Virus record (IMG/VR): IMGVR_UViG_3300022907_000732
Span: 1 to 48,902 of that record
Direction: 5' to 3' (one strand)
Length of the DNA stretch: 48,902 bases
DNA from: a virus
Shown piece by piece: positions 1 through 48,902 of this stretch (positions within the stretch are counted from its first letter, which is position 1; each line of letters begins with the position of its first letter). The notes beneath the pieces were generated by a model. It was not told where the DNA came from. It ran no database searches and was given only the letters and a program-made list of their open reading frames with translations. Made by a program: the position numbers and the translations under genes.

Positions 1-2
1 TG

Positions 3-353
3 ACTAAGGTCTATGCACAAGAAGCGCCTCTCTACTCCACCCATCTTGGGGTGGCAGGTCGTGTTGACTGTGTTGGTATCTTTGATGGTAAACTATCCAT
101 CATCGACTACAAGACCTCTATGAAACCTAAGAAACTAGAATGGGTCAAGAACTACTTCATGCAAGAAGCTGGTTATGCTGTAATGTGGGAAGAACGTACA
201 GGAATGCCGATTACTCAATTGGTTACCATCATCTCTGTTGATAACAGTGAACCTCAAGTGTTTATTGAACACCGTGACAACTGGGTGAATACTTTGCGAA
301 ATACCATAGAAAAATACAACGAGGAGCAAAATTCGACTTCCATTTTGTTATAA
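3..353 (+). CDS. PD-(D/E)XK (RecB/Cas4-like) nuclease, 3' part
   Basis: The reading frame is open to the left edge, so this is the C-terminal part of a longer protein; the GTG at 51 is only an internal codon. The core reads GRVDCVGIFDGKLSIIDYKT, which is the D ... D-x-K active-site layout of the PD-(D/E)XK exonuclease superfamily (RecB C-terminal or Cas4 type). Such proteins cut or resect DNA and in phages act in recombination or host DNA breakdown. After the catalytic core the chain ends in a helical region with a tryptophan-rich turn. A late promoter follows 3 bases before the stop codon. The superfamily call is good; the specific role is open because the N-terminus is missing. Confidence 0.75.
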   Translation, partial: TKVYAQEAPLYSTHLGVAGRVDCVGIFDGKLSIIDYKTSMKPKKLEWVKNYFMQEAGYAVMWEERTGMPITQLVTIISVDNSEPQVFIEHRDNWVNTLRNTIEKYNEEQNSTSILL

Positions 354-356
354 ATA
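349..356 (+). promoter_or_regulatory. T4-type late promoter (TATAAATA)
   Basis: Exact TATAAATA, the consensus of T4 late promoters recognised by the gp55 sigma factor with gp33 and the clamp. It lies 37 bp before the ATG at 393 and is followed by the leader element AACTTATGGGA (377-387). It would drive the head-associated module from 393 onward. A TATAAT at 361-366 is also present but has no matching -35 box. Confidence 0.75.
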
Positions 357-392
357 GTGGTATAATACACTTTTATAACTTATGGGATATCG

Positions 393-1685
393 ATGTTACA
401 GTTTAGTCAACTCAACGAAACTTCCTTAACTTTTGGGGAAATTGTGCGTCCTGATAGGGCGTATCGTGCTGACCTATTCATTACGAAATACAAATCTGGA
501 GAACCCTTTGAGACTACTGGTGGTGATAAGGTAGTTCTTCAGTATGACCCCTCAGTAGAAAAGGCAATTCGCACTGGAAATAATAAAGGTCTACCTACCA
601 AAGCACTCAAGACTCTGGATGGCCAAGAACTTACATTCGGTAAACTAAAGAAGACCGCAGAGTTTGGTGGTGGTCGTGGTTCTGGTGGTGGTTCAGATAA
701 CACTCGTGCAACCGAATCCGCACAATGTGTTTATGCACAATTGATGTGGGACAACCCCAATACAAAATTCTCTCCTGACGAACTCAAGTCTGCATTCCAG
801 AAAACAAATACCGATGCCAAGTTAGACGAGATTCTACTGAATGATGACCAGTGGATTGCATCATCTATTAACGGTGCAAGGATTCTTCATAAAGTATTGA
901 AGAAGAAACAGTATACATGGCATCGTGGTTCACAGTGGGTTTCTAAACTTGAAGAAGTATTCAAGAAACTCAATAGTGAAGAGAAACTATTCAGTAACGT
1001 AAATAAATGGACTCCCGCAGATATCTGGGCAGTCGCTCGTGGTGCAGAAAACAAATACAACATTCATGGTGCAAAAAGTTTCTCAGAACTTAACAATGAA
1101 CTCTTGAAAGCATATGCCGCTCGTGATATAATGGGTATATCACTCAAGAAGATTGGGAAGAAACCTAAATTGTCACAAGTAAATTTCCGTGCGCCATTCG
1201 TACCACCCAAATTTATCAAACAAACCTTCGGTAAGAAGAACTTCTATGGTGCAAAGGACGGATACTTGTACGGGTCTGGTGGATTCCAGATTCAGTTCCG
1301 TACCTTTCCAACCTTCCAATGTGAGATTGTTGGTAAGAAAGCGAAACATGGTAAGGTGTCCTATGGTGGTATCAGTGATGCAATGAAAGATGCAACTGGT
1401 AGACCCCTGACAAATAAAAAGGTTGTTGAACAGATGTTGAAGAACAAACCCGATATGTTCTATGATAACTTCTGGAAAAACTATTCAATGACTAGTGAGA
1501 AAGATAGTAAAGAAACTCTCATGTCAAATCTACAGAAGAAAGACTTTGAGTGGAACGTATCTAAGTACATGGTATTGGAACTATTTACTGCAATCAAAGG
1601 TCGGGAACAACAAGTACTGGACTACCTAGTTCGTATCGCAAAGTCACAAACAAAGAACTCCGCTGTTCACTTGAAGGTGTCGTAA
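393..1685 (+). CDS. Conserved phage protein, possible PD-(D/E)XK-like fold
   Basis: 430 residues, not confidently recognised. A flexible glycine-rich linker (GGGRGSGGGSDN, near residue 90) separates an N-terminal 90-residue segment from the main domain. The main domain contains NKWTPADIWAVARG and, about 40 residues later, DIMGISLKKIGK. An aspartate in a W-x-PADIW motif followed by S-L-K-K is reminiscent of restriction-endonuclease-like folds, but I cannot align the full fold, so this is only a suggestion. It is the first gene after a late promoter and its stop overlaps the next ATG by one base (TAATG), so it is probably made late and co-translated with the following capsid-linked proteins. 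Confidence 0.6.
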   Translation: MLQFSQLNETSLTFGEIVRPDRAYRADLFITKYKSGEPFETTGGDKVVLQYDPSVEKAIRTGNNKGLPTKALKTLDGQELTFGKLKKTAEFGGGRGSGGGSDNTRATESAQCVYAQLMWDNPNTKFSPDELKSAFQKTNTDAKLDEILLNDDQWIASSINGARILHKVLKKKQYTWHRGSQWVSKLEEVFKKLNSEEKLFSNVNKWTPADIWAVARGAENKYNIHGAKSFSELNNELLKAYAARDIMGISLKKIGKKPKLSQVNFRAPFVPPKFIKQTFGKKNFYGAKDGYLYGSGGFQIQFRTFPTFQCEIVGKKAKHGKVSYGGISDAMKDATGRPLTNKKVVEQMLKNKPDMFYDNFWKNYSMTSEKDSKETLMSNLQKKDFEWNVSKYMVLELFTAIKGREQQVLDYLVRIAKSQTKNSAVHLKVS

Positions 1686-2905
1686 TGAATTTTAATGATT
1701 TTATAACAGAACAGAAGAATACTCACATGACCCATATTGAGGATAAGGTTCTCTATGGGGGTGTGAATGGTACACGTCAAGCAATCAATGCACTACGTGA
1801 ACTCCGTGATATGTTAGCTGGACAAACTGACTCTAAACTGTCAACCAAGTGGGACGGTGCTCCCGCAGTCTTCTGTGGTCAAGACCCTAGTGACGGGAAT
1901 TTCTTTGTTGCGAAGAAAGGTATCTTTGCAAAGAATCCTAAAATCTATAAATCTGCACAAGAGATTGACGCAGACATGTCGGGTGACCTTGCAGACAAGA
2001 TGAAACTTGCATTGAAACATTTACCAGAACTTGGTATCAAGGGTGTGATTCAAGGGGACTTCTTGTTTTCAAAACCAGACGTTAGTACCGATACCATTGA
2101 TGGTCAGAAGTACACAACCTTTCACCCCAACACTATCATCTATGCAGTACCCTATGACCAAGCTGATGCAATCCGTAAGGCAAAGATTGGTATCGTCTGG
2201 CACACTACATATACGGGTAAAGACTTTGAGTCGATGAAAGCATCATATGGTGTAGACGTGTCGAAATTTAAGAGTTCTGTAAACGTATGGTCACAGGACG
2301 CAATGTTGCGTGACGTGTCTGGTGCGACCATGAACAAGAAAGAAACCGCAGAGGTAACCAAACATTTGTCCGATGCGGGTAAGATATTCAACAAGATATC
2401 TGGTTCCACCTTACGTGAGTTAGAACGTAATCAAAACCTTGCTCAACTTATTGAACAGTACAATAACACTTTTGTGCGGCAACAAATGGTCATTTCTAAC
2501 ACTAATGCACACGTAACAGGTTTAATCAAGTGGTTGAATGATAAGTTTCAGAAAGAAGCTGACAAACGTAGTACCGAAAAGGGTAAAATGGTTCAGTTTA
2601 AGAAACTAGAAGAGTTGATGAAGTTCTTCTCTACAAGAAACAAAAAGAATCTAGTTGCAATGTTTGATTTGCAAAAAAATATTGTTCTTGCAAAACTAAA
2701 ACTTATAAATAAACTTAATAGCATAAGTTCAATTGACTCTTTCGTCCAGACCAAAAAAGGTTATAAGGTTAAGACGGGAGCTGAAGGATTTGTCGCTATT
2801 GATAAACTAGGTGGTGATGCGGTCAAGTTGGTTGACCGTCTAGAATTTTCGTATAATAACTTCAGTCCAGATATACTGAAGGGATGGGATAAACCAAAGA
2901 GGTAA
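1685..2905 (+). CDS. DUF6267-like protein with ligase-type KWDG motif
   Basis: 406 residues. It begins MNFNDFITEQ, which resembles the T4 internal-protein capsid-targeting peptide (MKTYQEFIAEA type, cleaved after an I-x-E). Residues 55-58 read K-W-D-G in STKWDGAPAVF, matching motif I (K-x-D-G) of the covalent nucleotidyltransferase superfamily (DNA/RNA ligases, capping enzymes), where the lysine carries AMP or GMP. Downstream are an AKKGIF segment, GIKGVIQGDFLF and IIYAVP, placed like ligase motifs Ia, III and the following strand. I associate this architecture with the DUF6267 family of marine phages; no activity is known to me. Hydrolytic or structural roles without catalysis are possible. 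ATG is coupled to the preceding stop. Confidence 0.7.
   Translation: MNFNDFITEQKNTHMTHIEDKVLYGGVNGTRQAINALRELRDMLAGQTDSKLSTKWDGAPAVFCGQDPSDGNFFVAKKGIFAKNPKIYKSAQEIDADMSGDLADKMKLALKHLPELGIKGVIQGDFLFSKPDVSTDTIDGQKYTTFHPNTIIYAVPYDQADAIRKAKIGIVWHTTYTGKDFESMKASYGVDVSKFKSSVNVWSQDAMLRDVSGATMNKKETAEVTKHLSDAGKIFNKISGSTLRELERNQNLAQLIEQYNNTFVRQQMVISNTNAHVTGLIKWLNDKFQKEADKRSTEKGKMVQFKKLEELMKFFSTRNKKNLVAMFDLQKNIVLAKLKLINKLNSISSIDSFVQTKKGYKVKTGAEGFVAIDKLGGDAVKLVDRLEFSYNNFSPDILKGWDKPKR
2704..2711 (+). promoter_or_regulatory. Possible internal late promoter (TATAAATA)
   Basis: Exact TATAAATA inside the preceding coding region, about 200 bp before the small basic protein at 2909. It could boost late expression of the following genes, or be a chance match in AT-rich coding sequence. 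Confidence 0.35.
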
Positions 2906-2908
2906 ACT

Positions 2909-3391
2909 ATGGCTAAACCAATGAGCCTAAAAACATTTCTAAATGTGGACTACACTCAGACGGGTGATGAGTACCAAGCAACCAATGCAAAGAAGCGTAA
3001 GCGTGATATTGGGGCTGGAACTGACGCTGAGTATTCTTCAACGAATCCGCCTACAAAAGACGAGGCACTAACTTTACAACAACGTATGAAGTTATCTCGT
3101 TCTCTCAAAAAGAACAAAGCAAAAATTGCTATGGGTCGCAAACGTGCTGAGCGTAAAGTCGCTGATGTTGACACTTTAAAAAAACGTGCAAAGAAACAAG
3201 CACGTATGCAATTCTTTAAAAAAATCACTAAGGGTGTGGATAAGGGTGAAATGTCAATGGGTCGCAGAGCGTCCATTGAGAAACGCCTAGATAAGATGAA
3301 ACCCAAGATTGATAAACTCGCAAAGAAATTACTTCCGAAGGTTCGTAAAGGTGAACTTGAACGGAAGAGAGGTGGAAACAAAAGTGATTAA
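2909..3391 (+). CDS. Small basic phage protein
   Basis: 160 residues, extremely rich in lysine and arginine through the central and C-terminal parts, with predicted long charged helices and no hydrophobic core segment. The N-terminus (MAKPMSLKTFLNVDYTQ) is followed by a low-complexity polar stretch. No family recognised. Its position between a ligase-like protein and a cytidylyltransferase-like protein, both with capsid-targeting-like N-termini, and its strong positive charge suggest a DNA-binding internal or core protein; this is inference. The stop overlaps the next start by 8 bases. Confidence 0.6.
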   Translation: MAKPMSLKTFLNVDYTQTGDEYQATNAKKRKRDIGAGTDAEYSSTNPPTKDEALTLQQRMKLSRSLKKNKAKIAMGRKRAERKVADVDTLKKRAKKQARMQFFKKITKGVDKGEMSMGRRASIEKRLDKMKPKIDKLAKKLLPKVRKGELERKRGGNKSD

Positions 3392-5255
3392 AGATTTTAA
3401 ATCCTATCTAGTCGAAGAGGCTAAAGAGGTTTATTTTACGTTTGGTAGAATGAATCCGCCTACGATTGGCCATGGAAAAGTATTAGATACCATTGCACAA
3501 AAGGCCAAGGGGGCAGACTGGAAGGTCTATGTCTCTCAATCTACTGGTGCAAAAGACCCACTATCATATTCTGACAAAGTAAAACACCTACGTAAGATGT
3601 TTCCGAAACATGGTCGTAACATCATGGTCGATAAGGGTGTGAAGAGCGTATTCGATATTGCTGCCAAGTTGTATGACCAAGGATACAAGAAAATCACTAT
3701 GGTAGTCGGAGAAGACCGTCTACGTGAGTTTGATGTCCTGTTGAATAAGTATAATGGTAAGAAAGCACGTCACGGATTCTATAACTTCGAGTCTATCAAT
3801 GTTGTGTCGGCTGGTCGTAGAGACCCTGATGCCGAAGGTGTGGAAGGTATGTCTGCGTCCAAACAACGTGCCAATGCCAAAGAGAACGATTACCAATCAT
3901 TCACACAGGGTGTTCCGAAAGGAATGTCTGACCGTGATACTCGTAGATTGTTTAATGATGTTCGTAAAGGTTTAGGTCTCAAGGAAGAGCATTCTTTTAA
4001 ACGCCACATCGAACTACCTAAAGTCTCTGACCTGAGAGAACAATTCGTTAAAGGTGAGTTGTTCGAACTGGGTGATACTGTTGTTATCAAAGAAAGTGAT
4101 GAGGTTGGTACAGTATCAGTCCTTGGCGCTAACTATGTCATCGTAGAATGTGGTGACCGTAAAATCCGTAAGTGGTTAGACGCAGTAGAGTTGGTAGAGA
4201 AAAAGGCAGTCCAAGACCCTGATATCAAAGACAAGGAAGGTACTCAACCTAAGAAGTACTATGCAGGTTTAGAGAAGTCTACCAAGAGTAAGCGTGATGC
4301 ACATTTCAAGAAACATGGTAAGAAGGCAGACGATGATGATTCCGCCTATAAACCCGCTCCTGGCGATAAGACAGCAAAAACGAAACCATCCAAGTACACC
4401 AAGCAGTTCAAGGACATGTATGACGAAGACTGTTGGGACGGTTATAAACAAGTCGGTATGAAGAAGAAGGGGAACAAGACTGTTCAGACCGAAGATGTGT
4501 CACAACAAGAACTTAATGACCTAGAGAAATTCGCAGACAGACTCCTCAACAAGTTCGATGTCGATATTGAATTCACAAGGCATTTCGCTGACCGTATGAA
4601 TGACAAACGTAACAAACCCGCAATCACTGTGGCAGAGTTACAACGTCTGTTCAAGAAGATGGCCCAGAACAAGGGTAAGAAGATTAAGAAACACGGTAAC
4701 AGTGAAGCTATTCTCAAGGACATGCAGTCCGACCTAAATCTGCCTGTGGTTATCAACTGGAAGAACGGTGAGTTCGAAGTTGTTAACAAAACAATAATGC
4801 GTAAGAAGGCATTCAAGTCACCTGACCCAGAACTCAAGTATGAAGGTATGGCATTCGACAAACTGAAGTCTATGACTGTCGGTAAGAAACAGTATCAAGA
4901 CGCATTACAAGCCCTGAAGAAACTACTTGCACGTAAGAAAAAAGAGAGTGGTGGTAAACTAAGACACTCTACCCACTACTACGCCATGCAGATTGCCAAA
5001 ACCTATAACAACATGAATGATAAAGTACTTCATAAAATGTTGGGTGAAGAAAGTGGTGCAGGCGAAGAAGGTACGGATAAACTTCTGAAGAAGTATAAAA
5101 AAGATACTCCGATGGAAGAAGACGCAGTTCAAGATGCAAAAGACCGTATCAAACGTGAGAAAGAACAAGATAAGAAGAAACACGATTCACTACTTGACCG
5201 TGCCAGACTTGCACGTGCAAGAACAAAAAATAGAAATACTAGACCCAATGAATAA
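3384..5255 (+). CDS. Cytidylyltransferase-like multidomain protein
   Basis: 623 residues from GTG 3384, chosen because AGAGGTGG sits about 10 bases upstream and the start overlaps the previous stop (GTGATTAA); a TTG at 3309 is open but buried in the previous gene. The N-terminus (IKDFKSYLVEEA) looks like a capsid-targeting peptide. Residues 21-30, GRMNPPTIGH, are the nucleotide-binding signature of the HxGH cytidylyl/adenylyltransferase family (here with H replaced by N-P-P-T), and GMSASKQR (155-162) matches the C-terminal substrate loop (ISxTxxR type). About 450 further residues hold an SH3-like segment (about 215-270) and long charged regions. Reaction probably transfer of NMP to a phosphorylated small molecule; substrate unknown. 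Similar long fusions occur in marine T4-like phages. Confidence 0.7.
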   Translation: MIKDFKSYLVEEAKEVYFTFGRMNPPTIGHGKVLDTIAQKAKGADWKVYVSQSTGAKDPLSYSDKVKHLRKMFPKHGRNIMVDKGVKSVFDIAAKLYDQGYKKITMVVGEDRLREFDVLLNKYNGKKARHGFYNFESINVVSAGRRDPDAEGVEGMSASKQRANAKENDYQSFTQGVPKGMSDRDTRRLFNDVRKGLGLKEEHSFKRHIELPKVSDLREQFVKGELFELGDTVVIKESDEVGTVSVLGANYVIVECGDRKIRKWLDAVELVEKKAVQDPDIKDKEGTQPKKYYAGLEKSTKSKRDAHFKKHGKKADDDDSAYKPAPGDKTAKTKPSKYTKQFKDMYDEDCWDGYKQVGMKKKGNKTVQTEDVSQQELNDLEKFADRLLNKFDVDIEFTRHFADRMNDKRNKPAITVAELQRLFKKMAQNKGKKIKKHGNSEAILKDMQSDLNLPVVINWKNGEFEVVNKTIMRKKAFKSPDPELKYEGMAFDKLKSMTVGKKQYQDALQALKKLLARKKKESGGKLRHSTHYYAMQIAKTYNNMNDKVLHKMLGEESGAGEEGTDKLLKKYKKDTPMEEDAVQDAKDRIKREKEQDKKKHDSLLDRARLARARTKNRNTRPNE

Positions 5256-5475
5256 ATTCAATCAACATATTGAAGAAGGTGCGTTGGCTGATAAGTCCAA
5301 GAAGTCTGGTATATCTGTCGATACATTAAGAAAGGTTTATAATCGTGGTGTTGCAGCATGGAAGACTGGTCACAGACCAGGCACTACTCCCCAACAATGG
5401 GGATATGCTCGTGTTAATGCCTTCATAGTAAAAAAGAAAAAAGGTGGTCTGAACCACGATAAGGATTTAGCGTAA
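5248..5475 (+). CDS. DUF5824-like small protein
   Basis: 75 residues plus stop. ATG 5248 overlaps the previous stop by 8 bases (ATGAATAA); an earlier in-frame ATG lies deep in the preceding gene. The N-terminus MNKFNQHIEEGALAD again looks like a short capsid-targeting peptide with an I-E-E cleavage-like site. The body carries VYNRGVAAWKTGHRPGTTPQ and WGYARVNAF, the signature I associate with DUF5824, a domain found in many phage head-region proteins. Function unknown. Its stop shares a base with the next ATG. Confidence 0.7.
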   Translation: MNKFNQHIEEGALADKSKKSGISVDTLRKVYNRGVAAWKTGHRPGTTPQQWGYARVNAFIVKKKKGGLNHDKDLA

Positions 5476-6770
5476 TGAAAACATTAAAAGAACTCAGAGA
5501 AAAGACTCTGACTCCCGCAGAGAAAAAGAAACGGGAAGAGATTGCCAAGTCAATGGAGAAAGACAATCCTGACATGCCTATGGGCAAGAAGATGGCGATT
5601 GCTACTGCCACCGCAAAACGTGTCGCTGAAAGTGACTTCGAACCTCATATGATGTATGACCCGAAGACTGGTGAGTCCGAGAAGGCAGAGAAACCTGAAG
5701 ACCATGAACGTCTGAAGAAGAAGGGTTATACTCACGAGAAACCAGAAGTTAAAGAATCCAAATCCGCAACACAGAGTGATGATGATTGGGTTGTAGTTGG
5801 AAAGGGTAGAAAACCTGTTCGGTTTTTGAAGAATCCCAAAAATAATAAAGCACCTCGCAACTGGCAAAAATCTTCTGATGAACAAGAAGTAATACGAGTG
5901 AGTAAAGCCAAGCAGATGGGTATAATTAAGAAAGAGTCAGTAGAACTTGAGGAAGCAAAGTCCTCATCTGGTTACGAACTCTATCACCGTGATTTCTCTG
6001 GTGCAATGCAACACGCATATGCACACGCAAAGAAGAAAGGTTTTACTGTAGACAAAGACGATATTGATTCCAAGGTTGCAATGGGGCCAAAGAGACCATC
6101 CAGTGGTAAGACTAATAGGTATATCCTAGATACCAACAAGAAACAAAAACTTCACGTACAGGTTGCGAACCTAGACAACAAACGATATGAGTTAAATATG
6201 TATATAGAATCTGTTGAATCCCTTGATGAGTCCGTCATCTCCGATGTCAAGGACATCGTTGCAAACAAACAAGCGAAGAAAATCCAAGGTGTTATGGTTG
6301 ATATGTTCACCGCATCTGCTATCTCACAAATTTACGACAAAGTGAATGATGCGAATAAGGCGAAGATGGACAAGTTAAAGATTACTAAACTTGCTGACCT
6401 CGCAATGAAACTCATGAAGAGGGAAGATTTTGTCACAGAGAATACTCGTGCAAAGCGTGATGCCATGAGAGCCATGGGTAAACGTGGTAAAGATAGTGCT
6501 GATATAGATATGGATGCAACTGACGATGACCGCAAGGCAGCATCTAAAAATGTTCTTATGCAAATCCGTAAAGCGTCTGACCTACCTAAAGGCGGTGAGA
6601 TTGAGTTCCCTGACAGTGGTAAGAAAGGTAAGATTTCACAGGATGACGCAAAGAAGATTTCTAAATTGTTTGACATATTGAAGAAACCACAGGACAAAGA
6701 AAAGTTTCAGAAAGTAATATCAAAAGACCTGAAAGGTATTCAGGCACTTTTAAAGAGGTTAGGACGATAA
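5475..6770 (+). CDS. Charged two-part phage protein, probably head-associated
   Basis: 431 residues, no enzymatic family recognised. The N-terminus (MKTLKELREKTLTPAEKKKR) has an L-R-E that could serve as a prohead-protease site, followed by a segment (MPMGKKMAIATATAKR) that recurs in marine phage proteins. Near residue 157 the sequence ESVELEEAKSS offers a second protease-like site just before a compact domain (GYELYHRDFSGAMQHAYAHA ... YELNMYIE). The remainder is lysine-rich and helical. Layout suggests a polyprotein-like internal or scaffold component that is trimmed during maturation; this is inference from motifs and neighbourhood. Confidence 0.6.
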   Translation: MKTLKELREKTLTPAEKKKREEIAKSMEKDNPDMPMGKKMAIATATAKRVAESDFEPHMMYDPKTGESEKAEKPEDHERLKKKGYTHEKPEVKESKSATQSDDDWVVVGKGRKPVRFLKNPKNNKAPRNWQKSSDEQEVIRVSKAKQMGIIKKESVELEEAKSSSGYELYHRDFSGAMQHAYAHAKKKGFTVDKDDIDSKVAMGPKRPSSGKTNRYILDTNKKQKLHVQVANLDNKRYELNMYIESVESLDESVISDVKDIVANKQAKKIQGVMVDMFTASAISQIYDKVNDANKAKMDKLKITKLADLAMKLMKREDFVTENTRAKRDAMRAMGKRGKDSADIDMDATDDDRKAASKNVLMQIRKASDLPKGGEIEFPDSGKKGKISQDDAKKISKLFDILKKPQDKEKFQKVISKDLKGIQALLKRLGR

Positions 6771-6771
6771 A

Positions 6772-7515
6772 ATGTTTAAATCACATTATCTTGGAGACGG
6801 TACACTTGCAGAAGGGATTCATATCTCTCGTGGTGCAGTTGCACGAACCTCACACATCAACAAGTTTGGGTATAATGCTTCGGTAGGTATAAACTTTGAG
6901 ACGGTTACTGACTTGGGTGGTGACCAATACTATCCAACAAGTGCGGGTGTAGTTTCTGTAGTATCTGATGATGCGAATGATGATGATGGTGACACTGGTG
7001 CAAGGACTGTTGAGATTCAAGGTCTTGATAGTAACTATGATGAAATCTCCGAAACTGTAACACTGAATGGTACAAGTGCGGTAACGACTACTGCATCATT
7101 TCTCCGTGTTTTTCGTGGCAAGGTTTTGACTGCTGGGTCAAGTGGAACAAATGAAGGTCTTATCACTCTGTCTATTGGTGGTAACAATGTCGCAAGGATT
7201 AGTGCGGCTAATGGTGGTCAGACACTCATGGCAGTGTACACTGTTCCTGCTGGTTGTAAAGCATATCTGATTAAGTTCCAAGGTTCATTAAGTAAGAATC
7301 AAGAAGCACAGTTTATGATTAGAACTAAGAATGGAACGACAGACGCTGCATGGCAAGTCAAATCTATGTTCGGTACATTTGCAAATACTGTAGGGTATGA
7401 GTATCCAGTGCCTCTAGAAATTACCGAAAAGACAGATATTGAGGTTCGTGTAAAGGCGGGTGCCGTTTCAGAAGCTGGTGCAATTTTTGACATAGTAAAA
7501 GTAAGTGATATCTAG
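6772..7515 (+). CDS. Phage virion structural protein (beta-rich)
   Basis: 247 residues, rich in T, G, V and N with alternating strand patterns and no long helices. The segment TGARTVEIQGLDSNYDEISE and the following TVTLNGTSAV resemble a repeat-like structural protein common in marine phages and placed there among virion components. The C-terminal half (VYTVPAGCKAYLIKFQGSL) looks like a jelly-roll. Probably a capsid-decorating or tail-associated protein. It sits one base after the previous stop and shares a base with the next start. Confidence 0.65.
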   Translation: MFKSHYLGDGTLAEGIHISRGAVARTSHINKFGYNASVGINFETVTDLGGDQYYPTSAGVVSVVSDDANDDDGDTGARTVEIQGLDSNYDEISETVTLNGTSAVTTTASFLRVFRGKVLTAGSSGTNEGLITLSIGGNNVARISAANGGQTLMAVYTVPAGCKAYLIKFQGSLSKNQEAQFMIRTKNGTTDAAWQVKSMFGTFANTVGYEYPVPLEITEKTDIEVRVKAGAVSEAGAIFDIVKVSDI

Positions 7516-8024
7516 TGAAAAGATTTAACGAACATTGTTGTGGAGGCGAGTCTACTCTGGTAGAGAATAATATATACCGTGTCGGTTCCGAGTCGTATTT
7601 TAAATACTGGCGTGATTTGCGTGAACAGTATCTAAAGGGCGAACTACAAATAGACCCCAGTGAGATTGACATTATGGAATCTGACCTTGGTGAGTTCGCA
7701 CAGTTCAACGGTGAGAATGTTGCATTAGATTGTATCTTTGAGGAAGAGAAACAACCAGAACTAAACAAACCAAAGAAGGGTGGCCCAAAGAAGTACTACG
7801 TGTATGTCAAAGACCCCTCATCTGGTAATATCAAGAAAGTATCTTGGGGTGATACCACTGGACTTAAAGTCAAGTTGAATGACCCGAAGGCACGTAAGTC
7901 ATTTGCCGCACGACACGATTGTGCGAACAAAACAGACAAAACAAAAGCAGGATATTGGGCATGTAGATTGCCTCGTTATGCAAAACAATTAGGACTATCT
8001 GGTGGAGGAAGTTTCTTTTGGTAA
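7515..8024 (+). CDS. Phage protein with C-terminal RHDC...YWACR motif
   Basis: 169 residues from GTG 7515, which overlaps the previous stop by one base. The N-terminus (MKRFNEHCCGGESTLVENN) may be a targeting peptide with an L-V-E site. The C-terminal 45 residues carry KARKSFAARHDC and KTKAGYWACRLPRYAKQLG, a motif I recognise from the ends of several phage head-region proteins; its two cysteines and a histidine could bind metal. Middle part is a lysine-rich linker (KPKKGGPKKYYVYVKD). Function unknown, probably virion-related. Confidence 0.6.
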   Translation: MKRFNEHCCGGESTLVENNIYRVGSESYFKYWRDLREQYLKGELQIDPSEIDIMESDLGEFAQFNGENVALDCIFEEEKQPELNKPKKGGPKKYYVYVKDPSSGNIKKVSWGDTTGLKVKLNDPKARKSFAARHDCANKTDKTKAGYWACRLPRYAKQLGLSGGGSFFW

Positions 8025-8287
8025 AACCCTACATGGAGTTGAAGGTTCGTAATGGTAAGATAAGGGTTTTTAGAGAAGATGTTAAAGAGGAAGACCTCAT
8101 TTGGCACCAAGATACTAAGGATAGAAGTATTCATGTCATGGAAGGATATGGATGGCAACTACAGATAGACAACGAACATCCTATGGACTTATTAGAAGGA
8201 CATAGTTATAGTATAGACAAGATGGAATATCACCGAATAATTAAAGGTGAAGGTGATTTGGTTATTAGAATATATGAAGGTACTTAA
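8018..8287 (+). CDS. Small cupin-fold protein
   Basis: 89 residues. TTG 8018 is preferred over ATG 8033 because GGAGGA (8004-8009) lies at the right distance for TTG and the start overlaps the previous stop. The chain alternates strands and turns as in a single cupin barrel: EDLIWHQDTKDRSIHVMEG, then WQLQIDNEHPMDLLEGHSYS and YHRIIKGEGDLVIRIYEG. The histidines at WHQD and EYHR are near the usual metal positions, but only part of the canonical ligand set is visible. Role unknown; small cupins in phages often accompany sugar or surface modification enzymes. Confidence 0.6.
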   Translation: MVKPYMELKVRNGKIRVFREDVKEEDLIWHQDTKDRSIHVMEGYGWQLQIDNEHPMDLLEGHSYSIDKMEYHRIIKGEGDLVIRIYEGT

Positions 8288-8960
8288 TGTAATTTATCGT
8301 GGTGGGGCTGGTGGTGAATTTTTTGGAGGACTCTTACAAGAATTAGACGGAGTCGCAACCAAACCACTGGTACACAATCCTACTACCGAAAGATGGTTTT
8401 TGCAAAGGGAAGATTATCAGTCACACGAACCAGAAGTGACAAGGAATGACCCTAGAGAAGTGCAGAAGCCAGAATGGAATAAAGAACTGTGGAATATTAG
8501 ATTAGACCATGGTTACGGTTTTCCGATTAACCAAGAGTTCTGGACAGATTATTGTTGGAACGATTGGGATGAAACGAAGACCATTGTGTTTATATCTAAG
8601 ACCAAAGAGTCATTAGATTATACACAGGCACTCGCTAAGTGTAAGTTGGTTCGAGAAGAAGACCACAAGGCGGGCGAAGATATGATTAAGGATGGTATTC
8701 TTGCTCATGACCAGTTTTGGAATAGGCCGTGGGAATCACAGGCAGAGATGTTTGCGATGTGGATGGATACGATACCCACAGAACATTCCTTACTATTGGT
8801 TGACCCTTGTGAGTTATTTTTTAATGACAAGGAAGATACCAAGAAAGAATTAAAGAGGGTCAGTGAATATCTTGGAATGAAAGTACCAAGTCACTGGCAA
8901 AATAAGATAGAAGATTATAGACTCAAGAATAAAAGTCTTATAAATAGAACTATAGTTTAA
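8274..8960 (+). CDS. Sulfotransferase-like P-loop protein
   Basis: 228 residues from ATG 8274, overlapping the previous gene by 14 bases; an earlier ATG at 8247 would add nine residues that do not fit the fold. The N-terminus MKVLNVIYRGGAGGEFFGGL is a strand followed by a glycine-rich loop, as in the nucleotide-binding loop of PAPS sulfotransferase-type proteins, and resembles the N-termini of the proteins at 32632 and 33260. The middle has ETKTIVFISKTKES and LLLVDPCELF, the pattern of the central sheet. Substrate unknown; the family assignment is by fold pattern only. A late promoter overlaps its 3' end. Confidence 0.5.
   Translation: MKVLNVIYRGGAGGEFFGGLLQELDGVATKPLVHNPTTERWFLQREDYQSHEPEVTRNDPREVQKPEWNKELWNIRLDHGYGFPINQEFWTDYCWNDWDETKTIVFISKTKESLDYTQALAKCKLVREEDHKAGEDMIKDGILAHDQFWNRPWESQAEMFAMWMDTIPTEHSLLLVDPCELFFNDKEDTKKELKRVSEYLGMKVPSHWQNKIEDYRLKNKSLINRTIV
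8939..8946 (+). promoter_or_regulatory. T4-type late promoter (TATAAATA)
   Basis: Exact TATAAATA 34 bp before the ATG at 8980. As at 349, it is followed by the leader AACTTATGGGA (8962-8972) just before the start codon. It would drive the 8980-10693 group late in infection. Confidence 0.75.
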
Positions 8961-8979
8961 AAACTTATGGGAAACTGAG

Positions 8980-9258
8980 ATGGCACAACCAGAACTACAA
9001 CGCCTCGATAGAATCGAGGAGAAGATAGACCGACTATCGGAAGCAATGATTAGTCTTGCAAGGGCAGAAGAAAAACTTATTGCCATCGAAAAAAACAATC
9101 ACAACAATACTGATAGAATGAACAGATTCTCACAAAAATTAGATGATATAGAAAAGAAGGTGGACGACAATGCTCGTACCGTCTCAATTATTAATAAGGT
9201 CGTATATGTGATTGGTGTTGCATTTATCGGCGCAATCGTAAAATACTTCTGGATGTAA
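8980..9258 (+). CDS. Coiled-coil protein with C-terminal membrane anchor (XhlA-like layout)
   Basis: 92 residues. Residues 1-70 form a heptad-patterned coiled coil (LDRIEEKIDRL ... LDDIEKKVDD), and the C-terminus is one hydrophobic segment (VVYVIGVAFIGAIVKYFWM). This topology matches XhlA/hemolysin-type membrane proteins that cooperate with phage holins and lysins. The endolysin is far away (23666), so a lysis role is plausible but unproven; a virion or membrane-tethering role is the alternative. It is the first gene after a late promoter, which fits lysis or assembly timing. Confidence 0.6.
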   Translation: MAQPELQRLDRIEEKIDRLSEAMISLARAEEKLIAIEKNNHNNTDRMNRFSQKLDDIEKKVDDNARTVSIINKVVYVIGVAFIGAIVKYFWM

Positions 9259-9269
9259 CGGAGAAAACA

Positions 9270-10340
9270 ATGAAAACAGTTGACATAAAAAGACTAGGTG
9301 AAGCGTGGGCATCCGTAACATCTGGTGAATCTCAAATTGACGAAGCTCGTCAAATGAAAGACCCTAAGAAAGACACTATGGTCTCTAAGGGTGGTAAGAC
9401 AATCGTAATCGATAAGTCAAAAGAGAAAGAATACCTCAAGAAAGGTTGGCAACTCGCAGAGAAACAAAAACTTGACCCTGTTGATGACAAGGCCAACGAT
9501 AAAAATTTCAAAGACCGCAAAGACAAAGACATCGATAATGATGGTGATGTAGATAGTTCTGATGAGTATCTGCATAAGAAACGTGCGGCCACTGACGATG
9601 CAATTGACGGTGGTAAGAAACCTGCTGACAATGCAAAAGTGAAAAAAGAAGAAGAAGAAGAGTCGGAAGATAAACCTAAGAAAAAGAATCCATTTGCCAA
9701 GAAAGACGATGGTGAAGAAAAAGATTCTGAAGACAATGGTGACGAAGAGTCAGATGACGAAGAAGAGAAACCTAAAGTTGCTGGCAAGAAAGACGACAAG
9801 AAGAAAGTCGCTTCTAATGCCAAGACTGCGGAAATCTCTAAGATTGGTGAAGATGTTGACCTAGTTGACGCAATCAAAGACCTACATAAGATGTGGGAAA
9901 GTGCTGCAAAACAACAGAAGTCTAATGCAACTAAACCAGAAGAGATTGATTCTAAAGAATCACCTAAGTCTAAAGAGTTTGCTGCTGCACACAAGAAGTC
10001 TGATAAGAAGATTGAAGATGGTGAAGAAGCTGGTCATGACGTAACCTTTAAAGCAGGTACAGTAACCAAAGCAAACTCTGGTAAACGTCCAGTGGATAAT
10101 GCTACTGGTGACAAGAATGTTGTTAAATCAACTGAAGCACCTACTAAAAAACTTAAAGAGGGTGCTCAAGTAGTTGATGCATCTACTCAACATGGTTCTA
10201 TATCATTAGTTGATATGGCACGGGCACAACTTGCAGGTGACATGAAGACTATGGATAAAGAAAAAGAGAAGAAAGCATATGACGCTCGTACTAAAGAAGC
10301 AAAAGCTTTCCTTGAAAGAATGGCAAAACGAAGAGGTTAA
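9270..10340 (+). CDS. Highly charged, acidic low-complexity protein
   Basis: 356 residues with long runs of K, E and D (for example KKEEEEESEDKPKKK near residue 130) and almost no aromatic residues. Near residue 85 it has KDKDIDNDGDVDSSDEYLHK, a calcium-loop-like dockerin/EF-hand pattern. The start (MKTVDIKRLGEAWASV) contains an L-G-E like those cut by T4 prohead protease. The GGAG 6 bases before ATG supports the start. Composition and neighbours suggest an intrinsically disordered scaffold or internal head protein. No enzymatic motif seen. Confidence 0.6.
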   Translation: MKTVDIKRLGEAWASVTSGESQIDEARQMKDPKKDTMVSKGGKTIVIDKSKEKEYLKKGWQLAEKQKLDPVDDKANDKNFKDRKDKDIDNDGDVDSSDEYLHKKRAATDDAIDGGKKPADNAKVKKEEEEESEDKPKKKNPFAKKDDGEEKDSEDNGDEESDDEEEKPKVAGKKDDKKKVASNAKTAEISKIGEDVDLVDAIKDLHKMWESAAKQQKSNATKPEEIDSKESPKSKEFAAAHKKSDKKIEDGEEAGHDVTFKAGTVTKANSGKRPVDNATGDKNVVKSTEAPTKKLKEGAQVVDASTQHGSISLVDMARAQLAGDMKTMDKEKEKKAYDARTKEAKAFLERMAKRRG

Positions 10341-10342
10341 TT

Positions 10343-10693
10343 ATGACTATTAAAGCCCCCGCATGGTGTGAAAATGCCGTCCCTACCGCAAATGGATGGG
10401 AAGACCCTGTATCTGGTGAATTGTATTCATCTGGTGGATTCACTCAAGAACAAATTGATGAGTTTCATGGTATTGCACCTAAACCACAACCACAGGTTTT
10501 AACCGAAGTTCCAAAAAATAACTTTGTGAAGACTCCTGTTCAAACATTGACTGAAGCCCCTGTTGGTGGTAAGTCTCTAGATGAAATGACTAAAGTTGAA
10601 CTAGAAGCGCTTGGACGTACTTACGGTATTGAACTAGACCGTAGACAACACAAAGAAACTCTAATAGAGCAAATATCTGACATAATTGGCTAG
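10343..10693 (+). CDS. Small phage protein with SAP/LEM-like C-terminus
   Basis: 116 residues. N-terminal part (KAPAWCENAVPTANGWEDP) is followed by a proline- and threonine-rich linker; the last 40 residues (SLDEMTKVELEALGRTYGIE then LDRRQHKETLIEQI) have the two-helix pattern of SAP or HeH/LEM-like domains, which often bind DNA or proteins. It starts 2 bases after the previous stop, so it belongs to the same late unit. Function unknown; likely virion-associated by position. Confidence 0.6.
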   Translation: MTIKAPAWCENAVPTANGWEDPVSGELYSSGGFTQEQIDEFHGIAPKPQPQVLTEVPKNNFVKTPVQTLTEAPVGGKSLDEMTKVELEALGRTYGIELDRRQHKETLIEQISDIIG

Positions 10694-10695
10694 TT

Positions 10696-11436
10696 ATGAA
10701 TCTGCTGGCAAAGGCGAATGAATATATTGTAGGAAATAGTGGATACGGAATTATAGGTCTGTTCTACATAAGTCTTGCAGTTGTCGGATATGATTTAACA
10801 ATCAATCAGAACTGGTCATTGTTGTGGTGGTATCCTGTAGGAACTGTCATAATGTTGGTACTCAGTTCTGCATTCTACCATCGTTCAATCGCACACCCAA
10901 CATGGAAGTGTCCAAACTGGTTGAGATATCCATTGACGTTTATCTCAACTGGTCTTGGATTAGGTGCGGTAATTCCTTGGGTCGCAACCCATAGACAACA
11001 CCACTACCATTCAGAAGTAGACGGTGACCCACATGGGCCGCAGTATTCTCTTCGACACAATCTCAACATCTATCTTACCAAACCCAACTTTATGTATGTC
11101 AGAGACATACTGAGAGACCCCCTATATGTTGCACAATTAAAATACTTTTGGTTGTGGGCAGCAATTACTATTGGTCTGTTTAGTTTAATGTTTGGATTTG
11201 TTGAATGGGCATTTGTATATGTTACCATGATTGTACACCAAGTATTCTTGTTATATGTTGGTCATATCAGATGGATTCCACAGAATGGATGGAAAGGACA
11301 TTTCCTTGGACTCATTTATTCACCTGAAATCTATCACCTAAAGCATCATGATAAACCCATGAACGCTAGACTTGGTAAAGTTGATTTACCCTATTTGTTA
11401 TTAATTAAGTGGTTCAAACACAATGGTGCTAGATAG
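10696..11436 (+). CDS. Fatty-acid desaturase (membrane di-iron)
   Basis: 246 residues. All three histidine boxes of membrane acyl desaturases are present: H62RSIAH67, H99RQHH103 and H214LKHH218, eight histidines that ligate the di-iron centre. Hydrophobic segments at about 17-38, 45-60, 80-97, 150-170 and 172-190 give the usual multi-pass inner-membrane topology. It is somewhat shorter than typical bacterial delta-9 acyl-CoA desaturases (about 280-400) but complete in its catalytic boxes. It would introduce a double bond into an acyl chain using O2 and reduced electron carriers. The next gene overlaps by 14 bases and is an adenylate-forming-enzyme relative, which points to an acyl-group theme. 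An unusual phage cargo gene. Confidence 0.9.
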   Translation: MNLLAKANEYIVGNSGYGIIGLFYISLAVVGYDLTINQNWSLLWWYPVGTVIMLVLSSAFYHRSIAHPTWKCPNWLRYPLTFISTGLGLGAVIPWVATHRQHHYHSEVDGDPHGPQYSLRHNLNIYLTKPNFMYVRDILRDPLYVAQLKYFWLWAAITIGLFSLMFGFVEWAFVYVTMIVHQVFLLYVGHIRWIPQNGWKGHFLGLIYSPEIYHLKHHDKPMNARLGKVDLPYLLLIKWFKHNGAR

Positions 11437-12403
11437 AAATCTAATTCATTCCGACTTTATATTATACCCACATAGAATAAAACGAGAAAAGTTCTTTGAG
11501 GAAATTGACCGTGCAAAGAACTATCTATCAACACGATTCTCTAAGGGTGACCATATAACGATTGGATATACCAATAATAATATAACAAGTCTTGCGTTTA
11601 TATTCGCATCCTTTGAACTTGGTATTGCAGTAAAGGTAATGAGTGAACCCTTTTTCTGCGGCCCAGAGTTCGACCCAGAACGTTTTGAACATCTATTGAC
11701 ATTGATGAAAGATTATGATACAATAGACGGACGTTGGATACTTGATGGTATGGTCAACGATAGAGATGATGAGATACTAGGTGGACGTGCTACAAAAAGA
11801 GATATCTTTGGCAGTTCATTTCAGAATATGATAAATGAACTAGGTATCCCAAACTATTATATGGGAGATTATAAATCCTCCATAACAAATACCATCGATG
11901 TTGATGTTGCGCCAACAGATAATGCAACGTCTTACTTTGAGGGTGGCGATTGGTTAAGTGTTCCACCAGTAAAGTTTAAGTCTCACGAATATGTCTTAGA
12001 GAAGGTCAATAACCAACACATATGTTTTAAAGATAAGGTTGTTGGATTAACAAAGAACATGCATCATGACAATGCACTGGAGAGATTGATACTACCCGCA
12101 ATGATGCATAGTAGTAAATTAGTTGACTTTCAGATTCCTGAACCTGACTTTGGTGGATTCTTTGTTACAAACGACAAAATAAGTATAGAGGAAATGTTTG
12201 ATTACATCTTGACCTTTGTGGATAAACTCATTGATGTGTTTGAAGTCGATATTATTATGGCTCCAAGCGATGATACTTTATTTGAGTGGTTGAGTCGTAG
12301 AGATACTGACTTCAAAAAAACACTAGAGATTATACTTCACGACAAGATTACCGATGAACATAGAAAATGGGAATCTGAATTAGATATTAAATTTGTTATA
12401 TAA
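11423..12403 (+). CDS. Degenerate adenylate-forming (ANL) enzyme paralogue
   Basis: 326 residues, read as a relative of the ANL protein at 19463. The N-termini align (DRNLIHSDFILYPHRIK with NRNIIGGPLGIIYNDMS), then SLAFIFASFELGIAVKVM with HVASIFACAEMGLRIFIL, and NMHHDNALERLILPAMM with NLHHASAMLTHLLPALM. The ATP-binding S-T-S-G-T-T-G-P-S-K loop of the relative is absent here; the region reads GGDWLSVPPVKFKSHEYV. The C-terminal subdomain is also missing. It therefore cannot adenylate in the ordinary way and may be a partner, acyl-binding pseudoenzyme or decayed copy. It overlaps the desaturase by 14 bases, implying coupled translation. A consensus host-type promoter lies inside it at 11696. Confidence 0.6.
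   Translation: MVLDRNLIHSDFILYPHRIKREKFFEEIDRAKNYLSTRFSKGDHITIGYTNNNITSLAFIFASFELGIAVKVMSEPFFCGPEFDPERFEHLLTLMKDYDTIDGRWILDGMVNDRDDEILGGRATKRDIFGSSFQNMINELGIPNYYMGDYKSSITNTIDVDVAPTDNATSYFEGGDWLSVPPVKFKSHEYVLEKVNNQHICFKDKVVGLTKNMHHDNALERLILPAMMHSSKLVDFQIPEPDFGGFFVTNDKISIEEMFDYILTFVDKLIDVFEVDIIMAPSDDTLFEWLSRRDTDFKKTLEIILHDKITDEHRKWESELDIKFVI
11696..11724 (+). promoter_or_regulatory. Internal sigma70-type promoter
   Basis: TTGACA (11696-11701), 17 bp, TACAAT (11719-11724), inside the coding region in the sense direction. Its last part (GATTATGATACAAT) is identical to the gp32 promoter at 47680, which supports function. It would add early transcription of the genes from 12421 on. Confidence 0.55.
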
Positions 12404-12420
12404 ATGATATACATACCTAC

Positions 12421-12780
12421 ATGATGAAATTGACAAAAGACAACCTCACCCTATACGCCGCACAAAACTATCACAACCCTCGTTGTATTGATAGTGAGGA
12501 GTTCTTCGAAGACCTCAAGAAAATAAAATACATCAAACGATTACTCAATCGTTATAGAGATACTGGCATACTGTCAGAACGTCTTATTCTAAACCACCTT
12601 ATCGTTATATTTAATGTGTTCGGTTACGAAGCAGGATTGAATATCCTAGAACTCAAGATTGAATTGGAACACTGGGGTGTACTCAAACCCTTTCTAATCT
12701 TTCTTAAAGCAATCAAGAATACCGAATACACCAATATCGAAATGGACAAAATAGTAGTTGAAGCTTTAAGAACGATATGA
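12421..12780 (+). CDS. DUF7207-like conserved phage protein
   Basis: 119 residues (ATG at 12421, or 12424 one codon on). The sequence MKLTKDNLTLYAAQNYHNPR and IKYIKRLLNRYRDTGILSER then LILNHLIVIFNVFGYEA is the signature of a small all-helical family shared by cyanophages and other T4-like phages, which I recall as DUF7207. Function unknown. A TATAAATG near-match to the late element lies at 12399-12406. The stop overlaps the next start (ATGA). Confidence 0.7.
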   Translation: MMKLTKDNLTLYAAQNYHNPRCIDSEEFFEDLKKIKYIKRLLNRYRDTGILSERLILNHLIVIFNVFGYEAGLNILELKIELEHWGVLKPFLIFLKAIKNTEYTNIEMDKIVVEALRTI

Positions 12781-13229
12781 TTATTCCCACAGAATCTAAG
12801 TGTGGTGACTGCACCGTATGTTGTGAAATCATGGGTTATACTGGTGCATGGAAGAGTGTGGATAGATATAACGAAGCCGAGTTCTATGGTGTAGATTATG
12901 GTGCGTGGAGTACTTGTAGTAAACTCTGCAATACTGGATGTTCTATCCAAGAAGACAAACCAAAGATATGCGAAGAGTTCTTTTGTTCTTATATTCAACA
13001 TGACCTAGAAGACCACTATCGTCCAAAGGACTTTGGATTTGTTGCTAACATACAACCGTGGGATGGTGCATTAAGTATCCTTTCAATGGATAAAACTCTA
13101 CCACCAGAAATTCAGTATGACAATAACAAAAAACGTTTAGATGATTTAATAGAGGAAATACTAGTCGCAGAAGGTAAACAATTAAAAGTTCGGTTACGTA
13201 CTAAACAGGGAACAATTAGATTACGATGA
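12777..13229 (+). CDS. YkgJ-like cysteine cluster protein
   Basis: 150 residues. The N-terminus has C9-x2-C12-x2-C15-C16 (KCGDCTVCC), then CSKLCNTGCSIQEDKPKIC and EEFFC, which is the cysteine pattern of the YkgJ/UPF0153 family, predicted to bind zinc or an iron-sulfur cluster. No biochemical role is firmly known for the family; some members sit beside modification enzymes. Here it is coupled by 4-base overlaps to genes on both sides, including the asparagine-synthase-like protein. Confidence 0.75.
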   Translation: MIIPTESKCGDCTVCCEIMGYTGAWKSVDRYNEAEFYGVDYGAWSTCSKLCNTGCSIQEDKPKICEEFFCSYIQHDLEDHYRPKDFGFVANIQPWDGALSILSMDKTLPPEIQYDNNKKRLDDLIEEILVAEGKQLKVRLRTKQGTIRLR

Positions 13230-14611
13230 AGTTCTTTATATGTGATGACCATAAGAAGTTTACCAAGACTGAGTTTGTATCTTTCGGTAGGTGGCATTTT
13301 TACTATGACGATAAAGTATCTGTTTATAAAGGAAAAGACTTTATTGTACTTTACTCTGGGTATTTGATTGAGGGTGACATAGAAGAAGTTGCTTCAAACT
13401 TTAGTTTCCATGATGCAAACGGAAACTTCTTTGCCGTTAAGCTGACCAAAACTGATTACGAAATATCTGTTGACTACTTCAACAATCACAAGATATTTAC
13501 TGCGGACAAGTATGGGATTGAGATTACCAATCATTTACCATATATGACAATCAAAGAAGAAGATGTTGTCCGAAAAAAAATTAGATATGATTACAGACGT
13601 GAGATATATCCGATACAACAAGAAACTTTCTTTACTCACATTACTTCGTTTCTTCCTGACTACGACTATATTGAAGATTGTAAACAAGCACTCAAACAAG
13701 AAGTTTGGGATGTAGATGAACTTACCGATTACATACACGAATGCATGTCACAACATGCACAAGTAATCAAAGACAAATACAAGAATAGATTTATCTCTCT
13801 GAGTGAGGGATTAGATTCTGCGGTTCAGTCTCAGTACTTCAAGGATGACCCACAATATCTGTATCACATCTATCCGTGTGATGCGGGTGATGACGGACTC
13901 AAATACAAAGAGATTGCACAAAACAACTTCACTAATACTCAGATGTTCAAGTATGAGTCTTCAAGGAATAAAGAATACACCCATAAATTTTTAAGAGATT
14001 CATCTACTCGTTGGTCTACTATTCTACCGACCATGATACAGGTAGAGGAGGCAAATCCTGATATCGTTTTATACGGTGTTAATGGTGATGAGATGTTCTT
14101 CCGTGATTTGTTTCCACACCTATACTTATTAACTCTGAAGTATCACGACAAAAGTGTATGGTATATTCATAACAAGATTATAGATGACCTTGAACCCAAA
14201 AGAGGTCAATATGGTGCAAACTATACACTAGGAGCATATAAGAATACAGATGATTATGTAGAAGAATTTGTGGATGATTGCTTGCATTCTGGGATGAATC
14301 GTGATATAATAGAAGGTATGATGCATTTACAGATGACACCTAAGATGTACACCCGTGCAATTAGTTGTAACAATGATGTGATTACGGCATCTCTATATAA
14401 TGATAGACGAATCTACCATGAAGTATTTAAACTAAACACTGAGTTTTTGGAAGAGTACGCAATGGATTCTCCTATTCAGAGAAAGATACTGGAGAAGTTT
14501 GATTACAAATTTACGACACCCCATAAAGATGTGTTATATGCAGATTATGATGGGATATTAAATAACATTTTTTCTGCGACTGTGCCAAGTTGTATGGAAC
14601 AAAACATATAA
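13226..14611 (+). CDS. Asparagine-synthase-like protein without glutaminase cysteine
   Basis: 461 residues. The C-terminal domain has the PP-loop SLSEGLDS at 191-198 (usual form SGGLDS) that binds ATP pyrophosphate, and GVNGDEMFFRD near 280, matching the second conserved loop of class B asparagine synthetases. The N-terminal 110 residues keep the beta-sandwich pattern of the class II glutamine amidotransferase domain (VLYSGYLIEGD, NGNFFAVKL), but the protein starts MKFF, with no Cys2 nucleophile, so it should not hydrolyse glutamine itself. Relatives amidate or form amide bonds on small molecules, sugars or peptides. Substrate unknown; an external ammonia source or amine donor is implied. Confidence 0.8.
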   Translation: MKFFICDDHKKFTKTEFVSFGRWHFYYDDKVSVYKGKDFIVLYSGYLIEGDIEEVASNFSFHDANGNFFAVKLTKTDYEISVDYFNNHKIFTADKYGIEITNHLPYMTIKEEDVVRKKIRYDYRREIYPIQQETFFTHITSFLPDYDYIEDCKQALKQEVWDVDELTDYIHECMSQHAQVIKDKYKNRFISLSEGLDSAVQSQYFKDDPQYLYHIYPCDAGDDGLKYKEIAQNNFTNTQMFKYESSRNKEYTHKFLRDSSTRWSTILPTMIQVEEANPDIVLYGVNGDEMFFRDLFPHLYLLTLKYHDKSVWYIHNKIIDDLEPKRGQYGANYTLGAYKNTDDYVEEFVDDCLHSGMNRDIIEGMMHLQMTPKMYTRAISCNNDVITASLYNDRRIYHEVFKLNTEFLEEYAMDSPIQRKILEKFDYKFTTPHKDVLYADYDGILNNIFSATVPSCMEQNI

Positions 14612-14614
14612 ATA
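14607..14614 (+). promoter_or_regulatory. T4-type late promoter 5 nt from the start codon
   Basis: Exact TATAAATA followed by AAGTT and then the ATG at 14620. T4 late transcripts start about 6 nt after this element, so the message would begin at or very near the start codon. The same 5-nt spacing occurs at 44629-44636 on the other strand. Confidence 0.65.
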
Positions 14615-14619
14615 AAGTT

Positions 14620-15222
14620 ATGGGATTACTTAAATCAGCAGCAGACCTAGTCTATACGATTCGATTCTTGAAATTGTTAGTCACTCCGTTCGAGAAGACT
14701 GACGCATTCAAGGCGGGTATTATTGACGAAGATGGGCAAAAACGCAAAGACTTCAATACAAATAGTACTGATGACCGTGAAGCATACCGTTCTCATTATA
14801 CACCATTTCACCGTCTTGTATTTAATCTAAAACGTTTGATGGCAAAAGTGCCTGGCGGTCAATCGGTGATTGCACGTTATGGTGCCGCTCTGGCCTTAAT
14901 TAAAGAGGATGGTCAGTTGAGTGATGCACGTATTATGCAAATCCATGAAGAGACTGGTATTGATATTCTAGATGTCCTCGCAGAAGAAACCTCGTGGTTT
15001 ATGCTTGAGGACAAAGAACTGTCGCCTGGCATTTACCGCATGAAACATGATACTGTGACTGCAACAAAATGTGAAGATATTGTAAAGAAGGGCGATAAAA
15101 TAAGGATTGTAGAGACAGACGCAAAACCAATTGATGAGATTCTTGGTCTGGACATCTACAAAGGAATACACCAAAACTCTAAACAGTGGGTGTATTTTAC
15201 AAGTGGGGAGATTACCCGATGA
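14620..15222 (+). CDS. Conserved marine T4-like phage protein
   Basis: 200 residues from ATG 14620; a TTG at 14590 is also open but lies in the previous gene and ahead of a late promoter. The N-terminus (MGLLKSAADLVYTIRFLKLL then VTPFEKTDAFKAGIID) is amphipathic, followed by FHRLVFNLKRLMAKVPGG. I recognise this as a family widespread in T4-like phages near structural genes, without known function. The C-terminal half ends with a small beta domain (SPGIYRMKHDTVTATKCEDI ... KGDKIRIVE). Late timing is supported by the promoter placed directly in front. Confidence 0.65.
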   Translation: MGLLKSAADLVYTIRFLKLLVTPFEKTDAFKAGIIDEDGQKRKDFNTNSTDDREAYRSHYTPFHRLVFNLKRLMAKVPGGQSVIARYGAALALIKEDGQLSDARIMQIHEETGIDILDVLAEETSWFMLEDKELSPGIYRMKHDTVTATKCEDIVKKGDKIRIVETDAKPIDEILGLDIYKGIHQNSKQWVYFTSGEITR

Positions 15223-15398
15223 AGAAATTTAAACAGTTTGAGGAAGAGATGACTGGCACAACTGCGGTTGCAGGTGCAGGTGACGATAGTGAAACCGTAC
15301 CAGTATATCTTGGTAAGAAGAAAAAGAAAAAGAAACCTGATGTAGTAAAAAGGTTTGTAGACACTAGAAAAGAAATGAGAAAACGTTGGAGTAAATAA
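15219..15398 (+). CDS. Small lysine-rich protein, capsid-targeting-like N-terminus
   Basis: 59 residues from ATG 15219, which overlaps the previous stop by 4 bases. MKKFKQFEEEM resembles T4 prohead core or internal-protein targeting peptides; the rest is a short linker, a polylysine stretch (GKKKKKKKPD) and a basic tail. Size and composition are like the small prohead core proteins (gp67/gp68 type), but no specific match is visible. It is part of the late unit 14620-15859. Confidence 0.55.
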   Translation: MKKFKQFEEEMTGTTAVAGAGDDSETVPVYLGKKKKKKKPDVVKRFVDTRKEMRKRWSK

Positions 15399-15859
15399 TG
15401 TTAAGTGGATTACTAGGTAGTGTGTTAGGATTTGGTGGTTCTGTTGTACCCGCAATCACTGACCACTTTAAAACAAAAGCAAACAACAAATTTGAACTTG
15501 AAAAAATGGGTAAGATGGCGGAACTACGTGCCGCTGGATTTGACCAAGAGTTCAGAATGTACGAAACAAAAGCGGATGATAATGAACATGATAGATTGGT
15601 TCAGCATGACATTAGTATCAATCAAGGGACAGGATTTATTGCTGGTCTTCAGAAGTCGGTTAGACCTATTATCACCTACTGTTTTTTCGGACTTTTCTGT
15701 GCTATTGAAGTTACCCTTTTGATGCAAGCACTGGAAGAGGGTAGGTCAATCTCCGACTCACTCAATATCCTCTGGGACGATGACACAAAGGCAATCTTTG
15801 CTGCAATTATCTCGTTCTGGTTTGGTTCTCGTGCTATTGATAAGTCTCGTAGAAAATAA
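15398..15859 (+). CDS. Holin candidate, three-membrane-segment (GTA holin type)
   Basis: 153 residues. One weak hydrophobic N-terminal segment (LSGLLGSVLGFGGSVVPAI), a central charged helix, then two clear membrane segments (ITYCFFGLFCAIEVTLLM and AIFAAIISFWFGSRAI). The motif SVRPIITY before the second segment and the final FWFGSRAIDKS are characteristic of the Holin_3TMs / gene-transfer-agent holin family. It would form the membrane lesion that releases the M15 endolysin at 23666. ATG shares a base with the preceding stop. A host-type promoter begins just after its stop. Confidence 0.7.
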   Translation: MLSGLLGSVLGFGGSVVPAITDHFKTKANNKFELEKMGKMAELRAAGFDQEFRMYETKADDNEHDRLVQHDISINQGTGFIAGLQKSVRPIITYCFFGLFCAIEVTLLMQALEEGRSISDSLNILWDDDTKAIFAAIISFWFGSRAIDKSRRK

Positions 15860-15862
15860 GCC

Positions 15863-15891
15863 TTGACTTTTTACCCTAACTAGGGTACAAT
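15863..15891 (+). promoter_or_regulatory. Sigma70-type early promoter for nrdA
   Basis: TTGACT (15863-15868), 17 bp, TACAAT (15886-15891). It precedes nrdA by about 70 bp and starts the nrdA-nrdB unit. Confidence 0.75.
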
Positions 15892-15910
15892 ACAAAAACT
15901 GAAAAACTCT

Positions 15911-15933
15911 GGCGTGATATATACTATTACGCC
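15911..15933 (+). promoter_or_regulatory. Hairpin between direct repeats in the nrdA leader
   Basis: GGCGT (15911-15915) pairs with ACGCC (15929-15933) around an AT-rich loop. The sequence CTGAAAAACT occurs just before (15899-15908) and just after (15934-15943) the hairpin. The element lies in the expected 5' untranslated region of nrdA. Function unknown; an operator or translational control element is possible. Confidence 0.4.
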
Positions 15934-15962
15934 CTGAAAAACTATACTCTATGGAAAAGTAA

Positions 15963-17957
15963 ATGCCCCTAAAAATTGATAAAAAGAAAGACAAACTGCT
16001 AGCAGAATACGCAGTTGGAATGTTAAAAGATTTCTACCTAAATGATTATGAAAAGAGTCCCCAAGAAGGATTCGCAAGGGCAGCTAAAGCATGGAGTAAG
16101 TATAGAGACGAGATGGACGAAGACCTCGCACAACGTCTATATGACTATGTGTCTAATAAGTGGTTTATGTTCGCATCTCCTGTATTATCCAATGCACCCA
16201 ACGGTCACGACCAAAAGAACAAAGGGATGCCTATCTCTTGTTTTCTTACCTACGTACCCGACACACTTGAGGGACTGATTGGTCACTCTTCTGAATTACG
16301 TTGGTTATCCGTTTATGGTGGTGGTGTCGGTGGACACTGGTCAGACGTAAGAACTGTATCAGACATTGCGCCTGGCCCTATGCCGTTCCTACACACTGTT
16401 GATGCCGACATGATTGCATATAGACAGGGTAAGACTCGTAAGGGTTCATATGCAGCCTATATGGACGTACATCATCCTGATATTGTGGAATTCATGAATA
16501 TGAGAATTCCTACAGGTGACGTTCAACGTAAGGCATTAAACTTACACAATGCAATTAATATTACCGATGAGTTCATGGAAGCTGTTCATGCAAATAAAGA
16601 GTTTGCATTGCGTGACCCCAAAGACGATTCTGTCAAAGAAACTATTAATGCTCGTAAATTATGGGAACGTATTATAGAGATTAGGTTCCGTACAGGCGAA
16701 CCATATCTGAACTTTATTGATACCGCAAACGCATCACTACCAGAACCATTAAAAGAGAAAGGTCTAAAGATACACGGGTCAAACCTGTGTAATGAGATTC
16801 ATCTTCCAACCAGTGCAGATAGAACTGCGGTGTGTTGTTTGTCGTCTCTCAACTTAGAATATTACGATGAATGGAAAGATACAACTATTGTCCGTGATAT
16901 TGTGCGGATGCTTGACAATGTCTTGCAGTACTTTATTGAGAACGCACCAGACACAATCGCCCGTGCAAAGTACAGTGCAGAACGAGAAAGAAGTATCGGC
17001 CTCGGAGCAATGGGATTCCACAGTCTCTTGCAAAAACATGGAGTCGCATGGGAAAGTGAAACGGCAAGAGAAATCAATCGAACCGTGTTCCAACACATTA
17101 ACAAAGAAGCCCATAAAGAAACCGAACTCCTTGCAGAAGAAAGGGGTGAGTATCCTGATGGTATTGGGTCTGGTAAGAGAAACTCCCATCTTATTGCCAT
17201 TGCCCCTAACGCATCCAGTGGAGTAATATTATCAACCAGTCCCTCTATAGAACCATTGAAAGCCAATGCGTACACTCATAGAACTCGTGCTGGTTCATTT
17301 CTTGTAAAGAATAAATACCTTACTCAATTACTTGATGAGAAGGGTCAGAACAATGAATCTAACTGGACTTCTATTATTACTAAGAAGGGTTCGGTACAAC
17401 ACCTACCATTCCTCACAGAAGGTGAGAAGGCAATCTTTAGAACTGCTGATGAGTTAGACCAAAATTGGGTAGTTCAACATGCAGCTGAACGTCAAGAGTT
17501 TATCTGTCAAGGACAGAGTGTTAATCTATTCTTCCCGTCTGGTTGTGAAAAGTCATATGTAAACAGGGTGCATCTGAAAGCATGGAAAGAAGGACTCAAG
17601 GGTCTCTACTACTTGCGTACAGAGGCAAAACAAAGAGCAGAGAACGTATCCGAGAAAGTAGAACGTGTCGCACTCCAAGGCGATACTCGTAGTATTGTCT
17701 ATGGTAAGTCTGATTGCCCTTTCTGTTCCATGGCAAAGGAAGAACTCAAGTTGAGAGGCATTCCTTATGATTATATTGACCTACAAGAACTCGGAAAAAC
17801 TACAAAAGAAGTAACAGGACGAGATGTTAAGACCGTTCCACAAATATATATCGAAGGTGAGTATGTAGGTGGGTATGATGACTTAATGGAATATTTTAAC
17901 AAACCAATAATAACAGAAACAGACGCAGACGATGAATGTCGTGCGTGTGAGGGATAA
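15963..17957 (+). CDS. nrdA: Ribonucleotide reductase large subunit with inserted glutaredoxin domain
   Basis: 664 residues. Class I reductase landmarks: PISCFLTY (first active-site cysteine), GGGVGGHWSDVR, SNLCNEIHLPT (radical cysteine and glutamate), CCLSSLNLEY, and LYYLRT (tyrosine pair on the radical path). The N-terminal ATP-cone is absent, which explains the short length against about 760 in E. coli and predicts loss of activity-site dATP inhibition. After the barrel, residues 573-650 are a complete glutaredoxin domain: YGKSDCPFC (C585, C588), TVPQIYIEG and VGGYDDL. The protein then ends with the usual redox tail, C659-R-A-C662. Thus the electron donor is built in just before the tail it must reduce. 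It works with nrdB 3 bases downstream to make dNDPs for phage DNA. Confidence 0.95.
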   Translation: MPLKIDKKKDKLLAEYAVGMLKDFYLNDYEKSPQEGFARAAKAWSKYRDEMDEDLAQRLYDYVSNKWFMFASPVLSNAPNGHDQKNKGMPISCFLTYVPDTLEGLIGHSSELRWLSVYGGGVGGHWSDVRTVSDIAPGPMPFLHTVDADMIAYRQGKTRKGSYAAYMDVHHPDIVEFMNMRIPTGDVQRKALNLHNAINITDEFMEAVHANKEFALRDPKDDSVKETINARKLWERIIEIRFRTGEPYLNFIDTANASLPEPLKEKGLKIHGSNLCNEIHLPTSADRTAVCCLSSLNLEYYDEWKDTTIVRDIVRMLDNVLQYFIENAPDTIARAKYSAERERSIGLGAMGFHSLLQKHGVAWESETAREINRTVFQHINKEAHKETELLAEERGEYPDGIGSGKRNSHLIAIAPNASSGVILSTSPSIEPLKANAYTHRTRAGSFLVKNKYLTQLLDEKGQNNESNWTSIITKKGSVQHLPFLTEGEKAIFRTADELDQNWVVQHAAERQEFICQGQSVNLFFPSGCEKSYVNRVHLKAWKEGLKGLYYLRTEAKQRAENVSEKVERVALQGDTRSIVYGKSDCPFCSMAKEELKLRGIPYDYIDLQELGKTTKEVTGRDVKTVPQIYIEGEYVGGYDDLMEYFNKPIITETDADDECRACEG

Positions 17958-17960
17958 CCA

Positions 17961-18941
17961 ATGGCACTATTAGATTTTAGCAAAACATACAAACCTTTCC
18001 TCTACCCTTGGGCGGTAGAACTAGTAAAGAAACACGAAGAGATTCACTGGATTGAAGACGAGGCGGAATTGTCCGAAGATATTCAAGACTGGAGAACTAA
18101 ACTAAGCGAAAATGAAAAAGAATTCATCACTCAAGTATTGAGACTGTTTACTCAGTCGGACGTACAGGTGGGTGAGAACTATCACGAGCTGTTGATTCCT
18201 AAGTTTAAGAACAACGAGATTCGTAACATGTTGTCCTCATTTGCAAACCGTGAAGGTGTACACCAACGTGCATATGCATTGTTGAATGACACTCTGGGTT
18301 TACCCGATGAAGAACACTCTGCTTTTATGGAATACAAAGAGATGGCAGATAAGATTGACTTCATGAAAGAGGGTGATATCAACTCGCATACAGGTCTTGC
18401 ACTCGTACTTGCACAATCTGTATTCAACGAAGGTATGTCATTGTTTGCGTCATTCGTGATGTTGTTGAACTTTCAACGTTTCGGTAAGATGAAAGGTATG
18501 GGTACGATTGTTGAGTGGTCTATCAGAGACGAGACTATTCATGTACAAGGCAACGCAAAACTGTTCCGTGAGTTTACTAACGAACACCCACGAATCGTTA
18601 ATGACGAATTGAAATCTAAAATCTATCAGATGGCACGTAATGCTGTCAAACTAGAAGACCGATTCATTACACTTGCGTACCAGTCTGGTAATATTGAGGG
18701 TCTATCTGAAGAAGAGGTAAAACAATATATTCGTCACATTGCAGACCGTAGACTGTTACAACTTGGTATGAAACCAAAGTTTGGTGTCAAAGACAATCCA
18801 CTACCGTGGTTGGACTGGGTACTGAATGGCGCATCACACGACAACTTCTTTGAGAAGAGAGTCACCGAGTACTCCGTAAATGGTATGGAAGGTGACTGGG
18901 GTTGGGTTGATGAGGCTGATAAAGTAGTGGGTGTTGCCTAG
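17961..18941 (+). CDS. nrdB: Ribonucleotide reductase small subunit, class Ia
   Basis: 326 residues. Di-iron ligands are in order: a first acidic ligand in the EDEAELSEDIQDW segment, E and H in REGVHQRAY with the radical tyrosine at the end of that motif, E in FNEGMSLFASF, and E and H in IRDETIHVQ. The C-terminus (GWVDEADKVVGVA) would dock onto NrdA. It starts 3 bases after nrdA and provides the tyrosyl radical. Complete and apparently functional. Confidence 0.95.
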   Translation: MALLDFSKTYKPFLYPWAVELVKKHEEIHWIEDEAELSEDIQDWRTKLSENEKEFITQVLRLFTQSDVQVGENYHELLIPKFKNNEIRNMLSSFANREGVHQRAYALLNDTLGLPDEEHSAFMEYKEMADKIDFMKEGDINSHTGLALVLAQSVFNEGMSLFASFVMLLNFQRFGKMKGMGTIVEWSIRDETIHVQGNAKLFREFTNEHPRIVNDELKSKIYQMARNAVKLEDRFITLAYQSGNIEGLSEEEVKQYIRHIADRRLLQLGMKPKFGVKDNPLPWLDWVLNGASHDNFFEKRVTEYSVNGMEGDWGWVDEADKVVGVA

Positions 18942-19066
18942 TGGAAGAAGAGAACGAAACATATGTTTTGGAATGTTCTCTATGTGAAACCGAAACAGAG
19001 GTTCTTGTAAAAGACTGTGAAGAAGAACCCGAATATTGTCCCATGTGCGGAGTGACTATAAACTAA
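18941..19066 (+). CDS. Zinc-ribbon micro-protein
   Basis: 41 residues from GTG 18941, whose first base is the last base of the nrdB stop. Two C-x2-C pairs are present: ECSLC and YCPMC, 18 residues apart, the rubredoxin/zinc-ribbon spacing. The rest is acidic. Small zinc ribbons like this are common in phage early regions and may bind nucleic acid or a host protein. Confidence is limited by its size and GTG start, but coupled position and cysteine geometry support it. Confidence 0.55.
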   Translation: MEEENETYVLECSLCETETEVLVKDCEEEPEYCPMCGVTIN

Positions 19067-19080
19067 TCATATATACCATT

Positions 19081-19485
19081 ATGTGGATATATGAAGATAA
19101 AGAGTTTGAACCAGAAGACGAAGTCTTGGAGCAATACCAAGGCTTTGTCTACTGTTTGACAGAGTTAAGCACTGGTAAAAAGTATATTGGTAAGAAATTC
19201 TTCTGGAAACCCAAGATACTCCCTGTTACAAAAACAAGAAAAAGACGCAAAAGAACGAGAGTCCAATCGGACTGGCGGGACTACTATGGTTCGTCCGAGA
19301 AGGTAAAAACCCTCGTAGAAGGGGGGCAGGACTTCAGGAGAACCGTTCTCAGACTGTGCCGCACTAAAGGTGAGTGTTCGTACTACGAAGCGAAACTACA
19401 ATTCGAATATGATGTTTTGTTGAGTGATGAATACTATAATGAATTCATTGGTTGTAAGATACATGCAAAACATATTAAATCGTAA
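19081..19485 (+). CDS. GIY-YIG nuclease, SegE-like
   Basis: 134 residues from ATG 19081. GFVYCLTELSTGKKYIGKK is the GIY-YIG core (here F-V-Y ... Y-I-G) with the following lysine, and a conserved arginine/tyrosine region (WRDYYGSSEKVK) comes after. ECSYYEAKLQFEYDVLLSDE contains the catalytic glutamate region. The pattern matches the T4 SegE-like domain. Such proteins are free-standing homing-type endonucleases or DNA repair nucleases. It overlaps the following ANL gene by 23 bases. Confidence 0.8.
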   Translation: MWIYEDKEFEPEDEVLEQYQGFVYCLTELSTGKKYIGKKFFWKPKILPVTKTRKRRKRTRVQSDWRDYYGSSEKVKTLVEGGQDFRRTVLRLCRTKGECSYYEAKLQFEYDVLLSDEYYNEFIGCKIHAKHIKS

Positions 19486-20677
19486 CATAATCGGCGGCCC
19501 TCTAGGAATTATCTACAATGATATGTCTAGATTCGATATTGATATTGCAATCAATCGAATGAAGTGGAGACTCTTTGATGCGGGTGCAAAGAAGGGTGAC
19601 CTAGTAACCATCTCAATCATGGAAGTGAGTCTTGACCATGTTGCGTCTATATTTGCGTGTGCAGAGATGGGATTGCGAATCTTTATTCTAGACAGTCCCG
19701 CAACCAAAGAATCTCTACCATTTACCAAACTCGCATTACACGGCCCATCCGACTACTACATCTATAGTTCTAACGAAGACACCACCAAAATCTATAACGG
19801 TCTGCACGATGAGATGATGAAACGATATGGTGGAGTCGGTATTGATAGTGAAGAACCGACCAAAGAAGTCTGGTTCCAAGGAGCGGAGGTATACCCAACT
19901 GACCCATTCCTAGTAAGTTCCACATCTGGCACAACTGGCCCATCTAAAGCAATCACGTTTTCACACCAAGAGGTGATAGGAATATCTCACCGTAATATTG
20001 ATATCTTTTGGTTTGGTGAAGATGCGAAGGTAATTCATTCCAGAAACTTGCACCACGCATCTGCAATGTTGACCCACCTATTACCCGCACTCATGAACGC
20101 ATACTCACACAGTTCATTTGCGATTGGTCATGACCGCAGCGCAGACGAAGACCTCAATAGACTATCGGGTCTAAAGGACTTAATCAAGACGCCCCCGTCC
20201 AACATCATGATACCCAATAAAGAGGAACTTTATGATTTCCTAGAGACTTTCGCTGGGCCATTCAAGAGAACTGTTAATATCAATATGTGTGGATTTGTAT
20301 TGGATGAGGAGTTTGTTGAACTTGCGAAAGAATACAATGTTCATTTTCAGTCACATTTCGGTACTATTGATACCGCTATCCCACTTTTTATAAACCGTGT
20401 GGGAAAAGACTCTACAATTATCCCTAATGGTCTGGGGGTATTGGCCGATGATTTCTACAAGACCACCCTAGAAAATGGTCGTATGAAGGTAGAACACGAG
20501 TGGTGGAACGAACCTCGTTATATTGAGGACGATATAGAACTAATAGACGGACAATATGTATTACACCCGAAACCAAGAAATAATGTAGAATTGCCCGAAG
20601 GATTTGACATCACGCCTTTCTTCCAAGACACTAAAATCAACTACGAACAACTACGTGGCCACCTAAAAATAATTTAA
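19463..20677 (+). CDS. AMP-forming (ANL superfamily) acyl/aryl-activating enzyme
   Basis: 404 residues from ATG 19463, chosen because its N-terminus matches the relative at 11423. Residues 152-162 read SSTSGTTGPSK, the A3 ATP-binding loop of acyl-CoA synthetases and NRPS adenylation domains. Further motifs: NLHHASAM (A4 region), HFQSHFGTIDT (A5, usually YGxTE), and RYIEDDIELIDG then HPKPRNN (A7/A8 region). It stops shortly after the hinge, so the C-terminal subdomain with the A10 lysine is missing; ordinary enzymes are about 500-550 residues. It may adenylate a carboxylic acid without thioester formation, or need a partner. Substrate unknown; co-occurrence with a desaturase suggests a fatty acid. 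Coupled to the upstream nuclease by overlap. Confidence 0.85.
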   Translation: MQNILNRNIIGGPLGIIYNDMSRFDIDIAINRMKWRLFDAGAKKGDLVTISIMEVSLDHVASIFACAEMGLRIFILDSPATKESLPFTKLALHGPSDYYIYSSNEDTTKIYNGLHDEMMKRYGGVGIDSEEPTKEVWFQGAEVYPTDPFLVSSTSGTTGPSKAITFSHQEVIGISHRNIDIFWFGEDAKVIHSRNLHHASAMLTHLLPALMNAYSHSSFAIGHDRSADEDLNRLSGLKDLIKTPPSNIMIPNKEELYDFLETFAGPFKRTVNINMCGFVLDEEFVELAKEYNVHFQSHFGTIDTAIPLFINRVGKDSTIIPNGLGVLADDFYKTTLENGRMKVEHEWWNEPRYIEDDIELIDGQYVLHPKPRNNVELPEGFDITPFFQDTKINYEQLRGHLKII

Positions 20678-20725
20678 AAAAAGTGTTGCCAAACCTTGCT
20701 GTTGTTGTTATAATAAGTACATAAA
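20677..20725 (+). repeat. Duplicated promoter cassette, copy 1
   Basis: 49 bp that recur at 20960-21008 with two mismatches. The copy contains a full promoter (20686-20714) and the beginning of the leader. The copies lie 283 bp apart and flank the small gene at 20745. Confidence 0.85.
20686..20714 (+). promoter_or_regulatory. Sigma70-type early promoter
   Basis: TTGCCA (20686-20691), 17 bp containing GTTGTTGT, TATAAT (20709-20714). Drives the small gene at 20745. Confidence 0.75.
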
Positions 20726-20744
20726 GTGAGAAAAGGAAATGATT

Positions 20745-20960
20745 ATGTTTAAAGAATTTATTGAGTATGTTAACGGGTTTTACGGTAAAGGCGGTATCTA
20801 CGCCAAGGAAGACTACGCAACTATTCCCCAAATCCAAGCTGCGACTGAAGCGTATATCAACAGGTTGACTGAGACAGTCACTTGGGGTGGTGGCGACAGT
20901 CTTGATAGAGAGAGGGTTGGTCAAATCCTTGTGGATGAAATGAGTGTGAAACTTTATTGA
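20745..20960 (+). CDS. Small early protein, unknown
   Basis: 71 residues from ATG 20745; the ATG at 20739 is too close to the AAGGA ribosome site. Sequence starts MFKEFIEYVNGFYGKGGIYA and ends with a short helical tail. No family recognised. It has its own promoter and is followed at its very stop codon by a second copy of the same promoter, so it forms a one-gene early cassette. Confidence 0.6.
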   Translation: MFKEFIEYVNGFYGKGGIYAKEDYATIPQIQAATEAYINRLTETVTWGGGDSLDRERVGQILVDEMSVKLY

Positions 20961-21008
20961 AAAAAGTGTTGCCAAAAGTTGCTGTTGTTGTTATAATAAG
21001 TACATAAA
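20960..21008 (+). repeat. Duplicated promoter cassette, copy 2
   Basis: Second copy of the 49-bp cassette at 20677-20725 (47 of 49 identical). Its first base is the last base of the stop codon of the gene at 20745. Confidence 0.85.
20969..20997 (+). promoter_or_regulatory. Sigma70-type early promoter
   Basis: TTGCCA (20969-20974), 17 bp, TATAAT (20992-20997). Drives the gene at 21029 and probably the following small early genes. Confidence 0.75.
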
Positions 21009-21028
21009 CTAAAGAAAGGAAAGAAATT

Positions 21029-21451
21029 ATGGCGTTTGTATCTCAAGAAGAAAAGAAAGCCCTTGCTGTTGAAGTCAAGAAAGTCTGCAAAAAGTATGGG
21101 TTCAAAGTGAGTCTGAGTGTCAGACATCACAGTACTTTGGTCGCAAAGGTCAAAGGTGCGAAACAAATCCTTGAGGGGTACTGTGCAGAACAGATGACCC
21201 CTTTTAAGGTTGCCAAGAGGGAGTTCAACGGTTACAATAACTTCTCTCCCGAAGCAGTTATGGAAGAGTCTGCGAAGTGGGGTCACGATGTGAACCTTTA
21301 CTGGTTTGAAGAGAACTACTGTCCTACTGGGGTGAAGTTCTTAAAAGAACTAAAGGCGGCGATGGAAGGGCCTGAGTTCTTCTGTGAAGATGATGCAATG
21401 ACTGACTACTTTCACAGAAGTCACTACACTGACGTTAACCTGTACGCATAA
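21029..21451 (+). CDS. LPD29-like small phage protein
   Basis: 140 residues. VCKKYGFKVSLSVRHHSTLVA has the helix-strand pattern of the domain I know as LPD29, common in phages and other mobile elements, with function unknown. The C-terminal half is richer in aromatic residues (VNLYWFEENYC, YFHRSHYTDVNLY). Own promoter and ribosome site (AAAGGA) upstream. Early expression is likely. Confidence 0.65.
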   Translation: MAFVSQEEKKALAVEVKKVCKKYGFKVSLSVRHHSTLVAKVKGAKQILEGYCAEQMTPFKVAKREFNGYNNFSPEAVMEESAKWGHDVNLYWFEENYCPTGVKFLKELKAAMEGPEFFCEDDAMTDYFHRSHYTDVNLYA

Positions 21452-21477
21452 TGGAACAGTTTAAGGAATGATATATA

Positions 21478-21669
21478 ATGGGTATGAGTGAGAAAGAAAT
21501 TCTCAAGAAAAAAGGTGCGATTGCGATTGAGGAATATATTGCAATCGCACAAAAAAGACTTGAAGAAGCTAAATTAAACAAGGACGAAGAAGGAGTCGCA
21601 GTTGCGACTTATCTCGTTGCAGAATATGAACAGATGTTGGAAGAATTTGTTAAATATTATGCTAAGTAG
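21478..21669 (+). CDS. Small helical early protein
   Basis: 63 residues from ATG 21478 (alternative ATG 21484), with AAGGA about 10 bases upstream. Almost entirely predicted helix with alternating charges (KRLEEAKLNKDEEGVAVATY). No family recognised. It lies 26 bases after the gene at 21029 and probably shares its promoter; an ATATATAAT stretch before it could be a weak -10. Confidence 0.55.
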   Translation: MGMSEKEILKKKGAIAIEEYIAIAQKRLEEAKLNKDEEGVAVATYLVAEYEQMLEEFVKYYAK

Positions 21670-21708
21670 AGAACCTTCCGAGTATATATAATATTATAAG
21701 AGGAAACT

Positions 21709-22131
21709 ATGCAAAAAGAAGTGTTTGAAATCTTCGAAGATTTCACTAAATTGAAAGCAAGAAAAGATAAGATTGCTTTCCTACAACAACAGGGTAACGA
21801 AATTCCCGCTATTAAAGATGTCCTTCGAGGTGCATTCGATGACCGTCTCAAGTTTGTCTTACCCGAAGGCAAACCACCCTATACCCCAAATAGACCCGAA
21901 AGTGTCCCGTCAACTTTACGTAATCTTCACCGACAATTTGGTGACTACGTTGAAGGAGCTAGGTCTAAAGAGATGGGTCAAATTAGGTTAGAAACAAGAT
22001 TCATTCAGATGTTAGAAAGTATCCATGCTGAGGATGCACTAATAGTTCTGGATATGGTGGCAAAGAAACCACCAGTCAAAGGTTTGACAAAAAAGATTGT
22101 AGAAGAGGCATTCCCTAATTTACTTTCTTAA
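21709..22131 (+). CDS. DUF6433-like conserved phage protein
   Basis: 140 residues. VFEIFEDFTKLKARKDKIAF then LRGAFDDRLKFVLPEG and PPYTPNRPESVPSTL are the hallmark of the DUF6433 family of marine T4-like phages; function unknown. The protein is helical with a central proline-rich loop. RBS AGAGGA before ATG. The upstream spacer has TATAAT at 21687-21692 without a good -35. Confidence 0.75.
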   Translation: MQKEVFEIFEDFTKLKARKDKIAFLQQQGNEIPAIKDVLRGAFDDRLKFVLPEGKPPYTPNRPESVPSTLRNLHRQFGDYVEGARSKEMGQIRLETRFIQMLESIHAEDALIVLDMVAKKPPVKGLTKKIVEEAFPNLLS

Positions 22132-22169
22132 CTTCGTTATGTTTCTTTTAATAACAAGGAGCGCAACAT

Positions 22170-22343
22170 ATGCCAAGAAACCAAATAGAGCGATTGAAGA
22201 ATGATAGCAGAGAACTTGACAATTACATCCACCGTCTCAAGAAAAAGGGAAGAGACAACCTTGCTCACAAGTTAGCTGTTAAAAAATCATTACTTAATCA
22301 AACTATTGCCGAATATGAAAATTCAAATTCACTTCTAGCATAA
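22170..22343 (+). CDS. Small basic coiled protein
   Basis: 57 residues, with AAGGAG 10 bases before ATG. It starts MPRNQIERLKNDSRELDNYI and is one charged amphipathic helix. No family recognised. It fills what would otherwise be a 278-base gap and is followed directly by a terminator-like hairpin, which supports it as the last gene of the early unit starting at 20969. Confidence 0.6.
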   Translation: MPRNQIERLKNDSRELDNYIHRLKKKGRDNLAHKLAVKKSLLNQTIAEYENSNSLLA

Positions 22344-22367
22344 AAGGTAGGTGGTAATTATCTCGGA

Positions 22368-22389
22368 GGGGGTGCTGGTCACCCCCTTT
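22368..22389 (+). terminator. Rho-independent terminator candidate
   Basis: GGGGGTG (22368-22374), loop CTGGT, CACCCCC (22380-22386), then TTT. The stem is strong; the T-run is short. It lies between the small gene at 22170 and panD. Confidence 0.65.
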
Positions 22390-22408
22390 CGTCATTTGGA
22401 AATAAATT

Positions 22409-22750
22409 ATGTTATTGACTATGTTAAAATCTAAAATCCACGGTGCAATCGTCACCGAATGTGACCTTCGTTACGAAGGGTCTATTGCAATCGATGAAGA
22501 TTGGATGGACGATGTCGGAATACTCCCCAACGAACAAGTAGATGTTGTCAACCTAAATACAGGTGGACGATGGACTACTTACGCTATTCCCGCAAGACGG
22601 GGCAGTGGTTGGATAGGTGTCAATGGTGCGGGTGCAAGACTGGCGGTCGAAGAAGACGAAGTTATCATCATGGCATATTGTCAAACATCTCAACTGAAAG
22701 CAAGATGGTTAAAACCCAAAATTATAACTGATGAGGAAATGTACAAATAA
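22409..22750 (+). CDS. panD: Aspartate 1-decarboxylase
   Basis: 113 residues, length typical of the proenzyme. All key positions fall at E. coli numbering: K9, H11, the self-cleavage pair G24-S25 in YEGS (Ser25 becomes the pyruvoyl group), R54, Y58 and N72 in VNGAGA. The enzyme converts L-aspartate to beta-alanine, the precursor of pantothenate and coenzyme A. No other pantothenate gene is in the window. It heads a new unit after a terminator and its stop overlaps the next ATG, leading into phoH. As a phage cargo gene it could raise CoA or acyl-carrier supply during infection. Confidence 0.95.
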   Translation: MLLTMLKSKIHGAIVTECDLRYEGSIAIDEDWMDDVGILPNEQVDVVNLNTGGRWTTYAIPARRGSGWIGVNGAGARLAVEEDEVIIMAYCQTSQLKARWLKPKIITDEEMYK

Positions 22751-22986
22751 TGCCGTTATATACAATCATTAATGTCAAGAACGGAGAAACCGAAGACCTA
22801 ATGTGTTCGTATGATTCTCTACAGGAGAAACTGGAAGACTTGGGAGAGGACTGGAGACAACAAGTGGGTGCTCCAAATCTTATTACTCATACAGGTAGTG
22901 TGATTAGTAAAACTTCGGGGGACTGGCAAAACTTAATGACTAAAATTAACAAAGGTTCTGGAAGAGGGAATACCGTCAAATCATGA
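22750..22986 (+). CDS. Small conserved phage protein (FmdB-like layout)
   Basis: 78 residues. It starts MPLYTIINVKNGETEDLMCS and contains QVGAPNLITHTG and KTSGDWQNLMTKI, a pattern of phage proteins related to FmdB-type regulators but without the zinc-binding cysteine pairs. Function unknown. Overlaps panD by one base and phoH by four, so it is translated with them. Confidence 0.55.
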   Translation: MPLYTIINVKNGETEDLMCSYDSLQEKLEDLGEDWRQQVGAPNLITHTGSVISKTSGDWQNLMTKINKGSGRGNTVKS

Positions 22987-23669
22987 CTATGAAACGTCTC
23001 AAAATAGACCACTTACTAACATACCAAGCGATTACCGAAAACCAAGGGCTTGCATACGAAGCATTCAAGGAAGGAGACCACCTCGTTCTTTGTGGTTCTG
23101 CGGGTACAGGTAAAACCTTTGTAGGTATGTACCTTGCACTACAAGATGTCATGGATAAATCTTATGACCAAGACAAACTTGTTATTGTAAGAAGTGTAGT
23201 CCCTACCAGAGAGATGGGTTATCTGCCAGGCTCTGTGGAAGAAAAGATTGATGCTTATGTTGCACCTTATCGTGCAATCGCAACCGAACTATTCAACGAG
23301 AAGACTGCATACGAGAACCTAGAACAACAAGGTCATATTGAATTTGTGTCTACATCGTTTATTCGTGGCACAACTTTAGATGACTGTATTGTACTTGTGG
23401 ATGAGATGCAGAACCTCACCTTCCACGAATTAGATAGTATCATTACAAGGGTGGGACGTAACAGTCGTATTATCTTCTCTGGTGATTATTATCAGTCTGA
23501 CCTCAAGTCGAGTTCAGACAAAAAGGGTATCCTTGACTTCATGAACATCATAGAAGTCATGAATAATTTTACAACCGTAGAATTTGGATGGGCAGATATC
23601 GTCCGTTCAGACTTTGTTAGAGACTATATAATGACAAAGGAAATGGTTGAAAGAGGAAACATAAAATGA
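22983..23669 (+). CDS. phoH: PhoH-like P-loop ATPase
   Basis: 228 residues. Walker A GSAGTGKT at 38-45, Walker B CIVLVDEMQN, and the arginine region EFGWADIVRSDFVRDYI match the PhoH family. The motif RSVVPTREMGYLPGSVEEK is typical for phage PhoH. The family is an RNA/DNA-associated ATPase, widespread in marine phages; the exact role is not settled. ATG overlaps the previous stop. Confidence 0.92.
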   Translation: MTMKRLKIDHLLTYQAITENQGLAYEAFKEGDHLVLCGSAGTGKTFVGMYLALQDVMDKSYDQDKLVIVRSVVPTREMGYLPGSVEEKIDAYVAPYRAIATELFNEKTAYENLEQQGHIEFVSTSFIRGTTLDDCIVLVDEMQNLTFHELDSIITRVGRNSRIIFSGDYYQSDLKSSSDKKGILDFMNIIEVMNNFTTVEFGWADIVRSDFVRDYIMTKEMVERGNIK

Positions 23670-24130
23670 AATTAAGCAAAAACTTTTCACTCAAAGAGTT
23701 TACAAGGTCAATGACCGCAACTCGTTTGGGTATTGATAACACACCTGAAGGCGAACACTTAACGGCTGCAAAAGAATTATTCACTAATGTGATTCAACCA
23801 GTGAGAGACAAATTTGGTATCACTCGAATCACTTCGGGTTATCGTTCACCAGCACTAAACGAAGCAATCGGTGGTTCTACAAAGTCACAACACTGTAAGG
23901 GTCAAGCTGTTGACTTTGAATGTGACAGGGCAGATAACCTAGTAGTTGCACAGTGGATTAGGGACAATTTAAAATTTGACCAACTCATCTCGGAGTTCTA
24001 TGAAGCAGGTGACCCAACATCTGGTTGGATTCACGTTACTTGGGTAAGTGCAGAACACAATCGTAACAGATGTCTGACCGCAAAACGTGTAGATGGTAAA
24101 GTACAATATAGTGTTGGATTGCCTGAATGA
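23666..24130 (+). CDS. Peptidase M15 endolysin
   Basis: 154 residues. Zinc ligands of the M15A/VanY-type fold: H76 and D83 in SQHCKGQAVDFE and H123 in WIHVTW, preceded by ITSGYRSPALNEAIGG. The enzyme would cut peptidoglycan stem peptides to release progeny. No signal peptide, so a holin (candidate at 15398) is required. Overlaps phoH and the next gene by 4 bases. Confidence 0.9.
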   Translation: MKLSKNFSLKEFTRSMTATRLGIDNTPEGEHLTAAKELFTNVIQPVRDKFGITRITSGYRSPALNEAIGGSTKSQHCKGQAVDFECDRADNLVVAQWIRDNLKFDQLISEFYEAGDPTSGWIHVTWVSAEHNRNRCLTAKRVDGKVQYSVGLPE

Positions 24131-24987
24131 ACTTAATCTTTCAATATATGATTACGAACGAGGAAACCGAGAAACGGAAGTCTGTTCCTGAGTATCCCCA
24201 AGGTACACGTTCTGAGTTATATCGTGTAACTGGTGACCTGTCGGCAAAATCATTTAGAGAGTATGCCAGAGATATTGGTGTGCATCATCAATACTCAACC
24301 AAACAAGTATTTACTGCGGGCAAGACTGGTTCAACTGTGCTGCTTTTCGAGTGCTTGCGTATCATATATGACCCAATATATGACCGCTATGATAAGATTG
24401 CGTTTATCGACAGTGACATTATCTGCAACACACGAGAGAACATTTTTGACCAAACCAATGGTTATGATGTGACGGGTGTCTTTGAATCTGAGATACGTTC
24501 TGGTACGGATGGTGGATACAATACTTGGGACTACAGTGACAAGATTAAGAAACAGTTGATTACCAAGTATGAACGTAACGGTATCCCAATTGTACCCACA
24601 GAATCCCCATATCGTCCGTCCTGCGTCACTACATTCAATACTGGGGTATTGGTATGGACTAAGGAAGCACGTCTCAAAGCGAGAGAGTGTTTCGATGACT
24701 GGTATGAATATATGGCGGATGGGGACAAACACGGTGACCCATTCTGGTTGAATAACGACCAACCCTTTATCTCTGGCCAGTTGACCAAACATGGGTTCAA
24801 CATTCAGAGTATAGACCAGAAATGGAATGATACCCCAACCCACTGGAAAGATGACCGTGGATATGACATGAACTTTCTCCACTACACTGGTGGTGGTAAT
24901 AAGGTTGTCATGTTGGATGATTATGAAGCTGATAAATTCAGGTATCTCGTAACCGATGAATACAGGAATCCTTGGCAAGAGCCATAA
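24127..24987 (+). CDS. GT-A type glycosyltransferase (GT8-like)
   Basis: 286 residues. DKIAFIDSDIICNTRENIFD carries the D-x-D metal and sugar-nucleotide site in the strand-turn context of GT8/GT-A enzymes; FNTGVLVWTKEAR is the usual acceptor-side motif, and MNFLHYTGGG the C-terminal H-x-x-G-type element. No membrane segment. It resembles the proteins at 29891 and 39678 and opens the sugar-enzyme island. Acceptor and donor unknown. Confidence 0.8.
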   Translation: MNLIFQYMITNEETEKRKSVPEYPQGTRSELYRVTGDLSAKSFREYARDIGVHHQYSTKQVFTAGKTGSTVLLFECLRIIYDPIYDRYDKIAFIDSDIICNTRENIFDQTNGYDVTGVFESEIRSGTDGGYNTWDYSDKIKKQLITKYERNGIPIVPTESPYRPSCVTTFNTGVLVWTKEARLKARECFDDWYEYMADGDKHGDPFWLNNDQPFISGQLTKHGFNIQSIDQKWNDTPTHWKDDRGYDMNFLHYTGGGNKVVMLDDYEADKFRYLVTDEYRNPWQEP

Positions 24988-24991
24988 ACGC

Positions 24992-25020
24992 TTGACAAAA
25001 CATGTTTATCTTGTTATAAT
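24992..25020 (+). promoter_or_regulatory. Consensus sigma70 promoter
   Basis: TTGACA (24992-24997), 17 bp, TATAAT (25015-25020): exact consensus in both boxes. Transcription should start near 25027. Confidence 0.85.
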
Positions 25021-25062
25021 ACTAACATGATGAAAAAAGAACCATTAACAAAAGGAAAAGAA

Positions 25063-25644
25063 GTGCTAAGTCAGTACCATAAGGTAATACTTACAGATGC
25101 AGATGGTGTTCTCCTGAACTGGGGATATGCCTTCGATGTGTGGATGACCGAGAAAGGTTATGTCGCAGAAGACAAATTAAAGTATGATATCGCAGAAATC
25201 TACGGTATCACTAAAACAGAATCTAAGAAACTAGTCAGAGAGTTCAACGAGTCTGCCCATATGGGTTTTGTGCCTCCGTTAAGAGATGCAATCCAGTATG
25301 TCAGAAAGTTGCACGAAGAACACGGTTATGTGTTTCACCTGATTACGTCAATGAGTAAAGACGAGAACGCACAGAAACTAAGAACAATGAACATTCAGAA
25401 GTTGTTCGGTGAGACTGCGTTTACCAAGTTCATCTACCTCGACACTGGGGCAGACAAGGATGAGGTATTGAGTCAATACGAAGGAACAGATTACACTTGG
25501 GTTGAAGACAAGGTTGAGAACGCACACGCTGGTGCAAACTTTGGTCTGGATTCTATTGTCATGGAACATGGATACAACATGGACGATGACAGTTTCCCAC
25601 TCATGAAGGGTTGGAAAGACGTGTACGAGTACCTAGTCGGTTAA
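25063..25644 (+). CDS. HAD-family phosphatase
   Basis: 193 residues from GTG 25063. This start has AAGGAA six bases upstream, whereas the ATGs at 25027/25030 lie at the predicted transcription start and lack a ribosome site; they would add 12 residues. KVILTDADGVLLNW is HAD motif I (D-x-D), VFHLITSMS motif II, and YTWVEDKVENAHAGANFGL the motif IV region. The cap arrangement recalls 5'(3')-deoxyribonucleotidases or small sugar phosphatases. Cytoplasmic. It could trim nucleotide or sugar phosphates for the island. Confidence 0.8.
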   Translation: MLSQYHKVILTDADGVLLNWGYAFDVWMTEKGYVAEDKLKYDIAEIYGITKTESKKLVREFNESAHMGFVPPLRDAIQYVRKLHEEHGYVFHLITSMSKDENAQKLRTMNIQKLFGETAFTKFIYLDTGADKDEVLSQYEGTDYTWVEDKVENAHAGANFGLDSIVMEHGYNMDDDSFPLMKGWKDVYEYLVG

Positions 25645-25664
25645 AACCTCTTATATATAACTAC

Positions 25665-27179
25665 ATGAAAAGATATGTAGGTTACTCAGAATATTACCAT
25701 GACGCTGCAATGGCCATCGTTAACCCCGATGGTTCAGTCGAATGGGCATCCCAATCAGAACGTTATAGTGGTAGAAAACACGATGACTTAATACACCCAC
25801 CTATGTGGGAGTTTGTCAACAGAGAAGACCACGTAACTTTCTACGAAGACATTGATTTACGAAGAGAGAAGATGGGCGGTTTCCGAACCTTTGGTGGTTG
25901 GTCTGACCGTGGATTTCTAAACGAAAAAGCAGAACAAAGCACTCCAATGCGTAACTCATTGATGTTTGATTCTTTCAATCTACATCATGAAAGTCATTGT
26001 GCTCTTGCATTCTTTACCCGACCTTGGGAATCAAAAGAAGATACTGTTTGTGTTTCTGTGGACGGTTCAGGCGAACTCGAATCAATCGCAATCTATGACC
26101 ACAACCTTAAACCAATTAAAAAAATTATGTGGCCTCAGTCCTTGGGTTCACTCTATGGTCAAGTCGTTGTATCATTAGGATATCAAAATCTCAGAGATGA
26201 ATATATCATCATGGGTCTTGCGTCCTATGGCAAACCCGATGACACCCTCTACGAAATACTATACAACGCTTACCACTGGTATGAAAGTGACCATGGGTTG
26301 AGGGTTAAACAGATTGTAGATTTTGAGGGTGGTTCAATTGCAGAAAGCCCCCTGTCATCAAAATTTGTTCAGTACGGAGAAAGAATTAATGGTAGGTGTA
26401 AGTACATTTCACAAGAAGATGCTTCCGCAACTATACAAAAATTCTTTGAGGATGAAGTCCTTGAGATTATGAAAGAAGCAAGGAAGTATGGTTCTAAACT
26501 AGTTTATGGTGGAGGGTGCGCTCAGAACGTTACTGCAAACTCTAAGATTTATGAATTGTTTGATGAGATGCATATCGCAATTGCACCCAATGACGCTGGT
26601 AATGCTCTGGGGTGTGCTGCATACACATGGCACAAAGAGACTGGTGGAACACACCTGACATGGTCACCATACCTTGGTCACAACATTGACCGAGAGATAG
26701 ACCCCAAAGAAGTTGCACAATACCTTGTAGATAATAAAGTGTGTGGTGTCGCAAATGGACGTGCAGAGTATGGCCCTCGTGCGTTAGGCAACCGTTCTCT
26801 CCTTGCAGACGTAAGATTCGATGTGAAGGATACGGTAAACGATATCAAGCGTAGACATCGATTTAGACCCTTTGCCCCCGCTATTCTATCTGAACATGCA
26901 GAAGAATACTTTGATGGCCCAATGAACAAGTATATGCAATTCATCGCAAAGGCAAAACACGACTATTCGTCTGTTACCCATGTCGATGGAACAGCAAGAG
27001 TTCAACTAGTGACTCCAGACTGTGAATCAGTCCTTCGTCAAATACTAGAAGAATATTATAAATTAACAGGTGTACCGATGTTACTAAATACATCACTGAA
27101 CATTCGTAACAAACCTATGGTCAATACCATAGAAGATGCAATCGAATGGGAAAAGAAATATAAAGTAAAGGTGTTTTAA
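25665..27179 (+). CDS. Carbamoyltransferase (NodU/CmcH family)
   Basis: 504 residues from ATG 25665. N-terminal Kae1-like ATPase fold: GYSEYYHDAAMAIV, HHESHCALAFF (metal histidines), VSVDGSGELES, QSLGSLYGQVVVSLGY. C-terminal YrdC-like part: GVANGRAEYGPRALGNRSLL and RFRPFAPAILSEHAEEYF, which are diagnostic. The family uses carbamoyl phosphate and ATP to carbamoylate hydroxyl groups of sugars or antibiotics. In this setting the acceptor is probably a sugar of the phage glycan. Complete. Confidence 0.92.
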   Translation: MKRYVGYSEYYHDAAMAIVNPDGSVEWASQSERYSGRKHDDLIHPPMWEFVNREDHVTFYEDIDLRREKMGGFRTFGGWSDRGFLNEKAEQSTPMRNSLMFDSFNLHHESHCALAFFTRPWESKEDTVCVSVDGSGELESIAIYDHNLKPIKKIMWPQSLGSLYGQVVVSLGYQNLRDEYIIMGLASYGKPDDTLYEILYNAYHWYESDHGLRVKQIVDFEGGSIAESPLSSKFVQYGERINGRCKYISQEDASATIQKFFEDEVLEIMKEARKYGSKLVYGGGCAQNVTANSKIYELFDEMHIAIAPNDAGNALGCAAYTWHKETGGTHLTWSPYLGHNIDREIDPKEVAQYLVDNKVCGVANGRAEYGPRALGNRSLLADVRFDVKDTVNDIKRRHRFRPFAPAILSEHAEEYFDGPMNKYMQFIAKAKHDYSSVTHVDGTARVQLVTPDCESVLRQILEEYYKLTGVPMLLNTSLNIRNKPMVNTIEDAIEWEKKYKVKVF

Positions 27180-27512
27180 ATGGAAGAAAATAAAGATATG
27201 CAAAGAGATTTTTATCATCCCGCAGATTCAAATGGGGACGGTAAAGTCTCGGATAGAGAACAGGACATGTATTTTGAGTTCAAAAGAAAGGAACTAGAAG
27301 ACAAAGATGCAATGCGTGACGCACAACGTAAGATGGCATGGTTTGCCCTCTATGGTATGTTGTTATATCCCTTTGCAGTTGTTTTGACTAATCTACTAGA
27401 CCTGACCCAATCGGGTATTATTCTGGGTGATATGGCTCCAACATACTTTGTATCGGTTGCCGCTATCGTTGCTGCATTCTTTGGTGGACAAGTATTCGCA
27501 AATAAGAAGTAG
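27180..27512 (+). CDS. Membrane protein with EF-hand-like loop
   Basis: 110 residues. DSNGDGKVSDREQDMY (18-33) is a canonical calcium-loop pattern; two hydrophobic segments follow (WFALYGMLLYPFAVVLTNLL and FVSVAAIVAAFFGGQVFA). Related small proteins with two membrane segments occur in marine phages and have been considered holin-like. It starts directly after the carbamoyltransferase stop. It is the only membrane protein inside the sugar island. Confidence 0.65.
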   Translation: MEENKDMQRDFYHPADSNGDGKVSDREQDMYFEFKRKELEDKDAMRDAQRKMAWFALYGMLLYPFAVVLTNLLDLTQSGIILGDMAPTYFVSVAAIVAAFFGGQVFANKK

Positions 27513-27515
27513 ATA

Positions 27516-28319
27516 ATGGAAAAGGTTAGGTGGAGAGGTACTTGGGGTGTTGGTGATGCTATGCAAGCCCTCAACTGTTGTCATAACTATTCTTTTCATA
27601 ACAAGAAGAAAGTTAATCTAGAAATGCATTGGGAACACGGTGAGGATTATCTTCACCATCCCGATGACCCCGAAACAATCATTCAAAGAATGGAATGGAT
27701 TCACAATCAATATCATCGACAAGATGATGTTACTCTCACCCACGTCTATAACTCTGACCTGTTCGAACACGGTAATGTAAACCCAAACAAAAGAAAAGAC
27801 CGATTCTATTTTGATTCAAATGCGTTTGACCCAAAGGAATCTGCTCCTAATGACTGGGTGTTCAAACCCGAAGCCTTTGTCCCCAAGAAAAAGAAGATAG
27901 TTATATGGACACCTCATTATAATAGTGAACCACCAAGAAAGTGGAAAAGGTTCTTGACAAAAGATGATTGGGGTGTTATAATAAGCTCTCTGCGCTGGGA
28001 GGGTTGGATACTAGTTGAATTGACCTATAGAACACCTATTAAAGATGTGTTCAAACAGATACAAGAAGCTGATTTTATAGTCTGTTACGATGGTATGTGG
28101 CATTATATTGCACGAAACTTTGGTAAACCTTTGTTCGTACCATCATGGGAACAGATTACTTATTTCAATACACCTCAAGCAGTAACAAGACCAAATAGAC
28201 ATGAGGTACTAGATTTCTTTGGAGATGGTAATGAATCATTCACACCCAATCTCAATGAGATGAAATCTAAAGCACAAGACTATATAGACATGTTACAAGA
28301 AAGATACTATGAAAGATAA
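27516..28319 (+). CDS. Glycosyltransferase-like protein (GT9/GT-B-like)
   Basis: 267 residues. The N-terminus WRGTWGVGDAMQALNC matches the glycine turn of GT9 heptosyltransferases (G-x-x-G-D), and EADFIVCYDGMWHYIARNFG with KPLFVPS matches the C-terminal donor-site pattern (D-x-G ... H-x-A ... GKP). It is shorter than full GT9 enzymes (about 320-350). No membrane segment. An exact consensus promoter lies inside it (27954). Confidence 0.6.
   Translation: MEKVRWRGTWGVGDAMQALNCCHNYSFHNKKKVNLEMHWEHGEDYLHHPDDPETIIQRMEWIHNQYHRQDDVTLTHVYNSDLFEHGNVNPNKRKDRFYFDSNAFDPKESAPNDWVFKPEAFVPKKKKIVIWTPHYNSEPPRKWKRFLTKDDWGVIISSLRWEGWILVELTYRTPIKDVFKQIQEADFIVCYDGMWHYIARNFGKPLFVPSWEQITYFNTPQAVTRPNRHEVLDFFGDGNESFTPNLNEMKSKAQDYIDMLQERYYER
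27954..27982 (+). promoter_or_regulatory. Internal consensus sigma70 promoter
   Basis: TTGACA (27954-27959), 17 bp, TATAAT (27977-27982), inside the GT9-like gene in the sense direction, 368 bp before the radical SAM gene. Confidence 0.6.
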
Positions 28320-28349
28320 AAAGATACTACAAGTAATAGGGGATTTAGT

Positions 28350-29309
28350 ATGAAAATTGATAGAGCAGTAATTGAAATAAACGGTGGGTGTAACTACTCG
28401 TGTACTATGTGTCCTCAAGATATGAGAACAGGTGGACGTGATAAAAGATTCCTACGTAAGATGAACCTATTAGAGTTTGAGAACAACGTAGCTGATTGTG
28501 CAAAACATGGACTCAATGTAGTTAACCTAGAAGGTAGTGGAGAACCCACACTGAACAGAAATCTACCTGAGTACATTAAGATTGTTAAGAAGTATGGTGC
28601 GAAGTGTTTCATGTTCTCTAATGGATTCCGTATGCACGGTGACTTTATGAAGAAGTGTGTTGATGCGGGATTAGACTTCTATAGATTTTCATTCATTGGA
28701 TACAATCCTGATAAATATCAAGAATGGATGCATAATACTCAAGGCGGTAACTTTGATTTCATTTGTAAGAACATCAAAGAGATGCAAGAATATGTAAAAG
28801 AAACGGGTAGTGACTGTGTGGTCGCAACCTACCATCTTATAACTGATAATGATAATTTAGAGGAGGAACTTAATGAATATAAAGCAGTGGTTAATAGACT
28901 TGGAGTTAAAACAGAAATTTGGAAGATGCATAACTGGTCTGGAGTCTATGATAACAAAGACAAACGTCAAGGTAAAGTTAAAACGTGCGGTAGGCCATTC
29001 TCTCCTGATGTTGTTATACGTGCTGGCGGTCTTGACGGGAAAACTGGGGCAGTGGCTCCTTGTTGTCAAGTCTTGGGCAGAGACGAAGAGGCAGTCCTTG
29101 GTCATACGAGTGAGAAGTCTATAGAGGATATATGGAACGATATTCCATACACCGAACTTAGGGAACAACACACAACAGGAGATTATCCCGACTATTGTAA
29201 GGGGTGTGACTTCCTTCTAGATGACCCTGAAGTATTAGTCTATAGTAATCACGATAGAGACCTACATAAGATGCATGGAACTGATTTTGACCTTGAAGAT
29301 TACCGATAA
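28350..29309 (+). CDS. Radical SAM protein with SPASM-like C-terminus
   Basis: 319 residues. C14-x3-C18-x2-C21 (GGCNYSCTMC) binds the [4Fe-4S]-SAM cluster; NLEGSGEPTLN is the GGE-like SAM motif. C-terminal cysteines (CGRPFSPD, APCCQVLG, DYCKGCDF) form a SPASM-type auxiliary-cluster region. Such enzymes epimerise, dehydrogenate or crosslink peptides or sugars. No precursor peptide is obvious nearby, so sugar or nucleotide modification is more likely here. Followed by a GT25-like gene. Confidence 0.9.
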   Translation: MKIDRAVIEINGGCNYSCTMCPQDMRTGGRDKRFLRKMNLLEFENNVADCAKHGLNVVNLEGSGEPTLNRNLPEYIKIVKKYGAKCFMFSNGFRMHGDFMKKCVDAGLDFYRFSFIGYNPDKYQEWMHNTQGGNFDFICKNIKEMQEYVKETGSDCVVATYHLITDNDNLEEELNEYKAVVNRLGVKTEIWKMHNWSGVYDNKDKRQGKVKTCGRPFSPDVVIRAGGLDGKTGAVAPCCQVLGRDEEAVLGHTSEKSIEDIWNDIPYTELREQHTTGDYPDYCKGCDFLLDDPEVLVYSNHDRDLHKMHGTDFDLEDYR

Positions 29310-29316
29310 TATATGG

Positions 29317-29901
29317 ATGATACAGATACCTGATAGTAAGGTATCTCAACATTATGCAAAACAGGCAATACAAAGTTGGGAATCTCACGGTTTTCAAGTA
29401 AATCTATTTGATGCAGTCACTCCAAAGACTCTACATCTATATGACGATATACAGCTTGACCAGTATCACGGTAAACGTGATTTCACTGATACTGAAATGG
29501 GTTGTTGGTATAGTCACTATCTGTTATGGGAGAAATGTGTTGAAGAACGAACGCCCATAACAATTATAGAACACGATACCGAATGTCTTACTTCTGATAT
29601 GCCTATTATCGCACCATACTTTTCAATCTGTGATTTTCAGAATAATGAAGAGTTTCATAACTATTGTGATAGGTTTGAAGGACACCCTTATTGGTGGCAT
29701 TACAAGTTATGCCCTATTACTTCTGGATATTATATTGAACCAGAACAGGCCGAAGACTTGTTATTAGAATGTGTGACCAAGAGACATACAAGATATGTTG
29801 ATGATATAATGTTTGATAAATTAAATAAAGATTTAAATTTAATTGCGGATTACTGTAGACCTATATATGATACAAAGGTAGGAGGAACAGTTGACCACTA
29901 G
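29317..29901 (+). CDS. GT25-like glycosyltransferase
   Basis: 194 residues from ATG 29317; TTG 29293 or ATG 29275 would extend it into the previous gene and no start has a clear ribosome site. The sequence FDAVTPKTLHLYDD, TDTEMGCWYSHYLLWEKCVE and TPITIIEHDTEC follows the LPS GT25 (LgtB-like) pattern, in which G-C-x-x-S-H precedes an E-x-D metal site. It is a relative of the proteins at 38328 and 39038. Acceptor unknown. Cytoplasmic. Confidence 0.7.
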   Translation: MIQIPDSKVSQHYAKQAIQSWESHGFQVNLFDAVTPKTLHLYDDIQLDQYHGKRDFTDTEMGCWYSHYLLWEKCVEERTPITIIEHDTECLTSDMPIIAPYFSICDFQNNEEFHNYCDRFEGHPYWWHYKLCPITSGYYIEPEQAEDLLLECVTKRHTRYVDDIMFDKLNKDLNLIADYCRPIYDTKVGGTVDH

Positions 29902-30685
29902 AATGATATTCCAAGTGTCGGTGGGTAAACCATCTAAACTATACGAACACTGTATTGAATCAGTCGCACATTATTGTGCGAAGTATGACATTGAACATAT
30001 CGTATTGACTCAACCTAAACTAAGAATCAAACCTGATATCTTTACCAGTGGACGTAGTGAAGAATCCTACATGAAATATGGTGGATATCTTCCTATCTTT
30101 GAAAAGGAAAATGCATTTGACTATCTCGATAGATTTGACCAGATTGCAATTGTGGATGCCGACATTTACATCCGAAATGATGCACCCAATATATTTGATG
30201 ATTTTGGTACTGACCACGCATTTGGGGCAGTAGTAGAGCGTGAAATGGATATACAGTCTTGGTATGGAAACAAGATTATAAACTATTCACAGATGCAGTA
30301 CCGACACCTACACAGTTCTGGCCATGGAGACTTCAAACCAAACAATCTGGGATACGAGTTCTTTAATATGGGGTTGATTCTCCTGAACTCCAAGTTATTC
30401 AAACCATACCTCAAGGGACAAGACCCTCACAGTTTCCTGAACCGTATGGAATTTAAAGACTTTGTAGACGGTGTTGGTGCATACAAGTGGAGTACTGACC
30501 AGACCCTACTAAACTATTTCCTGAAGAAGTATAGAATACCTACCAAACATATGGAAGGTAAATGGAATGGACTATTCAGTGCAATCAATAATGTAAAAGA
30601 TTGTAACTTTGTGCATTTCTTTCTAAAGGATAAACTCCCTGACGGTGGAGAAAATGTTGACCAGTTAATGAGTCAAATTATATAA
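29891..30685 (+). CDS. GT-A type glycosyltransferase (GT8-like)
   Basis: 264 residues from TTG 29891, preferred because GGAGGA lies 5 bases upstream; ATG 29903 is the alternative. DQIAIVDADIYIRNDAPNIF is the D-x-D donor site and EFFNMGLILLNSKLF the acceptor-side motif; NFVHFFLKDKLPDG is the C-terminal histidine loop. Closely patterned on the enzyme at 24127. Its stop overlaps the late promoter for the next block. Confidence 0.78.
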   Translation: MTTRMIFQVSVGKPSKLYEHCIESVAHYCAKYDIEHIVLTQPKLRIKPDIFTSGRSEESYMKYGGYLPIFEKENAFDYLDRFDQIAIVDADIYIRNDAPNIFDDFGTDHAFGAVVEREMDIQSWYGNKIINYSQMQYRHLHSSGHGDFKPNNLGYEFFNMGLILLNSKLFKPYLKGQDPHSFLNRMEFKDFVDGVGAYKWSTDQTLLNYFLKKYRIPTKHMEGKWNGLFSAINNVKDCNFVHFFLKDKLPDGGENVDQLMSQII

Positions 30686-30688
30686 ATA
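30681..30688 (+). promoter_or_regulatory. T4-type late promoter (TATAAATA)
   Basis: Exact TATAAATA 50 bp before ATG 30739. It would place the ferritin-like gene and the overlapping genes through 41823 under late control. Confidence 0.7.
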
Positions 30689-30738
30689 CTATAGACAATA
30701 CCGTCAATTATATTAATAGAGTGAATAGGAGAACCCTA

Positions 30739-31437
30739 ATGTTAAACCCGAACGATTTTGTGAAGAAGATTCGCAAAGATAACCAAGCCCTGTTCGAAGC
30801 GTCTAAGATGAACACTAAGGCGTATTTCGAAGGTGACCTTCCTGAAGAGGAGATGGTCAATCACTTCATTGGTCGCATGGTCAATGAACGTATGAACATG
30901 CAAGAAATCTCAATGCAGATTGCAAATGCATCCGATGACGCAGACCCTAAAGAGTTAGAACTTCTTTCTAAACAAGCAGCAGATGAAGCAAAACATTACC
31001 GCATGGTTCGAGAAGTAATCGAACACATTAAAGGTGAGAAGATTGATGTAGTCCAAGCACTTGAAGATGAGAGAAAGGCAAACACCGCAAAAGGTGCTGC
31101 ACTTCTAGAGAAGTATGATGCACAAGAAGATGAGGCAGTCCTTGCCGCATATCAACTTGTTGCGGAAGGACGTGCAGAAGCTGTCTGGAATCAGATGGCA
31201 GACACCATTCAAGATGAATTCATCTCAACTCGTTATCGTGAGATTGCGAAAGACGAAGGTTTCCACAGTGCAATCGGTGGATACTCGTTACGTAAACTTG
31301 CGACAGATGAAGAGACTCAAAGTCGTGTCCAACGTGTTGTTGACGCAATGCGTAAAGACCTATTTGAAATCTCTTGTAGAAATCAAGTTGAAGCAGAAGG
31401 TTCGAGAGAACTGGTAAACGCAGCTTACGGTTGGTAG
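30739..31437 (+). CDS. Ferritin-like di-iron protein
   Basis: 232 residues from ATG 30739 (AGGAG 6 bases upstream; a GTG at 30721 is open but weaker). A four-helix pattern with paired carboxylate/histidine ligands is visible: E50 region, E83-x2-H86 (DEAKH), E143 to E147 and E173-x2-H176 (DEGFH). These are the two E-x-x-H motifs of rubrerythrin/ferritin-like oxygenase folds. It may oxidise a substrate with O2 or scavenge iron or peroxide. Located right after a late promoter, so abundant late synthesis is expected. Substrate unknown. Confidence 0.75.
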   Translation: MLNPNDFVKKIRKDNQALFEASKMNTKAYFEGDLPEEEMVNHFIGRMVNERMNMQEISMQIANASDDADPKELELLSKQAADEAKHYRMVREVIEHIKGEKIDVVQALEDERKANTAKGAALLEKYDAQEDEAVLAAYQLVAEGRAEAVWNQMADTIQDEFISTRYREIAKDEGFHSAIGGYSLRKLATDEETQSRVQRVVDAMRKDLFEISCRNQVEAEGSRELVNAAYGW

Positions 31438-31989
31438 ATGAAAATTGGACTCACGCAAAGAGTCCTCACGCACAATAAACAAGTACATGATTCCTTAGAC
31501 CGTTGTTGGTACACATTTCTAAGGGGTCATGAACTTGTTCCTATCCCAAATCGTGAAGACTTAGATTACGAATCCCTCGCAAAATCTCTAGACCTTCTCA
31601 TCATTACTGGTGGGGGGAACGAGAGTGTTCGAATTATCACAGAAGTAAACATAGCAACAGAGATGTCTAAGTTGGGCAAACCTATGCTCGGCATATGTCA
31701 TGGTGCATTTTTACTTACCGAAATACTTGGTGGTAAAACAAGAATAGGTAAAGAGGGACATTATAATGTCGAACACTTGGTACATAGTAAGTATCAACCC
31801 CACAGGGTAAATAGTTTTCATAATGTTGCTATTGACAAAGTACCACCAAATAGTGTATCATTATGTATAGACGAAGATGGTGATTGCGAGTCTTGGATAA
31901 AGGATAATATTTGTGCTATCGTGTGGCATCCTGAGAGGATGACCATACCCTATATACCCAAAGAGATAAAAGAGATTATAAGATTATGA
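31438..31989 (+). CDS. Class I glutamine amidotransferase (peptidase C26-like)
   Basis: 183 residues. Catalytic triad: C87 in GICHGAFL, H164 and E166 in VWHPER; oxyanion region LLIITGGGNE. VNSFHNVAI is shared with gamma-glutamyl hydrolases. The enzyme releases glutamate or ammonia from a gamma-glutamyl substrate. Its small size and polysaccharide-island setting resemble the gamma-glutamyl-CDP-amidate hydrolase (Cj1417 type) of Campylobacter phosphoramidate synthesis, but this is only an analogy. Starts at the base after the ferritin-like stop. Confidence 0.82.
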   Translation: MKIGLTQRVLTHNKQVHDSLDRCWYTFLRGHELVPIPNREDLDYESLAKSLDLLIITGGGNESVRIITEVNIATEMSKLGKPMLGICHGAFLLTEILGGKTRIGKEGHYNVEHLVHSKYQPHRVNSFHNVAIDKVPPNSVSLCIDEDGDCESWIKDNICAIVWHPERMTIPYIPKEIKEIIRL

Positions 31990-32654
31990 AGGGAATGTTA
32001 AATATAGAAAATGGTGAAACCTATAAGGTTCGTGACGTATGGAGTTATGACGTTACGGTTACCAAAGACTCAGTCCACTACCTTGGAGATGAGTTTGAAG
32101 GAACAAGTTATCTAATGGGTAAGAATTGTGATATTGATGTGAAAAAAGGATACACCATTCACCGTGGTGATTTTGCAGGACAGATAGGAAAAGAGTTTCT
32201 AGTATCTGGCGAGACGTTTGCTCATATAAAATTCTATGGATTATCCATGAATGATGACCGACTGTTTATACCTCATGGTCTACCGAAGGGTAATCTATCC
32301 TACATGGATGGTGGTACAAACACCACCGCAGTAAATCCTGGCAGACTGGGACTTCCTGTTATCAACTATGTCCACTTCCCCGCAGGGATGAAACAAACCC
32401 TACACACCCATCCAAGTCAACGTATTGGTCTTATACTTTCTGGTAAAGGTGAGATTGAACTTGACAATGGTGTAATGTTTCCTATCAAAGAAGGTGACTG
32501 TTGGGTGATGGATAGAAATGTGTTACACAACTTCATGTGTAACCAAGGTGAAGATGTCACCCTATTTGTGTTCAGTCCTGACTCTGGTACAGGGCCGACA
32601 GATGAAATTAATCCATTGAAGGTGAGAACTTATGTCGGACAAACACGGGTCTAA
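31986..32654 (+). CDS. Cupin-domain protein
   Basis: 222 residues with two beta-rich halves. The C-terminal half is a canonical cupin: H140-T-H142 in LHTHPSQRIGLILSGKGEIE and H181 in NVLHNF supply metal ligands. The N-terminal half looks like a degenerate first cupin. Probable isomerase, epimerase or small-molecule binding enzyme in sugar tailoring. ATG overlaps the amidotransferase stop (ATGA) and the next gene overlaps by 23 bases. Confidence 0.75.
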   Translation: MKGMLNIENGETYKVRDVWSYDVTVTKDSVHYLGDEFEGTSYLMGKNCDIDVKKGYTIHRGDFAGQIGKEFLVSGETFAHIKFYGLSMNDDRLFIPHGLPKGNLSYMDGGTNTTAVNPGRLGLPVINYVHFPAGMKQTLHTHPSQRIGLILSGKGEIELDNGVMFPIKEGDCWVMDRNVLHNFMCNQGEDVTLFVFSPDSGTGPTDEINPLKVRTYVGQTRV

Positions 32655-33270
32655 GAAACTACTCATAATTACAGGGCCCCAAGGTTCTGGAAATCATCTA
32701 TTCAGCAAGGTGTTCAGTTATCATTCAGATGTAGTGGGATGGGACTTTGGTGACAAGTACTGGATACCATCTGACGAAGAACCCTTTGCGGAGTGTTGGG
32801 TTGACCCATCCAAGACAAAGAGTCAATTGACCCAAGACTATGTGGTTGCAAATGTTAGTGTACCATTTGTCTATGATGGCGTCAAGCAAATTCCTCAAAT
32901 ACAAGAAGTTGTTTACGAAGCACAAGATGCGGGTTATGAAGTGAAGGTCTGTATCGTAACAAGAGACCGAACCATTAACGAAGAACAACAACTCAGAGTT
33001 CGTAAGGAAGTAACCCTACCAACCGCCTTGCAGTACTACTACAACCTAGATGCGACTATAGAATTTATATCACACGAATCACTCTACCTTTATGGTGGTG
33101 CATATCTGAAATGGTTAGGTAAAGTTCTTGACTTTCCGATTGCCTATAGTGACGAACGAATATTGAAAGACATCAAAGAGAACCAGAATGCAAAGTACGT
33201 GAAACACGTAGAGGAACACTGGTTGGATGAACATGTATGGAATGGGATAAGACCAAAAAATGAAAGGTAA
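32632..33270 (+). CDS. P-loop (sulfotransferase/kinase-like) protein
   Basis: 212 residues. The N-terminus KLLIITGPQGSGNHLFSKVF contains a P-loop-like G-x-x-G-S-G-N-H, as in PAPS-binding or nucleoside kinase folds; the central VKVCIVTRDRTINEEQQLRV holds an R-D-R that may act as the second phosphate-binding site. No strict Walker lysine is present, which favours a sulfotransferase-like reading. It is patterned like its neighbours at 33260 and 8274. Substrate unknown. Confidence 0.6.
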   Translation: MSDKHGSKKLLIITGPQGSGNHLFSKVFSYHSDVVGWDFGDKYWIPSDEEPFAECWVDPSKTKSQLTQDYVVANVSVPFVYDGVKQIPQIQEVVYEAQDAGYEVKVCIVTRDRTINEEQQLRVRKEVTLPTALQYYYNLDATIEFISHESLYLYGGAYLKWLGKVLDFPIAYSDERILKDIKENQNAKYVKHVEEHWLDEHVWNGIRPKNER

Positions 33271-33829
33271 GTATTTATTAATGACAGGAGCGCCAGGCAG
33301 TAGATGGTCTGGGGTTGCAAATAACATTCACGTATCTAGTAGTTTTGACCAGACTGATTGCACTGAAGAGAGGTCATTCTCTCATCATAATGGATTAGTA
33401 CATGGCGGTGCATATTTTGACCCCATGATGGAGTTTCCGTTTCGAAAAGAAGAATGGGACTTGCCTTTTTCTGGTGAAGGTGTTAGACTAATAAAGTCAC
33501 ACACATTAGCTACATCTCTACTTTACTATGTTGACCATCCTATTGTTATGGTATTGAGAAATGATTATGAGTGTTGGACATGGTGGAACGAGTGTGGTGG
33601 TTTTGATATCCCCTATCCCAACTATGCATGGTACAAAAATCAAGACAATATGTTTGCTCAGATTACGTTGCAAAATATGTCTATAAATTCTTTCATATAT
33701 AACCATAGAGATAAAGTAACTAAATGTGAAAGTAATCTTGAAGTACTAAAAAAATTAGGATTAGACTCTAACGTGACAAAAGATAATTATAGTAAAAAAG
33801 ATGTGAGTGTATATGTCTACCAACCTTAA
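33260..33829 (+). CDS. P-loop (sulfotransferase-like) protein
   Basis: 189 residues. KYLLMTGAPGSRWSGVANNI is a strand plus phosphate-binding loop; VRLIKSHTLATSLLYYV and PIVMVLRNDYECWTWWNECG match the K-S-H and R-N-D positions of sulfotransferase cores. Shorter than full enzymes. It overlaps the gene before by 11 and the next by 17 bases. The role is probably group transfer onto a sugar or protein; direct evidence is only the fold pattern. Confidence 0.6.
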   Translation: MKGKYLLMTGAPGSRWSGVANNIHVSSSFDQTDCTEERSFSHHNGLVHGGAYFDPMMEFPFRKEEWDLPFSGEGVRLIKSHTLATSLLYYVDHPIVMVLRNDYECWTWWNECGGFDIPYPNYAWYKNQDNMFAQITLQNMSINSFIYNHRDKVTKCESNLEVLKKLGLDSNVTKDNYSKKDVSVYVYQP

Positions 33830-34358
33830 TCCACATATGGATTTTTTAAAAGATTACTTTACATACGACTGGCCAAGTTCACGTACTGCGGGACTTGATA
33901 GATATTACTGGACGGGGTTTAAATTAATTGAAGAAATCAGAGAAGGGGAATCAGTTCTGGATGTTGGTTGTGGTCTCAATCCTCTTAAGCGTCATATTAC
34001 CAATCTTCATGGAATTGATATCACAGACATAGGTTCCGATGAACAGGTTGCAATTGAAGACTACCATACAGATGAGAAGTTTGATGTTGCGTTTGCACTG
34101 GGTAGTATCAACTTTGGTGATTGGGAACTAATCCAACAACAGACTAAGTCAATGTGTAATGCATTGAAACAGAAGTCACGTATCTATTGGAGATGTAATC
34201 CCGCACACCGTGACCATGGTAATGATAAGGTACAGGATGTGCCTTTTTGGCACTGGACACTAGACCACCACTTGTTGTTATCAAAACAAAACGGGTTTGA
34301 GGTGACTGAGTTTATGCAAGACCTTAATCGATATTATGTGAAATGGGAAAGAACATGA
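33813..34358 (+). CDS. SAM-dependent methyltransferase, class I
   Basis: 181 residues from ATG 33813. ESVLDVGCGLNPLKRHI is motif I of the SAM-binding Rossmann fold; HGIDITDIGS holds the acidic motif II and FDVAFALGSINF motif IV. Compact fold without extra domains, like small-molecule or sugar O-methyltransferases. Its stop overlaps the next start (ATGA). Confidence 0.82.
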   Translation: MSTNLNPHMDFLKDYFTYDWPSSRTAGLDRYYWTGFKLIEEIREGESVLDVGCGLNPLKRHITNLHGIDITDIGSDEQVAIEDYHTDEKFDVAFALGSINFGDWELIQQQTKSMCNALKQKSRIYWRCNPAHRDHGNDKVQDVPFWHWTLDHHLLLSKQNGFEVTEFMQDLNRYYVKWERT

Positions 34359-35050
34359 TGGGGAAAAAAATATTTATTCATATCCCCAAGAACGGAGGAA
34401 TGACCATAAGGAGAAATCCCGAACTGTCAAGTAAGGTGTTTCTGGCACAGCCAAAGAACCATATCAATCCTGAGTATACCCAAGGTCTTGTTTCTAAAAT
34501 GAAACAGACTAAAGACCATGAGGGTTATGAACATGCTCGTTGGAGAGACTGGAAGGTAGAACTACGAAATGAAGTTCCTGCTTTTGCCTTCGTTCGTAAT
34601 CCTTGGGACAGGGTTGTGTCTCGTTACTTTTTCGCAAAGAAAGTTATTGAAATAGAAGAGAACTCTGACCACTACGGTGAGACTGATTACTGTGACTGTT
34701 CATCCTTCGAAGCTTTTCTAGAGGAAAGACATAAGTGGGGAAACGAAGAATATATGTGGCATCGTGCAGTTCGTGGTTGGTATAATGCATTTGATTATGT
34801 CGAGAACGGAAATGGTAAAGTCGTTTGTGATATACTTCGATTTGAAAACTATAATGAAGATATTAAACTGTATCTTGGAACTCTGACTAACCCACCACCA
34901 CGTAATGTGACTGCGGTAAACAAGGGTTCTTATCAAGATATATACACTAAAGAGACTATACAGATTATTGCAGACTGGTATAAAAAAGATATAGACTATT
35001 GGGGTTTTGATTTTGATACAGGTGCAACCAAAAACATTTGGAATGGATAA
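34355..35050 (+). CDS. Sulfotransferase (Sulfotransfer_2 family), tandem copy 1
   Basis: 231 residues from ATG 34355, which overlaps the previous stop; ATG 34343 would add four residues. IFIHIPKNGGMTI is the 5'-phosphosulfate loop and FVRNPWDRVVSRYFF the 3'-phosphate site of PAPS-dependent sulfotransferases. It would sulfate a carbohydrate hydroxyl or amine using PAPS from the host. The last 36 residues are nearly identical in pattern to those of the next gene, from a local duplication. Confidence 0.85.
   Translation: MMGKKIFIHIPKNGGMTIRRNPELSSKVFLAQPKNHINPEYTQGLVSKMKQTKDHEGYEHARWRDWKVELRNEVPAFAFVRNPWDRVVSRYFFAKKVIEIEENSDHYGETDYCDCSSFEAFLEERHKWGNEEYMWHRAVRGWYNAFDYVENGNGKVVCDILRFENYNEDIKLYLGTLTNPPPRNVTAVNKGSYQDIYTKETIQIIADWYKKDIDYWGFDFDTGATKNIWNG
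34937..35045 (+). repeat. Tandem duplication unit, copy 1
   Basis: 109 bp encoding the C-terminus of the first sulfotransferase and the start codon of the second. It aligns without gaps to 35523-35631 (offset 586). Confidence 0.8.
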
Positions 35051-35636
35051 GGTTATATTCATACATATTCCTAAGAATGGAGGAATGACTATACAACACA
35101 ACGGTGTGTTTAAAGATAAAGTTCATATCCATTTATGGAAAAAAGAACATCGTCATTGGCGATATCTTGATATGAAAGACGATATATTAAAAAAGTATAA
35201 AACTTTTGCTATAGTAAGAAACCCTTGGTCAAGAATTGTATCTCGTTATATGTGGTCAAAACTTGATTGGCCAAAAGAATATCCAAAATTTACTTCGTTT
35301 GAAGATTTTATTGAACAACGAAATGAATTTCCAACCGAGGATTTTTATATGTGCCCTATTCGTAGTTGGTTAACTCAATACGATTATGTTGTTGAAGAAG
35401 ACGAAAAAATTAATAGTAACATTCTTCGTTTTGAAAACTATGATGAGGACATAAATTTATATTTTAATTTAAAACATAATGTGACACCTAGTAATGTTAC
35501 AGGATACGATATATCTTACAGGGATATATACACTAAAGAAACTATACAGATTGTAGCCGATTGGTATCAAAAGGACATTGACCATTGGGGATTTGACTTT
35601 GATACAGGTGCAACGAGGAACTATTGGAATGCTTAA
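35043..35636 (+). CDS. Sulfotransferase, tandem copy 2
   Basis: 197 residues from ATG 35043, overlapping the previous stop by 8 bases (ATGGATAA). VIFIHIPKNGGMTI and IVRNPWSRIVSRYMW give both PAPS-binding sites. About 35 residues shorter than copy 1, mainly between these sites. The C-terminus (DIYTKETIQIVADWYQKDID) matches copy 1 closely. Two paralogues side by side suggest sulfation at two positions or of two acceptors. Its codons look more AT-rich than those of copy 1. Confidence 0.85.
   Translation: MDKVIFIHIPKNGGMTIQHNGVFKDKVHIHLWKKEHRHWRYLDMKDDILKKYKTFAIVRNPWSRIVSRYMWSKLDWPKEYPKFTSFEDFIEQRNEFPTEDFYMCPIRSWLTQYDYVVEEDEKINSNILRFENYDEDINLYFNLKHNVTPSNVTGYDISYRDIYTKETIQIVADWYQKDIDHWGFDFDTGATRNYWNA
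35523..35631 (+). repeat. Tandem duplication unit, copy 2
   Basis: 109 bp matching 34937-35045 without gaps. It covers the C-terminus of the second sulfotransferase and the start codon of the following methyltransferase. Confidence 0.8.
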
Positions 35637-36246
35637 ACAATTATTTGACAAATACAAGTGCGATAAGGGCACAGAGAAACATCATTACTATAAAGAGTAT
35701 GAACCATACATGGAGTCTGTAAGAGAAGAACCTATCAATCTTCTTGAGATTGGTACGTTTAAGGCAGCTTCTACTCGTGCATTTCATGAATACTTTCCTA
35801 ACGGAACAATTTACACTATTGATATCTTTACTCGCACCAATCCCAAAGACCTAGATATTCTGAGTGAAGAACGTGTCAAGTGGTTAAAAGCAGATTCTAT
35901 GGACGCATCTCTTGGTACGAAAATGAGGAATGCGTGGGGTGATGTCGAGTTTGATTTTATTATCGATGATGGCGCTCACTGGCCCGAAGCTAATCGACTG
36001 ACCTTTGAGAACTGTATCCCGTTCCTAAAAGATGATGGAACATACTTTATCGAAGATATATGGCCTATGCATCGTATGAGTCAAGCAGAGTTACAACACC
36101 CTTGGATTCAGAATAGATTAGACCTGTATGACATGTTGAAACATAACCGTCTTATGACTAAACTCTCAGAATATAGTCACAAGACATACGATAGACGCAA
36201 GGAAACTAAGTGTGGTGACACTTATATTATAGCGGTAAATAAATGA
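35629..36246 (+). CDS. SAM-dependent methyltransferase (CmcI/Methyltransf_24-like)
   Basis: 205 residues from ATG 35629, overlapping the previous stop by 8 bases (ATGCTTAA). INLLEIGTFKAASTRAF is motif I, IYTIDIF motif II, and FDFIIDDGAHWPEANRLTFE the metal-binding D-D-G-x-H segment typical of cephalosporin hydroxylase/rhamnosyl O-methyltransferase relatives. Probably a sugar O-methyltransferase. Stop overlaps the next start. Confidence 0.85.
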   Translation: MLKQLFDKYKCDKGTEKHHYYKEYEPYMESVREEPINLLEIGTFKAASTRAFHEYFPNGTIYTIDIFTRTNPKDLDILSEERVKWLKADSMDASLGTKMRNAWGDVEFDFIIDDGAHWPEANRLTFENCIPFLKDDGTYFIEDIWPMHRMSQAELQHPWIQNRLDLYDMLKHNRLMTKLSEYSHKTYDRRKETKCGDTYIIAVNK

Positions 36247-37589
36247 TAAAGACAATTCTATTTGACCTAGACGGTGTTCTGGTCAGTACTAAGAAAATAC
36301 ATTTCGATGCTTTGAATGAAGCGTTGGATAAGTTTGGTTATCCACAAATAACAGTAAAGGAACATCTATCTAAGTATGACGGTCTGACTACAGAAGATAA
36401 GTTGGAAAGGCTGGGTGTATCGAAGGACGTGATTGATAAACTTCAAATACACAAACAATCTGTCACTTACTACAAAATGAACACTATCAAACCGAACAAG
36501 GACATTACTGAAGTCTTTGGTAAACTTAAAGAACTTGGATTTACTATTGGTATCTGTTCTAATGCTATCGGTAAGACTGTACAAAAATGCGTAGAGATGT
36601 TACAACTTGATGAGTATGTGGATGTTGTTCTGAGTAGTTACGATGTTACCAACCCAAAACCACACCCTGAGATTTGGTGGAATGCAATGATAGGTTTGGG
36701 TGTACATCCTTCTGAGTGTATCATCATCGAAGATTCTCCGACAGGATTGATGTCTGCATATTCTAGTGGTGTACCTGAACATCAAATTCTACGAGTTAGT
36801 TCTCCCGAAGATGTTACTCTAAGTTTGGTTGATAGAATTCAAAATGGCAAAAATACGACACTTAAATGGGTTGACCCAAAGATGAACGTATTGATTCCTA
36901 TGGCGGGTGCGGGTAGTCGATTTGCAAAAGCTGGATATAGTTTTCCCAAACCTTTGATTGATGTCAATGGTAAACCAATGATTCAGACTGTGGTCGAGAA
37001 CCTTGGTATTGATGCAAACTATATCTTTATTGTACAGAAGGAACACCGAGAAAAGTATAACTTAGACTCTATGTTAAATTTGATTGCACCAAACTGTAGA
37101 ATCATTGAAGTAGATGGTGTTACCGAAGGTGCAGCTTGCACGACATTACTTGCAGAAGAGTATATTGCCAATGAACAACCACTGATTATTGCAAACTCTG
37201 ACCAATGGGTAGATTGGAATCCAATTGAGTTTATGTATAAGATGCAAGAACTAAACGCAGATGGTGGTATTGTTACTTTTAAAGCAACACACCCTAAGTG
37301 GAGTTATGCAAAAGTTGATAATGATGGCATGGTAACCAAGGTTGCCGAAAAAGACCCAATCAGTGATAATGCGACTGTTGGTTTCTATTACTGGAAACGT
37401 GGTGAGGATTATGTTGAGTCTGCAAAAGATATGATTGCTATGCAGAAACGAGTGAACGGTGAGTTCTATGTGTGTCCTGTATTCAATCAGGCAATTCTAA
37501 TGGGTAAGAAAATCTTTGCACATAATGTGAATGAGATGTGGGGACTTGGTACACCCGAAGACCTAGAGACATACTTACGTGGTTGCTAA
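36243..37589 (+). CDS. HAD phosphatase-sugar nucleotidyltransferase fusion
   Basis: 448 residues, two domains. Residues 1-205 form a HAD beta-phosphoglucomutase/phosphatase: LFDLDGVLVS (motif I), ICSNAIG (motif II), KPHPEIW (motif III) and IIEDSPTG (motif IV). Residues 213-448 form a nucleotidyltransferase: IPMAGAGSRFAKAGYSFPKP, ANSDQWVDWN (metal aspartate) and GFYYWKRGEDYV. Together they could isomerise or dephosphorylate a sugar phosphate and activate it as an NDP-sugar, making the donor for the glycosyltransferases around it. Complete. Confidence 0.9.
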   Translation: MIKTILFDLDGVLVSTKKIHFDALNEALDKFGYPQITVKEHLSKYDGLTTEDKLERLGVSKDVIDKLQIHKQSVTYYKMNTIKPNKDITEVFGKLKELGFTIGICSNAIGKTVQKCVEMLQLDEYVDVVLSSYDVTNPKPHPEIWWNAMIGLGVHPSECIIIEDSPTGLMSAYSSGVPEHQILRVSSPEDVTLSLVDRIQNGKNTTLKWVDPKMNVLIPMAGAGSRFAKAGYSFPKPLIDVNGKPMIQTVVENLGIDANYIFIVQKEHREKYNLDSMLNLIAPNCRIIEVDGVTEGAACTTLLAEEYIANEQPLIIANSDQWVDWNPIEFMYKMQELNADGGIVTFKATHPKWSYAKVDNDGMVTKVAEKDPISDNATVGFYYWKRGEDYVESAKDMIAMQKRVNGEFYVCPVFNQAILMGKKIFAHNVNEMWGLGTPEDLETYLRGC

Positions 37590-38347
37590 TGAAGATTGCA
37601 TTGTGTCTATCGGGTAGATGGAATGAGTTTTGTGATTCAAAGTGGGTAGAACGTTCGAGGGAAATTCTTCCTCACGATAAGATGTTCACTGGTTTATGGA
37701 ATGGTCAAAGTGCGGTGGATACCACCGTAGATTTCTATTTTGATGAACCCGAAAACAAATATCATCCTGTATTTGATACTGAAGCCTATCCTGATGATGC
37801 GTCTCGTTTAAGACGGGATATCTTTCCTAAACTACTTAAAAATGCCGAAGAGGGAGACACTAGTCATAGTCAGTTGAAACACGCACATGCATCTGCGAAC
37901 TGGCACAAACAGATTCTCATACACAATGAGATGATGAAGTCAGTACCACAAGAATACGATATGATTATTCGTACACGATTTGATGTAATAGTATCTGACC
38001 AATTACCTTGGGATGATATTATCAAAGATGCATACGAAAGAATAATTCCGAAAGGATTCAATTGTATGAACTACTATGGCACTCATGACTTCAATAAACT
38101 TAAAGGTATGAGTAAGGAGACTACTTACTATATCAATGATGCGTTGATAATCCATCCAAGAGAGTGTTGGGATACGGACTTAGTGGATTCTCTATATAAG
38201 GATAAGAAGTTAAAAAGTGCAGAAGAGGGATGGTATCAAATACTATCCGAACCCTTTGGATTTTATCATGAGAGTTATCATGGTGGATGTTACCTATCAG
38301 AGAGATGGGAGTATGTGAGAGATGTTGATGAAAGCCTTCATAATTAG
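37589..38347 (+). CDS. Glycosyltransferase-like protein
   Basis: 252 residues from ATG 37589, which shares a base with the previous stop. MKIALCLSGRWNEFCDSKW is the typical opening of a family of uncharacterised, probably GT-A, sugar transferases, and EYDMIIRTRFDVIVSDQLPW contains the R-x-R-x-D motif of that group. The C-terminus (ALIIHPRECW) is similar to acceptor loops. No membrane segment. Confidence 0.65.
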   Translation: MKIALCLSGRWNEFCDSKWVERSREILPHDKMFTGLWNGQSAVDTTVDFYFDEPENKYHPVFDTEAYPDDASRLRRDIFPKLLKNAEEGDTSHSQLKHAHASANWHKQILIHNEMMKSVPQEYDMIIRTRFDVIVSDQLPWDDIIKDAYERIIPKGFNCMNYYGTHDFNKLKGMSKETTYYINDALIIHPRECWDTDLVDSLYKDKKLKSAEEGWYQILSEPFGFYHESYHGGCYLSERWEYVRDVDESLHN

Positions 38348-39041
38348 TATGATAAACAACCATGAGTCCACAGTTGCGACTCGTATGGTTATTGAATCTA
38401 TTAAGAAAACTAAAAGTAAATTAGAACCAATTATTCTACCCGCAACTACGCCTATGACAATAGGTGACGGAATGGAGTCTTTGGAGATGTCTGGTATAGC
38501 TTGGACATATCCTTTGGACGAACACCAAGACGGTCTTGATATGAAAACAGGCCTGCGTCTTACTCATTACAAAACTGCGAACCATCCAAATCGAGTTGCG
38601 TGTATGATATCTCATATGAGATGTTGGCAGAAAGCAATCGACCTTGATGAGACCATTGTTGTACTGGAACATGATGCACTGTTTGCCAGACAATTAAAAC
38701 CTAATGACTTGACAGAAGAGTGGAAAGGTGGTATAATAGGGCTTAATGACCCAAGAGGTGCAACTAGAAGGTCTCAAGAGTTTCATAGAAAAGTATCATC
38801 ATTCGTTGGCCTACAACCAGTTCCTAGTGTAGATGACTGGGACGTACCCCAAGGTCTTGCGGGTAATTCCGCATATATGATATCACCCAAGGGTGCTAAG
38901 AAACTACTAGATAAGGTGAAAGATATCGGAATGTGGCCTAATGATGCATTGATGTGTAAACAGATGTTTCCGTGGTTACAGGTTGTGTATCCTTATTATA
39001 CAACTATACAGAGGGGGTTGAAGTCAACCACAACACAATGA
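38328..39041 (+). CDS. GT25-like glycosyltransferase
   Basis: 237 residues from ATG 38328 (ATG 38322 two codons earlier). MKAFIISMINNHES resembles the N-terminus of the next gene. VACMISHMRCWQKAI and TIVVLEHDALF are the S-H and E-x-D elements of GT25; GNSAYMISPKGAKKLL is the following acceptor helix. It overlaps the previous gene by 20 bases and carries a consensus promoter internally. Probably transfers a hexose to a glycan. Confidence 0.75.
   Translation: MKAFIISMINNHESTVATRMVIESIKKTKSKLEPIILPATTPMTIGDGMESLEMSGIAWTYPLDEHQDGLDMKTGLRLTHYKTANHPNRVACMISHMRCWQKAIDLDETIVVLEHDALFARQLKPNDLTEEWKGGIIGLNDPRGATRRSQEFHRKVSSFVGLQPVPSVDDWDVPQGLAGNSAYMISPKGAKKLLDKVKDIGMWPNDALMCKQMFPWLQVVYPYYTTIQRGLKSTTTQ
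38709..38737 (+). promoter_or_regulatory. Internal consensus sigma70 promoter
   Basis: TTGACA (38709-38714), 17 bp, TATAAT (38732-38737), inside the GT25-like gene in the sense direction, about 300 bp before the next gene. Confidence 0.6.
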
Positions 39042-39685
39042 AAGCATTTGTAATTACAATTAAAGACAATCCACAATCATTAAAGGTTGCGGAACGTTGT
39101 ATCGAATCTGGATGGAGACATGAACTTCAAATTAAAATGTTTGATGCCATTACTCCTAAAGATAATCCTGTAGAACTATTAAAGACAAGGGGTATTGACC
39201 CCGTACAATTTGATGAGAAGTATTCTCGTAACTTGAATTGTATTTCGGCATTCCTATCACACTACGCATTGTGGGAAGCCTGTTCCAAGGGTAACGAGAA
39301 CTTTGTTATCTTTGAACATGATGCCGTGATGGTGGCACCACTACCATTTGTGTTTCCTAACTATGTGATGAATATGGGAAAACCATCTTACGGTAAGTGG
39401 AACACTCCACCAATGTTAGGGATTAATCCGTTAACAACTAAACGATATTTTCCTGGCGCTCATGCGTACATGGTGACTCCAGCTGGTGCAAGACTATTGG
39501 TGGAGAATGCGCCACTGTATGCAAAACCAACTGACGTTTATTTAAATCTGACCACATTCCCTTGGTTACAAGAGTGTTATCCTTTCGTTGCAGAAGCTAG
39601 AGATACTTTCACGACTATTCAAGTTGAAGAAGGTTGTAAAGCAAAACATAATTGGAAAGAAGGATATGAAATCATCGATGCGTGA
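39038..39685 (+). CDS. GT25-like glycosyltransferase
   Basis: 215 residues from ATG 39038, overlapping the previous stop by 4 bases. MKAFVITIKDNPQSLKVAER, FDAITPKDNPVELL, CISAFLSHYALWEAC, NFVIFEHDAVM and PGAHAYMVTPAGARLL align in order with GT25 (LPS glycosyltransferase) landmarks and with the paralogue upstream. Three such paralogues lie in the window (also 29317). Acceptors probably differ. Confidence 0.78.
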   Translation: MKAFVITIKDNPQSLKVAERCIESGWRHELQIKMFDAITPKDNPVELLKTRGIDPVQFDEKYSRNLNCISAFLSHYALWEACSKGNENFVIFEHDAVMVAPLPFVFPNYVMNMGKPSYGKWNTPPMLGINPLTTKRYFPGAHAYMVTPAGARLLVENAPLYAKPTDVYLNLTTFPWLQECYPFVAEARDTFTTIQVEEGCKAKHNWKEGYEIIDA

Positions 39686-40343
39686 AGTATTTTTAACAGG
39701 GTGTGACGTAAACACCGAATGGCAATTGCCGTGGTTTATTAAGAAGTATAGAGAACACAATACGACTCCAATTATTTGTGCTGACTTTGGTATGAGCAAG
39801 GACGGTCGTAAACTTGCAGAAGAACACTTTGATTTGGTTATTGGTATCATGAGTGAAGCACAAGGGTGGTTCAAGAAACCTCGTGCAATTCTGGACGCAA
39901 CCAAACTAGATGATGTTGAAAAGGTTTGTTGGTTGGACACTGATTGTGAAGTTACCGATGACATCTCAACTATTTTTGATTTGACCGAAAAGGGTAAACT
40001 GGGTATGGTCAAAGACAGGCCTTGGTCTACTCGTAGAGATGAACTTGGAGAATGGTATAACTCTGGTGTAGTCGCAGTAGAAGGAACGCCTAATATCCTA
40101 CGTGCGTGGGCAGACGAATGTATTCGCAATCCTGTACAGGGTGACCAAGAGGTTTTATATCTTATGATGGGTGGTGATGCCCTCAAGAAGTTATCATGCA
40201 TTCAACCTATACCACACTCATATAACACTTTAAGATTAGACTACATAGATAACATACAAGTAAAGAATCCAAAGATTATCCATCACACGGGTAAGAAGGG
40301 TAATGAAGTAATAAGGAGTCAAATGAATGAATTATCTAATTGA
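39678..40343 (+). CDS. GT-A type glycosyltransferase-like protein
   Basis: 221 residues from ATG 39678, overlapping the previous stop by 8 bases (ATGCGTGA). VEKVCWLDTDCEVTDDISTI contains a D-x-D donor site, WYNSGVVAVEGTPN the acceptor-side motif, and KIIHHTGKKG the C-terminal histidine loop. Layout like the GT8-type enzymes at 24127 and 29891. Last sugar transferase of the island's main run. Confidence 0.72.
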   Translation: MREVFLTGCDVNTEWQLPWFIKKYREHNTTPIICADFGMSKDGRKLAEEHFDLVIGIMSEAQGWFKKPRAILDATKLDDVEKVCWLDTDCEVTDDISTIFDLTEKGKLGMVKDRPWSTRRDELGEWYNSGVVAVEGTPNILRAWADECIRNPVQGDQEVLYLMMGGDALKKLSCIQPIPHSYNTLRLDYIDNIQVKNPKIIHHTGKKGNEVIRSQMNELSN

Positions 40344-40542
40344 AGCATTGGTTAAAAAACTAGAAGGTGAGATTGCGGTTGCACAAGCAAACATTACGGT
40401 GTACCAAAAGAATCCTGCTGGTATCGGAGAACACTCTGATATCGTAGAAGCGATTGAAGTGCAAATCGGTAAGATTGCAGAAGCAGAAGATAAACTCAAT
40501 GTTTGTCTTGAACATTTTGGATTTGGAAAAAGGAATGCATGA
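40327..40542 (+). CDS. Small helical protein, unknown
   Basis: 71 residues. AGGAG nine bases before ATG 40327 supports the start, which overlaps the previous gene by 17 bases. Two amphipathic helices (IEALVKKLEGEIAVAQANIT and IVEAIEVQIGKIAEAEDKL) suggest a coiled-coil dimer. No family recognised. Confidence 0.6.
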   Translation: MNYLIEALVKKLEGEIAVAQANITVYQKNPAGIGEHSDIVEAIEVQIGKIAEAEDKLNVCLEHFGFGKRNA

Positions 40543-40942
40543 ATACAGAACAAAAGTAGTACGTGTCGTTGATGGTGATACCGTTGACGTTGACATCGAT
40601 TTAGGTTTTGGTGTCTGGTTAAGAAAAGAACGTATTCGCTTACTTGGTATCGACACCCCCGAATCACGAACACGTGATAAAGTTGAAAAGAAATATGGAT
40701 TGGCTGCAAAAGCATTCCTCAAGAAAGCTTTAGGAACAACCCCTATTCTTAAAACAACAAAGGATGGTAAGGGTAAGTTCGGACGTATCCTTGGTACATT
40801 TGTTGTTGAATATGACGATGGTAGTCGGATTGATATCAATCAATATTTGGTTGACAATTACCATGCAGTAGAGTATAATGGACAATCTAAAGAAATTATT
40901 AAAGACCAACATTTGGCAAATAGAGAATTAGTACAACTATGA
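40535..40942 (+). CDS. Thermonuclease (SNase-like)
   Basis: 135 residues from ATG 40535, overlapping the previous stop by 8 bases (ATGCATGA). KVVRVVDGDTVDVDID, RIRLLGIDTPES and KFGRILGTFVV are the calcium site, the R/E pair and the second arginine of the staphylococcal nuclease OB fold. No signal peptide, so it acts inside the cell, probably on DNA or RNA. Overlaps the GroES-like gene by 4 bases; an internal promoter lies at 40851. Confidence 0.88.
   Translation: MHEYRTKVVRVVDGDTVDVDIDLGFGVWLRKERIRLLGIDTPESRTRDKVEKKYGLAAKAFLKKALGTTPILKTTKDGKGKFGRILGTFVVEYDDGSRIDINQYLVDNYHAVEYNGQSKEIIKDQHLANRELVQL
40851..40879 (+). promoter_or_regulatory. Internal consensus sigma70 promoter
   Basis: TTGACA (40851-40856), 17 bp, TATAAT (40874-40879), within the thermonuclease gene, 60 bp before the GroES-like gene. 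It would give that chaperonin gene its own early transcript. Confidence 0.65.
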
Positions 40943-41193
40943 AAGTATTACACAACAACGTCCTAGTGACACAAGCAGAAGTTGAAGAGAAAACCGCAGG
41001 TGGTATTATCCTATCGGGTGATGTCACGTCTGGTAATAAGCCAGCAATCGTTATCGCAGTTGGTGATACGGTTGAGGATATCAAACCCAAGAACAAAGTA
41101 TTTCTTGACTGGAGTAAATCCATGCCAGTAGAGATTGATGGTTTGAAGTGTGCGGTAATAAACCAATTAGATATTAAGTTGATTGTAGAGTAA
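40939..41193 (+). CDS. GroES-like co-chaperonin (functional analogue of T4 gp31)
   Basis: 84 residues. VLHNNVLVTQ, then EEKTAGGIILSG (mobile loop with the G-G-I-I-L GroEL-binding motif), AIVIAVG and the closing strand KLIVE follow GroES closely. The segment that forms the roof hairpin in E. coli GroES is shortened to GDTVEDIKPKN, so the dome would be open, as reported for T4 gp31. T4 needs gp31 with host GroEL to fold its capsid protein; the same role is likely here. Confidence 0.85.
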   Translation: MKVLHNNVLVTQAEVEEKTAGGIILSGDVTSGNKPAIVIAVGDTVEDIKPKNKVFLDWSKSMPVEIDGLKCAVINQLDIKLIVE

Positions 41194-41196
41194 AAC

Positions 41197-41823
41197 ATGA
41201 GAGTTAATGTTCTAGGTAATGGTGACCATGCGGGAATCTTTAAGAGAGGAACGCCAGGCAAATTGTTGATTTGCAATATGCCCCCATTTGAAATTCCTCG
41301 TAGTGAAGTACACGCAACTTGTATGGTTGACTTCAAGATGATGAAGGCACTTCAAGAGGGTCGCATCAAACTGGACATGTATGATTGGGTATTGGGTCAA
41401 AGACCTAAAATCTGGATGGAACAGTCTGGAACATTCTATATGAAATACTCACATCTTATCAAGGGATTCTATACTCATATTCCCCCATATGCGGCAGGAA
41501 AGGGTGACCCCAAGATGGCTGCAACTAACTTCAATTGTGGCCACATGGCAGTCCATTATGCATGTGCAAAGATGAGGGCTACCGAGGTTCACATCTATGG
41601 GTTTGATAGTATTTTTGATATGAACCTAGAGAGTTTCACTGACCTACTTCTAGAGTCAGACCGCAGTACTGGTAACACTGTTAGACTCGCAAACAACTGG
41701 AGACCCATATGGACTAATATGTTTAAGGAGTTTCCTAATGTTGAGTTTAATCTATACCACTCTCATAATAACATCAAGATTCCTATTGGTGACAATGTAA
41801 AGATTCGTGCAAAAAGAACTTGA
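41197..41823 (+). CDS. Sialyltransferase/GT29-like phage protein
   Basis: 208 residues. MRVNVLGNGDHAGIF is a nucleotide-binding start, CNMPPFEIPRSEVHATCMVD a motif often seen in GT29- or DUF115-like sugar transferases, and ATEVHIYGFDSIF the G-F-D-S element of that group. Ends FNLYHSHNNIKIP. Short proteins of this kind are common in marine phages; the activity is unproven. Its stop overlaps the tRNA promoter. Confidence 0.55.
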   Translation: MRVNVLGNGDHAGIFKRGTPGKLLICNMPPFEIPRSEVHATCMVDFKMMKALQEGRIKLDMYDWVLGQRPKIWMEQSGTFYMKYSHLIKGFYTHIPPYAAGKGDPKMAATNFNCGHMAVHYACAKMRATEVHIYGFDSIFDMNLESFTDLLLESDRSTGNTVRLANNWRPIWTNMFKEFPNVEFNLYHSHNNIKIPIGDNVKIRAKRT

Positions 41824-41848
41824 CAATTTATATCAAGACTGATATAAT
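41820..41848 (+). promoter_or_regulatory. Consensus sigma70 promoter for the tRNA genes
   Basis: TTGACA (41820-41825, overlapping the preceding stop codon), 17 bp, TATAAT (41843-41848). The first tRNA starts 20 bases downstream. Confidence 0.85.
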
Positions 41849-41867
41849 TATTAAATGATTGGGAATA

Positions 41868-41943
41868 CGACTTATGGTGAAACTGGATATCATACGAGTC
41901 TTCTAAACTTGGGTTCAAGGTTCGAGTCCTTGTAGGTCGGCCA
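41868..41943 (+). tRNA. tRNA-Arg (anticodon UCU)
   Basis: 76 nt cloverleaf: acceptor CGACTTA pairs TAGGTCG (one G-U), D-stem GTGA/TCAT, anticodon stem CGAGT/ACTTG with loop CTTCTAA, variable loop GGTT, T-stem CAAGG/CCTTG with loop TTCGAGT, and an encoded CCA end. The anticodon UCU reads AGA and AGG, and AGA is one of the two arginine codons used most in these genes. Confidence 0.92.
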
Positions 41944-41953
41944 ATCAATCACT

Positions 41954-42028
41954 GCCTCCGTAGTTTAACGGATAAAACGATGCGCTACGAACGCATAACT
42001 CGTGGTTCGATTCCATGCGGGGGCGCCA
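41954..42028 (+). tRNA. tRNA-Arg (anticodon ACG)
   Basis: 75 nt cloverleaf: acceptor GCCTCCG/CGGGGGC, D-stem GTTT/AAAC, anticodon stem ATGCG/CGCAT with loop CTACGAA, variable loop AACT, T-stem CGTGG/CCATG with loop TTCGATT, and encoded CCA. With A34 converted to inosine by host TadA it reads CGT, CGC and CGA; CGT is the other preferred arginine codon here. Ten bases after the first tRNA. Confidence 0.92.
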
Positions 42029-42031
42029 AAC

Positions 42032-42712
42032 TTAGGTTCTTTTCTTCTTTTCTCTTTCTTTCTTAATCCAAGATTTTGCTTTGGCATTCTCTGGTTCTTT
42101 ATCTAAGAACTTCCGAACATCTTTGTATGCACGGAGAGTCTCTTTCTGGTAATCCTTACCTTCAGAGTTATCAACAATTAACATATTCTTTTTACCAAAG
42201 AAAGTCTGGAATGCACCAATGTTCTTTTGAACAGTCTTCCAGTAGTTTGTAACTTCCTTCTCACCAATAGTACGGTCACGTGCTTTATCACGTGCAATTG
42301 CAGTATCAAGGTCAGTGTTAACAAATATCATTGCGATATCATAACCCAAGTCTTTCATTGCCTTTGCTTGTTTCTTGACCTTATCAAAGTCTTTACCTGT
42401 ACCATCAACCACAACACCAAGTCTACCCATAAGGTATAGTGCTTGTTTTTTACCTGTGAGCGCTTTTGCACGACCACGGATATCTTGACCTTGAACTGAG
42501 AAGATATTTTCAGGAGACATTTCCAGTCCTGCTTTCTTCATTGCAACTTCATAGGCATCGTCTGAGTTTATAACTTTCAAACCAAGTGCGGGAAGACCAG
42601 TCTTACCTACGATGAATGATTTACCAGACCCAGGCCCACCAGCAAGGAACACTGCTTTGAAAATAGCGGGGTCATCAACACCCTCTGTTATAAACTTTTT
42701 AAACTTAATCAT
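42032..42712 (-). CDS. P-loop kinase (zeta-toxin-like) with capsid-targeting-like N-terminus
   Basis: 226 residues. It begins MIKFKKFITEG, very similar to the DUF6267 protein's MNFNDFITEQ and to T4 internal-protein targeting peptides. Walker A is GGPGSGKS (25-32), with INSDDAYEVAMKK, VVVDGTGKDFDKV and IFVNTDLDTAIARDKARDR giving the zeta-toxin/polynucleotide-kinase layout including the lid arginines. It may phosphorylate a sugar nucleotide or a nucleic acid end. Last gene of the minus-strand operon; convergent with the tRNAs. If packaged, it could be delivered with the DNA. Confidence 0.8.
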   Translation of the reverse strand: MIKFKKFITEGVDDPAIFKAVFLAGGPGSGKSFIVGKTGLPALGLKVINSDDAYEVAMKKAGLEMSPENIFSVQGQDIRGRAKALTGKKQALYLMGRLGVVVDGTGKDFDKVKKQAKAMKDLGYDIAMIFVNTDLDTAIARDKARDRTIGEKEVTNYWKTVQKNIGAFQTFFGKKNMLIVDNSEGKDYQKETLRAYKDVRKFLDKEPENAKAKSWIKKEREKKKRT

Positions 42713-43560
42713 TAGTATACCTTGAATTCTTTTCTGATTACTTCGGACAGTCTTTGTAGGATAACGTCTAGGTTACCTATAGACTCTTCGTTTTCTTGTA
42801 AATGCGACATAGTATGTATGGTATTATTTATATGTTCTGATATCTCAGACATATCTTTTGTGTCACCCGTAATTCTGAGTTGAGTTGCAGGTAAAGGTGT
42901 ACCGTCAATGACTGATTGGGCTAGGTCTCCACCATCATGACGAGTTTCGTACAAGTCGATTAGGTCAAACCCGATTGTACAAACTGGAGAGAAATCCGTC
43001 TTTATATCGTTTGCTTCAAAAGTCTCGTCCGAATTCATCGGAATGCCTGCTAAGAAGACTGCGTCAAATTTTATGTCATCTGGAACGTCAACCATATAGG
43101 TACTATCTCCCATGACATATGGTTTGTTCGCAGCAATTCGATTTACATTGAAATGTCTCATTAAACTTCGTGCGAAACTTTGATGTGTTTCTGAATATGC
43201 GACATATACGTTGGTCGATACCGAAAAGTGTTTATTAATTATAGGCCAAATATTACTCTGTACGTTAGGCATAATTCTATCAACAGTATTGTCCCATAGA
43301 CTTGGGTAGTTACTGTCTCTAAACGAAGGCACTACCAAAACATTATTGTATCTTAATCGCACAATAATATTGTTTATAATAATAGACCACATTATCATCG
43401 CATTGATACTGTCTTGTTCTACAGTATAATCATAGGTGGGGTCAGATGCCATGAAATCTTGTATCTTTTTCCATAGACTTCCATAACTATTTTCGTCAAG
43501 TAACAATGCTCTTGTTTTACTATCGGTCTTTTCGATGAAGACATCGTATAAATTATTCAT
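42712..43560 (-). CDS. Unknown protein, paralogue A
   Basis: 282 residues, no family recognised. It shares an ordered set of motifs with the next gene upstream: NVLVVPSFRDSNYPSLWD with NILVVTSFEDSVYDRLRD, WPIINKHF with LPIVHKF, KFDAVFLAGIPMNSDE with KFDVVVLLGSESFKK, and CTIGFDLIDLYET with CTSTFDLIDIYRN. The strand-loop patterns suggest a Rossmann-like domain followed by a helical tail. Both stops and starts in the operon overlap by one base. Possibly virion-related given late expression. Confidence 0.6.
   Translation of the reverse strand: MNNLYDVFIEKTDSKTRALLLDENSYGSLWKKIQDFMASDPTYDYTVEQDSINAMIMWSIIINNIIVRLRYNNVLVVPSFRDSNYPSLWDNTVDRIMPNVQSNIWPIINKHFSVSTNVYVAYSETHQSFARSLMRHFNVNRIAANKPYVMGDSTYMVDVPDDIKFDAVFLAGIPMNSDETFEANDIKTDFSPVCTIGFDLIDLYETRHDGGDLAQSVIDGTPLPATQLRITGDTKDMSEISEHINNTIHTMSHLQENEESIGNLDVILQRLSEVIRKEFKVY
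42825..42832 (-). promoter_or_regulatory. Possible internal late promoter, minus strand
   Basis: TATAAATA on the minus strand inside paralogue A, about 110 bp before the P-loop kinase start. May be functional or chance. Confidence 0.35.
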
Positions 43561-44354
43561 TAGTACACCTTATAATATTCATTCACGTTTTCGAGATTCA
43601 ATGCAAGTCTATAAAACAATAGTTGTTGTCTCAGGTTTTTCATATAACCAGCACTAGTTACAAGACGAGTTGTTTTATCATAAACTTTTGTTGGAGTGTT
43701 TACACACTCAATGACTCTTTCTATGTGGTCTTCTAAATTGTCTGCACCACCCTTGAGGTCTCTTAAATCGTTACGATAGATATCAATTAGGTCAAAAGTA
43801 GATGTACAATATCTTGCGAATTTCTTTTTAACATCCGAAGCTTTGAAACTACCTTTCTTGAATGATTCTGAACCAAGAAGAACTACTACATCAAATTTCT
43901 CGTCAGTCTTAATTTTAAAATCACCATCAACTCTGAAATGACCATCAACATCTATGGTATCAACTCCAAACTTCTCATAGATTGGTTTGAAGAAATTAGT
44001 ACCACCTTTGGTTGAAGTGACCGTCATCTTACCGTCACTTTCGTTAAACTTATGAACAATAGGTAAGAAATGGTCACCCGCACTTTTAACCGCTCTGTAG
44101 TTACGGTCTCTCAATCGGTCATACACCGAGTCTTCGAATGAAGTCACCACAAGGATGTTACTGTATCCACCGCAACACAATAGTGCATCAACGATACTTG
44201 CGTCAGTGATAAGTGTTGTGAAGTCAGTTACAGTTATACGCTTATTGTTAAAACGATTAAAGTCGCCCAACATACTTATCAATCTTTCTTTCGCATCAAG
44301 ATTAATGATGTTACTTTGCTTGCCATTCTTGGGTTGAGTGCGGTATAATAACAT
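43560..44354 (-). CDS. Unknown protein, paralogue B
   Basis: 264 residues, relative of the gene at 42712. N-terminal segment differs (MLLYRTQPKNGKQSNIINL), after which the shared motifs follow in the same order. The C-terminus YYKVY resembles the end of paralogue A (KEFKVY). No catalytic signature stands out. An old duplication followed by divergence explains the pair. Second gene of the operon. Confidence 0.6.
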   Translation of the reverse strand: MLLYRTQPKNGKQSNIINLDAKERLISMLGDFNRFNNKRITVTDFTTLITDASIVDALLCCGGYSNILVVTSFEDSVYDRLRDRNYRAVKSAGDHFLPIVHKFNESDGKMTVTSTKGGTNFFKPIYEKFGVDTIDVDGHFRVDGDFKIKTDEKFDVVVLLGSESFKKGSFKASDVKKKFARYCTSTFDLIDIYRNDLRDLKGGADNLEDHIERVIECVNTPTKVYDKTTRLVTSAGYMKNLRQQLLFYRLALNLENVNEYYKVY

Positions 44355-44623
44355 TACTTTGTACCCTGATAAATTGTCTGTATATGGTCTTCAAACTGTT
44401 CAATCTTCTCAAGACGGTTAGGCCACAAGATATATTCCTTTTCGGGGTTTTGTTTGAGATTGTTCAATAGGGGTTGAACCGCATTGTACAGTTTGTCCAG
44501 TTTATCTTGGGTTTCGGACACAGAAGTAGACACGTTGGCGACTTGGGACTGTGCTTGTTGCACTGCCTCCAGTTCGTTCTCGTCTACAAGGGTAAACCCA
44601 AAATCGAATAGTTCGTTACTCAT
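44354..44623 (-). CDS. Conserved T4-like phage protein, first gene of minus operon
   Basis: 89 residues. MSNELFDFGFTLVDENELEA followed by a coiled-coil region and LYNAVQPLLNNL, EKEYILWPNRLEKIEQF is a pattern conserved across marine T4-like phages; function unknown, all-helical. The start codon is only 5 bases after a late promoter, and the conserved N-terminus makes a later start unlikely. Confidence 0.75.
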   Translation of the reverse strand: MSNELFDFGFTLVDENELEAVQQAQSQVANVSTSVSETQDKLDKLYNAVQPLLNNLKQNPEKEYILWPNRLEKIEQFEDHIQTIYQGTK

Positions 44624-44628
44624 AGTTC

Positions 44629-44636
44629 TATTTATA
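44629..44636 (-). promoter_or_regulatory. T4-type late promoter, minus strand
   Basis: TATAAATA on the minus strand, then GAACT, then ATG (44623). It would drive the four-gene operon down to 42032. A second minus-strand TATAAATA at 44689-44696 could give a transcript with a normal leader. Confidence 0.7.
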
Positions 44637-44658
44637 CCTCATTTAAATTAAATAACGC

Positions 44659-44687
44659 TTGACAAAGCATGTTTATTCATGTATAGT
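44659..44687 (+). promoter_or_regulatory. Sigma70-type early promoter
   Basis: TTGACA (44659-44664), 17 bp, TATAGT (44682-44687). Divergent from the minus late operon; drives the small genes from 44713. Confidence 0.8.
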
Positions 44688-44712
44688 GTATTTATATAGT
44701 AAGGAGATGAAG

Positions 44713-45009
44713 ATGCAAACCTTTCACGGTTCAATGAAGTATGATATTCATGGTCGCAAACGTAAGACCAATGCATGGAAAAAGACCCCCAAACATAACC
44801 CCGAATTTAAACCTCTTGAAAGTTACTCTATAGGTAATGGTGAAGACCATCGTAAGAAGTACCCGTCAGCTAGTGAAATGGGCTATGTCCCACAAAAAGA
44901 CAACTCTTACAAACTAGAAGAGTCCAAGAAGTTTACTGTCGCACCCGCATACAATAAAGGTGCATACCAAGTCATCCCCCGTGGTGATGTTAAACATATA
45001 GGAAAATGA
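44713..45009 (+). CDS. Small conserved phage protein
   Basis: 98 residues from ATG 44713 (AAGGAG six bases upstream; ATG 44707 overlaps it). A basic N-terminal half (HGRKRKTNAWKKTPKH) is followed by KFTVAPAYNKGAYQVI and PRGDVKHIGK, a C-terminal motif seen in cyanophage and other T4-like small proteins. Function unknown. Early promoter directly upstream. Confidence 0.7.
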   Translation: MQTFHGSMKYDIHGRKRKTNAWKKTPKHNPEFKPLESYSIGNGEDHRKKYPSASEMGYVPQKDNSYKLEESKKFTVAPAYNKGAYQVIPRGDVKHIGK

Positions 45010-45185
45010 TTATGGAAACTCCCTTATTAAACCCCGATACTCGCACTAAATTTGAGGTGTTTGCTCGTGATATGTTTCTAGAAAATTGTTCAGAACGTGA
45101 TACGTTCAAAGAACCATTGTTGACATATGACGAATATGTCGAAAAAAACATGAAGTTTTTGCTTGACAAATTCAGAGAACTCTGA
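45006..45185 (+). CDS. Small acidic protein, unknown
   Basis: 59 residues from ATG 45006, which overlaps the previous stop by 4 bases. It starts MIMETPLLNPDTRTKFEVFA and is mainly helical. No family recognised. The next promoter overlaps its 3' end, so the gene's last codons double as the -35 region. Coupled position and length support it as real. Confidence 0.6.
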   Translation: MIMETPLLNPDTRTKFEVFARDMFLENCSERDTFKEPLLTYDEYVEKNMKFLLDKFREL

Positions 45186-45191
45186 TATAAT
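45163..45191 (+). promoter_or_regulatory. Consensus sigma70 promoter
   Basis: TTGACA (45163-45168), 17 bp, TATAAT (45186-45191): exact consensus. Drives 45224 and following small genes. Confidence 0.85.
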
Positions 45192-45223
45192 ACTTGTATT
45201 GATAATGAGAAAGAGGTGTATGT

Positions 45224-45472
45224 ATGATTACTTTTGCAACACAAGAACGGATTGACGTTCTAAAAGAAAAATTTGATGAGTTGACCGAAGGTATGGATAA
45301 TTGGAAGATGCCTATTGATACGGTAGTTCCAATCCGTGAACTGGATGATTATCGTGACGCATGTGAGTGGTTTACTGGTTCCAAACTTTATGTTGTCAAA
45401 CAAGTGAATGAACCAAACTTTGGAGACATGCGTGTAAAAGCGAAGGGTTATTATAATGCAATCGGAAGTTAG
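45224..45472 (+). CDS. Small early protein, unknown
   Basis: 82 residues, AGAGGTG before ATG 45224. Charged helix at the N-terminus (ERIDVLKEKFDELTEG), then a compact part (WFTGSKLYVVKQVNEPNFGD). No family recognised. First gene after an exact-consensus promoter, so strongly early. Confidence 0.6.
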   Translation: MITFATQERIDVLKEKFDELTEGMDNWKMPIDTVVPIRELDDYRDACEWFTGSKLYVVKQVNEPNFGDMRVKAKGYYNAIGS

Positions 45473-45491
45473 AGAAATGAAGGGTGGGTGT

Positions 45492-45737
45492 ATGGTCGAG
45501 AAATTCGACATGCCTGGAGTAGACGGTTACCAACTCGTTTATAAATTTGATAATGATTATGGCGCATCTGTAGTCAAACACAACTTCTCTTACGGCGGTG
45601 AGAAAGGCCTGTATGAACTTGAAGTGCTTGACAAAGATGGTGGGTTATGTTATGATACACCTATAACTGAAGATGTAATTGGGCGTCTTACAATGGGTGA
45701 AGTCGATAAATTACTTGTGGAGATATCACACCTATGA
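45492..45737 (+). CDS. Small conserved phage protein
   Basis: 81 residues from ATG 45492; ATGs at 45456 and 45477 would lengthen it, the first into the previous gene. GYQLVYKFDNDYGASVVKH followed by NFSYGGEKGLYELEVLD is a pattern recurring in cyanophages, with unknown function. The C-terminus overlaps the next start by 4 bases. A promoter-like TTGACA, 17 bp, TATGAT lies inside it. Confidence 0.65.
   Translation: MVEKFDMPGVDGYQLVYKFDNDYGASVVKHNFSYGGEKGLYELEVLDKDGGLCYDTPITEDVIGRLTMGEVDKLLVEISHL
45629..45657 (+). promoter_or_regulatory. Possible internal sigma70 promoter
   Basis: TTGACA (45629-45634), 17 bp, TATGAT (45652-45657), 77 bp before the gene at 45734. Confidence 0.4.
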
Positions 45738-46285
45738 ATATATTTCACTTAGACAATGACCCTAAGATTGCCGCAGAGATGATGTGTGACAAACACGTGG
45801 TCAAGATGGTCACTGAGTACGGTCAGATGTTGTCTACCGCACATCGTGTACTAGATGGTGAGTTGTATACCGACAAGACCAAGAATGGTCGTAACATCAA
45901 ACGGTGGAGACTGAGGGGGGCTGCACAAGAACGTGACTTGTACAAAGCATCACATGTCAATCACCCATCTAACATCTGGACACGTGAGAACGATAAGAAC
46001 TACCGATGGTTGTTCAAACACTTCCAAGCAACCGCAAAGGAGTATGAGAAACGATACGAACGTGTTCATGCTACCTACGATAAGTTAGGTGGTTATCTGT
46101 GGTTTGCGCCACGCAACATTAAACAAGTCGTAAGACTAACAAGATTCGCACAAGCAATGCCTGAGTATTGCAAACGTGAAGACCCAGTAGAAGCATACCG
46201 TTTCTACTATATAAATGAGAAGGTAGAATTCGCAAAGTGGAAGAACGTTGAGACACCTCAATGGTTTTCTGAAGGAGTCGCTTAA
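45734..46285 (+). CDS. Pyrimidine-dimer glycosylase-like phage protein
   Basis: 183 residues. MNIFHLDNDPKIAAEMMCDK then HVVKMVTEYGQMLSTAHR is the conserved start of a family common in marine T4-like phages, often linked to pyrimidine-dimer DNA glycosylases (T4 DenV-like); SHVNHPSNIWTREND and AYRFYYINEKVEFAKWK are further family elements. I recognise the family better than its function. If the link holds, it would cut at UV damage. Confidence 0.65.
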   Translation: MNIFHLDNDPKIAAEMMCDKHVVKMVTEYGQMLSTAHRVLDGELYTDKTKNGRNIKRWRLRGAAQERDLYKASHVNHPSNIWTRENDKNYRWLFKHFQATAKEYEKRYERVHATYDKLGGYLWFAPRNIKQVVRLTRFAQAMPEYCKREDPVEAYRFYYINEKVEFAKWKNVETPQWFSEGVA

Positions 46286-46509
46286 TGACTATGCCCGATG
46301 AACGGTATCATGCCCTCAAGAGAACTGCAACCTTTCTAAAAGAATTGCAGAACCCTAGAGGTATATACAAAAGAGATAACATGACTGAGATACGTAAGAT
46401 GGCATCAAGTTGCCTTCGACACTACCCTTGGGATATGTATCTAGAAGACCTTGCGGAAATTGCCCCTCATATATTGGAAAATAAAGAGACCCTTAATAAT
46501 GGAGAATGA
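46285..46509 (+). CDS. BPSL0761-like small protein
   Basis: 74 residues; ATG shares its first base with the preceding stop. MPDERYHALKRTATFLKEL and EIRKMASSCLRHYPW match the short family I know as BPSL0761, found in phages and bacteria, function unknown. Helical. Confidence 0.6.
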   Translation: MTMPDERYHALKRTATFLKELQNPRGIYKRDNMTEIRKMASSCLRHYPWDMYLEDLAEIAPHILENKETLNNGE

Positions 46510-46510
46510 A

Positions 46511-46765
46511 ATGACTTATGAAGAAATCGTTAACACCTTACGTGAAGGTGTCGTGAACTTGTCTTTTACAAAAGTAAAGGACGGTGGAGTTCGTGAAATG
46601 AGAGCAACCTTGGTATCTGATATGATTCCAACGGACAAAATGCCTAAGACCGATGCAAACGCAAACACTGAAAAGAATCAACTTGCAGTGCGTGTATTTG
46701 ATTTGGATATTAATGACTGGCGTTCATTCCGTGTAGATTCGCTCTTGACTTTTAGTGCAGTATAA
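46511..46765 (+). CDS. WYL_2/DUF2693-like SH3-fold protein
   Basis: 84 residues from ATG 46511 (GGAG six bases before; ATG 46499 also open). LREGVVNLSFTKVKDGGVRE then MRATLVSDMIP and RVFDLDINDWRSFRVDSL form the Sm/SH3-like small beta barrel of the WYL_2 (DUF2693) family of T4-like phages. Possible nucleic-acid or protein binding. A sigma70-type promoter overlaps its 3' end. Confidence 0.75.
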   Translation: MTYEEIVNTLREGVVNLSFTKVKDGGVREMRATLVSDMIPTDKMPKTDANANTEKNQLAVRVFDLDINDWRSFRVDSLLTFSAV

Positions 46766-46773
46766 GTTATACT
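46745..46773 (+). promoter_or_regulatory. Sigma70-type early promoter
   Basis: TTGACT (46745-46750), 17 bp, TATACT (46768-46773). The start codon of the next gene (46783) is only about 9 bases after the -10 box, so its leader would be almost absent. Confidence 0.55.
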
Positions 46774-46782
46774 ATATAATAT

Positions 46783-47412
46783 ATGGTCAAGAAACTAACA
46801 CCACAAGAGAAAGCAAAAGCAACTAGAGAAGCCAAGAAACAGGCGAGTCTAGATGCTCTTGGTTTCGAACGTAAGAAAGTGAAACGTACACGTAAACCTA
46901 TGTCTCCTGAACAGAAGGCAGCGGCAGTCGAACGTCTTGCTAAAGCACGTGAAGCTAGGGGTGCAGACGGTAGTAAGTCTGTCCACAAGGACATTAGAGA
47001 TTTACCCGAAGACCATTTCCTGCATTGGAAGAAAGTTAAACAATGGTTGAAATCCAACCAAGATGAACTGAAAGCAATGAGGTCGTACAAGACCTCTAAG
47101 GTTTCTAAGGAGCGAGCAGAATACCAAGACCTAGAAACATATGTCTCAAATATGAAAAAGTATTTGGCTAATGGTATATGGATGGACTTTCGCTATGGTG
47201 AGAAAAGGGAATCTAGAATTCAAAAAGTGTGTGTTGCAATGGCATACCATGATGACGGAACACCAAAACGTCAATACAATACATGGTATCCTGATATCGC
47301 ACAAGTCTGGACTCCTGAACTTGAAGAAGAGTTTGCAAAAGATGAAGAATATGTAAGTTCCTTCAAGGTAAATATTCGTACAAACGAAGAGGTCGATGAT
47401 GGCGAAAGTTGA
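46783..47412 (+). CDS. Conserved T4-like protein upstream of gp33
   Basis: 209 residues. Basic N-terminal 60 residues (LTPQEKAKATREAKKQ, RKKVKRTRKPMSPEQKAAA), then a compact domain (FLHWKKVKQWLKSNQDELKA ... YLANGIWMDFRYGEKRE). The same arrangement directly before gp33 is familiar from marine T4-like phages; function unknown. It has no ribosome site, and a promoter lies just in front. Its stop overlaps gp33 by 14 bases. Confidence 0.7.
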   Translation: MVKKLTPQEKAKATREAKKQASLDALGFERKKVKRTRKPMSPEQKAAAVERLAKAREARGADGSKSVHKDIRDLPEDHFLHWKKVKQWLKSNQDELKAMRSYKTSKVSKERAEYQDLETYVSNMKKYLANGIWMDFRYGEKRESRIQKVCVAMAYHDDGTPKRQYNTWYPDIAQVWTPELEEEFAKDEEYVSSFKVNIRTNEEVDDGES

Positions 47413-47674
47413 TATGATTATGGGTGGGGTAGATTCTTCGGAAGAAGAGTCCAACTTCATGAACAAAAAGAAATTTACCCGTATGGTTGAAGATACGGTT
47501 AGAACAAAATCTATGTCTTACATGGATACGGTTGTTTATCTCTGTGATGAAAACAATCTAGAAATTGAGGATGTGAAGAAATATATCACAGTCTCGATAA
47601 AAGAGAAAATTGAGTTGGAAGCAATGAAACTTAACTTTCTCACCAAGGGTGAAGCTCTCCCTATTGATAAATAA
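47399..47674 (+). CDS. 33: Late-transcription coactivator gp33
   Basis: 91 residues from ATG 47399 (ATG 47396 adds one Met). KKFTRMVEDTVRTKSMSYMD then TVVYLCDENNLEIEDVKKYI and SIKEKIELEAMKLNFL align with T4 gp33, including the conserved E-x-E-D-V-x-K helix that binds the RNA polymerase beta flap and the C-terminal clamp-binding region. With the gp55-type sigma it couples replication clamps to TATAAATA late promoters, which occur through this window. Located just before gp32, as in relatives. Confidence 0.88.
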   Translation: MAKVDMIMGGVDSSEEESNFMNKKKFTRMVEDTVRTKSMSYMDTVVYLCDENNLEIEDVKKYITVSIKEKIELEAMKLNFLTKGEALPIDK

Positions 47675-47679
47675 AAGAG

Positions 47680-47708
47680 TTGACAAAACCTTTTGATTAT
47701 GATACAAT
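47680..47708 (+). promoter_or_regulatory. Sigma70-type promoter for gp32
   Basis: TTGACA (47680-47685), 17 bp, TACAAT (47703-47708). Gives gp32 its own strong early transcript, with a leader of about 38 bases and CGGAG before the ATG. Confidence 0.8.
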
Positions 47709-47752
47709 GAATACTCAAAATACTACTAATACGCAAATATACGGAGAATACA

Positions 47753-48673
47753 ATGTCTTTTGCAAATCTAAAAAATAATCGGACTGATGTGTCCAAACTC
47801 GCTAATGCCGCCTCAGAAATGTCTGGTGGTAAGCAAACCAATAACAAATACGAAGATACTCGTTTCTGGAAACCTACTGTAGATGACAGTGGTAACGGTT
47901 ACGCAGTTGTTCGTTTCCTTCCTGCCGCAGAAGGTCAAGAACTACCTTGGGTACGTTACTTTGACCATTTCTTTAAAGGCCCTACTGGTCAATGGTATGT
48001 TGAGAAGTCTCTGACTACTCTAGGTAACAATGACCCAGTGAGTGAATATAACTCACGTCTCTGGAATTCTGGCATTGAGGAAGACAAAGAGACTGCACGT
48101 AAACAGAAGCGTAGACTTCACTATGTTGCAAACATCATGGTCTTGAGTGACCCATCTAATCCTGCAAACGAAGGTAAAGTATTCCTTTACGACTTCGGTA
48201 AGAAAATCTTTGATAAGGTTATGGATAAGATGCAACCTGAGTTCCCAGGCGAAGAACCAATCAACCCGTTTGATTTCTGGTCTGGTGCTGACTTTCAGTT
48301 GAAGATTCGTAACGTTGCTGGTTACAGAAACTATGATAAGTCTGAGTTTAAATCAGCTGCTCCACTATTGGAAGCGGATGAGACTAAACTAGAAGCAACT
48401 TATAATCAGTTACATGATGTGTCTGAGTTTGTTGCACAGTCTTCATACAAGTCTTATGATGAACTCAAGCAACGTCTTGAAGTTGTTCTTGGTCAATCGA
48501 CTGGTCAAGGTTCTACGGTGAAGAATGATTCTTTGACACAAACTGCGGAAGTGGTTAGTTCAAAGGAACAAGAACCGCAAGTTATTGCGTCTGCACCTGA
48601 ACCAAGAATCACCGCATCTACGGATGAGGATGATACGTTGTCATACTTTGCTAAGTTGGCTGCTGAGGACTAA
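47753..48673 (+). CDS. 32: Single-stranded DNA-binding protein gp32
   Basis: 306 residues. N-terminal basic segment (SFANLKNNRTDVSKLANA, LAST-like) for cooperativity, OB-fold core (DTRFWKPTVDDSGNGYAVVR then FLPAAEG, WVRYFDHFFKGPTGQWYVEK), and an acidic C-terminal tail (DEDDTLSYFAKLAAED) for partner contacts. In T4 gp32 the following loop carries zinc ligands; here it reads NNDPVSEYNSRLW and the protein has no cysteine, so no zinc is bound. It coats replication and recombination intermediates. Followed by a strong terminator. Confidence 0.95.
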   Translation: MSFANLKNNRTDVSKLANAASEMSGGKQTNNKYEDTRFWKPTVDDSGNGYAVVRFLPAAEGQELPWVRYFDHFFKGPTGQWYVEKSLTTLGNNDPVSEYNSRLWNSGIEEDKETARKQKRRLHYVANIMVLSDPSNPANEGKVFLYDFGKKIFDKVMDKMQPEFPGEEPINPFDFWSGADFQLKIRNVAGYRNYDKSEFKSAAPLLEADETKLEATYNQLHDVSEFVAQSSYKSYDELKQRLEVVLGQSTGQGSTVKNDSLTQTAEVVSSKEQEPQVIASAPEPRITASTDEDDTLSYFAKLAAED

Positions 48674-48710
48674 AAGAATCCTTGCCTTAGGATAAACCGT
48701 TATGGTTATA

Positions 48711-48735
48711 GGGTCTCTTCGGAGACCCTTTTTTT
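48711..48735 (+). terminator. Rho-independent terminator after gp32
   Basis: GGGTCTC (48711-48717), TTCG tetraloop, GAGACCC (48722-48728), then seven T. Strong stem with a stable tetraloop; ends the gp32 transcript. Confidence 0.92.
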
Positions 48736-48902
48736 ATGCTACTCGGTCTAGTTGGTCTACCGCTGGAGTCGGGTCAGACACTAAGGAGTTGTTTGTTGTA
48801 TTAGAGGTTGTTGACCTACTTGAGGCATCAACAACAGCAGTAGATGAGGCACTAGACTGTTGTTTCAGTTCTGCGTTCTGGCTAGACTGATTATTAACTT
48901 CT
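48734..48902 (-). CDS. C-terminal end of a minus-strand protein (partial)
   Basis: On the minus strand a frame is open from the right edge to the stop at 48736-48734, about 56 codons. It encodes a hydrophilic tail rich in S, N, Q and T (NNQSSQNAELKQQSS, then DPTPAVDQLDRVA). No start is visible because the gene continues outside the window. Composition resembles the flexible end of a phage structural or baseplate protein; this is inference. The apparent plus-strand frame at 48702-48890 is its shadow. Convergent with gp32. Confidence 0.55.
   Translation of the reverse strand, partial: EVNNQSSQNAELKQQSSASSTAVVDASSRSTTSNTTNNSLVSDPTPAVDQLDRVA

Follow-up and report, generated by a model that had tools for sequence, protein, structure and literature searches.

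Gene content and setting of the island

The window analyzed here, a stretch of 48,902 nucleotides (IMG/VR record IMGVR_UViG_3300022907_000732), is from a marine T4-like virus infecting bacteria. Positions 24127-40343 hold an island of 22 ORFs (i01 to i22), all on the plus strand and overlapping or nearly so, the tight order described in an earlier note on this sequence. The island is real: its gene order is kept across many independent contigs and hence is not due to chance. It was compared at 80 rSAM loci (counts below are loci with a homologue) and in nine long relatives, two of which have 123-base terminal repeats and are therefore probably complete; C48C1, among the nine, is listed as complete. 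Matches to genome MAGs gave no host, the only three being apparently mis-binned viral contigs or distant.

The surrounding T4-like core genes encode NrdA, NrdB, and a gp32-like SSB, and a gp33-like gene with relatives in Kyanoviridae lies nearby. The island follows NrdAB near phoH and tRNA genes, with an endolysin on one side and SNase and tRNAs on the other. On the left are g33, a PhoH-like ATPase (22983..23669, +; homologue at 68 of the 80 loci), and g34, an M15-type endolysin that forms the island edge (23666..24130, +; 36 of the 80), both assigned by reading the sequence. A lysozyme-like family is present at 36 loci, among them the corresponding position in C48C1. On the right the block probably extends to g60 (41197..41823, +), a conserved edge protein found at 19 of the 80 loci and at 60% in C48C1. 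The g60 AF2 model (pLDDT 86.5) has no PDB match below E = 0.02, and g60 was rejected as a glycosyltransferase. Two tRNA-Arg genes of the hotspot follow (41868..42028, +; ARAGORN, Rfam). An acyl-activating enzyme gene and a gene judged desaturase-like by eye also lie near the island.

An invariant glycosyltransferase and radical SAM pair

The relatives share an invariant pair, i05-i06 (79 of the 80 loci), accompanied by exchangeable cassettes. i05 (27516..28319, +) encodes a heptosyltransferase-like GT-B protein of 267 residues that consists of the GT-B domain only. Its AF2 model (pLDDT 91) has as its best PDB match in Foldseek TibC (E = 1.4e-4, probability 1.0, TMq 0.48), a cytoplasmic protein O-heptosyltransferase (PMC4358343), whereas the match to WaaC gave E = 1.1e-2. 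The TM-scores are modest, about 0.48 for TibC versus about 0.41 for WaaC. By Foldseek i05 has the GT-B heptosyltransferase fold of the BAHT (TibC) family, and its invariant residues D14, K144, R172, and W195 are plausible counterparts, by eye, of TibC D110, K230, R286, and W305. Thus i05 resembles the TibC/AAH autotransporter heptosyltransferases (PMC4358343) in fold and residues, but it has neither an N-terminal beta-barrel nor TibC's four-cysteine iron finger, and no cysteine is invariant across 25 i05 homologues. Profile searches of i05 and g60 against PDB sequences gave no match.

i06 (28350..29309, +) is a radical SAM/SPASM enzyme (PF04055, 5e-16; PF13186, 1e-8) with unusually high conservation, 72-86% identity over its family. 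Its best PDB profile match is BtrN (4.5e-5), and a single match was found among 50,697 phage records. A peptide substrate was considered and rejected, as the gaps between neighboring genes in the window are too small for a precursor ORF.

Glycosyltransferases and tailoring enzymes

At least seven glycosyltransferases had been proposed. Three of these are GT25 proteins above the Pfam PF01755 cut-off, i07 (29305..29901, +; 6e-16), i20 (38328..39041, +; 6e-13), and i21 (39032..39685, +; 2e-12), and i05 is a fourth by fold. Three more match GT8 (PF01501) weakly, below the cut-off: i01 (24127..24987, +; E = 0.006, DSD motif, 49 of the 80 loci), i08 (29891..30685, +; 0.013, DAD motif, 72 of the 80), and i22 (39666..40343, +; 4e-4, DTD motif). 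The putative glycosyltransferase i19 (37586..38347, +) belongs to no firm family, having only a DUF6492 match of 0.055.

The carbamoyltransferase, radical SAM, HAD-nucleotidyltransferase, amidotransferase, and cupin assignments of the earlier note all have Pfam support. i03 (25662..27179, +) is a GdmN/TobZ-type O-carbamoyltransferase (PF16861, 3e-48, N-terminal; PF02543, 2e-32, C-terminal) that matches GdmN (7e-45) and TobZ (7e-25) in the PDB and carries the canonical GPRALGNRS motif. i18 (36243..37589, +) is a HAD phosphatase/mutase fused to a sugar nucleotidyltransferase (PF13419, 2e-37; PF00483, 2e-11), about 50% identical to S-CAM9 and S-PRM1 proteins, and i02 (25027..25644, +) is HAD phosphatase-like (PF13419, E = 6e-4; phrog_420, 3e-30; 61% in C48C1). 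i11 (31986..32654, +) is a Cupin_2 protein (PF07883, 6e-11). i10 (31438..31989, +) is a class I glutamine amidotransferase (PF00117, 8e-12) whose best NCBIfam match, NF045546 (5e-16), resembles gamma-glutamyl-CDP-amidate hydrolase and is below cut-off at 59 bits against 250. That hydrolase belongs to the methyl phosphoramidate (MeOPN) pathway; of its glutamine kinase and CDP-amidate kinase, neither was recognized among the proteins of the island.

Both predicted sulfotransferases belong to Sulfotransfer_2 (PF03567): i15 (34343..35050, +; 1.2e-6), with a PKNGG loop and a VRNPWDR segment, and its 45% paralogue i16 (35046..35636, +; 8e-8), a recent gain found by best match at only 1 of the 80 loci. 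The two methyltransferases also stand, i17 (35623..36246, +) as Methyltransf_24 (PF13578, 3e-6) and i14 (33807..34358, +) by weak MetW/CMAS matches. Of the several P-loop proteins claimed, i12 (32632..33270, +; GPQGSGNH loop, TRDR segment, no Pfam match of value) and i13 (33260..33829, +; motifs read directly, no Pfam match) look P-loop- and sulfotransferase-like by eye only.

Two proteins had been overlooked. The sugar enzymes indeed lack membrane segments, but i04 (27180..27512, +; 42 of the 80 loci) is a small two-segment membrane protein, and hydropathy shows such segments in no other protein of the island. The other is i09 (30721..31437, +), ferritin-like (PF13668, 0.0075, below cut-off) and a probable di-iron enzyme, with invariant E56, E89xxH92, E149/E153, and E179xxH182, the ExxH pairs being di-iron motifs. 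i09 had no match among the 50,697 phage records or in a profile search against PDB sequences.

A conserved late promoter and purifying selection

A T4-type late promoter, TATAAATA, lies ahead of i09 (30681..30688, +), bearing out the mid-island promoter reported earlier. It is upstream of i09 in 24 of 24 loci, in 12 distinct contexts, where about 0.009 would be expected per gene; the window as a whole contains 8 copies versus 3.1 expected. In C48C1 the same sequence lies 28-72 bases ahead of many virion genes. Judged by this motif, the half of the island headed by i09 is probably a late transcription unit. Nearly all other island genes lack TATAAATA, and the evidence for a late promoter is confined to the island's second half.

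All island genes tested gave dN/dS values of 0.07-0.25, indicating purifying selection, similar to PhoH (0.08) and the endolysin (0.13). It has been an open question (PMC3037559) whether the islands of sugar genes in marine T4-like phages have a function or are stuffer DNA. For this island the proposal raised there for cyanophage LPS clusters, functionless host genes that fill the head, is scarcely credible and largely refuted by the dN/dS values and promoter conservation, to which the gene order conserved in many contigs may be added.

Export, priming, and DNA-modification genes

No export genes were recognized in the window. Wzx flippase (PF01943) and PF02397-type initiating transferases were absent from all nine long relatives in a search that covered these two families. 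APS kinase was also absent from the nine. The relatives thus strengthen the earlier picture of late-expressed glycan tailoring with no flippase, first transferase, or export genes of its own. However, hosts have their own flippase and so this absence is compatible with modification of the host surface.

Phage DNA, the other target first suggested, fares poorly. A phage-like 5-hydroxymethylcytosine (5hmC) carbamoyltransferase exists (PMC8670742), phage glycosyltransferases often act on DNA, and C48C1 and G001 encode TET/JBP homologues (PF12851), so that hydroxymethylated pyrimidines could in principle be carbamoylated and glycosylated. Nevertheless, PF00303 (thymidylate synthase family, hydroxymethylase; controls positive) and PF00145 were absent from all nine long relatives, and the TET/JBP genes occur in only those two of the nine, far from the island. 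i03, although of the same superfamily and also of phage origin, is only 25% identical to the 5hmC enzyme, is closer to GdmN/TobZ, and has GPRALGNRS in place of GPRALCNTT, and in this motif it lacks the 5hmC-branch residues at the positions given as TobZ G421/R423 (a numbering derived from the motif rather than an alignment). An S-SCSM2R 2OG-oxygenase/carbamoyltransferase fusion is apparently a misannotation. Hydroxymethylation could proceed by an unrecognized enzyme, but we regard DNA hypermodification as very improbable.

What the island may build

The island product is probably a sulfated, carbamoylated, and methylated sugar made late in infection. We infer the enzyme chemistries and order of steps as follows. 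Cytoplasmic glycosyltransferases would use host nucleotide sugars and those made locally by i18 to assemble a short oligosaccharide, which i03 would O-carbamoylate, i15, i16, and perhaps i12 and i13 would sulfate with host PAPS, and i14 and i17 would methylate. i06 and i09 would oxidize or rearrange it. The core pair would start or define the common step, with the cassettes varying the decoration, and the TibC-like i05 would O-glycosylate a virion protein in the cytoplasm.

As the i05 model is closest to TibC, a cytoplasmic protein heptosyltransferase, we prefer the reading in which a virion protein is decorated late; a host surface glycan is a close rival. That the island is a modular glycan-assembly and tailoring locus with a virion protein as its most likely acceptor, glycosylated in the cytoplasm by i05, we put at somewhat short of an even chance. 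The fuller version is more tentative: an interchangeable sulfated, carbamoylated, and methylated glycan O-linked to a virion protein and started by a minimal TibC-like i05 with a dedicated i06 and late i09. The virion target proposed earlier is compatible with the late promoter, core glycosyltransferase, and lack of export genes, and mildly favored by them. Phage capsid glycosylation has a precedent in Che8 (cited in PMC11256854). Against this reading, no acceptor protein was recognized. The GT-B heptosyltransferase fold of TibC is also that of WaaC, an LPS enzyme, and the modest TM-scores, the missing iron finger, and a late promoter confined to the second half likewise count against it. Members of GT25 and GT8 often take part in LPS synthesis, flippase and polymerase could come from the host, and the acceptor of i05 could be a lipid or a sugar.

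The close rival, in which the island remodels the LPS core, O-unit, or capsule of the host while infection proceeds, is a serious if minority possibility. The enzymes might act on host precursors at the cytoplasmic face, with host machinery exporting the product, a route we hold equally tentatively, and the purpose could conceivably be to block superinfection or keep progeny off debris. Enzymes of the GT25, GT8, and heptosyltransferase-like kinds are typical of LPS synthesis, cassette exchange resembles polymorphic surface-glycan loci, and carbamoyl, sulfate, and methyl groups occur on bacterial glycolipids such as Nod factors. Surface modification was also proposed for pelagimyophage glycosyltransferase clusters (PMC7029224), and cyanophage clusters were termed LPS genes by their authors (PMC3037559). 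However, by its promoter the i09 unit is expressed late for superinfection exclusion, the nine long relatives carry no phage-borne Wzx or PF02397 transferase, and the best fold match of the core glycosyltransferase is a protein glycosyltransferase.

A natural-product-like cluster, whose enzymes would make a modified lipid or a small molecule (either secreted or kept inside the cell) and decorate no macromolecule, seems unlikely. i03 is closest to antibiotic enzymes, i06 has BtrN as best profile match, and the ferritin-like i09, the amidotransferase, and the nearby acyl-activating and desaturase-like genes would fit, but no scaffold synthase or exporter is recognizable in the window and at least seven tandem glycosyltransferases better suit an oligosaccharide.

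Relation to known systems and significance

To call the island a new system, as the earlier note did, is too strong, as glycosyltransferase islands at the phoH/tRNA hotspot are described in marine T4-like phages (PMC3037559, PMC7029224). LPS gene clusters lie near phoH and tRNAs in the cyanobacterial T4-like myoviruses P-SSM2, S-SSM7, and S-SM2 (PMC3037559), and by its T4-like core genes and location the present island fits this class. It shares with these clusters and the S-CAM9 island a marine T4-like phage, the hotspot after NrdAB, and a wealth of glycosyltransferases; S-CAM9 has the 50% homologue of i18 plus a separate Nol-like carbamoyltransferase. The sulfotransferases, the radical SAM/SPASM core, the late-promoter i09, and the CDP-amidate-hydrolase-like amidotransferase distinguish the present island. 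The pelagimyophage host recognition cluster is likewise a GT8-rich variable region of T4-like marine phages, but it lies among structural genes with tail fibers rather than between endolysin and SNase/tRNAs (PMC7029224). The 5hmC system (PMC8670742) differs in having a TS-family gene and another active-site motif. Che8-type mycobacteriophages also encode glycosyltransferases, with virion decoration proposed or shown, but PMC11256854, which cites them, names only a couple of glycosyltransferases and does not mention sulfation or carbamoylation. Thus glycosyltransferase blocks at this genome position are known, and it is the enzyme mix that is new.

Selection, conserved order, and the conserved late promoter indicate that the island is maintained and probably expressed in part late. 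If the virion-protein reading is true, virions bearing a sulfated glycan bound to protein would have a phage coat of a new kind. The i05-i06 pair provides a two-gene handle for testing this.

The phage and its relatives

The linear 48.9-kb IMG/VR virus record encodes NrdA, NrdB, a T4 gp32-type SSB, PhoH and an endolysin, together with two tRNA-Arg genes. Of the relatives that bear a name, the 156-kb Phage C48C1 of the Kyanoviridae is the best, and the close relatives are metagenomic contigs only. Identity of the carbamoyltransferase grades these relatives: contigs L003-L005 are near-identical, L006-L010 are about 76% identical, and L014 and L016 about 45% identical. Another phage contig, L163 (JAAXIF010000028.1, 142 kb), lies inside a Sphingobacteriales MAG; this is probably a mis-bin and provides no host evidence. 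The 149-kb relative G006 is probably complete because it has an exact terminal repeat of 123 bases. G006 carries all the island genes in order except i04 and i16 (genes are numbered i01-i22 along the island, 24127-40343, + strand). It also keeps a second accessory group, found at 10696-14611 and 19424-20677 of the window, which consists of fatty-acid-desaturase-like, two acyl-AMP-ligase-like, cysteine-rich and asparagine-synthase-like genes.

Gene content of the island

Most of the gene assignments made in the earlier note were upheld by Pfam, PHROGs and NCBIfam. Assignment to GT25 was clear for i07, i20 and i21, whereas i01, i08 and i22 matched GT8 only below threshold. No sequence family was found for i05. 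Its AlphaFold model (pLDDT 91) matched GT-B enzymes, with TibC at the top (E about 1e-4) and WaaC next (about 1e-2). The sulfotransferases are i15 and i16; a further P-loop, sulfotransferase-like protein is encoded outside the island at 8247-8960 and is 63-83% identical in relatives. The first reading had missed i09, a ferritin-like protein in which two ExxH pairs are invariant. For the amidotransferase i10 (31438-31989), the closest curated model was gamma-glutamyl-CDP-amidate hydrolase, with a score far under the cut-off; phosphoramidate decoration via i10 is possible, although partner kinases were not recognized. As had been claimed, the sugar enzymes lack membrane segments, and within the island such segments were seen in i04 alone.

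A GroES-like co-chaperonin gene (40939-41193) lies at the island's right edge. A GTA-holin-like protein with three TM segments is encoded at 15398-15859 of the window, and the C48C1 gene homologous to it sits at the right-hand end of that phage's glycan island.

Arrangement and selection

The i06 radical SAM/SPASM protein matched 327 virus stretches, and the following counts rest on the best 80 of these. In 79 of the 80 loci i05 occurs together with i06, and the other partners are i08 (72 loci), PhoH (68) and the carbamoyltransferase (58). The i09-i14 block behaves as a cassette, each gene being present in 19-24 of these loci, and by best match i16 occurs in a single one. An endolysin of either the M15 or the lysozyme type is at the left edge of most loci. 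An extra 2OG-Fe(II)-like oxygenase gene adjoins that of the carbamoyltransferase in 12 loci, and 20 loci have an additional second radical SAM gene (both named by eye). An alternative-oxidase (PTOX)-like gene was also seen within the island of the 76% relative L010 (16468-17031).

Median dN/dS values of the island genes were 0.07-0.25, similar to those of PhoH (0.08) and the endolysin (0.13); these values, from orthologues at 70-97% identity, are approximate as synonymous sites may approach saturation, and i15 and i16 gave no usable pairs. The function of the island genes is clearly maintained.

A late promoter within the island

The T4-type late promoter motif TATAAATA lies at 30681-30688, ahead of i09 (30721-31437), which bears out the late promoter reported earlier. 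The motif is over-represented in the window (eight occurrences versus 3.1 expected) and in C48C1 it is found 28-72 bases ahead of many virion genes. It precedes i09 in 24 of 24 loci, which comprise 12 distinct sequence contexts having the same leader and differing upstream genes, whereas almost none of the remaining island genes has it. On this distribution, i09 is probably the head of a late unit that travels with its own promoter.

Candidate acceptors of the glycan

A cytoplasmic oligosaccharide pathway, the product of which is decorated with carbamoyl, sulfate and methyl groups, is well supported. The reported lack of export machinery extends to the relatives: Wzx flippase (PF01943) and the PF02397 initiating transferase were found in none of the nine long relatives. 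We tentatively favor a virion protein as the acceptor, given late expression, the TibC-like core transferase, the lack of export genes and the precedent of phage capsids. Modification of the host surface is a close, only somewhat less likely alternative: the island enzymes belong to GT25 and GT8, WaaC has the same fold as i05, and this view is held in published opinion.

Phage DNA, the other target first proposed, fared poorly. The thymidylate-synthase family (PF00303) and C5-cytosine methylases (PF00145) were found in none of the nine long relatives in searches run with positive controls, and TET/JBP (PF12851) was found in two of the nine, C48C1 and G001, in both cases distant from the island. 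Moreover, the O-carbamoyltransferase i03 has GPRALGNRS at the site where the proven 5hmC carbamoyltransferase has the motif GPRALCNTT (PMC8670742), and i03 is nearer to GdmN and TobZ. Carbamoylation of DNA is therefore unlikely. At 49583-53030 of C48C1 (84-3531 of stretch L049) the TET/JBP dioxygenase homologue is beside glycosyltransferase-like and UDP-galactopyranose-mutase-like genes, and at 86590-89220 of G001 it adjoins glycosyltransferase- and cytidylyltransferase-like genes (neighbors named by eye); these loci may constitute a separate DNA-hypermodification cassette.

Relation to known systems and the sulfate donor

Cyanophage LPS clusters sit near phoH and tRNAs (PMC3037559), the same hotspot as the island. 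The S-CAM9 island also occupies this hotspot and has an i18 (HAD-nucleotidyltransferase) homologue at 50%. The sulfotransferases, the i05-i06 core and i09 distinguish the present island from both. Only two matches to i16 were found, both uncultured records, and i09 had none in 50,697 phage records. As APS kinase is missing from the nine long relatives, PAPS must be supplied by the host, which would argue against a host lacking sulfate activation.
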